A DNA stretch of 64,000 nt from Acinetobacter sp. XS-4 (lineage in GTDB: Bacteria; Pseudomonadota; Gammaproteobacteria; Pseudomonadales; Moraxellaceae): positions 1,736,001-1,800,000 of the forward strand of contig NZ_CP094657.1 in the NCBI RefSeq assembly GCF_023920705.1, given 5' to 3'. The notes under the pieces were generated by a model. It was not told the DNA's origin. It was given only the letters and a program-made list of their open reading frames with translations, and searched no databases. The first letter of the stretch is position 1. The number at the start of each line of letters is the position of its first letter. Of this stretch, positions 1 to 64,000 are shown piece by piece. The position numbers and the translations under genes were made by a program.

Positions 1-887
1 TTCCAGTCATCGAGTTGTAAATCAACCCCAATACGTCCAGCTATGGCTTTTAAATGAATAACCGCGTTAGTAGAACCACCAATGGCCGCATTGACTTTAA
101 TGGCATTTTCAAAAGCTTCTTTAGTTAAGATTTTGGAAAGACGTAAATCTTCGTGAACCATGTCAACAATACGCATGCCAGAAAGATGAGCTAACACATA
201 ACGGCGAGAATCTACCGCTGGAATAGCTGCATTGTGCGGTAAAGAAGTACCGAGGGCTTCTGCCATACAGGCCATTGTAGAAGCGGTACCCATAGTGTTG
301 CATGTACCAGCCGAGCGTGACATACCAGATTCAGCAGATAGAAATTCATTTAAATCAATTTTGCCTGCTTTTAACTCTTCATGCATTTGCCAAACGATTG
401 TACCTGCGCCAATGTCTTTACCCTTGTGTTTACCGTTAAGCATGGGTCCACCAGTCACCACAATGGCAGGAATATCACAGCTTGCAGCACCCATTAATAA
501 GGCGGGTGTGGTTTTGTCACAACCAGTAAGCAGTACTACACCGTCAATAGGATTGCCACGAATAGCTTCTTCAACATCCATGCTGGCCAAGTTACGAGTA
601 AACATGGCTGTAGGTCGTAAATTCGACTCACCGTTTGAGAATACTGGAAATTCAACAGGGTAACCGCCAGCTTCTAAAATTCCTTTTTTTACATGTTCGG
701 CAATTTTTCGAAAATGTGCATTACATGGCGTGAGTTCAGACCACGTATTACAAATTCCAATGATCGGTTTGCCTTGAAACTCATGATCTGGAATGCCTTG
801 GTTCTTCATCCAACTGCGATACATAAAGCCATTTTTATCCGTTGTACCAAACCAAGCTGCCGAACGAAGAACTTGTTTGTTATTCAT
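1..887 (-). CDS. IlvD/Edd-family sugar-acid (pentonate) dehydratase, 3' part outside window
   Basis: The gene is read leftwards and runs off the window edge. The visible N-terminal 295 or so residues carry the three cysteine motifs of the Fe-S dihydroxy-acid/sugar-acid dehydratases: GICNTWSELTPCN near residue 45, GCDKTTPA near 120 and AGTCNTMGTAST near 195. The family removes water from an aldonate to give a 2-keto-3-deoxy acid. The closest match by eye is to L-arabonate/D-xylonate dehydratases rather than biosynthetic IlvD, because the divergent neighbours are an ACS permease, an AraD1/XylX-like protein and an ALDH. I infer it catalyses the first step on a pentonate. The substrate (arabonate or xylonate) cannot be fixed from sequence. 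The start is ATG at 885-887, just inside a promoter region with two palindromic operators. Confidence 0.88.
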   Translation of the reverse strand, partial: MNNKQVLRSAAWFGTTDKNGFMYRSWMKNQGIPDHEFQGKPIIGICNTWSELTPCNAHFRKIAEHVKKGILEAGGYPVEFPVFSNGESNLRPTAMFTRNLASMDVEEAIRGNPIDGVVLLTGCDKTTPALLMGAASCDIPAIVVTGGPMLNGKHKGKDIGAGTIVWQMHEELKAGKIDLNEFLSAESGMSRSAGTCNTMGTASTMACMAEALGTSLPHNAAIPAVDSRRYVLAHLSGMRIVDMVHEDLRLSKILTKEAFENAIKVNAAIGGSTNAVIHLKAIAGRIGVDLQLDDW

Positions 888-901
888 ACAAATTTCCTTA
901 T

Positions 902-914
902 ATAGTATTACTAT
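902..914. promoter_or_regulatory. Operator box 1 (perfect 13-bp palindrome)
   Basis: ATAGTATTACTAT is a perfect inverted repeat around a central T, 15 bp upstream of the dehydratase start. An identical box lies at 975-987. The core TAGTATTACTA resembles GntR/FadR-type operators (GT-N3-AC core). No such regulator lies in the window, so it would be encoded beyond the left edge. Confidence 0.7.
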
Positions 915-974
915 TTAAATTTATTTAAATCAAAATACACCATAAATTTTATTTTTAAAAGGTTTGAAATTTAA

Positions 975-987
975 ATAGTATTACTAT
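975..987. promoter_or_regulatory. Operator box 2 (identical 13-bp palindrome)
   Basis: This is a second exact copy of ATAGTATTACTAT, 73 bp centre to centre from box 1, which is close to seven helical turns. It lies on the side of the divergent permease promoter. Paired identical sites on one helix face suggest cooperative repression or looping of the divergent pentonate promoters. Confidence 0.7.
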
Positions 988-1056
988 ATTTTAAATTGAA
1001 AGGATAATTTACGAGCAAGATGCTCTATAAGTAAATAATAGGAAATGGAGTCGAAG

Positions 1057-2361
1057 ATGGATTTCGAAAAGGATGTAATACGGACGATCACGTTTAAGCT
1101 CATACCCGCATTAGTCATACTATATCTCGTGGCCTATATTGACCGAGCAGCTGTTGGTTTTGCCCATTTGCACATGGGTGCCGATGTAGGTATTGGTGAT
1201 GCAGCTTATGGTCTAGGAGCAGGGCTATTCTTTATCGGGTACTTTCTTTTTGAAGTACCGAGTAACTTGCTTCTCGACAAATTTGGTGCTCGCAAATGGT
1301 TTACTCGCATTTTGTTGACGTGGGGTTTAATCACCATGGCAATGGCACTCATTCAAGGGCCAAAAAGCTTTTATTTTTTACGCTTTCTACTAGGTGTAGC
1401 TGAAGCTGGCTTTTTCCCCGGTGTTCTCTACCTGATTACGCAGTGGTATCCAGTACGTCACCGCGGAAAAATCATGGGCATGTTTGTACTTTCACAACCA
1501 ATTGCCATGATGATTGCTGGGCCTTTAGCTGGTCTGTTACTCGGAATGGATGGCATTGCAAATTTACATGGTTGGCAATGGTTATTTATTGCAGTTGGAT
1601 TGCCAGCTGTTTTATTGGCTTTACCTACATTCCTTTGGCTGCCAGATAACATTGAGAAAGTGAAATGGTTGAGCATTGAACAAAAACAATGGCTCAAAAA
1701 TGAACTTGTTAAAGATGAGACTGAATACGACCAAACACGACATGCCAATCCACTGCATGCCTTAAAAGACAAACGCGTACTATTGTTGGCATTGTATTAC
1801 TTACCAGTGACTTTAAGTATTTATGGTTTAAATCTGTGGTTGCCTTCTATTATCAAGCAATTTGGAGGCGGCACCGATCTTCAAATTGGTTTCTTATCTA
1901 GCATTCCCTACGTTTTCGGAATTATTGGATTATTAATTATTCCACGTAGTACCGATCGTCTAAATGACCGTTACGGACACTTAAGTTTTCTCTACGCACT
2001 AGGTGCTTGCGCAATGTTTTTAAGTGGCTGGTTACATTCTCCAGTCATGCAATTGGCTGCTTTGGCTGTGGTTGCATTTTGCCTATTTTCATCAACTGCC
2101 GTGTTTTGGACATTACCGGGTCGTTTCTTAACTGGTGCAAGTGCTGCTGCGGGAATTGCCTTAATTAATTCTGTTGGGAATTTAGGAGGTTATGTTGGTC
2201 CATTTGGTATCGGACTTTTAAAAGAATACACAGGAAATATGGCTGCTGGTTTGTATTTCTTATCTATTGTCATGGTTTTAGGCTTGATTCTGACCTACAT
2301 CGTATATGCCAAGCTCGAACGCCAAAAAACACAAATAGTGAATATTCAAAAGCCATTGTAA
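1057..2361 (+). CDS. MFS permease of the anion:cation symporter (ACS) type, probably sugar-acid uptake
   Basis: A 434-residue, 12-helix MFS protein of the inner membrane. Motifs typical of the ACS/phthalate permease group are visible: AYIDRAAVGFA in helix 1, GARKWFTRILLTWG in the loop 2-3 area, and GVAEAGFFPGVLYLITQWYP in helices 4-5. Members import hexonates, glucarate or other organic acids with protons. Start choice: ATG 1057 has GGAG six bases upstream. The in-frame ATG at 1045 would leave almost no space for a ribosome site, so it is rejected. It heads an operon with the next two genes (11- and 10-base gaps). From context I infer that it imports a pentonate. Confidence 0.87.
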   Translation: MDFEKDVIRTITFKLIPALVILYLVAYIDRAAVGFAHLHMGADVGIGDAAYGLGAGLFFIGYFLFEVPSNLLLDKFGARKWFTRILLTWGLITMAMALIQGPKSFYFLRFLLGVAEAGFFPGVLYLITQWYPVRHRGKIMGMFVLSQPIAMMIAGPLAGLLLGMDGIANLHGWQWLFIAVGLPAVLLALPTFLWLPDNIEKVKWLSIEQKQWLKNELVKDETEYDQTRHANPLHALKDKRVLLLALYYLPVTLSIYGLNLWLPSIIKQFGGGTDLQIGFLSSIPYVFGIIGLLIIPRSTDRLNDRYGHLSFLYALGACAMFLSGWLHSPVMQLAALAVVAFCLFSSTAVFWTLPGRFLTGASAAAGIALINSVGNLGGYVGPFGIGLLKEYTGNMAAGLYFLSIVMVLGLILTYIVYAKLERQKTQIVNIQKPL

Positions 2362-2372
2362 AGGAATGAAAT

Positions 2373-3371
2373 ATGCAAATTATTCAATTTGAAAATCGTG
2401 AAAATCAACGTGCAGTCGCCAAAGTTGAAGGCAATAGGGCATATCCGATTAAAAATATTCAATCAGTTCGTGATTTAGCACTTTTGGCAATCCGCAATAA
2501 AGTTTCATTGGATCAACAAGTTGAGGCATTAGGGTTTGAGTCCGAAACTTATGACTATTCATTTTTATTGGCTAACTTAAAGGTCTTACCACCTTTAGAC
2601 CATCCAGACCCAACACACTGTTTAGTTTCCGGCACAGGTTTAACACATCTAGGTTCTGCATCGGCACGCGACAAAATGCATCAGCAAAATTTAAGTGATG
2701 ACAGCTCACTGACCGACACCATGCGGATATTTCAATGGGGGCTACAAAAAGGGCGACCAGCAAAAGGTCAGATTGGGGCACAGCCAGAATGGTTCTATAA
2801 AGGCGATGGTTCAATTGTGGTGAGACCGGGAGCGGAGTTGCCTTTACCGCCATTTGCCGAAGACGGTGGGGAAGAACCGGAAATTGCTGGTCTATATGTC
2901 ATTGGAGAAGACTTAAAGCCTTATCGCATTGGGTTTGCGCTGGGCAATGAATATTCTGACCATGTGATGGAGCGCCGTAATTACTTATATTTAGCTCATT
3001 CAAAATTACGTTTTTGTAGTTTTGGCCCAGCTTTACGTACAGGCGAGTTACCGAAACATTTGGTGGGAACAAGCCGCTTGCGCCGTGATGGACAAATCAT
3101 TTGGGAAAAAGAGTTTCTGTCTGGTGAAGATAATATGTGCCATAGCTTGGCAAATCTAGAATATCACCACTTTAAGTATCAACAATTTTTAAAAGCAGGG
3201 GATGTTCACATTCACTATTTCGGTACAGCGACTTTATCTTTTGCTGATGGTATTCAAGCGCAAGTAAACGATGAGTTCGAAATAGAGATGAAAGAGTTCG
3301 GACTTCCACTCAAAAACAAACTTGCCCATACCCAACCAGAGCTACCGATCGGTTCAGTTATCACACTCTAA
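2373..3371 (+). CDS. FAH-fold AraD1/XylX-like 2-keto-3-deoxy-pentonate dehydratase
   Basis: 332 residues of the fumarylacetoacetate-hydrolase fold, AraD1 (GguC) subgroup. Visible signatures are the metal-site acids in EDGGEEPEIAGLY around residues 165-178 and the subgroup hallmark GNEYSDHVMERRNYLYLAHS near 190-210. Members such as Caulobacter XylX convert 2-keto-3-deoxy-xylonate to alpha-ketoglutarate semialdehyde in the cytoplasm. The neighbours fit exactly: dehydratase before it, semialdehyde dehydrogenase after it. A ribosome site AAGGAATG precedes the ATG. Arabonate and xylonate routes converge on the same 2-keto-3-deoxy-acid chemistry, so substrate chirality is undetermined. Confidence 0.85.
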   Translation: MQIIQFENRENQRAVAKVEGNRAYPIKNIQSVRDLALLAIRNKVSLDQQVEALGFESETYDYSFLLANLKVLPPLDHPDPTHCLVSGTGLTHLGSASARDKMHQQNLSDDSSLTDTMRIFQWGLQKGRPAKGQIGAQPEWFYKGDGSIVVRPGAELPLPPFAEDGGEEPEIAGLYVIGEDLKPYRIGFALGNEYSDHVMERRNYLYLAHSKLRFCSFGPALRTGELPKHLVGTSRLRRDGQIIWEKEFLSGEDNMCHSLANLEYHHFKYQQFLKAGDVHIHYFGTATLSFADGIQAQVNDEFEIEMKEFGLPLKNKLAHTQPELPIGSVITL

Positions 3372-3381
3372 GGAATATAAA

Positions 3382-4956
3382 ATGGTTATCGGACACAACT
3401 TTATTGGCGGTTCACGCAGCGCGCAAAGTACAACCTTATTAAAAAGTGTGAATGCAACGACAAGTGAAGCTTTGCCTTATGAGTTTCACCATGCAACCGA
3501 GCAAGAGGTCAATCAGGCCTGCGAAGCTGCAAGTCAAGCATTTAGGACTTACCGTCATACCTCACCTGAACAGCGTGCTACTTTTTTAGAAAACATTGCC
3601 GATGAACTCGATGCCTTAGGTAGCGATTTTCTAGAAATCACCTCACAAGAAACCGCTTTGCCACTTGCACGCTTGCAAGGTGAACGTGGTCGTACCAGTG
3701 GGCAAATGCGTTTGTTTGCCAAAGTGCTGCGCCGTGGTGACTTTTTAGGTGCCCGCCTTGATACTGCTTTACCTGAGCGTCAGCCTCTACCTCGTCCAGA
3801 CCTACGCCAGATTAAAATCGGTGTTGGACCTGTTGCAGTATTTGGTGCAAGTAACTTTCCGTTAGCTTTCTCAACCGCAGGTGGTGACACCGCTTCTGCA
3901 CTCGCCGCGGGCTGTTCGGTTGTGGTTAAAGCCCATAGTGGACATATGGCAACAGCAGACTTTGTCGCTCAGGCAATCGAACGTGCCGTAGAAAAATCAA
4001 ATATGCCTAAAGGTGTATTTAACATGATCTACGGTAACGGCGTGGGTGAACCTTTAGTTAAGCATCCCCTAATTCAGGCGGTGGGTTTTACCGGTTCACT
4101 CCGCGGTGGTCGCGCTTTATGTGACATGGCAGCAGCCCGTCCACAACCGATTCCTGTGTTTGCTGAAATGAGCAGTATTAACCCGATGTTAATGTTGCCA
4201 GAAGCCTTAAAAAACCGTGGTGAAAAAATTGCACAGGACTTGGCAGATTCAGTCGTTCTTGGCTGCGGTCAGTTCTGTACCAATCCAGGTTTAATCCTGG
4301 GAATTAAATCAGTCGAGTTTAGCCAGCTCATTAGCAACTTGACCAACATTATGGGCGGAAAACCTGCTCAAGCCATGCTGAATGCCGGAACCTTAAAAAG
4401 CTATACGGCAGGTCTTGAGCATTTAACCCAGCATCAAGGCATTGAATATTTGGCAGGCCAAGCCCAACAAGGCAATCAGGCTCAGCCACAATTGTTTAAA
4501 GCCAATGTTGAACTTTTACTGGCGGGTGATCAGCTTTTGCAAGAAGAAATCTTTGGGCCAGCAACTGTCATCATTGAAGTTGAAGATAAAGCTCAGCTCC
4601 TTCAAGCTTTACAAAGCATGAATGGTCAGCTCACGGCGACTTTAATTGCCGATGAAGCGGATTTAACCGAGTTTGCAGATGTGGTTCCGGTGCTCGAAGA
4701 AAAGGCTGGTCGTTTGCTTTTAAATGGTTATCCAACGGGTGTAGAAGTGTGTGATGCCATGGTACATGGTGGGCCATACCCAGCAACATCAGATGCTAGA
4801 GGTACCTCGGTTGGAACCTTAGCAATTGACCGTTATTTACGTCCGGTGTGTTACCAGAACTATCCGCAAAGTTTATTGCCGGAAGCCTTAAAAGACAGTA
4901 ACCCCTTGCAGATTTTAAGACTCGTCAATGGTGAGATGACCAGAGAAACTATTTAG
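3382..4956 (+). CDS. Alpha-ketoglutarate-semialdehyde dehydrogenase-type ALDH
   Basis: A 524-residue aldehyde dehydrogenase. The catalytic cysteine lies in GQFCTNPG near residue 300 and the general-base glutamate in PVFAEMSSINP near 265. The FGASNFPLAFSTAGGDTASALAAG stretch forms the nucleotide-binding region. This insertion pattern is typical of the type III KGSADH group (about 525 residues, NADP-preferring), which oxidises 2-oxoglutarate semialdehyde to 2-oxoglutarate in pentonate and hexarate catabolism. Start: ATG 3382 follows AAGGAATATAA. A longer reading frame from 3322 would overlap the upstream gene by 50 bases and has no ribosome site. It is the last gene of the operon, followed by a terminator. 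Confidence 0.88.
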   Translation: MVIGHNFIGGSRSAQSTTLLKSVNATTSEALPYEFHHATEQEVNQACEAASQAFRTYRHTSPEQRATFLENIADELDALGSDFLEITSQETALPLARLQGERGRTSGQMRLFAKVLRRGDFLGARLDTALPERQPLPRPDLRQIKIGVGPVAVFGASNFPLAFSTAGGDTASALAAGCSVVVKAHSGHMATADFVAQAIERAVEKSNMPKGVFNMIYGNGVGEPLVKHPLIQAVGFTGSLRGGRALCDMAAARPQPIPVFAEMSSINPMLMLPEALKNRGEKIAQDLADSVVLGCGQFCTNPGLILGIKSVEFSQLISNLTNIMGGKPAQAMLNAGTLKSYTAGLEHLTQHQGIEYLAGQAQQGNQAQPQLFKANVELLLAGDQLLQEEIFGPATVIIEVEDKAQLLQALQSMNGQLTATLIADEADLTEFADVVPVLEEKAGRLLLNGYPTGVEVCDAMVHGGPYPATSDARGTSVGTLAIDRYLRPVCYQNYPQSLLPEALKDSNPLQILRLVNGEMTRETI

Positions 4957-4966
4957 TAAAATAAAT

Positions 4967-4995
4967 AAAAGAGATCACTAGCTGGTCTCTTTTAT
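4967..4995 (+). terminator. Rho-independent terminator of the pentonate operon
   Basis: AAAAGAGATCA / TGGTCTCTTTT pair over an 11-bp stem with one G-T wobble and a 5-base loop, followed by TTTTATTGTT. It starts 10 bases after the ALDH stop. Confidence 0.8.
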
Positions 4996-5023
4996 TGTTA
5001 CCTCTAATAATAATTCTATAGCA

Positions 5024-5173
5024 AAATTAAGTACCACTTGAACATCTTCCACAACATCTAAACGTAGAAGTATCCAGCATAGTTTTTTATATAAATAAGA
5101 TGAGAAAAGATAAAATATTAGTATATTTTCTAGTTTTTAAAAAACTTATCTAGAGTATTTGGGCTGTATAAAA
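5024..5173. repeat. Diverged repeat A, copy 1 (second copy at 47626-47777)
   Basis: This noncoding stretch aligns end to end with 47626-47777. The shared core begins AAATTAAGTACCACYTGARCATC and ends with AAAACTTATCTAGAGTA and TGTATAAA. On the minus strand this copy reads open through a protein-like segment (LLRLDVVEDVQVVLN). Copy 2 has the same segment with silent changes, a stop and a frameshift. This suggests the decayed tail of a lost gene rather than a regulatory element. Not identified. Confidence 0.6.
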
Positions 5174-5267
5174 ATTAAATATAACTATCTTAAGTTAGAA
5201 AAAGGATTTTGAGAAGATATACTTAAAGTCCTGAGTATGTGCAGAGCTAACTTTAGCTAACGACATG

Positions 5268-5348
5268 GCTTATGGTTTGATTTGAAGTATTACTGAATTT
5301 TTGGACCATGAACGATACGTGATGAATCTGAGGACATCGATTGAACTC
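5268..5348. repeat. Diverged repeat B, copy 1 (second copy at 21749-21828)
   Basis: CTTATGGTTTG, ATTACTGA and CGATTGAA are shared in order and spacing with 21749-21828, with about 80 bp alignable and one gap. No convincing protein is encoded. A minus-strand frame spans it but lacks a ribosome site or family resemblance. The intergenic region 4957-5538 otherwise holds only the terminator and repeat A. Confidence 0.5.
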
Positions 5349-5538
5349 AAGATAAGTTTGGAGTTGAATGCTATTAGTAACACTGTTTCTTATACTTCTT
5401 ATTCGAAAGTTATATAGCTTTTTATCAAATTCGATATTGATGATATGAAATAAAATGAATAGTAAGTTACTGTTTATTACATAAAAAAACCTCATAATCC
5501 AGTAGAACTTTTATTTATAAATTTTATCCTAATCTATT

Positions 5539-6435
5539 ATGAAAATTGAAGATATCGAAGCTTTTGTTTGTTTTGTCAATGTTCAATCTACCAGTCTTGC
5601 TGCCCAGCAATTAGGTATTTCACAACCAGCGATTACCAGACGTATCCAAAATCTAGAATCAGATTTGGGATTGCAACTTTTTGATCGCAATACACGCCCT
5701 TTAAAATTGACTCAGTTAGGATTTCAAATTTTTGAGCAGTGCGCACAAGTTACCGCAGAAATAGATGCTTTAGGGCAATTAGTTAACAGTTATAAATTAT
5801 CGACTCAGAATCTACGTATTGGTATTGCGACAAGTCTGTCCGACATAATCTTGTCTGGTATCGTAGAAGACTTAAAACAGAGTTATCCAACATTAAACTT
5901 AGAAATTAGTACAGGATGGGGCATCGATTTATTAGATAAATTTAAGGAAAAAAAACTTGATTGTATTTTTTCAACCACGGCCCAAACCTATGGTCAGAGT
6001 GACCAAATGAACATGGATATTTTAGGTCAGTTGCAAATTGTGCCAACCGTTTCTAAAAAACTAAAAAAGATGTCTGTACAGCATCTTGCTGACTGTCAGT
6101 CTTTAGGATGGATTCTTAATACAGAGGGATGCGGTTTTCGACAATATCTTGTATCGGAATATCATAAATTGAATCAGTTACCTAATATAAAAATTGAGGT
6201 TACAGGAACTAATTTACAGATGAATTTATTGGCTCAAGGTCTTGGAGTGGGGTTATTACCGAAAGAAGTTTTTGAAAATAGTATTTATGCTTCTCAACTT
6301 ACATCAATCGAGCTCACTGATTTTAATTTATCAGTACAACTTTTCTGTTTGATTCAATCCGATTTGAATGAAGTTTATCAATTAATTTGCCAAGAGATGA
6401 GCCGCAAAGTACAGAGCATACTAGGATGGGGGTAA
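5539..6435 (+). CDS. LysR-family transcriptional regulator
   Basis: 298 residues. The N-terminal winged helix-turn-helix occupies roughly residues 1-60 (STSLAAQQLGISQPAITRRI, then LGLQLFDR), followed by a periplasmic-binding-protein-like effector domain to the C-terminus, the standard LTTR length. It lies 218 bp upstream of, and in the same orientation as, the SsuD-like sulfur operon. LTTRs of the Cbl/CysB type often control sulfonate use, so control of that operon is the natural inference, but the sequence does not prove it. The ribosome site before ATG 5539 is weak. Confidence 0.85.
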   Translation: MKIEDIEAFVCFVNVQSTSLAAQQLGISQPAITRRIQNLESDLGLQLFDRNTRPLKLTQLGFQIFEQCAQVTAEIDALGQLVNSYKLSTQNLRIGIATSLSDIILSGIVEDLKQSYPTLNLEISTGWGIDLLDKFKEKKLDCIFSTTAQTYGQSDQMNMDILGQLQIVPTVSKKLKKMSVQHLADCQSLGWILNTEGCGFRQYLVSEYHKLNQLPNIKIEVTGTNLQMNLLAQGLGVGLLPKEVFENSIYASQLTSIELTDFNLSVQLFCLIQSDLNEVYQLICQEMSRKVQSILGWG

Positions 6436-6653
6436 GTTAAATCTTAAACGAAGATATGTTGTCGAGAACTTTTGTTGAACTTGATCAATATTAAAAGCTT
6501 CAATTGAATATGATTCATTAGTTCTACCAGAGATGTTCCGAGAACCAGATAAATTGTTAGTATTCCATTTTTTAATATTATTATATATTTAATATTTGTT
6601 TTTAACATACTAAGGCCTGCCGTATTCTTATAAAAAATACATCGGGTTTTAAT

Positions 6654-7742
6654 ATGGCAATTCAAATTTTAGGAATGATCTGGCACCGTGAGGCATCTGA
6701 AATTATTCCAGCGACAAAAACTTTTGATAAAAACTATATTGTCAAAATTGCTCAGGCTCATGAACAAGCAGGATTTGACCGTATTCTATGTGGTTATTGG
6801 TCGGATCAGGCTGATGGTTTCTTAGTGACAGCATATGCTGCTGCACACACATCTAAAATAAAATTTCTATTGGCACATCGTCCGGGCTTTGTTTCTCCAA
6901 CATTGGCAGCCCGTAAATTGGCAACACTGGATCAATTGACGGATGGACGTTTAGCGCTACATGTTATTTCTGGCGGTAGTGATATCGATCAGAAGAAAGA
7001 TGGAGATTTTTTAAATAAACAGCAGCGTTATGTACGTAGTGCCGAGTTCATCGAAGTTGTACAGAAAACATGGTATAGCCAGGAACCTTTTAGTTATGAG
7101 GGTAATTATTACCATGTAGTAGATGCTTATTCTGAAATTAAACCATTACAAACACTTTTACCGATTTATTTTGGCGGTTCTTCAATAGAAGCTTTACAGG
7201 TTGCAGCAAAACAGGTTGATGTTTTTGCCCTTTGGGGAGAGCCTTTAGCTGGTGCTCAAGAACAAGTTGAAACACTAAATCAGTTAGCAATACAGCACGG
7301 ACGCCAACTAGATTACAACATTTCATTCCGTCCAATTATTGCTGATACTGAGTCGAAAGCTTGGGAAAAAGCACAAGATATTTATCAATTATCTAAAAAA
7401 CAGTTAGAAAATTTTGGCTTACAGGCTGCCAGAAAAAAACCACAAAGTACAGGCGGTCAGCGTTTACTCGCAGCAGCGGGTCAGGGCGAACGTTTAGATA
7501 CTAATTTATGGACAGGTATAACTTCTTTAGTTCAAGGAAGTTATAACTCGACTGCATTGGTAGGTACTCCAGAACAAGTTGCAGAGTCTATTTTGCAGTA
7601 TTACAAACTTGGTATTCATAGTGTCTTGATACGTGGTTTTGATCCTGTTCAGGACGCAATTGATTATGGTCGAGAGCTGTTACCCCAAATTCGTGAAAAA
7701 ACAGAAAAATATGATCAACAGCAACAGCTTGTTTCAGCTTAA
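6654..7742 (+). CDS. SsuD-like flavin-dependent (LLM class) sulfonate monooxygenase
   Basis: 362 residues of the bacterial-luciferase-like fold. SsuD-type landmarks are GYWSDQADGFLVTAYAAAHT near 50-70, the flavin/phosphate region LAHRPGFVSPTLAARKLATLD near 75-97, and HVISGGSDIDQKKDGDFL near 103-120. The family uses reduced FMN from a separate reductase to release sulfite from alkanesulfonates or related organosulfur compounds in the cytoplasm. No reductase gene is adjacent. The next gene follows after 17 bp and encodes an SsuA-like binding protein. The substrate is unknown. The region before ATG 6654 has no clear Shine-Dalgarno sequence. Confidence 0.82.
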   Translation: MAIQILGMIWHREASEIIPATKTFDKNYIVKIAQAHEQAGFDRILCGYWSDQADGFLVTAYAAAHTSKIKFLLAHRPGFVSPTLAARKLATLDQLTDGRLALHVISGGSDIDQKKDGDFLNKQQRYVRSAEFIEVVQKTWYSQEPFSYEGNYYHVVDAYSEIKPLQTLLPIYFGGSSIEALQVAAKQVDVFALWGEPLAGAQEQVETLNQLAIQHGRQLDYNISFRPIIADTESKAWEKAQDIYQLSKKQLENFGLQAARKKPQSTGGQRLLAAAGQGERLDTNLWTGITSLVQGSYNSTALVGTPEQVAESILQYYKLGIHSVLIRGFDPVQDAIDYGRELLPQIREKTEKYDQQQQLVSA

Positions 7743-7759
7743 TTGGAAAGGAAATAAGA

Positions 7760-8752
7760 ATGAATCAATATGGAAAAATTTTATTGGGTGTTGTCACAAC
7801 AGCAATTTTAGTGGGTTGTACAAAAAAAGAGACTTCATCTGAACATACTCAGGCATCTGAAGTTAAAGCAGGCAATGGTCAGGTGGTGATAAATATTGGC
7901 GATCAAAAAGGGAATATGCGTGCACAACTTGAAGCATCAGGTGCTTTAAAAAATATCTCGTATAAGATCAATTGGTATGAATTTCCTGCTGCAGCACCAG
8001 TTGCAGAAGCATTAAAATTGGATGCAATTGATATTGGTTATTTGGGCGATGCACCTTTTATTTTTGCCAATTCTAATGGGGGAACGGCCAAAGCTATTGC
8101 CGTGTATAAAGCAGATCCATATCCAGTCGCTATTTTAGTGCCACAGAATAGTCCAATTAAGTCTGCTAAAGATCTAAAAGGTAAAAGTTTAGCATTCAAT
8201 AAAGGCTCAATTAGTCATCTTTTAACATTAAAGGCCTTAGAGCAACAAGGTTTAAAGCCTGAAGATGTGACGTTTAAATTTTTACCGCCTGCTGATGGAA
8301 AATTAGCAGTTGCCAATGGTTCAGTGGATGCTTGGGTGGTATGGGATCCATACACGGCCTATGCTGAGCTCAAAGATCATTTTCGTGTCGTGGTTAATGG
8401 CCGTGGTTTATATTCAGGCTACACCTTTTTAGCAGCAACGAATAAGTCTTTAAACGATCAAAGCAAACGTATGGCAATTCAAGATTTTGTCTATCGTTTA
8501 AAAGAATCCCAAACTTGGGCGGGCCAACACGGGGATGAGTTTGGTAAAGCTTATGCCAAAATAACTGGACTACCAGAAGATGTGGGAATTAAAGCATTTA
8601 AACGCCGTAATGCCTCATGGGAACCAATTGATAGTGAAGTGATCAAGGTTTCTCAACATACTGCTGATTTTTATACCAAATATAAGCTGATTGACAAAAA
8701 ATTTGATGTGACATCTTCATTTGATACTGAGTTTAAAGTGGAGCAAAAATAA
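7760..8752 (+). CDS. SsuA-like sulfonate-binding lipoprotein
   Basis: 330 residues of the SsuA/NMT1 type II periplasmic binding fold. The N-terminus is a lipoprotein signal peptide with lipobox LVGC (Cys20). Body motifs include LDAIDIGYLGDAPFIFAN near 90-105 and DLKGKSLAFNKGSISHLL near 140, then VDAWVVWDPYTA near 190. It would bind an aliphatic sulfonate or similar sulfur ligand. Unusually, no SsuB ATPase or SsuC permease is adjacent. It must share a transporter encoded elsewhere, or act as a sensor or scavenging partner. It sits between the monooxygenase and a dioxygenase gene with gaps of 17 and 2 bases, so it is clearly in the same operon. Confidence 0.84.
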   Translation: MNQYGKILLGVVTTAILVGCTKKETSSEHTQASEVKAGNGQVVINIGDQKGNMRAQLEASGALKNISYKINWYEFPAAAPVAEALKLDAIDIGYLGDAPFIFANSNGGTAKAIAVYKADPYPVAILVPQNSPIKSAKDLKGKSLAFNKGSISHLLTLKALEQQGLKPEDVTFKFLPPADGKLAVANGSVDAWVVWDPYTAYAELKDHFRVVVNGRGLYSGYTFLAATNKSLNDQSKRMAIQDFVYRLKESQTWAGQHGDEFGKAYAKITGLPEDVGIKAFKRRNASWEPIDSEVIKVSQHTADFYTKYKLIDKKFDVTSSFDTEFKVEQK

Positions 8753-8754
8753 AG

Positions 8755-9318
8755 ATGAGTCAGTTACAACAGGCTCTTCAGCCATTGATTGAAAGAATTG
8801 AATATGGAATTTCACAGCAATTAGAAGATATTGATCTCATAGAATCTTTTATTCCAGAGTTTCGTACATTGCTGCATTCAGATGATTGGTTACCGATCCC
8901 TTATCGGCAACCGAATTCTGAGCGTTATCAACAATTTTTGTTATATCGTGACTCTGAAAATCGTTTTTCAATTGTCAGTTTTGTGTGGGACAAGGGACAA
9001 GTTACACCGATCCATAATCATGAGGTTTGGGGTGTCGTTGGTGTCCTGCAAGGCGAAGAAATCTCACAGCGCTATCAAAGAAATGCATTAGGGCATTTTG
9101 AGATCACAGATGAACCTGATCATTTAAATGTTGGGGAAATTGATTTTTTTACTCCAGCCTTGGGTGATGTACATCAAGTGAGTAATGCACTTTCCGATCA
9201 GGTTTCTATTAGCATCCACGTTTATGGTGCAGATATTGGCAAAGTAGAACGTTATACCTTTGCATTAGATGGCACAGCAAAGCGTTTTATTTCAGGTTAT
9301 TCAAATCAGGAGCATTAA
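8755..9318 (+). CDS. Cysteine/thiol dioxygenase-like cupin (CDO family)
   Basis: 187 residues. Cupin motif 1 is PIHNHEVWGVVGVLQGEE, whose HxH pair near residues 87 and 89 plus a later histidine in GDVHQVSN near 140 would form the three-His iron site of thiol dioxygenases. The family oxidises the thiol of cysteine, 3-mercaptopropionate or a related compound to a sulfinate. It starts 2 bases after the binding-protein stop and ends 1 base before the rhodanese start, so translation is probably coupled. Together with a sulfonate monooxygenase and rhodanese domains it suggests stepwise oxidation and release of organic sulfur. The exact thiol is not predictable. Confidence 0.82.
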   Translation: MSQLQQALQPLIERIEYGISQQLEDIDLIESFIPEFRTLLHSDDWLPIPYRQPNSERYQQFLLYRDSENRFSIVSFVWDKGQVTPIHNHEVWGVVGVLQGEEISQRYQRNALGHFEITDEPDHLNVGEIDFFTPALGDVHQVSNALSDQVSISIHVYGADIGKVERYTFALDGTAKRFISGYSNQEH

Positions 9319-9319
9319 T

Positions 9320-10909
9320 ATGACAACCAATATTCAAACCTATCAAGACATCCGTAAAAAACTATTGGCAGGTCAGGAAATCGCACTGATTGATGTACGG
9401 GAAGAAGATCCATTTGCACAAGGCCATCCATTGTTTGCCGTCAATATTTCCTTGTCTAAATTGGAAGTCGAAATTCTTAATCGAGTGCCACGCTTAAATA
9501 CGGATATTGTTCTTTACGATAATGGCGAAGGCTTGGCAGAACGTGCTTATCAACAGTTACAGACATTGGGCTATCAGCAGGTTTCATTATTGGATGATGG
9601 TTTACAAGGCTGGAAAGATGCAGGCGGTGAGATTTTTATTGATGTCAATTCTGCAAGTAAAGCCTTTGGTGAATTCGTTGAGCATCATAAAGGGACACCG
9701 TCACTGTCTGCCCAAGAAGTGAAACAGCTGATTGATGATCAAGCAAATATTATCATTCTGGATGCTCGCCGTTTTGATGAATATCAAACTATGAGTATTC
9801 CTAATGGTATTAGTGTGCCAGGTGCTGAATTGGCACTCCGTGCTAAAAATATTGTTAAAGATGAAAATACTAAAATTATTGTGAATTGTGCTGGACGTAC
9901 TCGGAGTCTGATAGGTACACAATCGCTGATTAATGCCAAAATTGGACATGAAGTCTATGCTTTGCGAAATGGTACTATCGGTTGGACATTAGCACAGCAA
10001 CAATTGGCTTTAGGGCAACAGCAGCAATATACAAATTTCCCTGAAAAAAACGAGGTCGGGCAAGTTTTAAAGAATGCTAAGGAGTTGGCAGAAAGGTCTG
10101 GTGTGAAAACAATAGGTTCGGAGCAACTTCAACAATTGCAACAACAGGATGATCGTACAACCTATATTTTTGATGTACGTTCAGAACAGGAGTATATACG
10201 AGCGCATTTACCGGATAGTCGCTGGATTGGTGGTGGACAACTCGTTCAGGAAACTGATCATTATGCGAGTGTGCGCAGTGCAAGAGTTGTACTAGTTGAT
10301 GATCAACTCGTCCGTGCTTATATGACTGCATCTTGGTTGGCACAAATGAATTGGGATGTCTCAGTATTGGATGCGGATTTTCAGACAATATTTACACAGC
10401 AAGGAGGATGGAAACCAGTTGTTCCTCTATTGCATATAAAACATCGCATTACACCTGAACAATTGCAAACATGGTTAGATGCTCGCGAAAAAGTCACCAT
10501 TCTGGATTTCACAAGCAGTGCAAACTATCAAAAAGGGCATATTCCTACTGCCCAGTGGTTATTAAAAGCAGATATTGAACGACTTTTTAATGAGAAAAAA
10601 ATTCCAACAGATCATAAAATTGTTGTGACTTGTGGGACTAGTCTGTTAGCACAATATGCTGTATCTGCTATTCAAACCAAAACTTCAGAAAATGTTTATG
10701 TATTGGAAGGTGGTAATCAAGCATGGGTAAAAACTTTTGTTTTGGAAGCTGACAAACATGTGTACTTATCTTCCCGTACAGATCGTTATAAACGTCCTTA
10801 TGAAGGAACAGATAATTCTGTGCAAGCTATGCAAGATTATTTAGATTGGGAATATGGATTGGTTGCTCAACTGAATACAGATGGCACACATGGTTTCTTT
10901 GTAGTTTAA
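9320..10909 (+). CDS. Four-domain rhodanese protein with two cysteine and two cysteine-less domains
   Basis: 529 residues from ATG 9320, chosen because AGGAG lies 7 bases before it. An upstream in-frame start would overlap the dioxygenase gene. Four rhodanese folds run in tandem (about 10-125, 130-245, 270-380, 390-510). Domains 2 and 4 carry the catalytic loop cysteine (Cys190 in NCAGRTRS, Cys438 in TCGTSLLAQ). In domains 1 and 3 the loop reads YDNGEGLA and VDDQLVRA with no cysteine. This alternating arrangement implies two sulfur-transfer domains and two structural or regulatory ones. It would take sulfane sulfur in the cytoplasm, since no signal peptide is seen. Last gene of the sulfur operon. 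Confidence 0.84.
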   Translation: MTTNIQTYQDIRKKLLAGQEIALIDVREEDPFAQGHPLFAVNISLSKLEVEILNRVPRLNTDIVLYDNGEGLAERAYQQLQTLGYQQVSLLDDGLQGWKDAGGEIFIDVNSASKAFGEFVEHHKGTPSLSAQEVKQLIDDQANIIILDARRFDEYQTMSIPNGISVPGAELALRAKNIVKDENTKIIVNCAGRTRSLIGTQSLINAKIGHEVYALRNGTIGWTLAQQQLALGQQQQYTNFPEKNEVGQVLKNAKELAERSGVKTIGSEQLQQLQQQDDRTTYIFDVRSEQEYIRAHLPDSRWIGGGQLVQETDHYASVRSARVVLVDDQLVRAYMTASWLAQMNWDVSVLDADFQTIFTQQGGWKPVVPLLHIKHRITPEQLQTWLDAREKVTILDFTSSANYQKGHIPTAQWLLKADIERLFNEKKIPTDHKIVVTCGTSLLAQYAVSAIQTKTSENVYVLEGGNQAWVKTFVLEADKHVYLSSRTDRYKRPYEGTDNSVQAMQDYLDWEYGLVAQLNTDGTHGFFVV

Positions 10910-10942
10910 GTGAAAATTTTTAGCTTAGATGCTGAAAAAAAT

Positions 10943-10976
10943 ATAACAGCTCTTTAAGGCCAAGAAGAGCTGTTAT
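10943..10976 (-). terminator. Hairpin after the sulfur operon, U-tract only on the minus strand
   Basis: ATAACAGCTCTT / AAGAGCTGTTAT form a perfect 12-bp stem with a 10-base loop. On the plus strand it is followed by GATGGC, not T residues. On the minus strand it is followed by ATTTTTTTC. It may still mark the end of the upstream transcript. The remaining 11000-11310 sequence is AT-rich with no gene that I can support. Confidence 0.5.
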
Positions 10977-11318
10977 GATGGCTTAAAAAATTAACTAGAA
11001 ATGGATGAGCATTTTTAGGGAATTTTCACTAGTACGGACCAAGTTGTATGAGAAAAAACTAATATTTTTCAACTTTGAAATTAAATGAAGCTTTAGCAGA
11101 AAATACTGTGTTTTTTAGTTTTTGAATGTATATGAGTGAAGCGAGTTAAAAGTATTATTAATCAAAATTTGTTCTTCGGCTTTTTCTAAAATTGTCTTTT
11201 TGAAACCAAATTACGAACTGTTGCCTGAAAAACAGTTATTCAACAATAAACTATTATTTTTATGCACAGATAGAGAAAGATGTTTATATAAGGCATTGAA
11301 AATATTTATAAAAATATT

Positions 11319-11334
11319 TGGCATATAAATTGAA
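11319..11334 (+). promoter_or_regulatory. Candidate sigma54 -24/-12 promoter of the Liv-type operon
   Basis: TGGCATATAAATTGAA has the -24 TGGCA and -12 TTG elements at the correct spacing (consensus TGGCAC-N5-TTGC). The only important departure is TTGA for TTGC. It lies about 65 bp before the AMP-binding-like gene, and two SfnR-like sigma54 activators are encoded nearby. Confidence 0.45.
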
Positions 11335-11396
11335 TTATAACAGTAATATTTTTTATCTCATCGTTTAGCAATAGACGTTATGGGGGTTATTGCAAA

Positions 11397-12554
11397 ATGT
11401 CAGATTATTCTCAAAGTCTTATTTCACTGTTGGCTTATCATGCAACAGTACGTCCAGATGCAATTGCGTTAAGACATAAAAAGCTAGGTCTGTGGCAGAA
11501 TTGGTCATGGAAAGACTTACTAGGACTTAGCGAAAGATACGCGTCTGCTCTTTATGAATATGGTTTTCAAAACAAACAAACTTTTCTTATCGTCAGTGCT
11601 CCTAATATTGAGGTAGTTGCTATCAGTCTGGCTATACAGGCTTTAGGTGGTGAAGTTCAATTGATCGATCAAAGTGTTGATACATTAGAAACAGAAGACT
11701 TCTTACAACACCTTGCGATTTTAAAGCCAGACTATATTCTCGTAGAACGGCTAGAGCAGCTTGTTTCAATTGAGACATTACGTTATCACCCAATTTATAT
11801 TTTTTATATTGAACAAAGTAAATTAAGTACATTTGAATATGACTATGTTGTAGCTGTCGATACATTACTAAAAAATTCCAACGAGAAATATCGTATTGAT
11901 TTTAAAACGAGTCAGGTTGAACCTGCACAAATTGCGTTTAGTTTTGAGCGGATTGAATCTAATCAACGACTGAGAGTGCAATATTCTCATCAAGAGTTGA
12001 TTGAAGAAGCTAAACATTTAGTTCAAAACCACCACCTAGATCATCATGAGGAAGCATTTGTCACGCGTGCTTTTTCTAGTGTCGGGCACATTCGTTATCT
12101 ATGGTCGTCATGGCTACTCGCTGGTTTTAACTTGAATATTCCTGAAACCTTAAATACTCGCGATCAGGATAGACAGATTATTTCGCCAACATTGATTTTA
12201 GGGACTAATGAAACCTATGCACGTGTTGAGCAGTTAATTTATAACCGCTTACCAAATGATACATGGCTTGCCAAACATTACCAGCACGCACTTCAAAAAC
12301 AGAAAAATGAAGAAAAATTATCCTGGATTGATAAGTTCAGCTTTGTCTTATTTAAGCAGGTCATTTTAGAAGAATTAGGTTTTTCTCAACTCAAAGTAGC
12401 TTTAATCGTGGGGCAGCCTGTAACTATTGCAACGCGAAATTTTTATCAAAGCCTAGGAGTTGAGTTGCATGATTGGGGGGAGTACGCCGAATGGCAAAAT
12501 ACTCCCTTAGAAAATCATTCGCTCCAGTCTTTACCCATAACAACAATAAATTAG
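11397..12554 (+). CDS. Degenerate, C-terminally short AMP-binding (acyl-CoA ligase-like) protein
   Basis: 385 residues, against about 620-650 for the long-chain AMP-binding relatives that precede LivG-type genes in other proteobacteria. The N-terminal half aligns with them (residues 10-40 'RPDAIALRHKKLGLWQNWSW', QALGGEVQLIDQSVDTLETED near 80-100). The ATP/phosphate loop, normally TSGTTGxPKG, is replaced near residues 185-195 by RIESNQRLRV. The YGQTE region reads DWGEYAEW near 350, and the entire C-terminal AMP-binding lobe is missing. The frame is intact with a stop 10 bases before the ABC ATPase gene. I infer a catalytically dead protein kept for a structural or regulatory role, or early decay. 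Confidence 0.75.
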   Translation: MSDYSQSLISLLAYHATVRPDAIALRHKKLGLWQNWSWKDLLGLSERYASALYEYGFQNKQTFLIVSAPNIEVVAISLAIQALGGEVQLIDQSVDTLETEDFLQHLAILKPDYILVERLEQLVSIETLRYHPIYIFYIEQSKLSTFEYDYVVAVDTLLKNSNEKYRIDFKTSQVEPAQIAFSFERIESNQRLRVQYSHQELIEEAKHLVQNHHLDHHEEAFVTRAFSSVGHIRYLWSSWLLAGFNLNIPETLNTRDQDRQIISPTLILGTNETYARVEQLIYNRLPNDTWLAKHYQHALQKQKNEEKLSWIDKFSFVLFKQVILEELGFSQLKVALIVGQPVTIATRNFYQSLGVELHDWGEYAEWQNTPLENHSLQSLPITTIN

Positions 12555-12563
12555 GAACGATAT

Positions 12564-13355
12564 ATGTCGGTATCATCTTTGATATTGCTGGAACTTAAGG
12601 CGATTGATTTATCTTTTGGCTCTTCACAAGTGTTAAAGCAGCTCAGTTTAGAGGTACGAGAAGGCGAGATTTATTCTTTGATTGGCCCCAATGGTGCCGG
12701 TAAAAGTTCAGTGATCAATATTATTAATGGTATTTACCAGCCGCAATCGGGTCAGATCATTTTTGCCGGTCAGGTTTTGCATAACTATAAGGCAAAACAT
12801 GCACCTTATTTAGGAATTGCGCGGACCTTTCAAAATTTAGCACTCTTCAAGCAAATGTCGGTATTAGATAATGTCTTGACTGGGCGTGTATTAAAAAGTC
12901 GCCACTCATTGTTGGGTGCATTGTTGTCTTTACCGCCGACTCAAAAAAATGACGATTTACAACGTTTTAAAGCTGAAGAGATTCTAAAGCTTCTTAATTT
13001 GCAAGAGTATCGCGATCAACTGGTCAGTGCGTTGCCTTATGGTTTGCAAAAACGTGTTGAGTTGGCAAGAGCATTGGCAGCAGAACCAAAGTTTCTGCTT
13101 TTAGATGAGCCTATGGCTGGAATGAATCATGCTGAAAAACAAAATATTGCCAAGTTTATTCAGAAAGTAAATCGGCAGTTAGGTGTAACCATTTTCATGA
13201 TTGAACATGATTTGGCTGTCGTGATGGATATTTCCGACCACATTGTGGTGCTGGACTATGGAAAAAAGATTGCAGAAGGCACACCACAACAAATTCAAGA
13301 ACATCCCGAAGTGCTGAGCGCATATCTAGGGATTCAAACGCTTGAAGTGCATTGA
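12564..13355 (+). CDS. LivG-type ABC transporter ATPase
   Basis: 263 residues. Walker A is GPNGAGKSS near 45. The signature region reads YGLQKRVELARAL near 158, Walker B is FLLLDEPMAGMN near 180, and the H-loop is IEHDLAV near 218. The length and the C-terminal LivG extension (GTPQQIQEHPEVLSAYLG) assign it to the branched-chain-amino-acid-type (HAAT) importers. It energises the LivHM permease encoded next. The substrate is unknown: HAAT systems also carry aromatic acids, amides and short sulfur-containing compounds. The position within a sulfur-associated region suggests an organosulfur or organic acid ligand. Confidence 0.9.
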   Translation: MSVSSLILLELKAIDLSFGSSQVLKQLSLEVREGEIYSLIGPNGAGKSSVINIINGIYQPQSGQIIFAGQVLHNYKAKHAPYLGIARTFQNLALFKQMSVLDNVLTGRVLKSRHSLLGALLSLPPTQKNDDLQRFKAEEILKLLNLQEYRDQLVSALPYGLQKRVELARALAAEPKFLLLDEPMAGMNHAEKQNIAKFIQKVNRQLGVTIFMIEHDLAVVMDISDHIVVLDYGKKIAEGTPQQIQEHPEVLSAYLGIQTLEVH

Positions 13356-13396
13356 GCATATATAAATAAATCAAAAAATAAGAGGTTGCTTTTTCT

Positions 13397-14278
13397 ATGT
13401 CATTTTTTCTAGAAGTCTTGTTGGGTGGTACGTTGGCAGGTGTCATGTATTCATTGGTTGCCATTGGGTTTGTTTTGATTTATCGGGCATCGGGTGTGTT
13501 TAATTTTGCACAAGGTTCTTTGGTTTTATTTTCAGCCTTAACTTTTGTGAATTTAACTGAACGTGGCATTCCATTTGTGGTGGCTTTTATTGTCACGCTA
13601 TTTGTCATTTTTGTGCTGGTTTTATTGATTGATGCATTGATCTTAAAGCATTTGATTAATCGTTCTGTCATTACATTGTTCATGGCGACATTGGGTTTGA
13701 GTTATGTCATTGAAGGATTGGCTCAAACTGTATGGGGAACACAGGTTCATGGTTTGGACTTGGGGATTTCCGATGCACCAATCAATTTCTTTGGCATCAT
13801 GCTGAGCAAGTTTGACCTGTTTGCGACAGGCATTGCTGGAACATTGGTCATTGTTTTATCCCTTTTATTTAGTAAAACCCGCTTTGGCATTTCACTACGT
13901 GCAGTTGCTGATGATCCTTTAGCAGCACAATCTGTGGGTATCCGGTTAAATCATATCTGGATATTGGTTTGGACTGTGGCAGGGTTTGTTGCATTGGTCG
14001 CTGGGTTACTTTGGGGCGCACGTTTAGGTGTTCAATTTTCACTTTCATTGGTAGTGCTTAAGGCATTACCTGTGCTCATTATTGGTGGTTTTACGTCAAT
14101 TGCAGGTGCAATTTTAGCGGGCTTGATTGTGGGGGCAACCGAGAAACTGGCAGAGATTTATTTAGGCGGCATTATTGGCTCCGGAATTGAAAACTGGTTT
14201 CCATATGTGTTGGCGATTCTCTTTTTATTGGTATACCCAACTGGTCTGTTTGGTCAAAAACAAGTGACGAGGGTATAA
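13397..14278 (+). CDS. LivH-type ABC permease
   Basis: 293 residues, almost entirely hydrophobic, with about eight membrane helices. The family opening GTLAGVMYSLVAIGFVLIYRASGVFNFAQG (residues 12-41) and the EAA-like loop LRAVADDPLAAQSVGI near 168-183 are clear. It forms the translocation pore with the LivM-type protein that starts 3 bases after its stop. Inner membrane. A 41-bp gap separates it from the ATPase gene. Confidence 0.9.
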   Translation: MSFFLEVLLGGTLAGVMYSLVAIGFVLIYRASGVFNFAQGSLVLFSALTFVNLTERGIPFVVAFIVTLFVIFVLVLLIDALILKHLINRSVITLFMATLGLSYVIEGLAQTVWGTQVHGLDLGISDAPINFFGIMLSKFDLFATGIAGTLVIVLSLLFSKTRFGISLRAVADDPLAAQSVGIRLNHIWILVWTVAGFVALVAGLLWGARLGVQFSLSLVVLKALPVLIIGGFTSIAGAILAGLIVGATEKLAEIYLGGIIGSGIENWFPYVLAILFLLVYPTGLFGQKQVTRV

Positions 14279-14281
14279 GCC

Positions 14282-15352
14282 ATGTTTCTATTTAGCCAAA
14301 CTAGACAATACGTACAGCAGTATCAAGATGAGAAGCGCATTTTTCGCCTTAAAGAGCATCGTATTCTATTTATTTTTGGACTGTTGATTGCTTTTCTGTT
14401 CGTTCCATTTGTCGGGCCAGATTATTTATTCAATGCCATTTTAGTCCCTTTTCTAGTATTGGCACTTGCTGGATTGGGGCTCAATATTTTGACGGGTTAT
14501 ACCGGACAACTTTCTTTAGGTGCTGCGGCTTTTATGGCAGTGGGCGCATTTGCAACATATAACTTAGAGCTGCGAATTCCTCAATTGCCATTACTGTTTA
14601 GCATTTTTCTTGGTGGCGTAATTGCTGCTTTAGCTGGAGTTGTGGTTGGTTTGCCAAGTCTTCGAATTAAAGGCTTTTATTTAATTGTTTCGACCTTGGC
14701 TGCACAGTTTTTTGTGCCGTGGTTATTCACGCAGTATGGCTGGTTTACCAACAATAATGTTTCGGGCGTGATTACTGCTCCACGTATGGAAATATTGGGT
14801 TATTCCATAAATAGCCCAGTTGGGCACTACTTATTAACCTTAAGTATTGTTGTGGTTTTAACTGTTTTGGCTCGCAATCTGATCAATAGTCAATATGGTC
14901 GTAATTTTCGAGCTGTACGAGATATGGAAACTGCGGCAATCACCATTGGTATTCCCGTAAGTCAAACCAAATTACTGGCGTTTGCGATTAGTTCATTTTA
15001 TCTCGGTATTGCTGGAGCACTTTGGGCTTTTGCTTACCTTGGAACTATCGAAGCAGATGGACTAGATCTTAATCGATCATTTCAAATTTTATTCATCATC
15101 ATTATTGGTGGTCTAGGCAGTCTAACAGGCAGTTTTTTTGGGGCGGCATTTATTGTGCTGTTGCCTATTTTATTGAGTGTTTTGGGGCAAGCTGTTTTTG
15201 GACAAGCTATCGATCAAGCACTGCTACAGAATCTACAAAAAATTATTTTTGGGGCTTTGATCATTTATTTCCTGATTAAAGAACCAGAGGGATTAAGCCG
15301 TTTACTACGTAATCTTTATCACAGATTAAGAAAATGGCCATTACGTTATTAA
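14282..15352 (+). CDS. LivM-type ABC permease
   Basis: 356 residues with about ten helices. The LivM core motif NILTGYTGQLSLGAAAFMAVGA lies near 69-90, the loop FRAVRDMETAAITIGI near 208-223, and GGLGSLTGSFFGAAF near 277-291. The N-terminal 35 residues are charged and precede the first helix, as in LivM proteins. It pairs with the LivH-type permease. No unusual feature was seen beyond the tight coupling to the upstream gene. Confidence 0.9.
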   Translation: MFLFSQTRQYVQQYQDEKRIFRLKEHRILFIFGLLIAFLFVPFVGPDYLFNAILVPFLVLALAGLGLNILTGYTGQLSLGAAAFMAVGAFATYNLELRIPQLPLLFSIFLGGVIAALAGVVVGLPSLRIKGFYLIVSTLAAQFFVPWLFTQYGWFTNNNVSGVITAPRMEILGYSINSPVGHYLLTLSIVVVLTVLARNLINSQYGRNFRAVRDMETAAITIGIPVSQTKLLAFAISSFYLGIAGALWAFAYLGTIEADGLDLNRSFQILFIIIIGGLGSLTGSFFGAAFIVLLPILLSVLGQAVFGQAIDQALLQNLQKIIFGALIIYFLIKEPEGLSRLLRNLYHRLRKWPLRY

Positions 15353-15395
15353 TTGTTTTAACAATACTTTTGTCTGTTTATTTAGAGATTAATTT

Positions 15396-16793
15396 ATGAA
15401 ATTATTTAAATCCTTGTGGTTTTGGCTGGTGGTGGTTGCCATTGCTTTAGTCGCTATTGTATTTGTCACCAAAAAGGACAAACAAAATCCACCTGAGCAA
15501 AAACAACAAGCAGCAACTGAGCAACAGACACAATTGTCGGATAAAAATGCCCAGTATTTTCCTTTGCAGAGTTATCGGGTTGGCCCTTATGCCGCTGGTG
15601 GAACGGGCTTTTTCGGAGGCTTTATTGACTACCTGAAAGCGGTCAATGCCAAGGGCGGTGTAAATGGCGTAAAGCTGGTGTGGTCTGAGTGCGAAACGGA
15701 GTATGTCGTAGAAAAAGGGGTGGAATGCTATGAGCGTTTGAAGAATGGTTTAAATGGAGCACCTGCTGCGGCAACCAACCCTTTATCTGTCGGTATTGCT
15801 TATGCAACTTTGGAACGTTCAACGAAAGATAAATTACCCTTGATTACGATTAATCATGGGCGTACAGATTCTACGGATGGCCGTGTTTTCCCGTACGTGT
15901 TTCCATTGCAGCTCAATCCGTATAGTGAAGTATCTGCAATTATTAATTATTTAGGTCAGCAAAGCGGTGGACTGGAAAAACTGAAAGGTAAGAAAATCGT
16001 AGTTCTATATCACGGTTCTCCTTACGGGAAAGAAACGATTCCAGTCATTGAGATTTTATCGAAAAAATATGGCTTTGAAGTAACCAACATTGAAGTACCG
16101 CATCCGGGTAATGAGCAGCAATCTCAATGGTTAAACATCAGACGGATTCAACCGGATTGGGTCATTCTTCGTGGTTGGGGTGTGATGAATCCTGTTGCAT
16201 TAAAAACTGCGCAGAAAGTGGGTTATCCAACGAATAAAATCATTGGGAATATCTGGTCAAATTCAGAAGAAGATGCTGCACCAGCGGGCGCTGCGGCAAA
16301 TGGTTTTATCTCAATTACGACTCATCCATCAGGAACTAATTTCCCTGTATTGCAAGAAATTAAACAACTTGTTGTTGATAAAGGTCAGTCAGATCTTGCT
16401 GATAAAAATCGTTTCGGTACGGTTTACTATAACCTTGGGGTGGTAAATGGCATTTTGAATGTAGAAGCAGTGCGCGTGGCACAAAATAAATTTGGTAAAC
16501 GTCCGCTTACTGGTGAAGAAGTCCGTTGGGGCTTTGAACATATTAACTTAACTGAAGCACGTCTCAAAGAACTCGGTGCATATGGTTTGGTACAGCCTTT
16601 AAAACTATCGTGTGAAGACCATGAAGGTGGTGGTGCGGTACGTTTCCAACAATGGGATGGTAAAGAGTGGAAAGTAATTAGCGATTGGGTACAAGCAGAT
16701 CGTACCTTGTTACGTCCGATTATTGAACAATCTTCAGAAAAATATGCCAAAGAGCAAGGCATAAAAATTCGAGATTGTGCAACTGAAGAATAA
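15396..16793 (+). CDS. LivK-type periplasmic substrate-binding protein with N-terminal anchor
   Basis: 465 residues, longer than classical LivK (about 370-400). The N-terminus is one hydrophobic segment (about residues 7-25) followed directly by basic and glutamine-rich residues. I see no clean signal-peptidase site (no AXA) and no lipobox, so it may stay membrane-anchored. The two-lobe amide-binding-protein fold follows: SYRVGPYAAGGTGFFGGFIDYL near 60-80 and LPLITINHGRTDSTDG near 148-163. Long LivK homologues of this type accompany AMP-binding-protein-linked HAAT systems. The ligand is unknown. Confidence 0.86.
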   Translation: MKLFKSLWFWLVVVAIALVAIVFVTKKDKQNPPEQKQQAATEQQTQLSDKNAQYFPLQSYRVGPYAAGGTGFFGGFIDYLKAVNAKGGVNGVKLVWSECETEYVVEKGVECYERLKNGLNGAPAAATNPLSVGIAYATLERSTKDKLPLITINHGRTDSTDGRVFPYVFPLQLNPYSEVSAIINYLGQQSGGLEKLKGKKIVVLYHGSPYGKETIPVIEILSKKYGFEVTNIEVPHPGNEQQSQWLNIRRIQPDWVILRGWGVMNPVALKTAQKVGYPTNKIIGNIWSNSEEDAAPAGAAANGFISITTHPSGTNFPVLQEIKQLVVDKGQSDLADKNRFGTVYYNLGVVNGILNVEAVRVAQNKFGKRPLTGEEVRWGFEHINLTEARLKELGAYGLVQPLKLSCEDHEGGGAVRFQQWDGKEWKVISDWVQADRTLLRPIIEQSSEKYAKEQGIKIRDCATEE

Positions 16794-16810
16794 GATCAGG
16801 AGATGACTGC

Positions 16811-17590
16811 ATGTCTAAATCATTAAACAGTACCGAGCCTGAAAATAGTGAACCGTTGCTAAATGTCGATAATATTAAAGTCGTATATGAGCAGAGTATT
16901 CTGGCAGTTAAACGGGTGAGTTTAACTATACCTTCTGGTTCTATTGTTGCATTGCTTGGTGCCAATGGAGCAGGTAAGAGTACGACTTTAAAAGCAATAT
17001 CACAGTTGATTTTTGCTGAAAATGGACAAATTCACCGTGGCAAAATTGAATATCAGGGTGAATCCATACTTGGAAAAAATCCAAGTGATATTGTCAAAAA
17101 AGGTTTGGTACAAGTCCTTGAAGGGCGTCATTGTTTTATACATTTGACTGTTGATGAAAATTTACGGACAGGCGGTTTTATTTCACATCATTCGGGTGCC
17201 AAACTCTCAACTGCATTAGAAAAAGTTTATCAATATTTTCCAAGACTTGCAGAAAAAAAACAGACATTGGCAGGTTATCTCTCTGGTGGTGAGCAGCAAA
17301 TGCTTGCTATTGGTCGAGCATTAATGACAGAGCCAAAGTTGGTTTTATTAGATGAACCCTCAATGGGGTTGGCTCCTAAGATTAGTTATGAAATTTTTGA
17401 ATTAATTAAGTCACTATCTGAACAGCAAGGCGTGAGTTTTTTAGTTGCCGAACAAAATATTCGTTTGGCACTTGCCTACACCAACTATGCTTATGTCATT
17501 GAAAGCGGTGAGATCAAAGTTTCTGGACAGACTCAAGTTCTATATGAAACTGGACAAATTCAAAAAGCATATTTAGGGGAGATTGCTTAG
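16811..17590 (+). CDS. LivF-type ABC transporter ATPase
   Basis: 259 residues. Walker A is GANGAGKST near 52, signature LSGGEQQMLAIGRAL near 158, Walker B LVLLDEPSMGLAPKI near 177 and H-loop/switch VAEQNIRLAL near 212. It carries the LivF ending (GxIQKAYLG). Ribosome site AGGAGATGACTGC precedes the ATG. It completes the five-part importer as the sixth and last gene of the operon after the AMP-binding-like gene. The convergent regulator ends 68 bases away. Confidence 0.9.
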   Translation: MSKSLNSTEPENSEPLLNVDNIKVVYEQSILAVKRVSLTIPSGSIVALLGANGAGKSTTLKAISQLIFAENGQIHRGKIEYQGESILGKNPSDIVKKGLVQVLEGRHCFIHLTVDENLRTGGFISHHSGAKLSTALEKVYQYFPRLAEKKQTLAGYLSGGEQQMLAIGRALMTEPKLVLLDEPSMGLAPKISYEIFELIKSLSEQQGVSFLVAEQNIRLALAYTNYAYVIESGEIKVSGQTQVLYETGQIQKAYLGEIA

Positions 17591-17601
17591 TTTTTAATAG
17601 C

Positions 17602-17629
17602 CAGCCATCAATCAAATGATCGATGGCTG
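17602..17629. terminator. Hairpin between convergent livF-type and sfnR-type genes
   Basis: CAGCCATCAATC / GATCGATGGCTG pair with one mismatch around an AAAT loop. It has no long T-run, so its strength is uncertain, but its position between converging stops supports termination. Confidence 0.55.
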
Positions 17630-17657
17630 ATTTCATATCAATAGATAAAAAAATGAT

Positions 17658-18734
17658 TTATTCGCCGCGTTTATTTACAACCAACTCACCTAAGTCAATA
17701 AGTCGAGAACGAATGACATTACGACTTAAACCTAACATTTGTGCAGTTTTGACCTGATTTTGGTGACAATAATGATAGGCGATTCGTAATAATTGCTCTT
17801 CAAATTGTGCATAAACCTGACCATCATTTTGCTGAAATAACTGATGAAAAACTTCTTTTAATTTGGGATTTATGACGGGTTCACTTACTTTTTTCTCTTG
17901 AAGTTTATTTTGATATAGTTGAGTTGGCGGTTGAATCAATGTGAGATCATGACTTTCAATAATGCCATTTTGGCAAATTAATAGCGCATGATGGATCATA
18001 TTTTCTAGTTCACGAATATTACCAGGCCACCAATAATTGCTAATTTTTTCTTTTGCAGCATCGGAAAAATTGGCTTTTTCATAGCCAAGCTGAGCATGAT
18101 ATTTATCAATAAAGTGATAGGCGAGAGGTAAAATATCTCCTTTTCGTTCACGTAAAGGTTTGATGTTTAAGGTAACTACATTAAGGCGGTAATATAGGTC
18201 TTCACGAAACTGATCACTAATAATGGCTTGCTCTAAGTTTACATTTGTTGCTGCCAATACTCTTACATTGACTGGAATACTTTTGCGAGAACCCAAGCGA
18301 ACCACTTCACGTTCTTGTAATAGTCTTAGAAGTTTGACCTGAATCCGTTTAGATAAATCCCCGATTTCATCAAGCAATAACGTTCCACCGTTTGCAGCCT
18401 CGAACCATCCGGCATTGCTCGATAATGCCCCTGTAAATGCACCTTTTTCATGGCCGAAGAGTTCGCTTTCGACAAGTGTCTCAGAAAAAGCACCACAGTT
18501 CACGGCAATAAAAGGTTTATTACGCCGTTTACTGTGGTTATGAATTTGTCTGGCAATGAGCTCTTTACCTGTACCTGTTTCCCCATGAATTAATACACTC
18601 GCTTCGCTGGGTGCAATCTGCTTGATATATTCAAGCAACTTTTTCGATTCTGGGTCGTTAAATACCTGTGCCGTAGCTTTATGCGAGTCACTGCGTTGGG
18701 TAATTTCAGGTAGCGTAACAATATTATGCCGCAT
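17658..18734 (-). CDS. sfnR: SfnR-like sigma54-dependent activator (no sensory domain), paralogue 1
   Basis: 358 residues. An AAA+ domain begins almost at the N-terminus with no receiver or GAF domain. Walker A is GETGTGKE near 50, the sigma54-contact loop GAFTGA near 97, and Walker [12 protein letters not shown] near 115. The C-terminus has a Fis-type helix-turn-helix ([21 protein letters not shown]). This short architecture matches SfnR, which activates dimethyl-sulfone and other sulfur-starvation genes in Pseudomonas. It lies 82 bp downstream of an SfnB-like gene on the same strand, so probably in the same transcript. Activity is expected to be set by its own abundance. Confidence 0.82.
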
Positions 18735-18816
18735 CTAATATAGTTCTCTCATTATAGCAAATTGTTTGGAGGTCGGTTCATATCGCTTATTCCTGAGTAT
18801 TCACTTGTTGATGATG

Positions 18817-20013
18817 TTATGAATAGAATGACGCTTTGGGATAAAGATCATTCAAAGCCCAAAGTCCTAAATCTTGCAGCTTATAATCCACTGGGTCATG
18901 TAAGGTTTGTGTTCGTACATTGCGCCAGAATCGGTCAAATCGTAAAGATGCCTGAGTTGCTCTGGCTCCTGTCACCTCAAAAATACGATTGGTAATGTCC
19001 AGACTTGTACGCGTTGCTGCCACTTTTGCTGTTGCTACGGCAATCGCAACTTCACCACGTTGTTGTTCTGTCAGGTTTTCAGCAATGTCCCATGCCTCTT
19101 GTAATTTGGTGATCGCATTTTTGTTTAACAGACGTAAGGCCTCTAGTTCTAACCAGAACTCGCCATAGTGTCGCAAGATGTAAGGATCTTGGTCAGCATG
19201 TTCCACGCCAGATAAAAACCATGCACGTGATTCAGTTTTTGTATAGCGTTTGGCTTCAAGCATTGCACCTTCGGAAACACCCAAAAACATATTCACAAAA
19301 ACCAATTGTGCAATTAAAGGTCTTAGCGTTGAAAATGGCGTACTCAGTGGGCCTGGGTTAAGCAACATATCTTTTATTTCAACACGAACACGTTCGAAAA
19401 TGGAACTACCACTGTCAGTTTGACGTTGTCCAATATTATCCCAGTCATGGTAAAGCGTAATTCCTGAGCGTGAAGTTGGTACGGCTGCAATTAATAGTTT
19501 ACCAGTTGCTTCATCTACACCTGATGCAATAAGCATTTCCGAGTCGAGCGCACCTGAGCAAAAGCTTTTTTTACCAGAAAATTCATACCAATCATCCTGA
19601 TTTTTTACGACTGTACGTTTGTCGAGAGGGTTTAATGCATTTCCCCAAAACCATGATTTTTCAGCCGTGAGTTTGTACCAGCTTTGCCATTGCTGTGCAT
19701 TGCCAAATAGGCGAACCGTTGCTAAAAGCAAATGATGAAAACCAAAAACATGGGCAAGTGAACTATCAGCCTGAGCAAAAATTTTGACAACATTAAAGAT
19801 GTCTTTCCACTGACCGGACAAGCCACCAAATTGCTCTGGAATGGATAAGGAGAGAAGACCACTTTGACGAATTAAATCGCGCTCATGTTTAGGAGTACCG
19901 CCAACTTTATCTCGTTCTATAGCAGTTTGCGCAAACTGCTGAGCCAGAGACTGTGCAACAGGAATAACATCAGAAAGACTACGAATACTGTGGCTCTGAT
20001 TTAAAACGTTCAT
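18817..20013 (-). CDS. sfnB: SfnB-like acyl-CoA-dehydrogenase-fold sulfur oxidoreductase
   Basis: 398 residues with the acyl-CoA dehydrogenase fold of the SfnB/DszC subgroup: RDLIRQSGLLSLSIPEQFGG near 45-65, a middle beta domain (SGKKSFCSGALDSEMLIASG near 145-165), and the C-terminal RFWRNVRTQTLHDPVDYK ending that replaces the catalytic EGT segment. DszC-type members are flavin-dependent monooxygenases acting on organosulfur compounds. SfnB is induced by sulfur starvation. It lies upstream of the sfnR-like gene on the same strand. A candidate sigma54 promoter is 175 bp upstream. The substrate is unknown. Confidence 0.82.
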   Translation of the reverse strand: MNVLNQSHSIRSLSDVIPVAQSLAQQFAQTAIERDKVGGTPKHERDLIRQSGLLSLSIPEQFGGLSGQWKDIFNVVKIFAQADSSLAHVFGFHHLLLATVRLFGNAQQWQSWYKLTAEKSWFWGNALNPLDKRTVVKNQDDWYEFSGKKSFCSGALDSEMLIASGVDEATGKLLIAAVPTSRSGITLYHDWDNIGQRQTDSGSSIFERVRVEIKDMLLNPGPLSTPFSTLRPLIAQLVFVNMFLGVSEGAMLEAKRYTKTESRAWFLSGVEHADQDPYILRHYGEFWLELEALRLLNKNAITKLQEAWDIAENLTEQQRGEVAIAVATAKVAATRTSLDITNRIFEVTGARATQASLRFDRFWRNVRTQTLHDPVDYKLQDLGLWALNDLYPKASFYS

Positions 20014-20187
20014 ATTTGCCTTATCCTTTATTTATCTATTTTTTACATAATTTAAGATTTACTTTCATGATGCTGCGTAAGGATGAATAAGAAAATTGCT
20101 TGGCACTTCTCAATTGATTTATAAGGTGTCATGGCTAGATAAATCATAAGAGATTCAACCAGATTAAAGTCTCATAGCATACTGCTG

Positions 20188-20202
20188 GCAAGCACTAAGC
20201 CA
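20188..20202 (-). promoter_or_regulatory. Candidate sigma54 promoter for the sfnB-sfnR transcript
   Basis: On the minus strand the sequence reads TGGCTTAGTGCTTGC: GG and GC dinucleotides with exactly the sigma54 spacing, TGGC at -24 and TTGC at -12. The plus-strand reading TGGCAAGCACTAAGC also has the spacing but a poor -12 (AAGC). The rest of 20014-20500 is AT-rich with no gene that I can support. Confidence 0.45.
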
Positions 20203-20500
20203 ATAAAATATTTATTACATTTCAATAGTCTGGTTTTTTTCTCATGTGGTAGGTTGTTTTAAATGCAAAATGTTGATGTGCTCTTGTAGAAGCAACACGA
20301 TGCTTTGGTAATGTTGCCATATTTCACATGGGGTGTCCTAAATGAGCAAATAATTAAATTTAATATTATTTGCACTTAATATTATTGGTATTAGTTATTT
20401 AGAAAACTTAGATTAAGGTGCATTGTTTAGCTAATTTTCTGATTTAAGAAAATATATTTGTTCACATTTATCTCATCCACTTTAAATTTTGGAGATGATT

Positions 20501-21562
20501 ATGGATATCGTCAAACATCCCGAATCTCGTCAACTCGTACGTACGGTTAAAGCTAGTGCATATGTATTTGAAGATCAAAATTCAAAGTGTTTAATGTCTT
20601 ATATTGAACAAATTGCACCGAGTGAAGCGACCGTTTTGATTATTGGTGAAACAGGAACAGGTAAAGAACTGGTTGCCCGAAAAATTCATGCTTTATCCAA
20701 TCGAAAAAACAAACCCTTTGTTGCTGTAAACTGTGGTGCTTTATCCGATACTTTGGCTGAAACAGAGTTGTTCGGTCATGAAAAAGGAGCATTTACTGGT
20801 GCTGTGAGCCAGCAGATTGGCTGGTTTGAAGCTGCGCATGGCGGAACCATTTTTTTAGATGAAATTGGTGATTTGTCACCGATCATTCAAGTGAAGCTGC
20901 TGCGAATTTTACAAGAAAATGAAGTAGTTCGGGTTGGTTCTCGGCAAACCAAAAAAATTGATGTCAGGGTGATTGCTGCAACGAACATTCGATTAGAAGA
21001 AGCCGTATATGCAGGCAATTTCAGAGAAGATTTATATTTCCGTTTAAAAGTTGCATCGCTCCATGTTTTACCACTTCGACTACGAACAGGTGATATTTTA
21101 CCTCTAGCCGAGTACTTCATTAATGATTATTCGCAGAGTCTGAACAGGAAACAGCCTGTGCTGAGTGAAGAAGCTCAACAATTACTTGTGGATTATCATT
21201 GGCCTGGCAATATTCGTGAATTAGAAAATGCAATTCATCACGCACTGCTGATTTGTAAAAATGGTGTGATTCAAAGTTATGATTTCCAGCTTTCAGGTTT
21301 TAAGCATAAATTACTTACTTCGGAATATGATTTTTCGATTTATCGCAATTCAAATCAAACTTTAAAACAATTGCTGTTTAGTTGGTTTGAAGAAGGGATC
21401 GAAGACTTAAATGAGCAGTTAGAGGCAGAAATTACTGAAGCTGCCTATGAGTATTGTCATCATAATCAATTGCATACTGCAAAACTATTAGGAATAAGCC
21501 GAAATATTATTCGTGCAAGATTGATTAAACATGGTTTATTGTCTCCAAATATTCGAATATAG
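20501..21562 (+). CDS. SfnR-like sigma54-dependent activator, paralogue 2
   Basis: 353 residues, clearly paralogous to the activator at 17658-18734. It lacks a sensory domain and has Walker A GETGTGKE near 50, GAFTGA loop near 97, [11 protein letters not shown] near 117, and C-terminal helix-turn-helix [18 protein letters not shown]. Start chosen at ATG 20501 because GGAG lies six bases before it. An upstream TTG and ATG would overlap that ribosome site. It is divergent from sfnB. Two differently tuned activators on both sides of one sfnB gene suggest a local sigma54 sulfur regulon, possibly including the Liv-type operon. Confidence 0.83.
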
Positions 21563-21580
21563 AGTACTTATTTTTATATC

Positions 21581-21616
21581 AACCCAAAATTACAATGTGA
21601 TCTTGGGTTTTATTTT
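21581..21616 (+). terminator. Terminator after sigma54 activator 2
   Basis: AACCCAA / TTGGGTT stem (extended by further pairs with a mismatch), followed by TTATTTTTG, 19 bases after the stop codon. Confidence 0.65.
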
Positions 21617-21748
21617 TGATTTAAAAGTAACGGTAATTCATTATCAAGGTCTCCCAATTTAAATTAATTTCTGTTGAAACTAAGAAGCTATGACTATATT
21701 CAATGGACAAAGACGAGGGGTAGCGTTAAGTTCAGCAAAAATATGGTG

Positions 21749-21828
21749 ACTTATGGCTTGCTTTGTAGCATTACTGAGTTTGTAGTCCAAGACCGTCGTA
21801 CGCTGAGTAGAGATCACCGATTGAATTC
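21749..21828. repeat. Diverged repeat B, copy 2 (first copy at 5268-5348)
   Basis: Aligns over about 80 bp with 5268-5348: CTTATGG, ATTACTGA and CGATTGAA blocks in the same order. The surrounding 21680-21895 segment is richer in GC than its AT-rich flanks and contains a 73-codon frame without a ribosome site. It looks like a relic of a mobile or coding sequence. Nothing else is recognised in the 453-bp gap before the helicase gene. Confidence 0.5.
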
Positions 21829-22015
21829 CATATGGTTGGGATGTGGGCGAGTAAGCACATCAACATGCCGCTACGGACTTATTCTTCTTAGCTAAGAAAG
21901 ATCTAATATTGCTGTCTGTTTAATTTCAAAATAAGACATAAATCATTTAATATTGTAACTTTAGTTTTTAAGCACATCTTTAATTAGATCTAATAAAATT
22001 GATAAGGGGTAAATA

Positions 22016-25000
22016 ATGTCAGAAGCTGACAATAAACAAAAAACTAATTCTGAATATTCATTACAAGTTGATTGTGCTTCAGCTTTGAGTTTCATTTTAC
22101 AACAAAATTCAGTGCCCCTAATTCGACAAGTTCTAATTTCTTCAACTGAAACAATTTCGGGTTCTCGTATTGTTATTCGTTCTAATCCTGAGTATTTCAA
22201 AGAACATACCATTCATATGGCGAGCCTAGAAGGCAGTCAAGTCTTAGCTCTCGATAAACCAAAATTAGCTTTTGATATTCAAATGTTGCAAGAGCTACCT
22301 GAAAATATGAAAGGGAGTATTGAAGTACTCTGGTTGAATGAAAAAGAAGAAGTGCTGGCAGAACAACAGTTAGAAATAGATGTATTAACTATTGATACAT
22401 GGGGCGGAGAACGTCAGCCAATTGAGTTATTGGCGAGTTTTTCACAACCTAATTCTTCTGCGCTCAGTCCAATTTTAGTTAAAGCAAGTGAGATTTTAAA
22501 AACAAAACAACTCGGTTCATTAAGTGGATACCTAGACCGTGATCGCGACTCTGTTTTATCTCAATTAAATGCGCTATGGGATTCTTTATTATCACAAGAT
22601 ATTCATTACATTGTTAGTCCAGCAAGTTTTGTAAAATCGGGACAACGAGTACGTTTAGCAAAGCAGATTTTTGAAGAAAAACTGGCATGTTGTTTAGATA
22701 CAACAATATTGTTAAGTGGCTTGGCTGAACAAATTGGTCTTGATACCTTAATCATTATTGAAGAATCACATGCTTATCTTGGAGTTTGGTTAAATGAAAC
22801 CCCAAATGTTGATTTAATTATTGATGATATTCAGGCATTAAGAAAACGTTATGATTTAGGTGAGGTCGTTTTTATAGAAACGACTCTACTTACACAACAA
22901 GCAAAATTCGCTTCCGCGCTTGAAACGGCAAAACAATATATTAAGGATGAATCTCGTCAGAATAAATTTTATATTGCAATTGATGTTCGTCAGTCTCGAT
23001 TGCGTGGTATTAAACCGATTTCTGCATATCAAGAAAAGAAAAATCATCTAGATGAAACAGAAATTGAATGGGCATCTGCTTCTATTCCTAATTACGATAT
23101 TGACCTCCCTGTTGAAAGCAAAGCCACACGGGTTGATCGATGGTTACGCCGCTTGTTAGATTTAAGTCTTCGTAATAAGCTCTTAAATTTTAAAGATAAT
23201 CGTTACAGTATTCCTTTACAGTGTTCTGAGTTAACACTTAGCAAACTTGAAGATGCATTGGCAAATCAGGAAGGTTTCTTATTTAAGAGTATTGATAGTA
23301 TTTCGCTAAAAGATGTTCAGCGTGACAATGAAAGCCAACATATTGATCAGTACGTTGATGAAAACCTTTCAAGAAAATTATTATTTAGCCCGTTAGATAC
23401 ACCATTATTAGAAAAGCGCTTGATTGAAGTTTATCGTGCTTCACGTACTGCTTTAGAGGAAGGTGGGGCTAATACATTATTTCTTGCGGTCGGTTTTCTT
23501 GAGTGGAAAGAGTCAGAACGATCGAAACGTACATTTAAGGCACCATTACTACTTATTCCTGTACAGATTACGCGTGAGACCGCTAAAACAGGCTATCGTT
23601 TATTTATGTATGATGATGAGCCACGTTTTAACTCTACTTTACTACAATTATTAAGACAGGATTTTGAACTTGATATTGCGGGCTTAAATCCTTTACCAAC
23701 AGATGATTCTGGCATAGATGTTAATCAGGTTTTACACATTGTACGAAAAGCGATTGTCAATATACCGGGATGGGAAGTAAAAGCTGAGGCTGCAATTGGT
23801 CAGTTCTCATTCTCTAAATACTTAATGTGGCTTGATTTGTCTTCACGAATGGATCAACTAAAAAATCAATCTGTGGTAAATCATCTGATTGAATCGCCAC
23901 GGGAGCCTTTTATTAAACAAGATGAGTTTCCGCAACCTGCTCAATTAGATCAACAATATAAGCCACAGCAATTATTTACACCTTTATCGTCTGACTCTTC
24001 GCAGCTAGCCGCAGTCATGTCCGCAGCATTAGGGCGCACCTTTGTATTGTCAGGTCCTCCAGGTACAGGTAAGTCACAGACCATTACCAATATGATCTCT
24101 CAATGTTTGGCAGATGGTAAATCGGTGTTATTTGTTTCTGAAAAAATGGCTGCTTTAGAAGTCGTTTATCGCCGTCTGACACAAATTGGCTTAAGTGAAT
24201 TGTGCTTGCAGTTACATTCATCAAAATCTCAAAAAATGGAGGTACTTGATCAACTGAGAGAAAGAGCGCAGAAAAATAATGATCCTTACTTTTTAAGTGC
24301 TCAACCTAAAACAACAGAATGGCAGAAACTTTCAGACAGATTAATTCAAACACGAGATGAGCTGAATCAACATGTAAAAAATCTCCATACATCACATCCT
24401 ATTGGCTGGAGTTTGTATGCTGCAATGAGTGATGAACTTCGTTATCGGGATACTCCGCATTTACGTTTTCCTGATATCAATATTACGACGTTGACAGCAG
24501 AAAAACGTGAGCTAATGAGTGAGACAGTGACACAAGCAGTAAGTTTACGTCAGCTCGTCAACGAAAATGCGAAAGATGTATTGAATGGTTTTGCTGAGGA
24601 TCTTGCTGAGCCAATTTGGAGCCTAGCATGGCAAGAACAATATCAGATATTACAAGATCAACTTGTAGATCAGATACAGCGGTTGCAAAATTCAGTTTCT
24701 ACTTGGCAAGAAGTTTTTGGTTTTAGTGAAAAGCAAAATCTAAGTCTGGTTAAACATGATGTTTCTATTTTTAAGGCATTATCCGATCTTGTTCAACAAA
24801 TCGATTTAGAACTATTAAGTGTTATTAAAGATTTAGATTTAAGTACTATTACGCAAGCGAAGCAGTTAGTCCAAGATTTAAAACAGCAGCGTTCTTCATT
24901 AGTGGGGCAATATCAGTCTCAAATTTATCAAGCAGATTTAAATCAAATTGCTTTTAAATGGCGTGAAGCTGAATCAAAAATTTTCCCATTCTCATGGTTT

Positions 25001-27172
25001 GCCAAGTTCCAACTAAGAAACTTAGTTAAAACCTATCAAAGCTCAACTCAACGTCCTACTGCTTTGGCGGTTGCTCATGACTTACCAATTTTACAACATA
25101 TTCAAAGTCAACAAAGACAATTCACTGAATATGAAAATCAGTTAGCGAATAAACTTGGTCCTTACTGGCAGGGTGAAGACAGCGCGTGGCAAAGTTTTGA
25201 AACTATTCACAATCAGTGGCAAGAGATTAAGCAGATAGTTGCATCGACAATTACAGATCAAGCAACTTTATTAAAAGCCGTGGAGTTTAGTAAAAATAAT
25301 AGTTTGGATGAAATAAAACAAAACATGGTTCAGGTGGAAAATACATTCGGTCAATTGTTGAATGATCATGCACTGAAAGGCGATATCCAACTCACTCCAT
25401 ATCTAGATATTAATTTTAGTGAAATTCTTGAAAGACAAAAGCAATTACAGCAACACAGTTCATCTTGGAGACATTGGTTAAATTGGCAAGCTATAAAGAG
25501 CCAGTTGATTAAACAAGGATTAAAACCCTTCGCCTTTGAACTTTTAAATACCCGATTGGAACTGGATGCTGCTTTAAAAAGTTTGAATATTAATTTAGCA
25601 AGACACTGGATTACTCATCAATTTAGTCAACATCCAGAATTAAATCAGTTCAATAGCCAGCAACATGAACAGAAAATCCAGACTTTTGCACAGCAGGATA
25701 GAGAACACCAGCTTGCTGCGAGCCATGAGATTATTCATCGTTGGAATGCTATTTTTAATGAACAAGATAAATATAAGGCACAGTGGACTGTTCTAAATAA
25801 AGAATTAGGTAAGAAACGTCGTCATATTCCTGTACGTGAATTAATGCGCCAGATTCCTGACGTATTAGTAGGTCTAAAGCCATGTCTATTAATGAGTCCT
25901 TTATCTGTGGCTCAATATCTGGATACTGAAGCAAAATTTGATGTAGTGATTTTCGATGAAGCATCACAGATTCCAGTATGGGATGCGATTGGTGCATTAG
26001 CGAGAGGTAAGCAGTCAATTGTGGTGGGGGATAATAAACAAATGCCACCAACAAGCTTCTTTGGTAAGGGAGATTCTGAAGAAGAAGTCGATGAGGAAGT
26101 TACTGAAGACTTAGAAAGTATTTTGGATGAATGCCTTGCTGCTCAGTTACCTGAGTTGGCTTTGAACTGGCATTACCGCAGTCGTTATGAAAGTCTCATT
26201 CAGTTTAGTAATCAGAAATACTACAAAGGTGGTTTATTTACTTTCCCTGCACCTGTTGCTAAAGATACCGCTGTAAAACTTCATATGGTTGAGGGTGTCT
26301 ACGACAAAGGGGATACGCGTACCAATACGAATGAAGCTAAAGCAATTGTTGAATTTATTATTCAGCATTTACAGTCACAGTTAGGACAAGAGAACCCTTT
26401 GACCTTAGGTGTTGTGACTTTCAATATGACGCAGCAAAAGTTGATTGAAGATTTGTTGGATAATGAGCTAGCAACTCATCCCGAGTTAGAGACACTCAGT
26501 AAATCAGGCATTGAACCTTTATTCGTTAAGAATTTAGAAAATGTGCAAGGAGATGAACGTGATATTATCGTTTTCTCCATTACCTATGCAAAAGATCAGG
26601 ATGGTCGCTTATCAATGAATTTTGGTGCGCTTAACCGTCAAGGTGGTCAGCGCCGTCTAAATGTAGCAATTACTCGTGCTCGTCAAGGATTACATGTTTT
26701 CTCTGCCTTGAGTCCAGAAGAAATTAATTTGGCACGTATGAATAATGAGGGTGTAAGAGATTTAAAAGACTTCCTGATTTTTGCTCGTAGTGGTCAGTTG
26801 CATTTAAATTATACGGATCAAGGTAAACAGCAAACTAAAAAAGAATTTGTACAGTACCTACAAACTCAGCTACAAGAACAAGGCTGGAGTGTGGATCTTG
26901 GAATAGGTCAGGGTGATAGCTGTGTAGATTTAGCTATTAAGGATGATTTGAATTCGGGTAGTTATATTGCTGGTATTATAGTAGATGGTGAAAACTATGC
27001 TAAAGCAGCTACAGCACGAGATCGAGATCAACTTAGACCAACGGTTTTAAATGGATTAGGCTGGGAAGTCTTATCTGTTTGGACGGTGGATTGGTGGTTA
27101 GATCCAGAACAAAACTTAACTAAATTTGTAAAAGTATTAGAAGAGATAAAAGCCAATCAAAATGTTGCTTAA
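22016..27172 (+). CDS. Giant DUF4011-type superfamily 1 helicase with C-terminal Vsr/MTES_1575-like nuclease
   Basis: 1718 residues in one frame. Order: N-terminal region to about 360; DUF4011-like part starting at WLRRLLDLSLRNKLLNFKDNR (about 375-395); helicase core with Walker A SGPPGTGKSQT near 680; a long coiled, glutamine-rich insertion (about 790-1280); Walker B IFDEASQIPVWDAIGAL near 1313 with VVGDNKQMPPTSFF; and SF1 motif VI NVAITRAR near 1549. The last 110 residues (CVDLAIKD, GIIVDGENY, ARDRDQLRPTVLNGLGWEV) match the Vsr-like MTES_1575 nuclease fold. Such proteins act on nucleic acid and are frequent in bacterial defence loci, including the hydrolase-helicase-endonuclease type. Here it stands alone. 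An anti-phage role is inference. Confidence 0.82.
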   Translation: MSEADNKQKTNSEYSLQVDCASALSFILQQNSVPLIRQVLISSTETISGSRIVIRSNPEYFKEHTIHMASLEGSQVLALDKPKLAFDIQMLQELPENMKGSIEVLWLNEKEEVLAEQQLEIDVLTIDTWGGERQPIELLASFSQPNSSALSPILVKASEILKTKQLGSLSGYLDRDRDSVLSQLNALWDSLLSQDIHYIVSPASFVKSGQRVRLAKQIFEEKLACCLDTTILLSGLAEQIGLDTLIIIEESHAYLGVWLNETPNVDLIIDDIQALRKRYDLGEVVFIETTLLTQQAKFASALETAKQYIKDESRQNKFYIAIDVRQSRLRGIKPISAYQEKKNHLDETEIEWASASIPNYDIDLPVESKATRVDRWLRRLLDLSLRNKLLNFKDNRYSIPLQCSELTLSKLEDALANQEGFLFKSIDSISLKDVQRDNESQHIDQYVDENLSRKLLFSPLDTPLLEKRLIEVYRASRTALEEGGANTLFLAVGFLEWKESERSKRTFKAPLLLIPVQITRETAKTGYRLFMYDDEPRFNSTLLQLLRQDFELDIAGLNPLPTDDSGIDVNQVLHIVRKAIVNIPGWEVKAEAAIGQFSFSKYLMWLDLSSRMDQLKNQSVVNHLIESPREPFIKQDEFPQPAQLDQQYKPQQLFTPLSSDSSQLAAVMSAALGRTFVLSGPPGTGKSQTITNMISQCLADGKSVLFVSEKMAALEVVYRRLTQIGLSELCLQLHSSKSQKMEVLDQLRERAQKNNDPYFLSAQPKTTEWQKLSDRLIQTRDELNQHVKNLHTSHPIGWSLYAAMSDELRYRDTPHLRFPDINITTLTAEKRELMSETVTQAVSLRQLVNENAKDVLNGFAEDLAEPIWSLAWQEQYQILQDQLVDQIQRLQNSVSTWQEVFGFSEKQNLSLVKHDVSIFKALSDLVQQIDLELLSVIKDLDLSTITQAKQLVQDLKQQRSSLVGQYQSQIYQADLNQIAFKWREAESKIFPFSWFAKFQLRNLVKTYQSSTQRPTALAVAHDLPILQHIQSQQRQFTEYENQLANKLGPYWQGEDSAWQSFETIHNQWQEIKQIVASTITDQATLLKAVEFSKNNSLDEIKQNMVQVENTFGQLLNDHALKGDIQLTPYLDINFSEILERQKQLQQHSSSWRHWLNWQAIKSQLIKQGLKPFAFELLNTRLELDAALKSLNINLARHWITHQFSQHPELNQFNSQQHEQKIQTFAQQDREHQLAASHEIIHRWNAIFNEQDKYKAQWTVLNKELGKKRRHIPVRELMRQIPDVLVGLKPCLLMSPLSVAQYLDTEAKFDVVIFDEASQIPVWDAIGALARGKQSIVVGDNKQMPPTSFFGKGDSEEEVDEEVTEDLESILDECLAAQLPELALNWHYRSRYESLIQFSNQKYYKGGLFTFPAPVAKDTAVKLHMVEGVYDKGDTRTNTNEAKAIVEFIIQHLQSQLGQENPLTLGVVTFNMTQQKLIEDLLDNELATHPELETLSKSGIEPLFVKNLENVQGDERDIIVFSITYAKDQDGRLSMNFGALNRQGGQRRLNVAITRARQGLHVFSALSPEEINLARMNNEGVRDLKDFLIFARSGQLHLNYTDQGKQQTKKEFVQYLQTQLQEQGWSVDLGIGQGDSCVDLAIKDDLNSGSYIAGIIVDGENYAKAATARDRDQLRPTVLNGLGWEVLSVWTVDWWLDPEQNLTKFVKVLEEIKANQNVA

Positions 27173-27179
27173 ATTATAT

Positions 27180-27217
27180 AGAAACAGGTAAGGAGGCTTA
27201 TTTGTTTCTGTATTTTT
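27180..27217 (+). terminator. Weak terminator after the helicase gene
   Basis: AGAAACA / TGTTTCT stem with a 16-base loop, followed by GTATTTTTG, just after the helicase stop. Confidence 0.4.
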
Positions 27218-27305
27218 GAAAAAATTTATATCTGACTGAGAGGAAGCCGGTTGTGAGATTTGAATTGCTCTAGGCTAATTTTGAATCTATCTCATTAGTG
27301 TAATT

Positions 27306-28712
27306 CTATAACATTGAGGTGTGTCTTATTGTTTTAAAGGCAATAATAGTACATATAATTTGAATTATCCCACCAATTAAGATTGCTAGCTGTAAACCAT
27401 TTGTACCACCATTCATTATGGTAAATATAGTTCCAAGAATAGCAACACCGATCGTCGCACCAAACATACGGGCAGCATTAATAAGCGCACTTGCAGTTCC
27501 AGATCGCGCTGCGATAGTTGAGCTAATCGCAATATTCATCAAGGGGCCAGTGGCACATCCCATACCTAGACCAGTCAAAATTAAACCCATTTCAGTGAAA
27601 ATAATTGATTGAAAATTAGCACTTGCAGAAATTAAAAATAATCCTGAGCTAATAATTGCACTTCCTCCGATAGCCATTGTTCGTAGGCCATAGTGATGCG
27701 AAAGTGTACTAGAAAATGGAGAGACGATAGCAAATACGAGTGCCATAGGGATCAGGGCAACTCCTGCCATGGCAGTACTAAACTGACCGGTAGTTAGCCA
27801 TGTTAGTGGTAATATGAACAGTACACCATACATGCCAAAAGTCATACCAGCTGTTGCGATCATTGCACCACGGAATGAGGATGAACTGAATATATCCAAT
27901 GGTATTAGTGCTGCTGAGCCTTTCTTTGCTTCTACACGAATAAAAAGAAATAGCGTAATTAAGGCCAAAGCGAATGCGAAAATAGCTGTTTTCGGCGCTA
28001 TATGAAACTGGATGGCAGCAAAAGCTAAGGACCCAAGTGAAACTGCACCTAAAATCTGAGCAAGTCCATCAACCTGTCGTCCTTGTGGATCAGATGATTC
28101 CTTTATAGAGATAGGGGAAAAAGCTAGAGCGGCTATACTGATAGGAATTACGATAATAAAAATACTTCGCCAACTGAAGTGGCTGATGAGTAATCCTCCA
28201 AGAGTTGGTCCTATTACAAAAGCTAGGCCATTACAGGCTGCCCAAATGCCAAGGATACGTCCACGTTCAGTAGCTTCAAGCCAAGTGACTCGAATAATTG
28301 CTAATGATGCAGGTATGAATAAAGCTGCTCCAAGTCCTGCTAATGATCGGCCAATTATTAGAATAAAAGCAGAAGGAGCCGCTGCACAAATTAAGGAAGC
28401 TATTGTAAAAATAGCTGCTCCTATCATGAATATAAAGCGACGACCATAGAGATCAGCAAGTAAGCCTCCTGTTAACAAAAAAATAGCATAGACCAAATTA
28501 TAGCTATCTATAATCCACTGTAATGTGCTAACTCCAATGTTTAGATCACTCGCAATAGAATGTGTTGCAAGATTGATAATAGCTGTATCGATTTGAGCAA
28601 CAAGAACAGCGAGACAAAGAGTTATTAATGCGAGTCTATGATGCTGAGTAGTTTTATTAGTTTCATTTAATTTTTTTGTATCGTTTAGATTATTTGGTGA
28701 TTTCATTCTCAT
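27306..28712 (-). CDS. DHA2-family 14-helix MFS drug efflux protein
   Basis: 468 residues. Motif A-like GGLLADLYGRRFIFMIGAAIF lies near 80-100, motif C-like GLAFVIGPTLGGLLISHFSWRSIF near 160-185, and about 14 hydrophobic segments match the DHA2 (EmrB/QacA) group that exports drugs or toxic organics with protons. An alternative start at 28706 is equally possible. It is divergent from an ArsR-type regulator with a palindrome between them, a classical efflux/repressor arrangement. The inducing compound is unknown. Confidence 0.86.
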   Translation of the reverse strand: MRMKSPNNLNDTKKLNETNKTTQHHRLALITLCLAVLVAQIDTAIINLATHSIASDLNIGVSTLQWIIDSYNLVYAIFLLTGGLLADLYGRRFIFMIGAAIFTIASLICAAAPSAFILIIGRSLAGLGAALFIPASLAIIRVTWLEATERGRILGIWAACNGLAFVIGPTLGGLLISHFSWRSIFIIVIPISIAALAFSPISIKESSDPQGRQVDGLAQILGAVSLGSLAFAAIQFHIAPKTAIFAFALALITLFLFIRVEAKKGSAALIPLDIFSSSSFRGAMIATAGMTFGMYGVLFILPLTWLTTGQFSTAMAGVALIPMALVFAIVSPFSSTLSHHYGLRTMAIGGSAIISSGLFLISASANFQSIIFTEMGLILTGLGMGCATGPLMNIAISSTIAARSGTASALINAARMFGATIGVAILGTIFTIMNGGTNGLQLAILIGGIIQIICTIIAFKTIRHTSML

Positions 28713-28764
28713 ATCTGCAAATTTAAAACTTAATATTCACGAGTATATGGCTGGATTTGGGAAG

Positions 28765-28788
28765 ATGCTTCGAGCAATATCGAAACAT
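28765..28788. promoter_or_regulatory. 24-bp interrupted palindrome between efflux gene and ArsR-type regulator
   Basis: ATG-N-TTCGA-N6-TCGAA-N-CAT is symmetric over 24 bp in the 124-bp divergent promoter region. This is a likely operator for the regulator at 28837. Confidence 0.65.
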
Positions 28789-28836
28789 TGTCTATAACGA
28801 ACTGGCTATGATTCTATCTTTGACAAGGAGATTGCA

Positions 28837-29547
28837 GTGCCAGCCTACTCGAATGTTATATCAACAGCTTTTTTAATTGCAGATCAAACACGTATGGCTA
28901 TGCTTGTTGCCTTATTAGACGGGCGTTCATTACCAGCTGGTGAACTTGCTCGCATATCTGGAGTGACAGCTCAGACTGCTAGTTCCCACCTTACTAAATT
29001 ATTGGAGGGTGGTTTAATATCCGTCGAAATGGAAGGTCGTCATCGTTATTATCGGCTCGCGGGTAGTCATATAGCACAAATTCTCGAATATCTTGCAGTT
29101 GTTTCCCCTGAAGTTTCAGGCAGAACAAAAGTATTGAGTCAAAAGGATCGCCAATTACGGTTTTGTCGCCGTTGTTATGATCATCTAGCAGGACAAGTGG
29201 GGGTAGCGATAACCACAGCTTTGGAGAATCATGATTATATTCGAGTAGTTGAAGATAAGCAGTTTATTGTTACATCATCAGGAATAGAATGGTTTTCCTC
29301 TATTGGTCTAAATGTCAGTTTAATTAAATCAAGTCGTAGAGGGCTTGCTCGACAATGTCTGGATTGGACAGAACGTGTTCATCATCTAGGTGGGCCATTG
29401 GGGGTACACCTCATGAATCATTTGTCAGTAATTGGTTGGTTACGTTATTCAAAATCGTCCCGTGCAGTACAAATTACTCAGAGAGGAATAGTTGAGTTGA
29501 ACAAGCAACTCGGTGTAGATATAACATCTATTGATATTATTAATTAA
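28837..29547 (+). CDS. ArsR-type winged-helix transcriptional regulator with conserved C-terminal domain
   Basis: 236 residues starting at GTG 28837 with AAGGAG eight bases upstream. An ArsR-like winged helix occupies about residues 5-80 (LPAGELARISGVTAQTASSHL, then GRHRYYRLAG). The second half begins with RFCRRCYDHLAGQVG near 108, a cysteine pair common to this regulator subgroup. Canonical arsenic-site cysteines on the DNA-recognition helix are absent, so the inducer is probably organic. It presumably represses the divergent DHA2 pump and itself through the palindrome at 28765. Confidence 0.82.
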   Translation: MPAYSNVISTAFLIADQTRMAMLVALLDGRSLPAGELARISGVTAQTASSHLTKLLEGGLISVEMEGRHRYYRLAGSHIAQILEYLAVVSPEVSGRTKVLSQKDRQLRFCRRCYDHLAGQVGVAITTALENHDYIRVVEDKQFIVTSSGIEWFSSIGLNVSLIKSSRRGLARQCLDWTERVHHLGGPLGVHLMNHLSVIGWLRYSKSSRAVQITQRGIVELNKQLGVDITSIDIIN

Positions 29548-30089
29548 TTTATGTTCCTCAATATATTCTTAAACGAATCTAGTCAAGGGGTTAAAAGATT
29601 ACTAAAATTATAGTTGTATACTATTTAAGGATGACAATTAGAAATGAAAGAGTAGTAAAGCAATTTTAGGATCAGCACTATTAAGCTTTCATTTAATCCA
29701 ATGTTAAAGTAATTAATTCTTCTCGGTTGAGTTTATGTTTAGAGTTTCAACTAATTAAATACTTTAGGAGTAATTATTAATCTATTTAAGCAATATCTTA
29801 AATATAATTATTTCGAATTTACTATTTTCGATACATAGAAAGATTCGCCATTATAAAATAATTCCGATTGCCAAATTACCTTTTTATGAAAAGTGCAAGG
29901 CTAATAGATTTTCAATTCGGTAACTTCTACTATTAAATTATCCCTTCTCAAACGTTAAGATATGTCCGCCTTGTTTCTGGTCTTTAAACAAAAAGGATAA
30001 TCTCTGATATTAATATCATTCAAAAACTCTGGTAACGGATATGATTGAAAAAATAATATATTGCTTATAAGTAAAAATATTTAAGTACA
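29548..30089. other. AT-rich intergenic region without recognisable gene
   Basis: About 540 bp between the regulator stop and the hairpin at 30090. I see no ORF with a ribosome site, no RNA gene and no clear repeat shared with the rest of the window. Confidence 0.5.
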
Positions 30090-30121
30090 ACTAATCTAAT
30101 AGATATAACTATTAGATTAGT
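30090..30121 (-). terminator. 13-bp perfect hairpin downstream of the SDR gene
   Basis: ACTAATCTAATAG / CTATTAGATTAGT are perfectly complementary around ATATAA, 11 bases beyond the SDR stop. On the minus strand it is followed by TTGTACTTAAATATTTTT, so it is a plausible but not ideal terminator. Confidence 0.6.
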
Positions 30122-30132
30122 AAAATATCCTA

Positions 30133-30873
30133 CTAAATAATAGTATATCCACCATCAATTGTAATACATGAGCCATTCATAAAACGAGCTTCATCGGAAG
30201 CTAGAAAAATAGCTAACTCGGCAACTTCAGACGCTTCACCAAAACGGTTCAATGGAATTTTATCAGTAGGACGGGTTTCTAGCATTTTGACCGTCATTGG
30301 CGTACGAATAGTGCCTGGGCAAATAGCATTAATTTTGATGCCATGTTTGGCATACACTGCTGCCAGATGTTTTGTATAACCAATTACAGCATGTTTTGAG
30401 GCTGTATAAGAAGCGCCTCCCATTTGAGCAACTAGGCCCGCAATAGATGCAATATTGATAATTGCACCAGAACCCTGTTCAATCATTTTTGGTAGAACCA
30501 AATTACTTAAATTGAATACGGCTTTTACATTTATGGCGAACATAGTGTCCCAAAGTTCTTCGGTCGTATCTAAGCTATTGGTATATTTGTCGAAAATACC
30601 TGCATTGTTAAGTAGTACATCAATTCGTCCAAACTTCTCTAATGTGAATTCAACTAACTGCTTGAGCTGATCAAATTGAGTGACATCAACTTGAAATGCA
30701 AAGGCTTCTCCACCTGCGTTGATGATCTTCTCGGCAACTTGGTTAGCCAGTTCTAAATTCAGGTCAGCAATCATTAATTTTGCTCCTTGTTGTGCAAAAG
30801 CAATTGCTTCTGACTCTCCCATACCGGAAGCTGCACCTGTGATAATACAGACTTTATTTTGTAGTCTAGACAT
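30133..30873 (-). CDS. NAD-type short-chain dehydrogenase/reductase
   Basis: 246 residues of the classical SDR fold. Glycine motif TGAASGMG is near 11-18, and an aspartate at the end of beta-2 (MIADLN) favours NAD over NADP. NNAG lies near 90, and the catalytic set is Ser in NIASIAG and Tyr/Lys in YTASK near 155. The C-terminus is MNGSCITIDGGYTII. It would oxidise a secondary alcohol. Divergent from an IclR regulator and next to flavin dehydrogenases, it could oxidise a ring hydroxyl to a ketone. Start ATG 30873 has AGGAAA eight bases upstream. Its last 185 bp including the 3' flank recur, broken, at 47814-47995. Confidence 0.88.
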   Translation of the reverse strand: MSRLQNKVCIITGAASGMGESEAIAFAQQGAKLMIADLNLELANQVAEKIINAGGEAFAFQVDVTQFDQLKQLVEFTLEKFGRIDVLLNNAGIFDKYTNSLDTTEELWDTMFAINVKAVFNLSNLVLPKMIEQGSGAIINIASIAGLVAQMGGASYTASKHAVIGYTKHLAAVYAKHGIKINAICPGTIRTPMTVKMLETRPTDKIPLNRFGEASEVAELAIFLASDEARFMNGSCITIDGGYTII

Positions 30874-31060
30874 AATACATTTCCTAAATCCTAAGTTTTG
30901 ATCTAAGCTCTCTTTGTGAAATAGATGCTTAAATATTGAAGTTCTCCTGTAAGACTTAAAATACGTATTTAGCTAAACTAGCTCTAGATACAATCTGGGA
31001 ATGAAGACGATATTCAGACATACTGAGCGAATATCGGACAGGGAATTTTGAAAAGGGAAA

Positions 31061-31870
31061 ATGATGAGGGATCAGATTATTCAACATCCGCTCTCTGAAG
31101 AGACGATCAAATACGATGACTATATTGCAGGTTTAGCAAAGGGCCTAAATATTCTTGAGGCGTTTGGGACTGATCGACAGCGTTTAAATGTTACTCAGGT
31201 CGCAGAACGAACTAATATTACTCGTACAGCAGCACGTAGATATCTAAAGACACTCAAGTTTTTAGGCTATCTTGAAACTGATGAATATTATTACTGGTTA
31301 ACACATAAGGTACTTAAGTTTTCAGGGGCTTTTTTAAGTACAGCACATTTGCCAAAAATATCGCAGTCGGTGTTAAATCATTTATCTGAAAAAACGACAT
31401 TAGTTTTCTCAGTGGTGGTTCAAGATAATTATGAGGTTGTTCCGATTGCTAGAAGTGTCCCGCAAAATGATCATTTCCGAGTAAGTCCTTTTGGTATTCA
31501 TCTAGGTAACCGAATTCCTGCTCATGCTTCATCTACGGGTAAAGTTTTATTAGCGCATAAATCCTTAGAAGAGCAGAAAAACTGGATTAAGTTATATGGA
31601 CTTAAACGATTTACTGCATATACATACACAGAAAAAGCCAGTTTTCTAGCTGCATTACAGACCATTAAGGACAATGGTTATTGTATTTCCGCTGAAGAAT
31701 ATGAACTAGGCGTAACAGCAATTGCGATACCGATTATTAATCAGACTGGTGATATTATTGCAGGACTAAATGCTGTTGCTCCGATTTCTAAAGTAAATGA
31801 TATCTATCTGATTAATACGGTTTTGCCATTACTAAGAGAGGCGGCCAAAGAAATTCGAGACATGATTTAG
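31061..31870 (+). CDS. IclR-family regulator (PcaU/PobR-like)
   Basis: 269 residues. The N-terminal winged helix is about 20-80 (AGLAKGLNILEAF, then VTQVAERTNITRTAARRYLKTL), followed by the IclR effector domain with LGNRIPAHASSTGKVLLA near 145-162 and the ending TVLPLLREAAKEIRDM. PcaU/PobR-type members usually activate aromatic-acid catabolic genes when the substrate is present. It is divergent from the SDR gene and 311 bp upstream of the flavoprotein-NIPSNAP-AAHS genes, so either or both are likely targets. Confidence 0.87.
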   Translation: MMRDQIIQHPLSEETIKYDDYIAGLAKGLNILEAFGTDRQRLNVTQVAERTNITRTAARRYLKTLKFLGYLETDEYYYWLTHKVLKFSGAFLSTAHLPKISQSVLNHLSEKTTLVFSVVVQDNYEVVPIARSVPQNDHFRVSPFGIHLGNRIPAHASSTGKVLLAHKSLEEQKNWIKLYGLKRFTAYTYTEKASFLAALQTIKDNGYCISAEEYELGVTAIAIPIINQTGDIIAGLNAVAPISKVNDIYLINTVLPLLREAAKEIRDMI

Positions 31871-31889
31871 TTTATTGTTCTGTGGTTTC

Positions 31890-31919
31890 AAAAAAACGTC
31901 CTTATTGGGCGTTTTTTTA
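31890..31919 (+). terminator. Terminator after the IclR gene
   Basis: AAAAAACGTCC / GGGCGTTTTTT pair with one wobble around TTATT and end in a T-run. Confidence 0.85.
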
Positions 31920-32000
31920 TATTTAAAATAATTTTATCAATATTTTAAGACTATTTATTTTGTTTTATATAACCGTTGGAAGAGATGATTTTATAAACAG

Positions 32001-32037
32001 TGAACGATATAAGATGTGTTTGCGCGATCATCGTTCA
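32001..32037. promoter_or_regulatory. Inverted repeat in the flavoprotein operon leader
   Basis: TGAACGAT at 32001-32008 is the exact complement of ATCGTTCA at 32030-32037, with a related GTTCGAT at about 32100. Spaced GTTCGAT-like repeats are typical of PcaU/PobR-type IclR sites, so this may be the target of the regulator at 31061. Tentative. Confidence 0.4.
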
Positions 32038-32181
32038 ATTTAAAAGAAAGTGGTCTAGTCGGAACTGTGATAGCCCCGTAGTTTAATAAAAAGAAAAGCG
32101 TTCGATACAACACTATCAGGATGGTGTAGCCAGCTATTTCAGGCAAGTGAACGCATGGATCTGTCGCAAGGAGTGACAACA

Positions 32182-33966
32182 ATGAATACCAAATTACCTC
32201 AACAGCTTGAATGCGATTTGGTTGTGGTGGGTGCAGGGGCAGGCGGTTTGTCGACTGCGATTACTGCTAAGAAAAAAGGCTTAAATGTTATTGTCCTTGA
32301 AAAAGATGATGTGTTCGGAGGTACAACAGCTTTTTCTGGTGGAGTACTATGGGTTCCAGGAAACCATCATGCAAAACAAAATGGTATACAAGATAGTCGT
32401 GAAGCAGCGTTGACCTATTTAAAGCATGAAACCAAAGAGTTTTTTAATGCTGAGGCTGTAAACGTATTTCTGGATTATGCACCTGAAATGCTAAATTTTT
32501 TCGAACAATACACCTCAGTTAAATTTATCCCGACACTTTATCCAGACTATCATCCAGATGCTCCTGGTGGGGTTGATATTGGTCGCTCTGTACTAGCTGC
32601 ACCTTATGATATTCGTGGTTTGGGCGAGAATATGAAACGTCTACGTCCGCCTCTTAAAACGATTACCTTTATTGGCATGATGTTTAATTCATCTAATGCG
32701 GATTTAAAGCACTTTTTTAATGCTACTAAATCGTTTACTTCATTTATCTATGTGGCAAAGCGATTAGCTATTCATTTAAAAGAACTGGCTATCTATGGTC
32801 GTGGTACTAATGTCACAAGTGGTAATGCTTTGGCTGCACGTTTGGCTAAATCTGCATTTGATTTAGATATTCCAATCTATACAGAAGCTGAAGTTAAGCA
32901 GTTAAATTTTGAAAATGGCAAAGTTGTTGGCGTACAAGTTAAACAACAAGATCAGCACTGCCAGATTAAATCTAAAAATGGAGTCGTGCTGGCATGTGGC
33001 GGTTTTTCACATGATATTGAACGACTCAAACAAGTTTACGCGCACCTGAAACGTGGAGGTGAACACATCTCTCCTGTACCAAAGACTAATACAGGAGATG
33101 GATGTCGCCTTGCTGAATCGGTTGGCGGTGTGGTGGATATTCACTATGCGGACTCTGCTGCATGGATGCCTGTGTCAAAAGTCCCTTATACAGATAGCTA
33201 TGGCGTGTTCCCACATTTATTAGACCGTTATAAGCCTGGAATTATTGGTGTACTTAAAAATGGTAAGCGTTTCACCAATGAATCAAACTCTTATCATGAC
33301 GTTGGTGCAGATTTATTTAGGGCTTGTGAGGAGCTTGATGAAACTGCTATGTGGTTGATTTGTGATCATAAAACGATTAGCAAATATGGTTTGGGTTATG
33401 CCAAACCAGCCCCAATGCCACTTTCATCTTTAATTAAAAAAGGATATCTCTTTAAAGGTAATAGTTTAAAAGAGCTGGCACAGCAGGCAGGAATTAATGC
33501 TGAGCAGTTAGTTAAGACGGTACAGCGTTATAACGAGGGTGCTGTGAAGGGCCAAGACCCAGAATTTCATCGTGGTTCTACTTCGTTTAACCGATATTTG
33601 GCCGATCCAGATCACAAACCAAATCCATGTGTAGCACCAATAGAGCAAGGCCCATTTTATGCTGTAAAAGTTTTTATGGGTGATTTAGGAACATTTGATG
33701 GTATTAGAACTGCCGTTACTGGTGAGGTATTAAATCAGTTTCATCAACCCATTCAAGGTTTATACGCAGTAGGTAATGACCGTGCGAGTATTATGGGAGG
33801 AAACTATCCAGGTGCAGGAATTACTTTAGGGCCAATCATGACTTTTGGTTATATCACAGGATCACATATTGCTGATTTAGCTAAAGGAGGGAATGGTTTT
33901 ATATCATCTAAAAATTCTAAATCTGCCAATTCTCAATCCGTTAAGGAGACTTTTCATGTTTCATAA
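32182..33966 (+). CDS. FAD-dependent 3-ketosteroid-dehydrogenase/fumarate-reductase-like flavoprotein 1
   Basis: 594 residues. The FAD-binding motif VVVGAGAGGLSTAI is at the N-terminus, with FGGTTAFSGGVLWVPGN near 48-64. The C-terminal signature GNDRASIMGGNYPGAGITLGP near 530-550 is typical of KSTD-type Delta-dehydrogenases, which introduce a C=C bond next to a ring ketone. Start ATG 32182 follows AAGGAGTGACAAC; a start nine codons earlier lacks a ribosome site. It overlaps the following NIPSNAP gene by 11 bp. From context the substrate is an alicyclic oxo-acid, probably not a steroid, since no steroid genes are present. Cytoplasmic; no Tat signal seen. Confidence 0.82.
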   Translation: MNTKLPQQLECDLVVVGAGAGGLSTAITAKKKGLNVIVLEKDDVFGGTTAFSGGVLWVPGNHHAKQNGIQDSREAALTYLKHETKEFFNAEAVNVFLDYAPEMLNFFEQYTSVKFIPTLYPDYHPDAPGGVDIGRSVLAAPYDIRGLGENMKRLRPPLKTITFIGMMFNSSNADLKHFFNATKSFTSFIYVAKRLAIHLKELAIYGRGTNVTSGNALAARLAKSAFDLDIPIYTEAEVKQLNFENGKVVGVQVKQQDQHCQIKSKNGVVLACGGFSHDIERLKQVYAHLKRGGEHISPVPKTNTGDGCRLAESVGGVVDIHYADSAAWMPVSKVPYTDSYGVFPHLLDRYKPGIIGVLKNGKRFTNESNSYHDVGADLFRACEELDETAMWLICDHKTISKYGLGYAKPAPMPLSSLIKKGYLFKGNSLKELAQQAGINAEQLVKTVQRYNEGAVKGQDPEFHRGSTSFNRYLADPDHKPNPCVAPIEQGPFYAVKVFMGDLGTFDGIRTAVTGEVLNQFHQPIQGLYAVGNDRASIMGGNYPGAGITLGPIMTFGYITGSHIADLAKGGNGFISSKNSKSANSQSVKETFHVS

Positions 33967-34288
33967 ACCGATTGTTGATCACCGTATTTATAATATTACA
34001 CCAAGATGTATGCCTAGATTTCTTGAGGTATTCGATCAGCTGGCGATGCCTATTTTGAAAAAGCACTTGGGTGAGCCGCTTGGTTTTTATATTAGTAATA
34101 TCGGTACGTTAAATCAGGTTGTACATTTGTGGGGTTATGACAGCCTGGATGACTATGAAAAGCGTAGTTTTGCTCGAGATACAGATCCTGACTTCCAAAT
34201 TTATTTGAAAGCATCTGAAGGTTTAGTGACGTCACAGGTGAATCAAATTTTAAGGCCAGTGAGCTTAGCTTCATTAACTAAGCCTTAA
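33956..34288 (+). CDS. NIPSNAP-family small protein 1
   Basis: 110 residues with ATG 33956 and AAGGAG upstream, overlapping the flavoprotein gene. The ferredoxin-like NIPSNAP pattern is visible: VDHRIYNITPRCMPRFLEVF, then LGFYISNIGTLNQVVHLWGYDSLDDYEKR, then the closing helix. The family's biochemical role is poorly known. Bacterial members are often fused or adjacent to catabolic oxidoreductases. Its overlap with one flavoprotein, and a second NIPSNAP overlapping another flavoprotein at 46861, argues for a joint function such as product release or isomerisation. That last point is inference. Confidence 0.78.
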   Translation: MFHKPIVDHRIYNITPRCMPRFLEVFDQLAMPILKKHLGEPLGFYISNIGTLNQVVHLWGYDSLDDYEKRSFARDTDPDFQIYLKASEGLVTSQVNQILRPVSLASLTKP

Positions 34289-34316
34289 ACAGCAGTTTAT
34301 TTAAAAATTCCCTTAA

Positions 34317-34342
34317 GGAACGGTGTTTTGAGAAAAACACCG
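34317..34342 (+). promoter_or_regulatory. IclR-like half-operator within a hairpin before AAHS transporter 1
   Basis: GGAACGGTGTTTT at 34317-34329 matches the centre of the 25-bp palindrome at 40116-40140 (GGAACGGTGTTCC) in 11 of 13 bases. CGGTGTTTT / AAAACACCG (34321-34342) also forms a 9-bp hairpin. It may be a secondary site of the IclR regulator at 39329, or an attenuator. Confidence 0.4.
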
Positions 34343-34375
34343 AGGGAAACTTCGTGCTTTTAAAAGGAGAAACTC

Positions 34376-35728
34376 ATGAGCACAAGTCAAATACAAAGGA
34401 AAGATGTAAAAAGCATATTAAATGAAAATAAGATGGGTAGACTACAAAAGCTCATTCTATTTTTTTGCTTTGCTATTATTGCTCTAGATGGTCTGGATGT
34501 CGTAGTCATGGGATTGATTGCTCCTCAGATTATTCAGGAGTGGGGTATTAGTGCACAAGAGTTAGCACCAGTTTTAAGTGCAGCATTGATTGGATTAGCA
34601 ATAGGTGCATTAGTTTCTGGACCTTTATCAGATAAATTTGGCCGAAAACCAGTGCTAATTTTAAGCGTACTTGGCTTTGGTATTTTTACTTTGCTGACAG
34701 CATTTTCAACTGATATCACACATCTCTTAATTTATCGCTTTCTTACAGGATTAGGTGCCGGTGCTGCTGCTCCCAATGCAGCGACTTTAGTTTCAGAATA
34801 TGCAGCAGATCATCGCCGTTCATTTTCAGTTACTGTTGCCTACTGTGGTTTTTCTCTGGGCGCTGCAGCAGGTGGTTTTTTAGCAGCATGGCTTATTCCG
34901 GAGTTTGGCTGGCGTAGTATGTTGATATTAGGCGGCGTACTGCCTTTGATTTTGGTACCATTTTTATATTGGAAAATGCCTGAATCAATTACCTATCTAG
35001 TCAAACAATCGTACTCACAAGATAAAATCAAAGCGATTTTAAAACGCTTATTTCCACAATCTTCTTTTTTAAATCAAGAAATTTATCTGAATGAAGTAAA
35101 AACCGAGAAATCTGGTCTAGGTCTAATTTTATCTAGTAAATATCGCTATGGCACGATTATGCTCTGGATCAGTTATTTCATGGCATTATTTTTAATCTAC
35201 CTATGCAGTAGCTGGTTACCAACCTTAATTAAGTCGAATCAATTTACGATTTCTCAAGCTGCCATTGTGACTTCGTTCTTTCAAATTGGTGGTCCTGTTG
35301 GAAGTATCACTCTTGGTTGGTGTATGGATCATTATCGTCCGCGTTTGGTTCTTTTTATTGCCATGTTAATTGGTGCACTTGCAACCTTTGGGTTAGGGCA
35401 TTTTGGTCATGATATGGTGCTTATGTGTGTTTTTGCATGGATTCTTGGTTTTACCTTTAATGGTGGGGCCGTTGGTTTGAGTGCTTTAGCGACTGGATAT
35501 TATCCGACTTCTGCTCGTGCAACCGGAGCAAGCTGGATGAATGGTATTGGGCGCTTTGGTGCAATATTAAGTGCGTTTGCTGGAGCTGCGATGATCAGTT
35601 CAGGTATGCCATTTTCTATGATGTTCTCATTGTTAATGATTCCTGCTGTACTTTCTGGTTTTGCTGTTTTAATTCAGGGTATTAAAACGAAACAGTCTGT
35701 TGTGCAAACTAAAACACAGTTGAGTTAA
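34376..35728 (+). CDS. AAHS-family aromatic/hydroaromatic acid:H+ symporter 1
   Basis: 450 residues with 12 helices. AAHS hallmarks are the DGLDVVVMGLIAPQI helix-1 motif (residues about 40-55), GPLSDKFGRKPVLI near 83-96, and the ATGASWMNGIGRFGAIL region near 385. The group includes BenK, PcaK and VanK and imports benzoate-like or shikimate-like acids. It lies 88 bp after NIPSNAP 1 with AAGGAGAAACTC before the ATG. It is probably co-regulated with flavoprotein 1. The AAHS protein at 40309 is a close paralogue. Confidence 0.88.
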   Translation: MSTSQIQRKDVKSILNENKMGRLQKLILFFCFAIIALDGLDVVVMGLIAPQIIQEWGISAQELAPVLSAALIGLAIGALVSGPLSDKFGRKPVLILSVLGFGIFTLLTAFSTDITHLLIYRFLTGLGAGAAAPNAATLVSEYAADHRRSFSVTVAYCGFSLGAAAGGFLAAWLIPEFGWRSMLILGGVLPLILVPFLYWKMPESITYLVKQSYSQDKIKAILKRLFPQSSFLNQEIYLNEVKTEKSGLGLILSSKYRYGTIMLWISYFMALFLIYLCSSWLPTLIKSNQFTISQAAIVTSFFQIGGPVGSITLGWCMDHYRPRLVLFIAMLIGALATFGLGHFGHDMVLMCVFAWILGFTFNGGAVGLSALATGYYPTSARATGASWMNGIGRFGAILSAFAGAAMISSGMPFSMMFSLLMIPAVLSGFAVLIQGIKTKQSVVQTKTQLS

Positions 35729-35928
35729 ATCAGTAATAAAGCAAGTTGATTAACAATTTTAAAATCTATATTTGCTTGTTAAATATTCTCTATGGCTTTG
35801 AATTAGCTTGATCAGCATGCTGGTCAGGTAAGGATAAATACACATTAAAAAATGTATAGCAGTTGATTCAGCTGAAATAATTCAAGGCTTTATGTTCATG
35901 ATAAACAATGTGCTAAGGAACAGCATTA

Positions 35929-37275
35929 ATGAAATTTTCTATGACTTCGCTTGCGATGATTTCAACTTTTACATTAGCAAGTAGTGCGGTATTCGCTTTC
36001 GATCCTTTGGCTCAGGATCAAAAATGGATATTGGGTGATTGGAACGGAAAACGGACTCAACTCGAACAGCAAGGTTATCAATTTACCACCGCTTTTCAAA
36101 ATGAAAGTGCTGTTAATTTGAGTGGGGGATATGACGATTCATCACGACTATTTAATGCAAACCAATGGACATTTGGTACACGTCTAGATTTAGAAAAAAT
36201 CGCAGGTTGGAAAGATACTCAAGCACAGTTGAGCATAACGAAACGAGATGGACAACCGCTTTCTACTGATCGGATTAGTGATCCTAGAGCGCCGCAATTT
36301 AGTAGTGCTCAAGAGATTTATGGTCGTGGACAATGGTGGCGCTTAACCAGTGCATGGGTTAAAAAAGGATTTTTGAATAATGATCTACAAATTAAGGTAG
36401 GTCGTATGGGGCTTTCAGATGATTTTAATGCATCGCATTGTGAGTTTCAGAACTTAATGTTATGCGGAGGTCAGTTAGGTAAAACGGTAGGAGATATTTG
36501 GTTCAATAGTCCTGTAAGCCAATGGGGAATTAACGCCAAATATCAAGTTTTACCTTCACTCTGGTTTGGAACAGGGATTTATGAGGTCAATCCTGAAAAT
36601 GCCTTAGAGCAACATGGTTTTAATTTGGATATGGATCAACGTAAAGGTATTTTAATTCCTGCGGAACTATCGTGGAAACCCAATCTAGCATTTTTCGATG
36701 GCTTAAGTGGTGAATATAAAGTCGGTGCATTTTTGTCAACGGCAGATGCACGTAATGTTAGTACAGATGAAAATGGTAATATTGAGCCAAATGCAGCAGA
36801 TCGAAAATGGCAAAACAATAAGCATAGTGTCTGGTTAAATGCACAACAACAGGTTTTTGCGCCTGCGGACGACTCTAAGCGCGGTTTATTTATTTCAGCA
36901 AACTTTACTTTTAATGATAAATCTACAACTGTTGTTGAAAGCACACAGCAACTAGCGCTTTGGTATAAGGGCATATTCGAGCATCGACCAAATGATACCA
37001 TCGGTTTGGGTCTGGCACGTTTTGATGTGAATGATCGTGTCCAAGAACGCCAAAATGCATCTAATCAATTACTGGGATTAACCGAAGCTGACTATGCGAA
37101 TCCGAAATATACACCGATTCAGCATGACGAATTGAATATTGAATTGAACTATAACTTTCAATGGTCACCTAGTATTGCTTTACGACCAAATATTCAATAT
37201 GTGCATCAACCTGGTGGTGTAAAACAAGTGGATGATGCTTGGGTAGCAGGTATGACCATGAAGCTTAATTTTTAA
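35929..37275 (+). CDS. OprB-like outer-membrane porin
   Basis: 448 residues. A signal peptide ending ASSAVFA precedes FDPLAQDQKWILGDWNGKR, the start of the OprB (carbohydrate-selective porin) domain. The rest alternates polar and aromatic residues as in beta-strands, and the protein ends in Phe (MKLNF), the usual insertion signal. OprB relatives pass sugars, quinate-like polyols and other small acids. Placed 200 bp after an AAHS permease, it likely gives the cluster's substrate a route across the outer membrane. Transcript continuity is uncertain; a strong terminator follows. Confidence 0.82.
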   Translation: MKFSMTSLAMISTFTLASSAVFAFDPLAQDQKWILGDWNGKRTQLEQQGYQFTTAFQNESAVNLSGGYDDSSRLFNANQWTFGTRLDLEKIAGWKDTQAQLSITKRDGQPLSTDRISDPRAPQFSSAQEIYGRGQWWRLTSAWVKKGFLNNDLQIKVGRMGLSDDFNASHCEFQNLMLCGGQLGKTVGDIWFNSPVSQWGINAKYQVLPSLWFGTGIYEVNPENALEQHGFNLDMDQRKGILIPAELSWKPNLAFFDGLSGEYKVGAFLSTADARNVSTDENGNIEPNAADRKWQNNKHSVWLNAQQQVFAPADDSKRGLFISANFTFNDKSTTVVESTQQLALWYKGIFEHRPNDTIGLGLARFDVNDRVQERQNASNQLLGLTEADYANPKYTPIQHDELNIELNYNFQWSPSIALRPNIQYVHQPGGVKQVDDAWVAGMTMKLNF

Positions 37276-37287
37276 ATATGTATGAGT

Positions 37288-37320
37288 AAAAAGGCAAACA
37301 AAGGTTTGCCTTTTTATTTT
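37288..37320. terminator. Bidirectional terminator between porin and tetR-type genes
   Basis: AAAAAGGCAAAC / GTTTGCCTTTTT form a perfect 12-bp stem with a 4-base loop. The stop codon of the convergent TetR gene (37314-37316) overlaps the end of the stem. Confidence 0.88.
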
Positions 37321-37931
37321 CCAAACAAGATTTTTAGATTTTCTTGAAAAAGCGTTTCAAGTGATAAAATTTCATTGGGATTCAGGATGCCATTGTGAAT
37401 CATACCCATCCACATAGGGCTCACAATAAGCAATGCAAATTGCTGTGGGGAAATCGTGGCTGATAATTCTTCACGTTGAATCGCTAAACTGGTTAATTGC
37501 TCAAGCTCATACTGAATAGGTAAAAAAATCTTATTCACGTAAGTTTGACGAATATGCGGAAAATTATTTCCTTCACGTAAAATTAAGAGTGCCATATCCG
37601 CACGACCAGTCGTTTCAAGCGTTAAAACACTGGGAATAATCTTTTTACAAATGAACTCGTAAACGGTTTCATTTTGAGTGATTTCAGAGGCGCGAATAGG
37701 GCGAAATGAATCGTTGATGAGAGCATCAATTACTGCTTCAAATAACTGATCTTTAGTTTCAAAATAAGAATAAATTGTACCTTTGCCTAATTCAGCATGT
37801 TTAGCAATATCTGAAATTTTTGCTCTTGCAAAACCCACTTCAATAAAATGTTGTAGAGCAGAGTCAATAATTTTCTTTTTAGTTTCTTGCGTCTTTTCTA
37901 GGCTTGGGCCGCGTGTTTTAGATTTCGTCAT
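37314..37931 (-). CDS. TetR-family repressor
   Basis: 205 residues. The N-terminal helix-turn-helix (KKKIIDSALQHFIEVGFARAKISDIAKHAELGKGTIYSYF as motif span, about 15-60) is typical of TetR, followed by an all-helical ligand domain. It is divergent from an MFS exporter gene with two palindromic boxes in the 101-bp interval. It presumably represses the exporter and itself until a small ligand binds. It lies inside the alicyclic-acid cluster but may be unrelated to it. Confidence 0.87.
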   Translation of the reverse strand: MTKSKTRGPSLEKTQETKKKIIDSALQHFIEVGFARAKISDIAKHAELGKGTIYSYFETKDQLFEAVIDALINDSFRPIRASEITQNETVYEFICKKIIPSVLTLETTGRADMALLILREGNNFPHIRQTYVNKIFLPIQYELEQLTSLAIQREELSATISPQQFALLIVSPMWMGMIHNGILNPNEILSLETLFQENLKILFGK

Positions 37932-37975
37932 GTTGAACTAGATTTCATTGTTAACAAGATTATTTTAACATAAAT

Positions 37976-38017
37976 TGACCCGTGGGTCATATTTGAATTA
38001 AAATCGACTTAAAAGTC
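37976..38017. promoter_or_regulatory. Two TetR-type operator palindromes
   Basis: TGACCC-GT-GGGTCA (37976-37989) and GACTT-AA-AAGTC (38006-38017) have centres 29 bp apart. Both share TGAC/GTCA-like arms, and the second sits just before the exporter start. Confidence 0.65.
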
Positions 38018-38032
38018 ACTTTTGGTTGAATT

Positions 38033-39241
38033 ATGCAGACACCAAAGTCCAGTGTTCAATATTGTATTATTAGTTTTGCACTATGCCTTGCTGCTTTAAG
38101 CACAGCTTTAGCAAGTCCTCTATATGCAATCTATGAACAACAGTGGGGCGTTTCAACATCTCAAATAGGCTATATCTTTATTTCCTATATGTTAGGCGTA
38201 GTTTTTTCACTCCTGTTTTTAAATAAACTCAATGCAATTTATCACTATAAAAATGTGATTTTGGTCAGTTTGGCTTTAACCATTTTAGGTTTAATGTTGT
38301 CTGCATTGGCAAGTTCTGTTTGGTTACTGGGCTTTTCAAGGTTTCTGATAGGAATTGCTTCAGGACTTATTACCACCGCTGCAATGGTAGGACTCAAAGA
38401 CCAATATCCGTTTCGTAATAAGGCATTAGCTGAAAAGCTTACTTCTATAATTACTGTTTTGGGTTTTGGTTTGGGGCCTTTGGTCGGTGGTATATTGGCT
38501 GACCATACCGCGCGGCCATTGGCTGATCCTTATTGGATTATTATCTTTTTTTCAATTCTGATATTTATCAGTGTGTTCTGGGTCAAACCAAGATTTAAAG
38601 TTGAGAAAAAATATCAGTTAAATGAGTTATTAAAACTACAAGGTTTAGTATTGCCGCAGGTAGCTTCACGCAAAGTTTTCTGGGTCTGTAGTGTGGCCGC
38701 ACTTTGTAGTTTCGGGGCTTTCAGCTTATATGCAGCTTTGGCTGGGACTTTTATTAAAGAATTACCGATTACATCATCAGCCACCTTAACAGGTGTATCG
38801 ATTTCAATCATTTTATTTGTGTCAGTGCTGAGTCAATTATTTTGTAAATCGTTTAAAGAATTGCATGTGTTGTATACAGGCCTATTAGCTTTATTGCTTG
38901 GAACGATTAGTTTGGTTATGGCAGAAGTTGAACACATTATTTGGTTTTTATTGATCAGTATTTTGCTGACGGGTATGGGACATGGTTTTACCCTAAGTGC
39001 TGCCTATCACTTTATTGGCAATATGATGGATCGGGAAAAAAATCCGCTGGTCTTCTCTAGTTATTTGTTTATTGCTTATCAAGGTACGATCTGGCCTGTC
39101 ATCCTTTCCAGTTATTTTATTGAATATTTCGGAGTTGTCATCACATTAGGGCTGATAGCAGCATTATTAATGGTGACTATCGTATGGTTGATGCATCAAC
39201 TTAAATTTAAGGTGGCGCCTACATTAGCTCGTCATAAATAA
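38033..39241 (+). CDS. MFS transporter (12-helix exporter type)
   Basis: 402 residues with about 12 hydrophobic segments. The helix-1 stretch LAALSTALASPLYAIYEQQWGVS and helix-4/5 RFLIGIASGLITTAAMVGL resemble small DHA1/YfcJ-like exporters. The usual motif A (DRxGR) between helices 2 and 3 is weak (LNKLNAIYHYK). It is controlled by the divergent TetR gene, the standard efflux arrangement. Substrate unknown. Confidence 0.8.
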   Translation: MQTPKSSVQYCIISFALCLAALSTALASPLYAIYEQQWGVSTSQIGYIFISYMLGVVFSLLFLNKLNAIYHYKNVILVSLALTILGLMLSALASSVWLLGFSRFLIGIASGLITTAAMVGLKDQYPFRNKALAEKLTSIITVLGFGLGPLVGGILADHTARPLADPYWIIIFFSILIFISVFWVKPRFKVEKKYQLNELLKLQGLVLPQVASRKVFWVCSVAALCSFGAFSLYAALAGTFIKELPITSSATLTGVSISIILFVSVLSQLFCKSFKELHVLYTGLLALLLGTISLVMAEVEHIIWFLLISILLTGMGHGFTLSAAYHFIGNMMDREKNPLVFSSYLFIAYQGTIWPVILSSYFIEYFGVVITLGLIAALLMVTIVWLMHQLKFKVAPTLARHK

Positions 39242-39286
39242 CGATTGATCAATTTTGGGAACTTAAAATATGTTTAAAGGGTATTT

Positions 39287-39315
39287 AGGCAATCGAAATA
39301 TGATTTTGATTGCCT
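39287..39315. terminator. Bidirectional hairpin between MFS and iclR-type genes
   Basis: AGGCAATCGAAAT / ATTTTGATTGCCT pair with one mismatch around ATG, between converging stops. Confidence 0.7.
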
Positions 39316-39328
39316 TAGAGGCTAAAAA

Positions 39329-40099
39329 TTAGATATGGATTAAATTGATGATGGAAGCAATTTTCTCTGAAGTGACCATGAGTGCTGGTGCTAGCTCTTC
39401 AATACGTTTAGGACTTAAGCGTACAGAAGGCCCTGCAATACTGACTGTACCAAAAGGCTCACCTGTCTGTGGATTGAGAATGATTTTAGCCATAGCAGAC
39501 ATGCCTAGCTCATAGGTGTCACTAATCACACCATAACCTCGCTCTCTAGAAGCCTTAATCATTTGCTCTAGTTCTGTAAGGTCTTTTGGTGAGTTTGGTC
39601 CAAAGTTCTTAGCTTTATCGAAACCTTCACGTTCCACAATTCGTGAAAAGTCATTTTGATCAAGAGTAGATAAATACGCTAAACCACAAGCTGAAGCAGG
39701 TAAATAGGCCACGTTGCCAGAGTCAGGATCATATTTTAGACCTGATTTGGCTCCTTGAGCTTTACCAATCCAGATAATTTTTTCGTCTTCGATTAAACCG
39801 AGGCGAACCAGTTCAGAAGAGGTTTCTGCCAATTCATCAAGATAGGGTTGAAATGTTTCGGTAATCGAGCGCGATGATAGAAAACTCAAACCCATTGAGG
39901 CAATTTTAAGAGTGAGCTTGTAGTGCTGCGTGATTTCATCTTGATAGATGTACCCCATGTCTTTCATCGCAGTCAGGATGCGATGCATTGCAGACTTTGG
40001 GATATCAAGATCAACAGAAAGCTGACTAAGTGCACATCCATCCACTTCTTTTAATAGTGCTTCAAGGATGAGCAAAGAACGATCGGTATTGCTGAGCAT
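39329..40099 (-). CDS. IclR-family regulator (KdgR-like)
   Basis: 256 residues. The winged helix lies at about 8-65 (LSQLSVDLDIPKSAMHRILTAMKDMGY). The effector domain has LPASACGLAYLSTLDQ near 130-147 and YELGMSAMAKIILNPQTGEPFGTVSIAGPSVRL near 195-228. It is divergent from the AAHS-led operon at 40309, with a perfect 25-bp palindrome directly upstream of its start. This geometry predicts autoregulation plus control of the operon. The ligand is probably the alicyclic or hydroaromatic acid handled there. Confidence 0.88.
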   Translation of the reverse strand: MLSNTDRSLLILEALLKEVDGCALSQLSVDLDIPKSAMHRILTAMKDMGYIYQDEITQHYKLTLKIASMGLSFLSSRSITETFQPYLDELAETSSELVRLGLIEDEKIIWIGKAQGAKSGLKYDPDSGNVAYLPASACGLAYLSTLDQNDFSRIVEREGFDKAKNFGPNSPKDLTELEQMIKASRERGYGVISDTYELGMSAMAKIILNPQTGEPFGTVSIAGPSVRLSPKRIEELAPALMVTSEKIASIINLIHI

Positions 40100-40115
40100 A
40101 AAAATCCTAATATTA

Positions 40116-40140
40116 TTTTTTGGAACGGTGTTCCAAAAAA
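40116..40140. promoter_or_regulatory. Perfect 25-bp IclR-type operator
   Basis: TTTTTTGGAAC / GTTCCAAAAAA are exact complements separated by GGT, 17 bp before the IclR start codon and 170 bp before the AAHS operon. GGAAC...GTTCC arms resemble known IclR-family sites. Confidence 0.8.
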
Positions 40141-40308
40141 ATTAAAAACAGATTATAGTTGTTTTAGATTCTATCTCAAATGCTGTACAGATGAATCATT
40201 CAGATACGGAGTTTCCTAATTATTCAGCTTTTGATAATAACTAGGGAGCAAAACTGAATAAGCGATGGAAAACGCATATTTGCTGATACACACTAATGGA
40301 GTAAGTGT

Positions 40309-41664
40309 ATGACTCAACAGGTAAATTTAAGGGAGTTTATTGATGAAAATCGCATATCCCCAATACAAAAACTAGTCATCTTTTTATGTTTAATGATTAT
40401 CGTTGTTGATGGTATTGATATATCAATCATGGGATTTGTAGCTCCCGTCATTAAGCAGCAATGGGGAATTACTACAACTGATCTTGCACCCGTAATGAGT
40501 GCAGCTTTAATTGGTTTAGCTGTAGGCGCAGTGATTTCAGGACCTTTGGCAGACAAGTTTGGACGTAAAAAACTACTCATTATTAACTTAATTGGTTTTG
40601 GCGTATTTACTTTATGTGCAGCAGTTTCTAGCAATGTGACAGAACTGATGATGTTCCGTTTTATTGCTGGTTTATTTATGGGAGGAGTAATGCCGCAAGC
40701 TGTTACGTTGGTAACAGATTACTCACCCATGAAAATGAATGGCCGTATGGTTACCATCATTTTAAGTGGATTCACAATTGGTGCTGCTATTGGAGGTTTT
40801 TTGGCTGCTTGGGTGATTCCACATTTTAACTGGCATGCCATGATGATTATTGGTGGAGTCCTACCACTTATTTTAGCCGTTATCGCAGCATTTAAATTAC
40901 CCGAATCTATTGGTTATAAAGTCCTTAAAGAACATCCAAAAGCAGAGATTGATGCCATTATTCATAAAATGGCACCAGATTTTGATACAACTAACACGGT
41001 TTTTATTTTACCTAAAGCAAAAACCAACACGGTCGATAATCCAGTAAAAGCAGTCCTCAGTCCTTTTTATTTCTTAGGCAGCTTTTTGCTTTGGTGGAGC
41101 TACGCCTCTGGTTTGTTTGTGGTGTATTTACTTGGAAGTTGGTTACCAATGATGAGCCATGAATTTGGTTTCAGCATTAGTGAAGCTTCAATTATCACTG
41201 CGATTTATCAGCTAGGAGGCCCAATAGGTTGTATCGCATGCGGTTATTTGATGGACAAGTTGAATCCACACCTTGGTTTAGTGATTGCATATCTTTTAGC
41301 GATTGGCTTCATGTTCTTTCTAGGTGCAGTGGGTCATAACTTTGTAATGTATAGCATGATGTGTTTCTTCATCGGTATGTGGATGAATGGTGCGAATGCA
41401 GGTCTCAACAGTGTTTCAAGTTCATTCTATCCAGTTTTTGCACGTGCAACAGGAAACAGCTGGATGCATGGTATAGGCCGATTAGGAGCAGTGGGTAGTG
41501 CATTTGCTGGAGCATATTTTTTAAGCCTAGGTTGGGAGACAAGCAAAATTTTCCTTGTGCTTTGCTTGCCAACTGCCGGTATGGTCGCCGCATTAATTAT
41601 TATGAAACTGGTATATTCACCAACAAAGATACGTCAGCACGAACTTAAAAAAGTTCAAATCTAA
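40309..41664 (+). CDS. AAHS-family aromatic/hydroaromatic acid:H+ symporter 2
   Basis: 451 residues. It has DGIDISIMGFVAPVI in helix 1, GPLADKFGRKKLLI near 83-96 and ATGNSWMHGIGRLGAVGSAF near 380-400, all AAHS signatures, and is plainly paralogous to the protein at 34376. It is the first gene of a six-gene operon (gaps of 37, -11, 5, 12 and -4 bases follow). GGAG lies eight bases before ATG 40309. It imports the operon's substrate, presumably a ring acid, across the inner membrane. Confidence 0.88.
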   Translation: MTQQVNLREFIDENRISPIQKLVIFLCLMIIVVDGIDISIMGFVAPVIKQQWGITTTDLAPVMSAALIGLAVGAVISGPLADKFGRKKLLIINLIGFGVFTLCAAVSSNVTELMMFRFIAGLFMGGVMPQAVTLVTDYSPMKMNGRMVTIILSGFTIGAAIGGFLAAWVIPHFNWHAMMIIGGVLPLILAVIAAFKLPESIGYKVLKEHPKAEIDAIIHKMAPDFDTTNTVFILPKAKTNTVDNPVKAVLSPFYFLGSFLLWWSYASGLFVVYLLGSWLPMMSHEFGFSISEASIITAIYQLGGPIGCIACGYLMDKLNPHLGLVIAYLLAIGFMFFLGAVGHNFVMYSMMCFFIGMWMNGANAGLNSVSSSFYPVFARATGNSWMHGIGRLGAVGSAFAGAYFLSLGWETSKIFLVLCLPTAGMVAALIIMKLVYSPTKIRQHELKKVQI

Positions 41665-41701
41665 AATTTTCTAACTCACCGATTTTTAAGGAGATTGAAT
41701 A

Positions 41702-42517
41702 ATGGATATTCAATTGAATGGAGCAACTCGTCTTTATTTTGTGGTCGGACATCCGATTGTACAGGTCAAATCACCTGAGGGTGTAACGATGGAGCTGCTT
41801 AAAAAGGATTTAAATGCAGTTGTTGTACCAGCCGATGTAGCACCAGAACACTTCCCAAATTTTGTTCAGCAAAATTTGTATTTAAATAATAGTGACGGCT
41901 TGATTGTCACGGTTCCTCATAAAATTTCGGCTTTGAATTGCTGCCAAAAATTAACTTCACGCGCACAGTTTATTGGGGCGGTAAATACGATTCGCCGCTG
42001 TAAAGAAGGGTGGGAAGGAGACATGCTTGATGGTAAAGGCATGGTACAAGCGATACGAAATAAGTTAATCAAGTTGAAAGATAAACGCGCCATTTTGGCG
42101 GGAGCTGGTGGAGCAGGTAAAGCGATTGCTTATGAATTACTTCTTGCTGAAGTGGCTGAGTTAGCAATTTTTGATGTAGATCAAACGCGTCAACAACAAC
42201 TAGTTGAACAACTTCAACAGTTAGGCAAAGGCAAAGTTGTTGCACATAACAATGATCCAACAGGATTCGACGTTGTAGTCAATGCGACACCTATGGGAAT
42301 GAATGGTGATCCTTCAGCAGCTTTTCAATTAGAAAAAATAACTGCACAAATGTCGGTTGCAGATGTCGTGACTAGTCCTGAAAACACACCATTTATTCAA
42401 CATGCGTCGACTTTGGGATGTAACGCAGTCAAAGGAACGGACATGTTTATTGAGGTTCGCGACTTAATGATTGCTTATTTACTTGAGAAAGAGCAGGAGC
42501 AACAAGATGTCGCGTGA
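41702..42517 (+). CDS. Shikimate/quinate-dehydrogenase-like (AroE-family) oxidoreductase
   Basis: 271 residues of the AroE fold. Catalytic lysine lies in VPHKISA near 78, the aspartate in DMLDGKG near 110, NTI near 100, glycine motif AGAGGAGKA near 132, and NATPMGMNGD near 200. Two departures stand out. The substrate-binding HSxSP motif reads QVKSP, losing the first serine. The end of the second Rossmann strand is FDVDQT, an acidic residue favouring NAD as in catabolic quinate/shikimate dehydrogenases (YdiB type). It probably oxidises a hydroxyl of a hydroaromatic acid. It overlaps the next gene by 11 bp. Confidence 0.82.
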   Translation: MDIQLNGATRLYFVVGHPIVQVKSPEGVTMELLKKDLNAVVVPADVAPEHFPNFVQQNLYLNNSDGLIVTVPHKISALNCCQKLTSRAQFIGAVNTIRRCKEGWEGDMLDGKGMVQAIRNKLIKLKDKRAILAGAGGAGKAIAYELLLAEVAELAIFDVDQTRQQQLVEQLQQLGKGKVVAHNNDPTGFDVVVNATPMGMNGDPSAAFQLEKITAQMSVADVVTSPENTPFIQHASTLGCNAVKGTDMFIEVRDLMIAYLLEKEQEQQDVA

Positions 42518-43334
42518 ATATTCACTTTCATTTTTGACAGTTGCAGATGTGAGTCCTGTAGAAGCAGTCAAAATTGCAGCAAAGTGTGGTTATGCAGCAG
42601 TGGGCTTACGCCTGCTGCCAGCAGCACCTAACGAAGTAGATTATCCAATTTTAAATGATAGCAAGCTGATTAAGGAAACAAGGGCTGCTTTGGATGACAC
42701 AGGTGTTCGTATCGCTGATGTTGAAATTGTACGAATTACTTCTGACTTTGAAGCAAATAAATATTTGCAGTTTTTAAGTACCGCTGAGCAGCTCGGTGCT
42801 AGGCATATTTTAGTTGCAGGAAATGATCCTGAGCAGTCAAGACAAATACATCACTTCGCACAATTTTGTGAATTAAGTAAACAGTTTGGCTTGAGTTGTG
42901 ACCTAGAGTTCATGCCATGGACCAATGTGAAAAATTTGGCGCAGGCTGAATATATCGTGAATCAATCAGGGCAAGAAAATGCTGCCATTTTAATTGATGC
43001 ATTACATTTTGACCGATCAGATTCAACACTTGAGCAGATCAAAGCACTTGATCCAAAGCAGTTAAACTATGTTCAGCTTTGCGATGGTTTTGCTGAATAT
43101 GATCCGCGTGATGAAGGCTTAATTAAGATCGCACGTTCTAATCGATTAGTGCCCGGACAAGGCGAAATTGATCTTATAGGGTTAATTCGTGCTTTACCCA
43201 AAGAAATTATGTTAGCTGCAGAAGTCCCCAATTTGGTACTAGCTGAACGTCCCGCTCTCGAACGCGCTGAAATTAATTTGCAAGCAATGAAACAGCTCGT
43301 TGCGCTCGCTCAATTGGGCACTGTTACGGGGTAA
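42507..43334 (+). CDS. Xylose-isomerase-like TIM-barrel protein, possible dehydroshikimate-dehydratase type
   Basis: 275 residues from ATG 42507 (GGAG seven bases before it; an earlier in-frame start would lie deep in aroE-like). AP endonuclease-2/xylose isomerase fold: metal-binding acids and His are seen in CDLEFMPW near 133, ILIDALHFDRS near 167, QLCDG near 195 and AEVPN near 245. Relatives include sugar epimerases and short 3-dehydroshikimate dehydratases (AsbF-like, about 280 residues). Following a shikimate-dehydrogenase-like gene, a dehydratase giving a catechol is one option. An isomerase of another keto-acid is equally open. Confidence 0.7.
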   Translation: MSREYSLSFLTVADVSPVEAVKIAAKCGYAAVGLRLLPAAPNEVDYPILNDSKLIKETRAALDDTGVRIADVEIVRITSDFEANKYLQFLSTAEQLGARHILVAGNDPEQSRQIHHFAQFCELSKQFGLSCDLEFMPWTNVKNLAQAEYIVNQSGQENAAILIDALHFDRSDSTLEQIKALDPKQLNYVQLCDGFAEYDPRDEGLIKIARSNRLVPGQGEIDLIGLIRALPKEIMLAAEVPNLVLAERPALERAEINLQAMKQLVALAQLGTVTG

Positions 43335-43339
43335 GAAGT

Positions 43340-45115
43340 ATGAACGCAAAAACCCAACAACCATTTCAGATGATTCCGATACCAATTCGTGAATGCTACG
43401 AATGTGATGTTTTAGTCATTGGCTCAGGTGCAGGTGGGCTTTCAAGCGCCGTGACCGCAGCATATGAAGGATTAAAGGTTATTGTCGCAGAGAAAGCATC
43501 CGTATTTGGTGGAACAACTGCTGTATCGGGAGGGTGGTTATGGATTCCTAATACACCTCATGCTGAACGGGAAGGCCAAGCTGAACCAATTGATATACCG
43601 AAGCTATATTTAAAAAGTATTTTGGGTGAAAAGTATGATGAAACAAAGATTCATACTTATTTAACTCAAGCACCCAAAATGGTGGAATTTTTCGAAGCCA
43701 AAACGGAAGTTAAATTTAATATTGGTGCGGCGGTACCTGACTTTTTCAATATTGAAGGTGCTAGGGTTGGGTGGCGTTCGATTGTTGCAGCACCTTATAA
43801 TGGCCGTTTACTTGGTCAGAAACTAAATATCCTACGTCCACCAATTCCTGAAACTACACTTTGGGGAATGGGTATCGCTTCTGGCACAGATATGAAGCAT
43901 TTCATTAATACTTTTAATGCAATTCCATCCTTCATCTATGCGACCAAACGCGTATTACGACATTTTTTTGATCTAATTTTTACTAAGCGCTCAACTCAAA
44001 TTGTGAATGGTAATGCTTTGGTGGCTCGACTACTCAAATCTGCATTTGATTACAAAGTACAACTATTAGCAAATCATGCCATGACTGAATTAGTTGAAGA
44101 AAATGGTCGAGTGATTGGAGCATTATTTAAAACACCAGCTGGCATCGTCAAGATGATCGCAAAACATGGCGTGATATTAGCAACTGGTGGTTTTCCGCAT
44201 GATGAAAAACGTAAACAAGCTTTATTCAAACATGTGAGTGAAGGTACTCCCCATCATTCAGCTGCCCCTGAAACAAATATAGGTGATGGCTTAATTGCAG
44301 CAGAAGCAATAGGAGCAACTGTTGATCAAACTTTGCCTTGGTCTGGCGCATGGGCACCTGTTTCATTAATTCCGCGTTTAGATGGAACTTTAGGTCGTTT
44401 TCCACATTTGGTTGAGCGAGGTAAACCGGGATTAATTGCAGTTTTAAAAAATGGATGCCGCTTCACGAATGAAGGAGATTCTTATCCTGCATTTATTAAA
44501 GATCTATTCAAACATACACCGCAAGGCAAACAAGCACATTGTTGGTTGATTTGCGATCACAAGTTCATTCGCCGTTACGGCTTAGGCGCTGTTAAACCTT
44601 TTCCAATTTCTCTAAAGCCTTGGCTAGACAATGGTTATTTAAAACAAGGACACACTATTCAAGAGCTGGCTGTGGCATGCGGTATAGATCCAGTTCAGTT
44701 TTTAAAAACAGTTGAGCAGTACAACCAATATGCCTATTTAGGCCAAGACCCCGAGTTTCAGCGGGGTAGTACTCCTTATCAAAAAGCACAGGGTGATGCT
44801 GATCATCATCCGAACCCATGTATTGCCCCGATTGAAAATGGACCATTTTATGCAGTTGAAGTGGTGCCAGGAAGTTTAGGCACATTTGCAGGACTGATTA
44901 CAGATGAATATGCCCAAGTTCTAAATAAAGCTGGGCAACCGATTAATGGATTATTTGCGGCTGGAAATGACCTCAATAGCATCATGGGGGGCCAATATCC
45001 AAGTGGTGGAATTACCTTAGGTCCAGCCATGACATTTGGTTATCTTGCTGCAAAAAAAATTGCTGAACAAGCTCGAACTGAAACAGTAGCGTTCACGCCA
45101 CATAAGCAAGATTAA
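43340..45115 (+). CDS. KSTD/fumarate-reductase-like flavoprotein 2
   Basis: 591 residues. A short leader precedes DVLVIGSGAGGLSSAVTAA (FAD motif, about 29-47). FGGTTAVSGGWLWIPNTPHA lies near 57-76, and the C-terminal motif GNDLNSIMGGQYPSGGITLGP near 545-565. Closest in layout to flavoprotein 1 (32182), with shared blocks such as 'WLICDHKFIRRYGLGAVKP'. KSTD-type enzymes remove two hydrogens alpha-beta to a ring ketone and pass electrons to a quinone or ETF. The residues YPSGG differ from the usual YPGPG, so activity on a non-steroid ring is plausible. Confidence 0.82.
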   Translation: MNAKTQQPFQMIPIPIRECYECDVLVIGSGAGGLSSAVTAAYEGLKVIVAEKASVFGGTTAVSGGWLWIPNTPHAEREGQAEPIDIPKLYLKSILGEKYDETKIHTYLTQAPKMVEFFEAKTEVKFNIGAAVPDFFNIEGARVGWRSIVAAPYNGRLLGQKLNILRPPIPETTLWGMGIASGTDMKHFINTFNAIPSFIYATKRVLRHFFDLIFTKRSTQIVNGNALVARLLKSAFDYKVQLLANHAMTELVEENGRVIGALFKTPAGIVKMIAKHGVILATGGFPHDEKRKQALFKHVSEGTPHHSAAPETNIGDGLIAAEAIGATVDQTLPWSGAWAPVSLIPRLDGTLGRFPHLVERGKPGLIAVLKNGCRFTNEGDSYPAFIKDLFKHTPQGKQAHCWLICDHKFIRRYGLGAVKPFPISLKPWLDNGYLKQGHTIQELAVACGIDPVQFLKTVEQYNQYAYLGQDPEFQRGSTPYQKAQGDADHHPNPCIAPIENGPFYAVEVVPGSLGTFAGLITDEYAQVLNKAGQPINGLFAAGNDLNSIMGGQYPSGGITLGPAMTFGYLAAKKIAEQARTETVAFTPHKQD

Positions 45116-45127
45116 GGAGAATTGAAC

Positions 45128-46864
45128 ATGGATAAAGAAGTTGATTTATTGGTTATTGGCGGTGGCGCCGCAGGCATGTCCGCAGCGCTTTTTGCCAAGC
45201 TTAATGGATTAGATGTTTTACTTTGCGAAAAGGCTTCCCAAGTAGGTGGTACTTCAGCAACATCAGGTGGAACGATTTGGGCGCCAGGATCACATTTAAG
45301 TGTTCAAGCAGGTGTTCCCGATGATATTGAGCAAGCTCGAATTTTTCTTAAATCTGTAGTGGGTGAACGTGGTGGTGAAGAACTTCGCGAAGCATTTCTA
45401 GCGTCATGTGCTGATATGGTTCGTGATTTAGATGAGAAAACTACAGTTAAGCTTAATGCTTGTTTAGCACATCCCGATTATGTGAAAAACCAACCAGGAG
45501 AAGCATTTGGTGGTCGTGCACTTGCTCCTGCTGAATTTGATGCAAGTGTTTTAGGTGCTGACTTTAAATATGTACGTCCTCCACGAGCGGAATTTATGGG
45601 CTTAGGCGGCATGATGGTCAACCGTACTGAATTAAATGCACTGTTAAATCCTATACACAGTTTTCAGAACTTTATGACTACCTTGAAAGTTGTGGTGCCT
45701 TATTTTCTGTCACGTCTACGCTTTAATCGGGGTACCCGGCTTGTTATGGGTAATGCTTTGGTAGGTAACTTATTTTATAACCTTAAACAAAAACATGTTC
45801 CTGTTTGGTTCAATGCATCACTGCAAGAGCTACTGGTTGAAAAAGGCAAAGTGGTGGGAGCCAAAATTGAAACCGAGCAAGGTGTGAAAGTTGTTCGTGC
45901 CAGAAAAGGTGTAGTTTTAGCCACTGGTGGTGTGGGGTGGAATATAAAGTTACGTCAACAATTGTTCCCAAAAGGTTTAATTTCATACTCACTTTCACCT
46001 TACTCAAACACGGGTGATGGGCTTAGTAAAGCTATGGAAAAAGGTGCAAAACTTGACCCCTCTGTGGATAGTAGTGTGCTTTATTTTCCATGCTCCATCC
46101 ATGTTCATGCCAACGGTTATAAAGCTATTTGGCCACACATTATTTTAGATCGGGCTAAACCGGGTGTAATAGCTGTCAATGACGATGGTAACCGCTTTGT
46201 CAATGAGTCAGATTCGTACCACGACTTTTGTATGGCTCAGCTTAAAACAAATCAAGGTAAAGCAAAAATTCAGTCTTACCTGATTTGCGACCAAACTGCG
46301 ATTGAAAAATATGGGTTAGGTTTTGTTCTGCCTGGTGCAAAAAAACTCGATTACTACCTCAAAGAAAAATATTTATTCTCTGCAAATTCACTAGAGGAGC
46401 TTGCCCAAAAGGTTGGGATTAACGCTCAAGGATTAGTGAATACAGTTCAACGTTTTAATCACCTCGTTGAACAGGGTGTAGACACTGACTTTGGTAAAGG
46501 TAGTGGTGTAATGAACCGGTTTAACGGAGATCCAGAAGTCAAACCTAATCCATGTTTGGGCAAACTTGAGCAAGGCCCCTTTTACGCTTTACCTGTCATT
46601 CCAATGGACTGTGCGAGTAGTGGTGGATTAGCTGGCGACATTTATGGTCGAGTGCTTGATCAGAATAATCAGGTTATCTCTGGGCTATTTGCCTGCGGTA
46701 ATGACCTATCTTCAATTTTTAAAGGAACATATCCAGGCCCAGGAACAACACTAGGGCCAGGGATGGTATTTGCTTGGCGAATTGCTCAATTTGCCGCAGG
46801 AAAACTAAATAAACAAGTGACTGAGCAACCTACACAAATGACACAACCACGGAGAACCGCATGA
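45128..46864 (+). CDS. KSTD/fumarate-reductase-like flavoprotein 3
   Basis: 578 residues starting at ATG 45128 with AAGGAG seven bases upstream (a TTG six bases earlier is rejected). FAD motif DLLVIGGGAAGMSAAL is at the N-terminus, GGTSATSGGTIWAPGSH near 43-59, and the C-terminal motif GNDLSSIFKGTYPGPGTTLGP near 530-550. It retains the YPGPG sequence of true KSTDs, unlike the other two copies. Adjacent to flavoprotein 2 it suggests two successive desaturations on one ring. Its last four bases overlap the NIPSNAP start (ATGA). Confidence 0.82.
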   Translation: MDKEVDLLVIGGGAAGMSAALFAKLNGLDVLLCEKASQVGGTSATSGGTIWAPGSHLSVQAGVPDDIEQARIFLKSVVGERGGEELREAFLASCADMVRDLDEKTTVKLNACLAHPDYVKNQPGEAFGGRALAPAEFDASVLGADFKYVRPPRAEFMGLGGMMVNRTELNALLNPIHSFQNFMTTLKVVVPYFLSRLRFNRGTRLVMGNALVGNLFYNLKQKHVPVWFNASLQELLVEKGKVVGAKIETEQGVKVVRARKGVVLATGGVGWNIKLRQQLFPKGLISYSLSPYSNTGDGLSKAMEKGAKLDPSVDSSVLYFPCSIHVHANGYKAIWPHIILDRAKPGVIAVNDDGNRFVNESDSYHDFCMAQLKTNQGKAKIQSYLICDQTAIEKYGLGFVLPGAKKLDYYLKEKYLFSANSLEELAQKVGINAQGLVNTVQRFNHLVEQGVDTDFGKGSGVMNRFNGDPEVKPNPCLGKLEQGPFYALPVIPMDCASSGGLAGDIYGRVLDQNNQVISGLFACGNDLSSIFKGTYPGPGTTLGPGMVFAWRIAQFAAGKLNKQVTEQPTQMTQPRRTA

Positions 46865-47478
46865 AGCTTTATCAACTGATTAACATCACTATCAAAATGG
46901 GTACAACTGCAACTGTTGCAGCAGGTATTCAAAGTTTTTACCAAGATGAGACAGCTAAGGGTAAGTTACTTGGAGTATTTTTCTCTGATATAGGCGAGCT
47001 CAACCAAGTTGTTGTATTACGTAGCTATGCTTCACAACAAGAATTAGGTGATGAAAATGCGCGTTTAGCAGCACAAGAAAACTTGTTTGAGACATCTGAA
47101 AATATTATTAGATATTCAGTAGAAAATTTTGCTGGTTTTGACTTCTTACCAGAAGTTGAGGTAGGTGAATTTGGTCCTGTATATGAAATCCGTACTTATG
47201 AGTTGAAACATGGTGGTGTCCCTCATGTCCTTGAGGCATGGAAAAATGCAGTGCCAACTCGTACTCAATACTCAAAATTAACAATAGCGATGTATGCTCT
47301 TGATGGTACACCACGTATTGTAAGTATTTGGCCATACGCATCATTGAATAAACGTTCGGAAGTTCGTGCCAAATCAGTGGCAGATGGCATTTGGCCACCA
47401 AAAGGCGGCCCACAGTGGTTAACTCATGCAATGAAGTCAATGATTGCACTACCAACTTCAGTATCGCCACTGAAATAA
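46861..47478 (+). CDS. NIPSNAP-family protein 2 (two-domain)
   Basis: 205 residues, made of two ferredoxin-like NIPSNAP units: residues 1-100 (FFSDIGELNQVVVLRSYAS) and 105-200 (VYEIRTYELKHGGVPHVLEAWKNAVPTR, then IVSIWPYASLNKRSEVR). It is about twice the length of NIPSNAP 1. It overlaps flavoprotein 3 by four bases and ends the operon, followed by a terminator. Function unknown. Recurrent coupling to KSTD-like flavoproteins points to a role in the same reaction sequence. Confidence 0.8.
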   Translation: MKLYQLINITIKMGTTATVAAGIQSFYQDETAKGKLLGVFFSDIGELNQVVVLRSYASQQELGDENARLAAQENLFETSENIIRYSVENFAGFDFLPEVEVGEFGPVYEIRTYELKHGGVPHVLEAWKNAVPTRTQYSKLTIAMYALDGTPRIVSIWPYASLNKRSEVRAKSVADGIWPPKGGPQWLTHAMKSMIALPTSVSPLK

Positions 47479-47504
47479 AATTTGGTAAGAATGGATTGAA
47501 AACT

Positions 47505-47530
47505 AGCCTACTATTTAGGTAGTAGGCTTT
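47505..47530 (+). terminator. Terminator of the alicyclic operon
   Basis: AGCCTACTA / TAGTAGGCT form a perfect 9-bp stem with TTTAGG loop, followed by TTTTAAATTT, 27 bases after the NIPSNAP 2 stop. Confidence 0.82.
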
Positions 47531-47625
47531 TAAATTTAGAAAATACAAGTAAGAAATAGGTTTATATAACTAGTTTAGCTACTTTAATTATTATTGAATA
47601 CAAGCATTACTAAATTTTAACTGGC

Positions 47626-47777
47626 AAATTAAGTACCACCTGAGCATCCCCAATAACATCTAAGCGTAGAATTATCTAGCGTAGTTTTTATATATAATTA
47701 CAGTCAGAAAAGATGAGATATTTGTCTTTTTTTTAATTTTTAGAAAACTTATCTAGAGTACTAAAAGTTGTATAAAT
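47626..47777. repeat. Diverged repeat A, copy 2 (first copy at 5024-5173)
   Basis: Aligns with 5024-5173 over about 150 bp in the same orientation. The protein-like minus-strand segment seen in copy 1 is broken here by a stop and a one-base length change, so this copy is more decayed. It lies directly beside the SDR pseudogene, making 47626-47995 a composite of two duplicated fragments. Confidence 0.6.
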
Positions 47778-47824
47778 AGTTTCTTACAAGTAAATAAAGA
47801 TGAAAATCGACTAAAAATATCTTA

Positions 47825-47995
47825 TTAAATAATAGTATATCCGCTATCAATTGCATGAGCCATTCATAAAGCGCGCTTCATCGGAAGCGAGGAAAATAGC
47901 TAACTCGGCAACTTCAGACGCTTCAACAAAACGGTCCAGTGGAAAATTTTATCAGTAGGACGAATTTCTAGCATTTTGGCCGTCATTGGCGTACG
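47825..47995 (-). pseudogene. Truncated, frameshifted copy of the SDR 3' end
   Basis: 47814-47995 aligns with 30122-30306, covering the last 58 codons of the SDR gene plus 11 bp downstream. My hand count is 14 mismatches in 180 aligned bases (about 92% identity). A 5-base deletion and a 2-base insertion break the frame. The match stops abruptly after CGTACG in both. No start or upstream part exists here. It is a relic of duplication or recombination, in the same orientation as the intact gene. Confidence 0.9.
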
Positions 47996-48061
47996 GAATT
48001 GTACAATTAGGAAAAACAATATTTCCTAATTTATTAGTTAATATTAATAGAGCACTCTAGC

Positions 48062-48538
48062 TTAACCGTTTATTTTAATATCATTAAGGCCATTTGTTAA
48101 TTTATTTGCTAAATGAGTAAATGAAATCATATCGTCAAGTGTAAAGCCATTTAGAGCCTGCTTATAAAAGTTATAAATATTTTCTTGTAATTGTTCCCAT
48201 CGAGCAATTCCTTCTTGGGTTAGCATGATATTTTTTGCACGACGATCTGTTGTATCAATTTGACGTATTACATATCCTTCACGCTCGAGTCGCTTCAAAA
48301 CACCATCTAAATTTTGTCTACTTACATCTAGATATTCAGTTAATTCAGTAAATGACATAACTGAATTAGTTTGTGGCCTTGATAATGCACCTAAAACTGC
48401 CCAATGTACTGATGAGATTCCTAGTTCATTTACGCATTGGCGATCTAATGAGTTTCCAAGTTGAAATAATCTGAAGAATAATCTGTTGTGGATTGCATAA
48501 AGAGATTGATCATAACTTTGTTGATCTTTTTGGGTCAT
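48062..48538 (-). CDS. MarR-family regulator
   Basis: 158 residues. The winged helix is central (SFTELTEYLDVSRQNLDGVLKRLEREGYV, about 62-90, then the wing DTTDRRAKNIMLT), flanked by dimerisation helices. MarR proteins of this kind (BadR/HbaR-like contexts) often sense CoA thioesters or ring acids and control their catabolism. The nearest suitable sites are the two 16-bp palindromes at 49743 and 49827 in the divergent promoter of the enoyl-CoA hydratase and AAHS 3 genes. That assignment is inference. Confidence 0.87.
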   Translation of the reverse strand: MTQKDQQSYDQSLYAIHNRLFFRLFQLGNSLDRQCVNELGISSVHWAVLGALSRPQTNSVMSFTELTEYLDVSRQNLDGVLKRLEREGYVIRQIDTTDRRAKNIMLTQEGIARWEQLQENIYNFYKQALNGFTLDDMISFTHLANKLTNGLNDIKING

Positions 48539-48922
48539 AATCTAAACTGCTAAGTATTGAGGATTTATCTATATTATATACTTATAAGCAGATGCATTTA
48601 TTGAAAATAAAAAATGGAATATTGATGATTTATGTAATATCGGTATCGATTTAGATAGTCTGATTTGGTAGTTTTTTTACCAAAAATTATCAAATCAGCT
48701 ATATATTAGGCAATATTTCAAGTCGATTTAACCATTAGTTTTAGATCTGTAAACATAGCTGGGAAATTGCTATCAACAACTCTATGTACGAATTTATCTT
48801 TTATTTTTCTGTTCCTGGCTTCGGACTACAAATACCAAATAAAGTATTGAATATCTGCTATAGCACGACAAACACCATTCAGAACATTAATATCCTTATG
48901 AGTTAATTTCACCGTTTAAATA
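48539..48922. other. Intergenic region with an 8-bp hairpin, no gene seen
   Basis: 384 bp between the MarR start and the enoyl-CoA hydratase stop. CTGATTTG (48660-48667) pairs with CAAATCAG (48691-48698), with an inner GGTA/TACC. The rest shows no ORF with a ribosome site. The part near 48790-48890 may be degraded coding sequence. Confidence 0.45.
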
Positions 48923-49693
48923 TCATTGATTTGTAAATTGTGCTTTACGCTTTTCAATAAATGCTTGGATGCCTTCAGCAGCATCTTTAGTTTGGGTACT
49001 GGCAAGAAACATTTCACTTTCGAGCGCTAAACCATCAGTAATATTTAAATCTAATGCCGATTGAACAGCTTTTATGATAAATGCTGTGGATGCAGGAAAT
49101 TTCTCTCCAAAATTTGATAAGAACTCCAAACCTGCTTGAGTAGAACTTTCAGTCGCCGTAATTTGTGTAATCAGACCAATTTCTTTTGCTTCTACTGCAT
49201 CGAAAATTCTTCCACTTAAAATCAATTCTAACGCTTTTGTATAGCCTACGATACGAGGTAAGCGTTGTGTACCTCCATAACCAGGAAGTAATCCTAATTT
49301 AATTTCAGGTAAACCAAATTTAGAATCAAGGCGGCAGATACGAAAAGTACAAGCCATAGCTAATTCTAAGCCTCCGCCTAAAGCAGTACCTTTAATTACG
49401 GCTATTGTAGGAAATGGTAGGTTGCTAATTTTATTGAAAACACTTTGCCCTTTATGTGAAAGCTCGAGATATTCAGCAGGCGTTTTATTTTTTAGTTCTG
49501 TAATATCTGCTCCAGCACAAAAGGCTTTTTCACCTTGCCCAGTAAAAATGAGAGCACGAGGATGGGCCTGATTAACTTTGTTAAGTAAGTCATCAATATT
49601 TTGAATCATTTCCTTGTTTAGAGCATTTCTTGCCTCTGGCCGACAAAGAGTAATTATAGCGATATCATTCTGATAATTTAGCGTTGCATTCAT
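48923..49693 (-). CDS. Enoyl-CoA hydratase (crotonase family), BadK candidate
   Basis: 256 residues. Oxyanion-hole segments are AFCAGADITEL near 58-68 and GTALGGGLELAMAC near 96-109. The two catalytic glutamates of hydratases are present: PEIKLGLLPGYGGTQRLPR near 132 and KALELILSGRIF near 155. An excellent ribosome site AAGGAGG precedes the ATG. Within the cyclohexanecarboxylate region it is the natural candidate for hydration of cyclohex-1-ene-1-carboxyl-CoA (BadK step). A general beta-oxidation hydratase remains possible. It is divergent from the AAHS 3 gene. Confidence 0.85.
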   Translation of the reverse strand: MNATLNYQNDIAIITLCRPEARNALNKEMIQNIDDLLNKVNQAHPRALIFTGQGEKAFCAGADITELKNKTPAEYLELSHKGQSVFNKISNLPFPTIAVIKGTALGGGLELAMACTFRICRLDSKFGLPEIKLGLLPGYGGTQRLPRIVGYTKALELILSGRIFDAVEAKEIGLITQITATESSTQAGLEFLSNFGEKFPASTAFIIKAVQSALDLNITDGLALESEMFLASTQTKDAAEGIQAFIEKRKAQFTNQ

Positions 49694-49742
49694 TTTTCAA
49701 CCTCCTTCTTGATACTAAAAAGCATATTGAAATATTTATTTA

Positions 49743-49758
49743 TGTCAATGTATTTACA
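49743..49758. promoter_or_regulatory. Operator-like palindrome 1 (MarR-type)
   Basis: TGTCAATGTATTTACA is near-palindromic and related to the box at 49827. Centres are 84 bp apart, eight helical turns. It lies on the hydratase side of the divergent promoters. Confidence 0.55.
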
Positions 49759-49826
49759 TTATTTATTTATTTAAAATATTTATATTAAATAAAAACAAAG
49801 ATTTAAAATTATTTAAAATAAAAATA

Positions 49827-49842
49827 TATCAATATATTGACA
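49827..49842. promoter_or_regulatory. Operator-like palindrome 2 (MarR-type)
   Basis: TATCAATATATTGACA contains a perfect 12-bp palindrome TCAATATATTGA and resembles box 1 in inverted sense. It lies on the AAHS side of the 273-bp divergent region. Confidence 0.6.
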
Positions 49843-49966
49843 TAAAATATCACTCTCATTACTCTTGATTGAAATGGAGTGTGAACTCTTCAATCAACAA
49901 GTATGGGCAAAATGTAATTAATAAAATTGCAGATAATAAAGAGTCATGCATATCAAGGAGATGATC

Positions 49967-51277
49967 ATGCAGTACATTGATGTACACAAAATTGCTAGTG
50001 ATGCAACGTTTAATAAGTTTCATGCCAAAGTATTACTTTGGTGTTTCATTGTTATTATTATTGATGGCTATGACATAGCTGTTGCTGGTATAGCTATCCC
50101 TTCAATTATGGAAAAGATGGGGGTCAGTGCTTCGACTGCAGGTTTTATGGCTAGTTCTGCATTATTCGGTATGATGGTTGGTGCCATTTTTTTAGGAGCT
50201 ATATCCGATAAAATTGGCCGGCGTTTGACTATCGCGATCTGTGTATTCCTATTTAGTGTCTTCACAGCAGTAGCTGGAATGACGAATGATCCTATTAGTT
50301 TCAGTATTATGCGTTTTATTGCAGGCTTAGGTATCGGTGGTGTTATGCCTAATGTTGTAGCACAAATGACTGAGTATGCCCCGAAAAAAATACGTAATTT
50401 CATGACTGCCTTGATGTTTTCTGGCTATGCTATTGGGGGAATTCTGGCAGCTTTGCTGGGTAAACAATTTATTGTGGAATTTGGTTGGCAGGTTGTGTTT
50501 TTTGCGGCAGGTATCCCTGTATTACTCATTCCTTTTATTATGAAATCAATGCCAGAATCATTGGCATATCTAAGTAAGAATAAAAAAGATCTAGAACTAA
50601 AAGAGATTGTTCGGCTTATTGAACCAAATATTCAGATAAATAATGAAACAGAGTTACTCAGTATGAAAGATACTAGCTCTGATCATATTCCTGTTACACA
50701 ATTATTTGCTAATGGCCGTGGTTTTAGCACAGTTATGTTTTGGGTGGCGTTCTTCACTGGACTGTTTATGGTCTATTCATTAAGTACATGGTTGACTAAA
50801 TTAATGGCTATGTCGGGCTATACGCTTGGTTCAGCATTAAGCTTCGTGGTTGCTCTAAATATTGGCGGCATCATTGGTGCCGTAGGTGGAGGTTGGCTGG
50901 CTGACCGTATGCATATCAAGTGGGTATTGGTGTTTATGTACAGTTTGGGAAGTGTATTTTTGTACTTAATGACTCTGCCAATGCCAATACATATGTTGTA
51001 TATCACGATTGCAGTAGTTGGAGCTTGCTCTACTGGTGCTCAAATTGTTGCTTATTCTTATTGCGGTCAGTTTTATCCTGCTGAGATTCGTTCAACCGGC
51101 ATTGGTTTGGCATCGGGTGTAGGACGTTTAGGAGCGATAGGTGCGCCATTACTGATAGGAATGATTATGGCCCTGAATTTACCGATTGAACAAAATTTCA
51201 TGGTGATTGCAGCAGCAGGTTTAATTGGTGCAATTGCTTTATCATTCATTAATCATAATCGCTCATTTTCAATATAA
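49967..51277 (+). CDS. AAHS-family transporter 3, probably alicyclic acid uptake
   Basis: 436 residues from ATG 49967 (AAGGAG six bases before it; the ATGs at 49946 and 49961 are poorly placed). Helix 1 carries DGYDIAVAGIAIPSI, loop 2-3 GAISDKIGRRLTIA, and the C-terminal part GLASGVGRLGAIGAPLLIG, as in AAHS permeases. It is divergent from the enoyl-CoA hydratase gene and ahead of the etf genes. It is less similar to AAHS 1 and 2 than they are to each other. Cyclohexanecarboxylate or a related acid is the likely cargo from context. Confidence 0.86.
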   Translation: MQYIDVHKIASDATFNKFHAKVLLWCFIVIIIDGYDIAVAGIAIPSIMEKMGVSASTAGFMASSALFGMMVGAIFLGAISDKIGRRLTIAICVFLFSVFTAVAGMTNDPISFSIMRFIAGLGIGGVMPNVVAQMTEYAPKKIRNFMTALMFSGYAIGGILAALLGKQFIVEFGWQVVFFAAGIPVLLIPFIMKSMPESLAYLSKNKKDLELKEIVRLIEPNIQINNETELLSMKDTSSDHIPVTQLFANGRGFSTVMFWVAFFTGLFMVYSLSTWLTKLMAMSGYTLGSALSFVVALNIGGIIGAVGGGWLADRMHIKWVLVFMYSLGSVFLYLMTLPMPIHMLYITIAVVGACSTGAQIVAYSYCGQFYPAEIRSTGIGLASGVGRLGAIGAPLLIGMIMALNLPIEQNFMVIAAAGLIGAIALSFINHNRSFSI

Positions 51278-51288
51278 TTTACTTTGGC

Positions 51289-51329
51289 ATGGTCTATTAC
51301 TTCAGTATGCAGTAATAGACCATTTTTTA
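51289..51329 (+). terminator. Terminator between AAHS 3 and etfB
   Basis: ATGGTCTATTACT / AGTAATAGACCAT are a perfect 13-bp stem, followed by TTTTTTAT. It insulates etfB from the transporter gene. Confidence 0.87.
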
Positions 51330-51348
51330 TCTTTATTCGAGGAATTAC

Positions 51349-52098
51349 ATGAAGGCTCTTGTTGCTGTAAAACGCGTGGTTGATGCCAACGTCAAAGTTC
51401 GTGTTAAGCCGGACAATAGTGGGGTTGACCTAACTAACGTTAAAATGTCAATTAACCCATTTTGTGAAATCGCAGTGGAAGAAGCGGTTCGCTTAAAAGA
51501 AAAAGGAACAGTATCAGAAATCGTTATTGTTTCTGTTGGGCCTAAAGAAGCTCAAGAACAAATCCGTTCTGCAATGGCTCTGGGAGCAGACCGCGGTATT
51601 TTAGTTGAAACCACTGATGAAATTGGCGCTTTAGAAGTTGCTAAAATTTTAAAAGGTGTTGTTGACGCTGAAAAACCAGAACTTATCCTTCTTGGTAAAC
51701 AAGCAATTGATGATGACTCTAACCAAGTCGGTCAAATGCTTGGCGCATTATTAGGTGCGGGCCAAGGTACATTCGCTTCTGAAGTGAAAGTTGATGGCGG
51801 CAAAGTACAAGTAACTCGTGAAGTTGACGGCGGTTTACAAACTGTTGAACTGGCACTTCCTGCAATCATTACAACTGACTTGCGTTTGAATGAGCCACGT
51901 TATGCAGCATTGCCTAACATCATGAAAGCTCGTAAGAAGCCACTTGATACTAAATCTCCTGCTGATTATGGCGTTACAGCTGGTACTAAGCTTAAAACTG
52001 TTAAAGTTGAAGCTCCAGCAGAACGTAAAGCTGGCGTACAAGTGAAATCTGTAGATGAGCTTGTTGAAAAATTGAAAAATGAAGCGAAAGTGATCTAA
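51349..52098 (+). CDS. etfB: Electron transfer flavoprotein beta subunit
   Basis: 249 residues of Etf[20 protein letters not shown] at the start, the AMP/FAD-contact region [22 protein letters not shown] near 63-84, and [25 protein letters not shown] near 175-199. With EtfA it takes electrons from acyl-CoA dehydrogenases and passes them to ETF-ubiquinone oxidoreductase. GAGGAATTAC precedes the ATG. Codon use is more GC-rich and biased than in the flanking catabolic genes, as expected for a well-expressed core gene. Confidence 0.96.
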
Positions 52099-52115
52099 TA
52101 CGGAAGGATAAAATC

Positions 52116-53048
52116 ATGAGTATTTTAGTTATCGCTGATCACAACAACCAAGTACTTAACGGTGCTACTTTAAACGTTGTTGCTGCAGCACAAAAAATCG
52201 GTGGTGATATTACTGTATTAGTTGCTGGTTCTGGTGCTCAAGCAGTTGCTGACGCTGCTGCTAAAGTTGCTGGTGTAAGCAAAGTATTGCTTGCTGACAA
52301 CGCTGCTTATGCAAACCAATTAGCTGAAAACGTAGCTGGCTTAGTTTCTGACTTGGCTAAAGGTTACAAATACGTTTTAGCTGCTTCTACAACGACTGGT
52401 AAGAACATTCTTCCACGTGTTGCTGCGCTTCTTGATGTAAGCATGATCACAGACATTATTTCTGTTGAATCTGCGAACACATTCAAGCGTCCAATCTACG
52501 CTGGTAACGCAATTGCAACTGTTCAATCTGACGAAGCAATCATTGTAGGTACTGTTCGTGGTACAGCATTTGATCCAGTAGCTGCGGAAGGTGGTTCTGC
52601 TGCGATTGAAACAGTTGGCGAAGTAAAAGATGCAGGTATTTCTCAATTTGTATCTGAAGAAATCGTTAAGCTTGACCGTCCTGAATTAACAGCTGCTCGC
52701 ATTGTTGTTTCTGGTGGTCGTGGTGTAGGTTCTGGTGAGAACTACCATAAAGTACTTGATCCATTAGCTGACAAGCTTGGTGCAGCACAAGGTGCTTCAC
52801 GTGCGGCAGTTGATGCGGGCTTTGTACCTAACGACTTCCAAGTGGGGCAAACTGGTAAAATCGTTGCGCCTGACCTTTACGTTGCTGTAGGTATTTCTGG
52901 TGCGATCCAGCATTTAGCTGGTATGAAAGATTCTAAAGTTATTGTTGCAATCAACAAAGACGAAGAAGCGCCAATCAACAGTGTTGCTGACTACTGGTTA
53001 GTTGGTGATTTGAACACTGTGGTACCAGAGTTGGTATCTAAACTTTAA
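52116..53048 (+). CDS. etfA: Electron transfer flavoprotein alpha subunit
   Basis: 310 residues. The C-terminal FAD signature is [34 protein letters not shown], with its serine/histidine region intact. [11 protein letters not shown] lies near 205 and the ending is VPELVSKL. It follows etfB by 17 bases with AAGGATAAAATC before ATG. It carries the ETF flavin. In this locus its partners are at least three acyl-CoA dehydrogenases encoded within 11 kb. Confidence 0.96.
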
Positions 53049-53067
53049 TCTTCATTGATTAAAGTCG

Positions 53068-53098
53068 AAAACCCTTAGTTTTTACTAAGGGTTTTTTA
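53068..53098. terminator. Bidirectional terminator after etfA
   Basis: AAAACCCTTAGT / ACTAAGGGTTTT perfect 12-bp stem, TTTT loop, then TTTATT. The convergent CoA-transferase stop is at 53099. Confidence 0.9.
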
Positions 53099-54316
53099 TT
53101 ATTGAACAATTCTTTTATTCTTCAAAGCAGTGAATTCCTCATCGTTAAGATAACGTTGCAGAATTAAATCGCTATCTTCTGCTAAGAGAGGGGGAGTTTT
53201 TTTATATTCAACTGGTGTTTTTGAAAGTTTAATAGGTGAGCCGATCATTTGATAGTTGTTTTGTAAGGGATGGGGGACTTTAACTATCATATTGCGCGCA
53301 ATTGCTTGCGGCTCTGAGAGAGCTTGTTCAATATTATTAATCATACCAACAGGGACTTGAACAGCATGAATTTTAGTAACCCAATTCTCAGCGATATCAC
53401 TTAAAAAGTGTGACTGTAAGACATGTATTAATGCATCTCTATGAATTACACGTTGGGCATTGGTTGAAAATTTAGGGTTATGTATTAATTCAGCTAAGCC
53501 AATACTTTGGCACAATGAAATAAATTGATTGTCATTACCACAAGCAATAATGAATTCACCTTGAAGAGCTTTGAAAACCTGATAAGGCACAATATTTGCG
53601 TGAGCGTTTCCATAACGACCAGGGATTTTTTCTGATACTAGATAGTTCATTCCAAGCTGGGACATGCAAGCAATTTGAGTGTCTAGTAGTGCCATATCAA
53701 TATATTGGCCTTCGCCTGTTTTATGGCGTGAAAGAAGAGCAGCTTGGATGGCAATATTGGAATATAAACCAGTTGTTAAATCAGCAAGTGCAATGCCAGC
53801 TTTTTGTGGGCCTCCTCCTGGTAAATCATCACGCTCTCCTGTAACACTCATCATTCCTCCCATACCTTGAATGATAAAATCATACCCAGGTTCTTTAGAG
53901 CGGGGGCCTGTTTGCCCAAAACCTGTAATAGAACAGTATACTAAACGAGGATTGATTTTAGATAAGCTCTCATAGTCTAGTCCATAGCGCTTAAGGGTGC
54001 CTGTTTTATAATTTTCAATTAAAACATCTGTATCTAAAACCATTTTTTTAATCAGAGCTTGACCTTCAATGGTTGAAATATCAATACCAACTGAAAATTT
54101 ATTTCGGTTTGCTGATAGATAATAAGCAGCCTCTTGGGTATCTTGCTTTTTATTATCTTTTAACCAAGGTGGTCCCCACTGTCGAGTATCATCTCCACAA
54201 TAAGGACGTTCAACTTTTATTACCTCTGCGCCAAGGTCTGCCAAGATTTGACTGCACCAAGGTCCGGCTAATATACGACTTAAATCTAATACTTTATATC
54301 CTGTTAATGCACCCAT
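53099..54316 (-). CDS. CaiB/BaiF (class III) CoA-transferase, glutarate-CoA-transferase-like
   Basis: 405 residues. The start is GYKVLDLSRILAGPWCSQILADLGAEVIKVERP, and the nucleophilic aspartate lies in DMALLDTQIACM near 210. The layout and the GDDTRQWGPPW segment match the mitochondrial SUGCT (succinate-glutarate CoA-transferase) subgroup. It would form glutaryl-CoA from glutarate with succinyl-CoA. A glutaryl-CoA dehydrogenase is encoded at 58607. Other dicarboxylates such as pimelate are possible. The gene is inserted between etfA and the ETF-QO gene. Confidence 0.8.
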   Translation of the reverse strand: MGALTGYKVLDLSRILAGPWCSQILADLGAEVIKVERPYCGDDTRQWGPPWLKDNKKQDTQEAAYYLSANRNKFSVGIDISTIEGQALIKKMVLDTDVLIENYKTGTLKRYGLDYESLSKINPRLVYCSITGFGQTGPRSKEPGYDFIIQGMGGMMSVTGERDDLPGGGPQKAGIALADLTTGLYSNIAIQAALLSRHKTGEGQYIDMALLDTQIACMSQLGMNYLVSEKIPGRYGNAHANIVPYQVFKALQGEFIIACGNDNQFISLCQSIGLAELIHNPKFSTNAQRVIHRDALIHVLQSHFLSDIAENWVTKIHAVQVPVGMINNIEQALSEPQAIARNMIVKVPHPLQNNYQMIGSPIKLSKTPVEYKKTPPLLAEDSDLILQRYLNDEEFTALKNKRIVQ

Positions 54317-54378
54317 TAGATTATCCCTTTCATATCTTGTTTTATTAGTAAATTGAAACTCTGTTATGTCGTCAGAGA

Positions 54379-56091
54379 TTACATATTAGGGTAGTTTGGG
54401 CCACCGCCGCCTTCTGGCGTTACCCATGTGATGTTTTGAGATGGGTCTTTAATGTCACAGGTCTTACAGTGAACACAGTTCGCTGCGTTAATCTGGAAGC
54501 GTTTAGAACCATCATTATCTTCCATGATTTCGTAAACACCAGCAGGGCAGTAGCGCTGTGCAGGCTCATCCCATTTCGGTAAGTTTACGTTCACTGGAAT
54601 TGACGGATCAGTAAGCTTCAAGTGAGCTGGCTGATTTTCCTCATGAACCGTGTTAGAGATAAACACAGAAGATAAACGGTCAAATGTAAGCTTGCCATCC
54701 GGTTTTGGATAGTTTGGCTTGAAGCTAGTTGCATCAACGGTTTTCAATACAGCGAAGTCTTGCTTCAAGTCATGTAAAGTGAATGGCACTTTAAAGACAT
54801 TCTGGTCGATAAAGTTAAATGCACCACCCATCCACTGACCAAATTTATGCATTGCTGGGCCAAAGTTACGAGAGTTATAAAGCTCTTCTTTTAACCAGCT
54901 GTTGTTGAATTTGTTAGTGTATGAGGTTAATTCTTTAGTGAATAAATCTTCGCCTTCGGTAACGCGTGCAATGGCAAGGTCACCGCCTTTTTCTACACCA
55001 GCAGCAATCGCCTCAAATACAGCTTCACCACATAACATGCCTGATTTCATGGCAGTGTGTGAGCCTTTGATTTTTGCAAAGTTTAAGAAACCTGCATCAT
55101 CACCAATCAAGCAGCCGCCCGGGAAAGTCAATTTAGGCAATGAGTTGAAACCGCCTTTCACTACAGCACGTGCACCGTAAGAAATACGCTTACCACCTTC
55201 TAAATACTGTTTAATCAGTGGGTGAGTTTTCCAGCGCTGCATTTCCATAAATGGATACATGTGTGGGTTTTCATAAGACAAGTCCACAATCATACCCAAA
55301 GTCACTTGGTTGTTTTCAGCGTGGTATAACCACCAACCACCGGAAGAAGCTGTTTCAGCCAATGGCCAGCCAGCGCCGTGCATGACTAAGCCCGGCTTAT
55401 GTTTTGCTGGGTCAATTTCCCAAAGCTCTTTAATCCCGATACCGTAGTGCTGTGGATCAACATTTTTATCGAGGTTGTATTTTGCAATTAGGAGTTTGCC
55501 TAAATGACCACGGCAACCTTCAGCAAAGAGAGTGTATTTAGCGTGAAGTTCATAGCCTGGTGTAAAGTTATGTGTTGGTTCACCATCTTTACCAATACCC
55601 ATATCACCCGTTTGAATACCTTTTACAGTACCGTCTTCATGGTAAAGCACTTCAGATGCAGCAAAGCCAGGGAAGATAGAAACTTCTAGTTCTTCAGCTT
55701 TTTGACCTAACCAACGAACCACGTTACCTAACGAAATAACGTAGTTACCATCATTGTGCATGGTTTTAGGAACCATCCAGTGAGGTACTTCTTTAGAAGT
55801 GGTGTCTGAAAGCAAGAAGAATGTTTTGTCTTCAGTTACAGGGACATTAAGAGGCGCGCCTTCTTCTTTCCAGTTCGGGAACAGTTCATTGATGGCACGT
55901 GGCTCAAGCACAGCACCAGACAAGATATGCGCACCTACTTCAGAGCCTTTTTCAACTACACAAACAGAAAGATCGGGTAAGTTATTTTCAATCGCTAATT
56001 GACGGATCTTAATCGCAGCAGACAGACCGGCAGGTCCTGCACCTACGATGACAACGTCAAACTCCATCGATTCACGTTCTAAATTTTCCAT
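54379..56091 (-). CDS. etfD: Electron-transfer-flavoprotein:ubiquinone oxidoreductase
   Basis: 570 residues. FAD motif DVVIVGAGPAGLSAAIKIRQ is near 13-32. HILSGAVLEPRAINELFPNW lies near 54-73 and GCLIGDDAGFLNFAKIKGSHTAMKSG near 325-350. A C-terminal 4Fe-4S region has Cys residues in CPAGVYE and ANCVHCKTCDIKDP. It is a monotopic inner-membrane enzyme that moves electrons from ETF to ubiquinone. It has a core metabolic role, needed by every acyl-CoA dehydrogenase in this window. The gene name varies between databases. Confidence 0.95.
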   Translation of the reverse strand: MENLERESMEFDVVIVGAGPAGLSAAIKIRQLAIENNLPDLSVCVVEKGSEVGAHILSGAVLEPRAINELFPNWKEEGAPLNVPVTEDKTFFLLSDTTSKEVPHWMVPKTMHNDGNYVISLGNVVRWLGQKAEELEVSIFPGFAASEVLYHEDGTVKGIQTGDMGIGKDGEPTHNFTPGYELHAKYTLFAEGCRGHLGKLLIAKYNLDKNVDPQHYGIGIKELWEIDPAKHKPGLVMHGAGWPLAETASSGGWWLYHAENNQVTLGMIVDLSYENPHMYPFMEMQRWKTHPLIKQYLEGGKRISYGARAVVKGGFNSLPKLTFPGGCLIGDDAGFLNFAKIKGSHTAMKSGMLCGEAVFEAIAAGVEKGGDLAIARVTEGEDLFTKELTSYTNKFNNSWLKEELYNSRNFGPAMHKFGQWMGGAFNFIDQNVFKVPFTLHDLKQDFAVLKTVDATSFKPNYPKPDGKLTFDRLSSVFISNTVHEENQPAHLKLTDPSIPVNVNLPKWDEPAQRYCPAGVYEIMEDNDGSKRFQINAANCVHCKTCDIKDPSQNITWVTPEGGGGPNYPNM

Positions 56092-56129
56092 ATTGCGAAA
56101 TCCAGTTTCATTGTTAAAATTACTCCTAA

Positions 56130-56155
56130 AAAAACTGAACTAGAGTTCAGTTTTT
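56130..56155 (-). terminator. Terminator of the iclR-type gene before ETF-QO
   Basis: AAAAACTGAAC / GTTCAGTTTTT perfect 11-bp stem with a TAGA loop. On the minus strand it continues into further T residues before the ETF-QO leader. Confidence 0.82.
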
Positions 56156-56164
56156 AATGATTGG

Positions 56165-57025
56165 TTAATGCAAGGTGTTTAGAGCATCTTGAATATTTTG
56201 AACCATATGAATTAATCTTGGTCCAATTTCGTTTTCAAGTTTTTCTTGATTCACTAAATAGCTTGGTGCCCCACAGTTAAAGACCAATAAACCGTATATT
56301 GGATGTATTAAGGGGACGGCAACAGAGTTCACTTCTTTATGCCACTCGCTTAAAGATAAACAATACCCATAGTTTTGATAATCATGAAAGGCTCGATCTA
56401 AACTACGTTTGATTGCTGGCCATTCTTCAGCTGTGTGCTTCTTTTCTAATGCTTTTAAAATAAACTCACGTTCATTTTCAGGAAGAGCTGCTAAGCATGC
56501 TCTTCCCATAGATGTATTATGTAAGGGTAGAGTAGAACCAATTGGTCTGCGCATAGTTAAATTGGTTTCGGTTTGAACAACATCTAGATACATCATGTTT
56601 AATCGGTCTCTCATTGCCATAGCAACAGGAGCTTGTGCATATCTGGACATTTCTTCCATGTAAGAATGGGCAATTGATCGTACAGATATGCTAGATAATG
56701 CGGCGTAACCAAGTGCTAGTACACCAATGTCTAGGGTGTATTTGGTAGAATTTGGAAGTTGTTTTAAATAACCAAGTGACACTAATGTACTCGTAATTCT
56801 TGCAATTGTTGGTCTAGGTAAGCCTGTAAGATGAGATAGTTCTTGATTACCTAGAACTTGGTTGGATGCTGAAAAACAACGTAATATCTCTAATCCACGC
56901 GCTAAGGAAGCAATAAATTGAGGATTATTCTCGCGGTGAATATGAGAAATCGGATCTAAGCGGATTTCATCAAAGTTCACTTTTTTTTCGACTTGTTCTT
57001 TTAGTTGATTATATTCTAGATGCAT
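56165..57025 (-). CDS. IclR-family regulator with five related boxes upstream
   Basis: 286 residues from ATG 57025. A seven-codon longer frame would start with TTG at 57046, and I prefer the ATG. Winged helix is about 40-100 (SNQVLGNQELSHLTGLPRPTIARITSTL as span). The effector domain has LHNTSMGRACLAALPENER near 165 and WHKEVNSVAVPLIHPIYGLLVFNCGAPSYL near 230-260. Between it and the divergent acyl-CoA dehydrogenase gene lie five ATTTCGT-N3-ACGAAAT-like boxes, and another before badH. It is therefore the likely switch of the cyclohexanecarboxylate genes to the right. Confidence 0.86.
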   Translation of the reverse strand: MHLEYNQLKEQVEKKVNFDEIRLDPISHIHRENNPQFIASLARGLEILRCFSASNQVLGNQELSHLTGLPRPTIARITSTLVSLGYLKQLPNSTKYTLDIGVLALGYAALSSISVRSIAHSYMEEMSRYAQAPVAMAMRDRLNMMYLDVVQTETNLTMRRPIGSTLPLHNTSMGRACLAALPENEREFILKALEKKHTAEEWPAIKRSLDRAFHDYQNYGYCLSLSEWHKEVNSVAVPLIHPIYGLLVFNCGAPSYLVNQEKLENEIGPRLIHMVQNIQDALNTLH

Positions 57026-57072
57026 ACCATTCCCATATTTGATCAAACACTATTCTTGATCATATCAATTAT

Positions 57073-57375
57073 ATTTCGCTATACAAAAAAAATTAGAATA
57101 GTTGATGCTTTTTTTAATGATTCACCTAGTCAACAGCAATATTGGCTAAAAATCTGAAAAGAAGAATTAACCAATCATAAACTCTAATTTCGTATAACAA
57201 AATAAGTGGTCATTTAAATTTAGCTTTGTTTGAGAGTTAAATCAATATATTTACACAAATTAATGAACATTAATTCTGTATTGCGAAATTTTAAACAAAA
57301 AATTCTTGTTCATTGAGAGTTGTGCTGTTATTTTATTTCGTATAACGAAATTACTTGTGGTTTTGTATTACAAAA
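57073..57375. promoter_or_regulatory. Array of five IclR-type palindromic boxes
   Basis: Boxes fit ATTTCGT-N3-ACGAAAT: 57073-57089 (ATTTCGC-TAT-ACAAAAA), 57187-57203 (ATTTCGT-ATA-ACAAAAT), 57273-57289 (ATTCTGT-ATT-GCGAAAT), 57335-57351 (perfect), and 57361-57375 (TTTTGT-ATT-ACAAAA, perfect arms). They fill the 393-bp divergent region between the IclR and acyl-CoA dehydrogenase genes. The strongest two are nearest the dehydrogenase start. Confidence 0.72.
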
Positions 57376-57418
57376 TGGTGCTTTGGATAGCATTGTATAA
57401 GGATATAAGGAGAGAAAT

Positions 57419-58573
57419 ATGATTCGTGATCAACAGACATTAGAACAGTTGTTATCTACAATTCGAAGTTTTGTTAAGAATACGTTGAGACCTTTAGAAC
57501 ATGAGGTCGATGAAACTGACGCGATACCAGACCATATTGTCCAACAAATGAAGGAATTGGGCTTATTCGGTTTAACCATTCCAGAAGAATATGGTGGTTT
57601 GGGAATTACGATGGAAGAAGAGGTTTTAGTTGCATTTGAGTTGGGGCAAACTTCTGCTGCATTCCGTTCTTTGATTGGTACAAATAATGGCATTGGTTCA
57701 AGTGGAATTATTATTGATGGTACTGATGAGCAAAAACAAAAGTATTTACCAGGTTATGCTAGCGGAGAAATTATAGGTTCTTTCTGCTTAACAGAACCAG
57801 ACTCAGGTTCAGATGCTGCCGCTTTGAAGACGTCTGCAGTCAAAGATGGTGATTATTATATTTTAAATGGTACTAAGCGTTTTATTACTAATGCGCCTCG
57901 TGCTTCAACTTTTACCGTTATGGCTAGAACTAACTCAGATATTAAAGGTGCTGGAGGCATTTCTGCCTTTTTGGTTGAGGCTGGTACAGTTGGGCTGACT
58001 TTAGGAAAGATTGATAAAAAAATGGGACAAAAAGGTTCTTATACCTGTGATGTTATTTTTGATAATTGTCGTGTTCATAAAGATCAATTAATTGGTGGTA
58101 TAGAGGGTATTGGTTTTAAAACAGCGATGAAAGTGCTTGATAAAGGCCGTTTACATATAGCTGCCTATAGTGCAGGAATGGCAGAGCGTATGTTGGAAGA
58201 TGCTTTGCAATATGCAATAGAACGTAAACAATTTGGTCAATCAATTGCTAATTTTCAGCTTATTCAAGCAATGTTGGCAGATTCAAAAACAGAAATTTAT
58301 GCTGCGAAATGTATGGTGTTGGATGCAGCACGTCGTCGTGATCTGGGGGAAAATATTAGTACTGAAGCATCATGTTCAAAAATGTTTGCGACTGAAATGT
58401 GTGGCCGAGTAGCTGATCGTTGTTTGCAGATACATGGTGGGGCTGGATACATCAGTGAATATTCAATTGAAAGATTTTATCGAGATGTTCGTTTATTCCG
58501 TCTCTATGAGGGAACAACACAAATTCAGCAAATCATTATTGCTCGAGACATGATTAAACAAGCTACAACTTAA
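57419..58573 (+). CDS. Acyl-CoA dehydrogenase (possible pimeloyl-CoA or ring-acyl-CoA dehydrogenase)
   Basis: 384 residues with full acyl-CoA dehydrogenase layout. The helical N-domain has IPEEYGGLGITMEEEVLVAFELG near 55-77. FCLTEPDSGSDAAALKT and FITNAPRAS lie in the beta domain, and RKQFGQ, QIHGGAGYISEYSIERFYRD and the catalytic glutamate in RLYEGTTQIQ in the C-domain. It passes electrons to ETF. Expressed under the IclR boxes and 33 bp before the glutaryl-CoA dehydrogenase-like gene, it may oxidise pimeloyl-CoA after ring opening. A branched or medium-chain substrate cannot be excluded. Confidence 0.85.
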   Translation: MIRDQQTLEQLLSTIRSFVKNTLRPLEHEVDETDAIPDHIVQQMKELGLFGLTIPEEYGGLGITMEEEVLVAFELGQTSAAFRSLIGTNNGIGSSGIIIDGTDEQKQKYLPGYASGEIIGSFCLTEPDSGSDAAALKTSAVKDGDYYILNGTKRFITNAPRASTFTVMARTNSDIKGAGGISAFLVEAGTVGLTLGKIDKKMGQKGSYTCDVIFDNCRVHKDQLIGGIEGIGFKTAMKVLDKGRLHIAAYSAGMAERMLEDALQYAIERKQFGQSIANFQLIQAMLADSKTEIYAAKCMVLDAARRRDLGENISTEASCSKMFATEMCGRVADRCLQIHGGAGYISEYSIERFYRDVRLFRLYEGTTQIQQIIIARDMIKQATT

Positions 58574-58606
58574 TAGATGGATGTTTTTACCTAAAGGAAT
58601 GAGAAA

Positions 58607-59803
58607 ATGAGTAGAGTTCAATTTAATTGGCAAGATCCTTTTTTATTAGAAAATCAGTTAACTGAAGAAGAGCGAATGATTCGGGATACTGCATTTAATT
58701 ATAGTCAAAATAAGCTAATGCCACGTGTATTAGAACAGTTCCGTCATGAGCAAACAGATGCTTCTATTTTTCGTGAAATGGGCGAGCTAGGTCTTTTAGG
58801 ACCTACAATTCCTGAACAATATGGTGGGTCAGGGTTAAATTATGTGAGTTATGGGTTAATTGCTCGTGAAATTGAACGGGTAGACTCAGGCTATCGTTCA
58901 ATGGCCAGCGTTCAAAGTTCTTTAGTTATGGTTCCTATTAATGAATTCGGTACTGAAGAGCAAAAGCAAAAATATTTACCTAAGCTCGCTACAGGTGAAT
59001 ACATTGGTTGTTTCGGTCTAACCGAACCTGACCATGGTTCGGACCCTGGAAGTATGATTACTCGCGCTAAAAAAGTTGAGGGTGGTTACCGTTTAACTGG
59101 CGCTAAAATGTGGATAACAAATAGCCCTATCGCTGATGTATTCGTAGTATGGGCAAAAGAAGTTTCACCTGAAGGCAATGTTGGTGATATTCGAGGCTTC
59201 ATTTTAGAAAAAGGTTGGGATGGTCTTTCTACACCTGCAATTCATGGAAAAGTGGGATTGAGGGCTTCCATTACTGGTGAGATAGTAATGGATAACGTAT
59301 TTGTTCCAGAGGAAAATGCATTTCCAGACATTCGTGGTTTAAAAGGCCCGTTTACATGTTTGAATAGTGCAAGATATGGTATTGCATGGGGGGCAATGGG
59401 AGCAGCCGAGTTTTGCTGGCATACAGCCCATCAATATACGATGGATCGGAAGCAGTTTGGGCGCCCTTTAGCAGCAAATCAGTTAATTCAAAAGAAACTT
59501 GCGGATATGCAAACTGAAATTGCTCTGGGTTTACAAGTAGCATTGCGTTTTGGTCGAATGAAAGATGAGGGAATTGCATCGGTTGAGGGTACTTCACTAA
59601 TTAAACGCAATAATTGTGGTAAGGCTCTTGATATTGCTCGTTTAGCTAGGGATATGCTCGGAGGAAACGGGATCAGTGATGAATTTGGTGTCGCCCGTCA
59701 TCTTGTGAATTTAGAGGTTGTAAATACTTATGAGGGGACACACGATGTCCATGCTCTTATCCTTGGGCGTGCTCAGACGGGTATAGCTGCATTTTCTAAT
59801 TAA
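58607..59803 (+). CDS. gcdH: Glutaryl-CoA dehydrogenase
   Basis: 398 residues with GcdH-specific blocks: [22 protein letters not shown] at the start, [43 protein letters not shown] near 65-105, [14 protein letters not shown] near 140, [18 protein letters not shown] near 255, and catalytic Glu in [17 protein letters not shown]. It oxidatively decarboxylates glutaryl-CoA to crotonyl-CoA with electrons to ETF. It is the expected end step for pimeloyl-CoA beta-oxidation and for glutarate activated by the CoA-transferase at 53099. Confidence 0.92.
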
Positions 59804-59900
59804 GGTTTGACTTTCTAAAGGTCTCATTTCTGGATCATATACATATGGTTTAATAAATCGTATGTATAGCTATCTCCTTTAAAAATAAAATTGAAAAACT

Positions 59901-59938
59901 GCTCTTATTTGTGCATTACACGAATAAGAGCTTTATTT
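59901..59938 (+). terminator. Terminator after gcdH
   Basis: GCTCTTATTTGTG / CACGAATAAGAGC pair (one wobble) around CATTA, followed by TTTATTTTTT. The remaining part of 59804-60278 is very AT-rich; only an IclR-like box at 60164 stands out. Confidence 0.85.
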
Positions 59939-60163
59939 TTTGAAAAATTATATCCGCATAATTTGTTAAATAATCTGAAAATTAATATTACTAATTTTTC
60001 TTTTGAAATGTTTCCAATCTTGTATTTTTAATGCTTCAAATCGGCAGCTAAGAATCTTATTTTTGCATAATAAATGTAACTAATTATTTCATAAATTTTG
60101 TTAAAAATAATATTTTTATTATATAAAACATATATTTAATAAAATATATCAACTTGTTTATAT

Positions 60164-60180
60164 ATTTCGTATAGTGAGCT
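60164..60180. promoter_or_regulatory. Degenerate IclR-type box before badH
   Basis: ATTTCGT-ATA-GTGAGCT keeps the left arm and spacer of the boxes at 57073-57375 but not the right arm. It lies 99 bp before the badH start codon. Confidence 0.4.
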
Positions 60181-60278
60181 CTAATATTTAATAATTGAAA
60201 TTAATTTTCTTGTTAGCTATTTTGAAATTATCAACAAGGAATGAAAAATTTAGCTCACTAAATGGACAAGGAAAACTT

Positions 60279-61046
60279 ATGAAAGGACTAAAAGACAAAG
60301 TAATTATCGTGACAGGTGGTGCTGGAGGGATTGGTTCAGCAACTTGTAAGCGCTTAGCGGAAGAAGGTGCAAAAGTTGCGGTATTTGATATGAATTTGGG
60401 AGCAGCTAAGGCCTTGGTTGCAGAAATTCAAGCAAATAATGGTCAGGCAATTGCGATTGAGTGTGACATTACTGATCGTCAGGTTGTTGATCTTGCTGTT
60501 AAATCTGCCCAAGAACAATTGGGACCAATTGATGGCTTGGTAAATAATGCAGGTTGGGATGTGTTTAAACCATTTTTGAAAACATCTGAAAATGAGTGGG
60601 AAAAATTAATTCAGATCAATTTAATTGGAATGTTAAATATGCACCAGGCTGTTTTACCAGTGATGGTTGAACGAAATCATGGGCGTGTAGTGAATATTGC
60701 ATCTGATGCTGCAAGAGTAGGTTCATCTGGTGAAGCTGTATATGCGGCATGTAAGGGTGGATTGCTTTCTTTTTCTAAAACACTGGCTCGTGAGCATTCA
60801 CGCAATAATATTACTTTTAATGTTATTTGTCCTGGGCCAACTGATACGGCTTTATTGGCTGGTGTAACCGAAGGCGCTTCGAATCCAGAAAAACTTCGTG
60901 AAGCTTTTACACGTGCTATACCACTTGGCCGCTTAGGCCAACCTGATGATTTAGCATCAGCTATTACATTTTTCTTAAGTGATGATGCGGGATTTGTTAC
61001 CGGTCAAGTATTAAGTGTTTCTGGTGGATTAACCATGAATGGTTAA
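60279..61046 (+). CDS. badH: 2-hydroxycyclohexanecarboxyl-CoA dehydrogenase
   Basis: 255 residues from ATG 60279 (AAGGAAAACTT before it; an earlier in-frame start gives a non-conserved extension). SDR motifs: TGGAGGIG near 12, Asp after beta-2 (VFDMN), NNAG in VNNAGWDVFKPF near 87, and catalytic Ser/Tyr/Lys in SDAARVGSSGEAVYAACKGG near 142-161. It agrees along its length with Rhodopseudomonas BadH as I remember it, including CPGPTDTALLAGVTEGASNPEKLREAF and the QVLSVSGGLTMNG ending. It oxidises the ring hydroxyl with NAD to 2-ketocyclohexanecarboxyl-CoA. Confidence 0.9.
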   Translation: MKGLKDKVIIVTGGAGGIGSATCKRLAEEGAKVAVFDMNLGAAKALVAEIQANNGQAIAIECDITDRQVVDLAVKSAQEQLGPIDGLVNNAGWDVFKPFLKTSENEWEKLIQINLIGMLNMHQAVLPVMVERNHGRVVNIASDAARVGSSGEAVYAACKGGLLSFSKTLAREHSRNNITFNVICPGPTDTALLAGVTEGASNPEKLREAFTRAIPLGRLGQPDDLASAITFFLSDDAGFVTGQVLSVSGGLTMNG

Positions 61047-61091
61047 TTCCAATTGGAATAAATAACGAATAACAGTTCAAGGAAATGAAAA

Positions 61092-61874
61092 ATGAATTTT
61101 GAAGATATTTTATACGAAGTTAGAAATGGCGTTGCGTGGATCATCATTAACCGTCCTGAAAAAATGAATGCTTTCCGAGGACAGACTTGTGATGAAATCA
61201 TTAAAGCACTAAATAAAGCTGGGTATGATCGAGATGTGGGTGCAATTGTTTTAACTGGTGCTGGTGATCGTGCATTTTGTACAGGTGGAGATCAGTCTGC
61301 TCATAATGGAAATTATGATGGTCGTGGCACAATTGGTTTGCCAATGGAAGAGTTGCATACAGCCGTTCGAGATGTTCCTAAACCTGTAATTGCACGTGTA
61401 CAAGGTTATGCGATTGGCGGTGGAAATGTTTTGGCAACTATATGTGATTTAACCATTTGTTCTGATAAAGCAATTTTCGGTCAAGTGGGTCCTAAAATGG
61501 GTTCTGTTGATCCCGGTTATGGAACCGCATTCTTAGCACGAGTTGTGGGTGAGAAAAAAGCTCGTGAAATTTGGTATATGTGTCGACGTTATACTGGAGA
61601 AGAAGCTGTATCAATTGGATTGGCAAATAAATGTGTTCCGGCAGATCAACTCGATGCAGAAGTACAAGCATGGGGAGAAGAACTTTGTGAACGTAGTCCA
61701 ACAGCGTTAGCAATTGCAAAACGTAGTTTCAATATGGATACTGCACATCAAGCTGGTATTGCTGGTATGGGTATGTATGCATTGAAACTTTATTATGATA
61801 CAGAGGAATCTCGTGAAGGTGTAAATGCCCTGAAAGATAAACGTAAGCCAGAATTTCGAAAATATTTCAAATAA
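61092..61874 (+). CDS. badI: 2-ketocyclohexanecarboxyl-CoA hydrolase (ring-opening)
   Basis: 260 residues, crotonase fold close to MenB/BadI. The start MNFEDILYEVRNGVAWIIINRPEKMNAFRGQT, FCTGGDQSAHNGNYDGRG near 66-83, the GGGNVLATICDLTI oxyanion segment near 108-121, and FGQVGPKMGSVDPGYGTAFLARVVGEKKAREIW near 130-162 follow BadI. The usual hydratase glutamate pair is absent, as expected for this hydrolytic C-C cleaving subgroup. It opens the ring to pimeloyl-CoA. It lies 45 bp after badH and 14 bp before aliB. Confidence 0.9.
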   Translation: MNFEDILYEVRNGVAWIIINRPEKMNAFRGQTCDEIIKALNKAGYDRDVGAIVLTGAGDRAFCTGGDQSAHNGNYDGRGTIGLPMEELHTAVRDVPKPVIARVQGYAIGGGNVLATICDLTICSDKAIFGQVGPKMGSVDPGYGTAFLARVVGEKKAREIWYMCRRYTGEEAVSIGLANKCVPADQLDAEVQAWGEELCERSPTALAIAKRSFNMDTAHQAGIAGMGMYALKLYYDTEESREGVNALKDKRKPEFRKYFK

Positions 61875-61888
61875 TTAAGGAGAACGAG

Positions 61889-63046
61889 ATGAGTAAAAAT
61901 CCTTATATTACTGAAGACTTGGAATATTTAGCTGAAACGGTTGAGAAATTTGCCCAAAAATATATCGCTCCCGGCTTTCTAGAACGTGACCAGACTAGAA
62001 CTTTTGACCGAGATTTAGTTAAAAAAATGGGAGAGATGGGCTTTATCGCACCTGAGTTACCTGAAGAGTATGGTGGACAAGGGATGGGGCGCCTAGCAGC
62101 TGGAGTTATTCATGAGGCAATTGCTAAAGCCGATTTGAGTTTTTCATATATTAATTTACTTGCGTCTTTAAATGGCCAGATTTTAGCTGAACATGGTGAT
62201 CCAGACGTTGTCCGTCCGTGGTTAGCAAAACTTACAGCAGGTGAAGCTATTTTTTCAATAGGTTTAACTGAACCAAGAGGTGGGTCTGACGCTGCAAATT
62301 TACGTTTAAAAATTGAGCGTGAAGGTGATGAATACATCCTTAATGGAGAAAAAACATCAATTTCAGCTGCTGATCAAGCTGATGCATCAGTTATTTTTGG
62401 GCGCACTGGTTCAGTTGAGTCAGGGGCTCATGGTGTGACAGCTTTACTGGTCCCGATGAATTTACCTGGTATTAGTACTACGCGATTTGATTGTCATGGT
62501 CAACGTGCCATTGGACGAGGCTCAATTTTCTTTGACAACGTACGAGTTCCTGTCAATCACCGTTTAGGGGAAGAAAATAAGGGCTTTGTACAAGTCATGC
62601 AAGGTTTTGACTTTTCACGTGCATTGATAGGTTTACAGGTTTTGGCTGTGGCAAGAGTTTCACTTGATGAAGCTTGGGAGTATGCAGCTCAGCGCGAAGC
62701 TTTTGGCAAGCCATTGACTGCATTTCAAGGAGTGTCTCATCCTCTTGCAGATTATGAAACGCAAGTTGAAGCTGCTCGATTATTGTGTTTACAGACTTTA
62801 TGGTTGAAAGATAATCATCTTCCTCATACTTCTGAAGCTGGTATGTGTAAATGGTGGGGGCCTAAGCTTGCATATGATGTGGTGCATCAGTGCCTGTTAA
62901 CCTTTGGTCATGCTGGATATGATCGTGGAGTTATGGAACAGCGTCTACGAGATGTGCTAGGTTTTCAAATCGGCGATGGTACTGCACAGATTATGAAAAC
63001 AATTATTGCCAGACATAAAGCAGGTCGTAAGGCTGTGCCAGCCTAA
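61889..63046 (+). CDS. aliB: Cyclohexanecarboxyl-CoA dehydrogenase
   Basis: 385 residues. Acyl-CoA dehydrogenase fold: GFIAPELPEEYGGQGMGRLAAGVIHEAIAKADLSFSYINLL near 51-91 (a conserved aspartate precedes LSFSY), IGLTEPRGGSDAANLRLK near 130, and QREAFGKPLTAFQGVSHPLADYE near 265. The usual C-terminal EGTxQI reads GDGTAQIM, so the ordinary glutamate base is an aspartate. This fits the AliB group, where ring-acyl-CoA dehydrogenases use a different aspartate base. It makes cyclohex-1-ene-1-carboxyl-CoA and reduces ETF. AAGGAGAACGAG precedes the ATG. Confidence 0.88.
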   Translation: MSKNPYITEDLEYLAETVEKFAQKYIAPGFLERDQTRTFDRDLVKKMGEMGFIAPELPEEYGGQGMGRLAAGVIHEAIAKADLSFSYINLLASLNGQILAEHGDPDVVRPWLAKLTAGEAIFSIGLTEPRGGSDAANLRLKIEREGDEYILNGEKTSISAADQADASVIFGRTGSVESGAHGVTALLVPMNLPGISTTRFDCHGQRAIGRGSIFFDNVRVPVNHRLGEENKGFVQVMQGFDFSRALIGLQVLAVARVSLDEAWEYAAQREAFGKPLTAFQGVSHPLADYETQVEAARLLCLQTLWLKDNHLPHTSEAGMCKWWGPKLAYDVVHQCLLTFGHAGYDRGVMEQRLRDVLGFQIGDGTAQIMKTIIARHKAGRKAVPA

Positions 63047-63082
63047 ATATAATTTATTTATTATTATCAAATGGTTATTTGG

Positions 63083-63110
63083 AGTGGCTAAACAAAAGTG
63101 TTTAGCCACT
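63083..63110 (+). other. Perfect 12-bp hairpin between aliB and aliA without a U-tract
   Basis: AGTGGCTAAACA / TGTTTAGCCACT pair around AAAG and are followed by GGGTGGGC on the plus strand, and no T-run on the other. It is probably an mRNA stability or processing element that lowers or separates aliA expression, not a terminator. Confidence 0.6.
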
Positions 63111-63187
63111 GGGTGGGCTTCAACTTTAAAAAATGATCTTGGTAGTAATCTATAAATCAGGGAAAGAATATAACAAGGAGTTAAAGA

Positions 63188-64000
63188 ATGGATTTCGATG
63201 CAGTACTTTTGCCACAGCGAAGAGCAAGAATGATTCAACAGGGATATTGGTTGGATAAAACCATTCTTCAATCGTTAAATGATGCTGTTCATCAATATCC
63301 GGATAAAACAGCATTAGTCAGTATAAAAGATGATCAGCCAGAGAGAAGTTTTACATATCGTGAGTTATTACACACTTCTAATAAGATTGCTCTGGGATTA
63401 AGAAAATTAGGCATACAAAAAAATGATATTGTTTCTTGCCAATTACCTAACTGGTGGGAATTCAGTTTACTTTATATTGCATGCCGACGTATTGGTGCAG
63501 TTTTAAATCCGTTAATGCCAATTTTTCGTGAACGTGAACTTACATTTATGTTAAAGCATAGTGAAAGTAAGGTTTTTATTGTTCCCAAAGTATTTCGTAA
63601 ATTTGATTATGAACAGTTGGCTTATCAACTTCAAAAAAATATCAATAGCTTACAACATGTTATTGTTATTGACGGAAATGGAGAAAATAACTTTGCTGAT
63701 GTTTTACTCAATCACGGATTAGATAAAGATCCTCAAATCCTAAATACGCTTAATGACATAAAAATTAATGCTGATGATATCGCACAATTAATTTTTACAT
63801 CTGGAACAACAGGTGAACCCAAAGGTGTAATGCACACGGCAAACACATTGTTTGCAAATATAGTGCCTTATGCTGAGCGATTACATTTAAATCATGAAGA
63901 TGTAATCTTGATGGCATCACCAATGGCGCATCAGACTGGTTTTATGTACGGTCTTATTATGCCTGTTATTTTAAAAGCCAAGGTTGTTCTTCAAGATATT
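63188..64000 (+). CDS. aliA: Cyclohexanecarboxylate-CoA ligase, 5' part (runs off window)
   Basis: The first 271 residues are visible. The start is MDFDAVLLPQRRARMIQQGYW with AAGGAG seven bases before ATG. VSCQLPNWWEFSLLYIACRRIGAVLNPLMPIFRERELTFML lies near 80-120, and the ATP loop FTSGTTGEPKGVMHT is intact near 200-215, in contrast to the dead AMP-binding protein at 11397. The N-terminal QRRxxMxxxGxW pattern is common to the AliA/cyclohexanecarboxylate and related acyl-CoA ligases. It forms cyclohexanecarboxyl-CoA, the substrate of AliB. The C-terminal lobe lies outside the window. Confidence 0.85.
   Translation, partial: MDFDAVLLPQRRARMIQQGYWLDKTILQSLNDAVHQYPDKTALVSIKDDQPERSFTYRELLHTSNKIALGLRKLGIQKNDIVSCQLPNWWEFSLLYIACRRIGAVLNPLMPIFRERELTFMLKHSESKVFIVPKVFRKFDYEQLAYQLQKNINSLQHVIVIDGNGENNFADVLLNHGLDKDPQILNTLNDIKINADDIAQLIFTSGTTGEPKGVMHTANTLFANIVPYAERLHLNHEDVILMASPMAHQTGFMYGLIMPVILKAKVVLQDI

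Follow-up and report, generated by a model that had tools for sequence, protein, structure and literature searches.

What do three KSTD-like flavoproteins do in the genome of Acinetobacter sp. XS-4, where they are encoded together with two NIPSNAP proteins, two AAHS permeases, an AroE-like dehydrogenase, a TIM barrel enzyme, a porin, two IclR regulators and an SDR dehydrogenase? These genes make up two sets in the window (the whole stretch of 64,000 nucleotides that was analysed), and the paired flavoprotein-NIPSNAP-AAHS modules with these companions, which had been described in an earlier, sequence-only reading of this DNA, are borne out by the coordinates and the Pfam domains. The putative operon A would comprise FlavA (32182..33966, PF00890), the one-domain NIPSNAP-A (33956..34288, PF07978), the PcaK-like permease AAHS-A (34376..35728, TIGR00895) and the OprB porin (35929..37275, PF04966), all on the forward strand, along with the SDR dehydrogenase (30133..30873, reverse strand, PF13561), a candidate partner of FlavA, and the PcaR/PcaU/PobR-like regulator IclR-1 (31061..31870, forward strand), which scores just under the TIGR02431 cut-off (283.7 vs 284.75 bits). 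The SDR and IclR-1 genes sit just left of the region 32182..47478 that the earlier reading had delimited. The FlavA start at 32182 is preceded by a GGAG ribosome site; the ORF itself opens at 32155.

The putative operon B, also on the forward strand, would consist of AAHS-B (40309..41664, TIGR00895), the AroE-like dehydrogenase (41702..42517), the TIM barrel (42507..43334, PF01261), FlavB (43340..45115, PF00890), FlavC (45122..46864, PF00890) and the two-domain NIPSNAP-B (46861..47478, PF07978 twice), with IclR-2 (39329..40099, reverse strand, PF01614) divergent from it. The space between the two modules (37314..39241) is occupied by a TetR regulator gene on the reverse strand and an MFS exporter-like gene on the forward strand, a pair that also adjoins the module in some other Acinetobacter; a third AAHS gene at 49946-51277 is part of another unit. 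The two permeases are 45% identical and both score below the TIGR00895 cut-off of 418.55 bits (397.7 for AAHS-A and 364.5 for AAHS-B), and the porin is 56% identical to that of the quinate-type cluster of the same genome (L100:15308-16624).

The grouping of these genes is more than chance, given the confinement of NIPSNAP to them, the recurrence of the operon B gene content and the rarity of such flavoproteins beside other NIPSNAP genes. All three NIPSNAP domains of the genome lie in these sets, with none elsewhere at E 0.001, and both proteins clear the PF07978 gathering score of 22.3 (79.2 bits for NIPSNAP-A and 104.0 bits for NIPSNAP-B). The NIPSNAP-A gene (start at 33956, AAGGAGA upstream) overlaps the FlavA stop by 11 bases, and that of NIPSNAP-B the FlavC stop by 4 bases. 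Other NIPSNAP genes seldom adjoin such flavoproteins: among 29 loci taken with flanks of 1.5 kb, which represent part of the 52 NIPSNAP domain matches in other genomes, two have such a neighbour, and both belong to the NipB type. The 80 named loci that were fetched via NIPSNAP-B (16 from Acinetobacter and 64 others) contain AroE in 72 cases, the TIM barrel in 73 and FlavB in 75, and all three jointly in 14 of the 16 Acinetobacter loci and 56 of the 64 others, so that the full trio was not found in 10, some of which are truncated at contig ends. The operon B content recurs across Alpha-, Beta- and Gammaproteobacteria, and what is, by annotation, a minimal unit is found on a Paracoccus plasmid (shikimate dehydrogenase, Gfo/Idh, IclR, FAD-dependent oxidoreductase, NIPSNAP and TIM barrel); the products in that record bear family names only. 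A protein attributed to A. baylyi shows 89% identity. A stand-alone unit of FlavB and NIPSNAP-B, as seen in three loci (L142, L144 and L087), was considered and rejected at least for L142, which is a split module because its genome (G177) has the TIM barrel, FlavC and AroE elsewhere (L244).

Operon B is probably controlled by IclR-2, relatives of which are present in 51 of the 80 loci, through the inverted repeat TGGAAC-GGT-GTTCCA (40121..40135, no strand assigned), a putative operator. The repeat is found at the same place, beside IclR-2 and before the operon, in 15 of the 16 Acinetobacter loci (the contig of the 16th, L017, lacks the IclR-2 side), and in 11 of the 16 it also precedes a Gfo/Idh gene, whether TIM2 is present or not. 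The repeat owes its weight to this conservation; its occurrence in the window has no evidential value by itself: with two mismatches allowed, the window has 2 matches vs 1.87 expected, and the one such site elsewhere in the genome does not rise above the reversed-pattern control (1 + 1). With at most one mismatch, the window site is the only match to the 19-base pattern in its own genome.

What chemistry could the flavoproteins perform? FlavA and FlavB are 47% identical to each other and 38% and 37% identical, respectively, to FlavC, which forms a separate clade in the phylogenetic tree (support 0.999), with FlavA and FlavB intermixed in one clade. The top solved relative of all three is the 3-oxosteroid 1-dehydrogenase 7p18. 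Among 166 aligned proteins, the KSTD base tyrosine, Y363 in AcmB numbering, is invariant (17/17 FlavA, 81/81 FlavB and 68/68 FlavC), and Tyr536 and Gly540 are present in all but one gapped FlavC; we take Gly540 to be a catalytic-site residue of 3-ketosteroid delta1-dehydrogenase. The FlavA of the window has the equivalents of Y118, Y363, Y536 and G540 of AcmB. The position of Tyr118 holds Y in 16 of the 17 FlavA and all 68 FlavC, and in FlavB mostly F, as in the window (F 75, I 4 and Y 2 among 81), so that the chemistry of FlavB may differ. The conservation of the base tyrosine and the ketone-binding pair supports a KSTD-type active site, in line with the chemistry that had been proposed from the sequence; according to PMC9736390, which describes the KSTD mechanism, Tyr363 and Tyr536 are catalytic.

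The three flavoproteins miss the curated KSTD cut-offs, with 459.9, 422.7 and 439.6 bits for FlavA, FlavB and FlavC, respectively, against 789 for NF009478, and 420.3, 398.7 and 401.1 bits against 788 for NF005882; FlavB passes the cut-off of 747 for NF004789, the PRK06134 FAD-dependent oxidoreductase subfamily (768.1), with FlavA (726.8) and FlavC (602.4) below it. The resemblance to 3-ketosteroid dehydrogenases might suggest steroid or bile-acid degradation, which is hardly credible given that the neighbours of the relatives are quinate/shikimate and beta-ketoadipate genes and that, for 47 of the 51 ORFs of at least 120 amino acids, no steroid equivalog cut-off is reached among the matches listed (the best 25 per protein, or those with E up to 1e-60), in agreement with the absence of steroid genes noted earlier. 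The flavoproteins also share the FAD_binding_2 superfamily with fumarate and urocanate reductases, which are among their solved relatives, and could be fumarate-, urocanate- or enone-type reductases that use ring acids as electron sinks; this is quite improbable because KSTD structures are far ahead (301 vs at most 118 bits for FlavB and 305 vs at most 132 for FlavA), the KSTD tyrosines are kept across the families, and the only Pfam domains in FlavA, FlavB and FlavC are of FAD/NAD-binding types.

If the flavoproteins are desaturases, what is the substrate? The Chc genes, which presumably come from Sinomonas, offer a precedent, and two flavoproteins, or possibly FlavA of module A alone or with FlavC, could analogously convert 4-oxocyclohexanecarboxylate to 4-hydroxybenzoate. 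ChcC1/ChcC2 act on this compound. According to PMC9795900, a P450 carries out the first step of the aerobic cyclohexanecarboxylate route described so far, and Acinetobacter is named among the aerobic users of cyclohexanecarboxylate. The ChcC2 model does match the three flavoproteins (560, 499 and 397 bits), PobA is encoded in 7 of the 12 loci with FlavA vs 3 of the 68 without it, a badI/aliB/badH-like cyclohexanecarboxyl-CoA cluster lies about 13 kb from the gene sets, and BadI-like genes are present in two other loci (L055 and L064). Nevertheless, we consider the Chc-like route unlikely, and 4-oxocyclohexanecarboxylate, the substrate named in the sequence-only reading, is not supported: the curated cut-offs are far off (FlavA is the best match to both ChcC1 NF053676, with 347.2 of 1000 bits, and ChcC2 NF053677, with 559.9 of 900), the SDR, which passes the broad subfamily model NF005559 (248.8 vs 215), falls short of ChcB1 (213.6 of 400) and ChcB2 (193.8 of 350), and no P450 (PF00067) was found in the genome. 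Moreover, FlavA relatives with roughly 50% identity have neither PobA nor a NIPSNAP above 60 bits in the 8 regions inspected around them, and the dehydratase-like TIM barrel, AroE and the QuiC-like neighbours would be left unexplained.

These last genes point to a different class of substrates. The TIM barrel of the window retains 8 of the 10 active-site residues of QuiC1/QsuB (R64, L97, E134, H168, D165, Q191, R210 and E239) and departs from the list in L136 to M and S206 to A; the list is that of dehydroshikimate dehydratases in PMC7442255, which also names 5hmq as a QuiC1 structure. The TIM barrel ORF of 287 amino acids lacks the C-terminal, HPPD-like second domain of the two-domain QuiC and scores 22 bits against the QuiC model NF042435 (cut-off 1200), which is also missed by full-length QuiC-like neighbours in two loci (748 bits in L140 and 758 bits in L141). 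In other genomes, TIM has 24 matches, all covered by 23 regions. A QuiC-like gene lies in 9 of these regions, roughly 0.1 being expected by chance (one copy per about 5 Mb; the genomes are not independent). AroE/shikimate dehydrogenase accompanies TIM in 13 regions and a related flavoprotein in 11, whereas the other 12 showed none at or above 37% identity; NIPSNAP-B is present in only 2. Among the 9 QuiC-bearing regions are three that lack such a flavoprotein and whose TIM relatives are all distant (29-31% identical). Where a cluster also carries a QuiC-like gene beside TIM, 3-dehydroshikimate does not call for TIM, so this enzyme may act on a related acid.

The AroE-like enzyme scores 159.5 bits against TIGR00507 (cut-off 200.2), with K74 and D110, presumably the catalytic pair of AroE, invariant among 70 aligned sequences. 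It shares the motif QVKSP with its closest solved relative, 4k28, a shikimate dehydrogenase family protein that we take to be RifI2 of Pseudomonas putida, whereas the ordinary shikimate dehydrogenases seen carry HSKSP-type motifs. A search for its relatives across 244 genomes of the order gave a match at 1e-20 in 48; TIM, flavoprotein and NIPSNAP-B are absent beside those of 31-37% identity in six regions, so that no 4k28-type Pseudomonas neighbourhood came to light. The co-location of TIM and FlavB with QuiC-like and shikimate dehydrogenase genes would also be compatible with desaturation of 3-dehydroshikimate or an analogue by FlavB at C4-C5, beside the C3 ketone, which is chemically possible and would yield gallate instead of protocatechuate. 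This, too, is highly doubtful given that the recognised neighbours are of the PobA, PcaF and PcaI types (one representative of each passes its curated cut-off) and that TIM would have no task. Such neighbours in some relatives fit the earlier suggestion of an aromatic product feeding into 4-hydroxybenzoate or protocatechuate.

Taken together, the TIM barrel, the AroE-like enzyme and the co-located genes make quinate/shikimate-like hydroxy acids a better fit than cyclohexanecarboxylate, so that, of the ring-acid pathway proposed earlier, the aromatising desaturation is supported and the cyclohexanecarboxylate-type substrate is not. None of these results speaks for the terpenoid acids that the earlier reading had listed for growth tests. 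Judging from the sequences, it is slightly more probable than the opposite that the two operons are catabolic and bring about the aromatisation of hydroxylated cyclohexane carboxylic acids, saturated or partly reduced, that belong to the quinate/shikimate type. The AroE-like enzyme would oxidise a ring hydroxyl to a ketone (alcohol dehydrogenases had been suggested as its source, and both this enzyme and the SDR are indeed in the gene sets), FlavB, with FlavC where present, would remove two hydrogens beside that ketone in the KSTD manner, and the 3-dehydroshikimate-dehydratase-like TIM barrel would remove water, taking the ring to protocatechuate. Dihydroshikimate would fit the minimal gene set, through 3-oxidation, C1=C2 desaturation to 3-dehydroshikimate and dehydration to protocatechuate, and deoxyquinate would be nearly as good a fit. 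Operon A would perform a matching job on a less hydroxylated substrate, with 4-hydroxybenzoate as the end product, for which the PobA genes near FlavA also speak. The genome also holds pcaHG-like genes, pobA and the quinate-type cluster. Several points speak against the proposal: quinate/shikimate-type genes are already present, FlavB lacks Tyr118, FlavA and FlavB share one mixed clade, TIM matches the QuiC model poorly and lies beside QuiC-like genes in some clusters, and the regions around TIM, AroE and FlavA relatives often lack the other components.

The predicted fold of NIPSNAP-B is a tandem alpha+beta barrel (pLDDT 95.3), which was compared with the anthrone-oxidase-like tandem alpha+beta barrel, and the protein most likely deals with the unstable dienone or enone, either tautomerising it or oxidising it without a cofactor. 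The heme enzymes that Foldseek/VIA matched (HemQ, chlorite dismutase) were not accepted as a guide to function. The idea of one NIPSNAP domain per flavoprotein holds in the window (one for FlavA, two for FlavB and FlavC) and was rejected because full-length NIPSNAP-B is found in L080, L082 and L263, where FlavC was not seen (at L263, by annotation). A fuller reading is only tentative: reduced or deoxy acids of the quinate/shikimate type, such as dihydroshikimate, would enter an undescribed, widespread peripheral pathway, and aromatisation would be completed by a KSTD-like desaturase together with a dedicated two-domain NIPSNAP protein, a cofactor-free tautomerase or oxidase of the enone; no paper on this gene set was found in the open-licence literature, which is weak evidence of novelty. 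If the main proposal is right, it would account for the use of saturated plant- or fermentation-derived ring acids by diverse proteobacteria, extend the quinate/shikimate toolbox by flavin desaturation and suggest a role that can be tested for a conserved subfamily of bacterial NIPSNAP proteins; its core of three enzymes is compact enough for a one-tube assay. The fuller reading would also assign a catabolic enzyme function to the bacterial NIPSNAP fold.

Among known systems, the flavoproteins resemble AcmB/KstD1 in sequence, base tyrosine and ketone-binding Tyr/Gly pair and differ in the missing Tyr118 of FlavB and the absence of a steroid context, and the likeness to 4k28 is that of the AroE-like enzyme and its motif. 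The Bad/Ali cyclohexanecarboxyl-CoA pathway, encoded nearby, also handles a cyclohexane carboxylic acid but by CoA-dependent ring opening, with no aromatisation and with separate genes. The Chc pathway (ChcB1/B2 dehydrogenases and ChcC1/C2 desaturases; gene names from NCBIfam, pathway as told in PMC9795900) similarly combines an SDR with two successive KSTD-like desaturations to an aromatic acid, whereas here all the equivalog cut-offs are missed, the P450 is lacking, and NIPSNAP and the dehydratase-like enzyme are extra. In comparison with qui/qsu catabolism (QuiA or AroE-type dehydrogenase, dehydroquinate dehydratase and QuiC), one or two KSTD-like desaturases and NIPSNAP are added, the TIM barrel has one domain and scores far under the QuiC cut-off, and QVKSP replaces the HSKSP-type motif; the AroE-fold oxidation, the DSD-type active site of the TIM barrel, protocatechuate as the likely product, the quinate-cluster-like porin and the PcaK-like permease are in common.

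The window occupies positions 1736001-1800000 of a 4.17 Mb genome assembled as a single contig. Operon B encodes, in this order, AAHS-B, an AroE-like dehydrogenase (AroE), a single-domain TIM barrel (TIM), the KSTD-like flavoproteins FlavB and FlavC, and NIPSNAP-B, with intergenic gaps of less than 40 bases or overlaps, and is divergent from the regulator gene IclR-2. Set A runs FlavA (a third KSTD-like flavoprotein), NIPSNAP-A, AAHS-A and an OprB porin; ahead of it lies the regulator gene IclR-1, from which an SDR gene diverges, and between the two sets sits a TetR/MFS pair. The sequence-only reading described 'paired modules', fairly so because AAHS-A/AAHS-B (45%) and FlavA/FlavB (47%) are paralogues. 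There is good support for regarding the operon B module as a conserved pathway that turns ring acids into aromatics by oxidation.

The window NIPSNAP-B shows 96% identity to an Acinetobacter oleivorans protein and at most 97% to other public proteins, which places the strain in Acinetobacter, probably in the calcoaceticus group. Scanning named genomes with the NIPSNAP-B alignment yielded 428 confirmed stretches, the best 80 of which (16 from Acinetobacter and 64 others) were analysed for partner genes at thresholds of 35% identity and 70% coverage. Among these best 80 of 428, AroE is present in 72, TIM in 73, FlavB in 75, FlavC in 69, IclR-2 in 51 and FlavA in 12, the loci being non-independent events and most neighbours being assigned by their BLAST resemblance to a small number of representatives that were checked by model. 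AroE, TIM and FlavB are present together in 14 of the 16 Acinetobacter loci and 56 of the 64 others, and a same-strand flavoprotein lies within 200 bases of NIPSNAP-B in 72 of these 80. The loci differ in gene order and in the kind of transporter (AAHS, Tct, Liv or Dct, by labels of our own), and because order is shuffled and transporters are swapped, the conservation argues for function and not for descent alone. The distribution within Acinetobacter is patchy (11 of 119 genomes, including this one); a Paracoccus plasmid bears a minimal version whose products have family names in the annotation, and NIPSNAP-B relatives occur in 33 plasmid records. A locus without KSTD-like flavoproteins (L038, 9995-12530) carries a NIPSNAP-B relative, after which come an SDR-like gene and one whose product resembles, by eye, a Rieske oxygenase.

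Alignment of 166 flavoproteins (480-760 aa, with 33% identity or more and a coverage of at least 70%) with the 3-ketosteroid delta1-dehydrogenase AcmB (7p18) shows that all retain Y363 and that all except one gapped FlavC retain Y536 and the glycine four residues beyond Y536 (AcmB numbering). According to PMC9736390, Y363 is the base that removes the proton adjacent to the ketone. Tyr118 is retained in FlavA (16/17) and FlavC (68/68); at this position, FlavB has F (75/81), I (4/81) or Y (2/81). In the tree, FlavC forms its own clade (support 0.999), and FlavA and FlavB a single mixed one.

Exact copies of the inverted repeat TGGAACNNTGTTCCA, which lies beside operon B (40121..40135) and which IclR-2 would bind, were found in 16 of the 260 loci examined, all from Acinetobacter. 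In 15 of these loci, 786-799 bases separate the repeat from the stop of IclR-2, the L017 contig not including that side; the repeat falls strictly between both called frames in 12 loci, and the longest possible IclR-2 frame overruns it in three. The window site is the only match in its genome to the 19-base pattern with at most one mismatch. In 11 of the 16 loci (L010-L014, L016, L017, L019, L020, L023 and L030), a further copy precedes a Gfo/Idh gene by 94-288 bases, often together with a generic TIM barrel (TIM2), and is the sole site in L017; this extra copy implies a larger regulon there than in the window strain.

A link to 4-hydroxybenzoate is suggested by Rhizobium-type loci, ordered operon B, PcaF, CoA-transferase, IclR, PobA, one-domain NIPSNAP (NipA kind), FlavA and SDR; a single representative each of PobA, PcaF and the PcaI type was model-checked. 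PobA occurs in 7 of the 12 loci with FlavA versus 3 of the 68 without, although these loci are related rather than independent, and the one-domain NIPSNAP is found in the same seven. A FlavA search matched 19 of 299 genomes; 19-20 kb regions around eight relatives (~50% identity) showed no PobA and no NIPSNAP scoring over 60 bits, which argues against the PobA link, and seven of the eight held an SDR (by BLAST). The window strain has pobA at 2.58 Mb and pcaHG-like genes at 1.69 Mb, the latter adjoining an aroD-type dehydratase, a 484-aa protein with no NCBIfam match, an OprB porin and a PQQ quinate/shikimate-family dehydrogenase.

Elsewhere in the window, a cyclohexanecarboxyl-CoA type unit (49946-63046) comprises a third AAHS, ETF-domain proteins, an ETF-ubiquinone oxidoreductase, an IclR, two acyl-CoA dehydrogenases, a CaiB-type CoA transferase (model score below cut-off), BadH-like (430.7, cut-off 431.2), BadI (530.7, cut-off 467.6) and AliB-like (700.2, cut-off 575.35) proteins. 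In L055 and L064, as in the window, the module is near BadI-like genes (72% and 48% identity to the window BadI, respectively). A 1718-aa protein (22016-27172) with DUF4011, AAA_11/AAA_12 and REase_MTES_1575 domains looks defence-like, and region 5539-21562 has a sulfur-scavenging look (alkanesulfonate monooxygenase-like protein, SsuA-family binding protein, DszC/SfnB-like oxidoreductase, two sigma-54 activators).

The TIM, AroE and QuiC-like findings favour quinate/shikimate-like acids as substrates; among single compounds, dihydroshikimate fits most neatly, as a guess and not as a finding. Active-site residues of the 3-dehydroshikimate dehydratases QuiC1/QsuB, as listed in PMC7442255, were placed by aligning 8 QuiC-like proteins with 71 TIM proteins of the module. 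TIM agrees with this list at R76, L102, E134, H167, D164, Q190, R213 and E239 and departs from it by M for L136 and A for S206. In TIM2, the second and generic barrel of some module loci (4 of 11 aligned), the His, Gln and Arg positions are missing. In a NIPSNAP-independent search, 21 of 398 genomes, including this one, had TIM relatives. The 23 regions holding all 24 matches outside this genome contain a QuiC-like gene (9), AroE/shikimate dehydrogenase (13), a flavoprotein with 37% identity or more (11) and NIPSNAP-B (2). In the 13 regions whose TIM reaches 38% identity or more, the respective counts are 6, 8, 10 and 2; the remaining 10 have QuiC-like in three, AroE in five and a flavoprotein in one. 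Two QuiC-like proteins aligned with the whole QuiC model, scoring 748 and 758 bits, under the 1200-bit cut-off; all others were identified by BLAST only.

K74 and D110 are invariant in 70 aligned AroE proteins, and six regions around relatives of 31-37% identity, from other members of the order, contained no partner genes. The nearest solved structure is 4k28, which shares the QVKSP motif with the AroE-like enzyme, whereas the ordinary enzymes seen carry HSKSP-type motifs.
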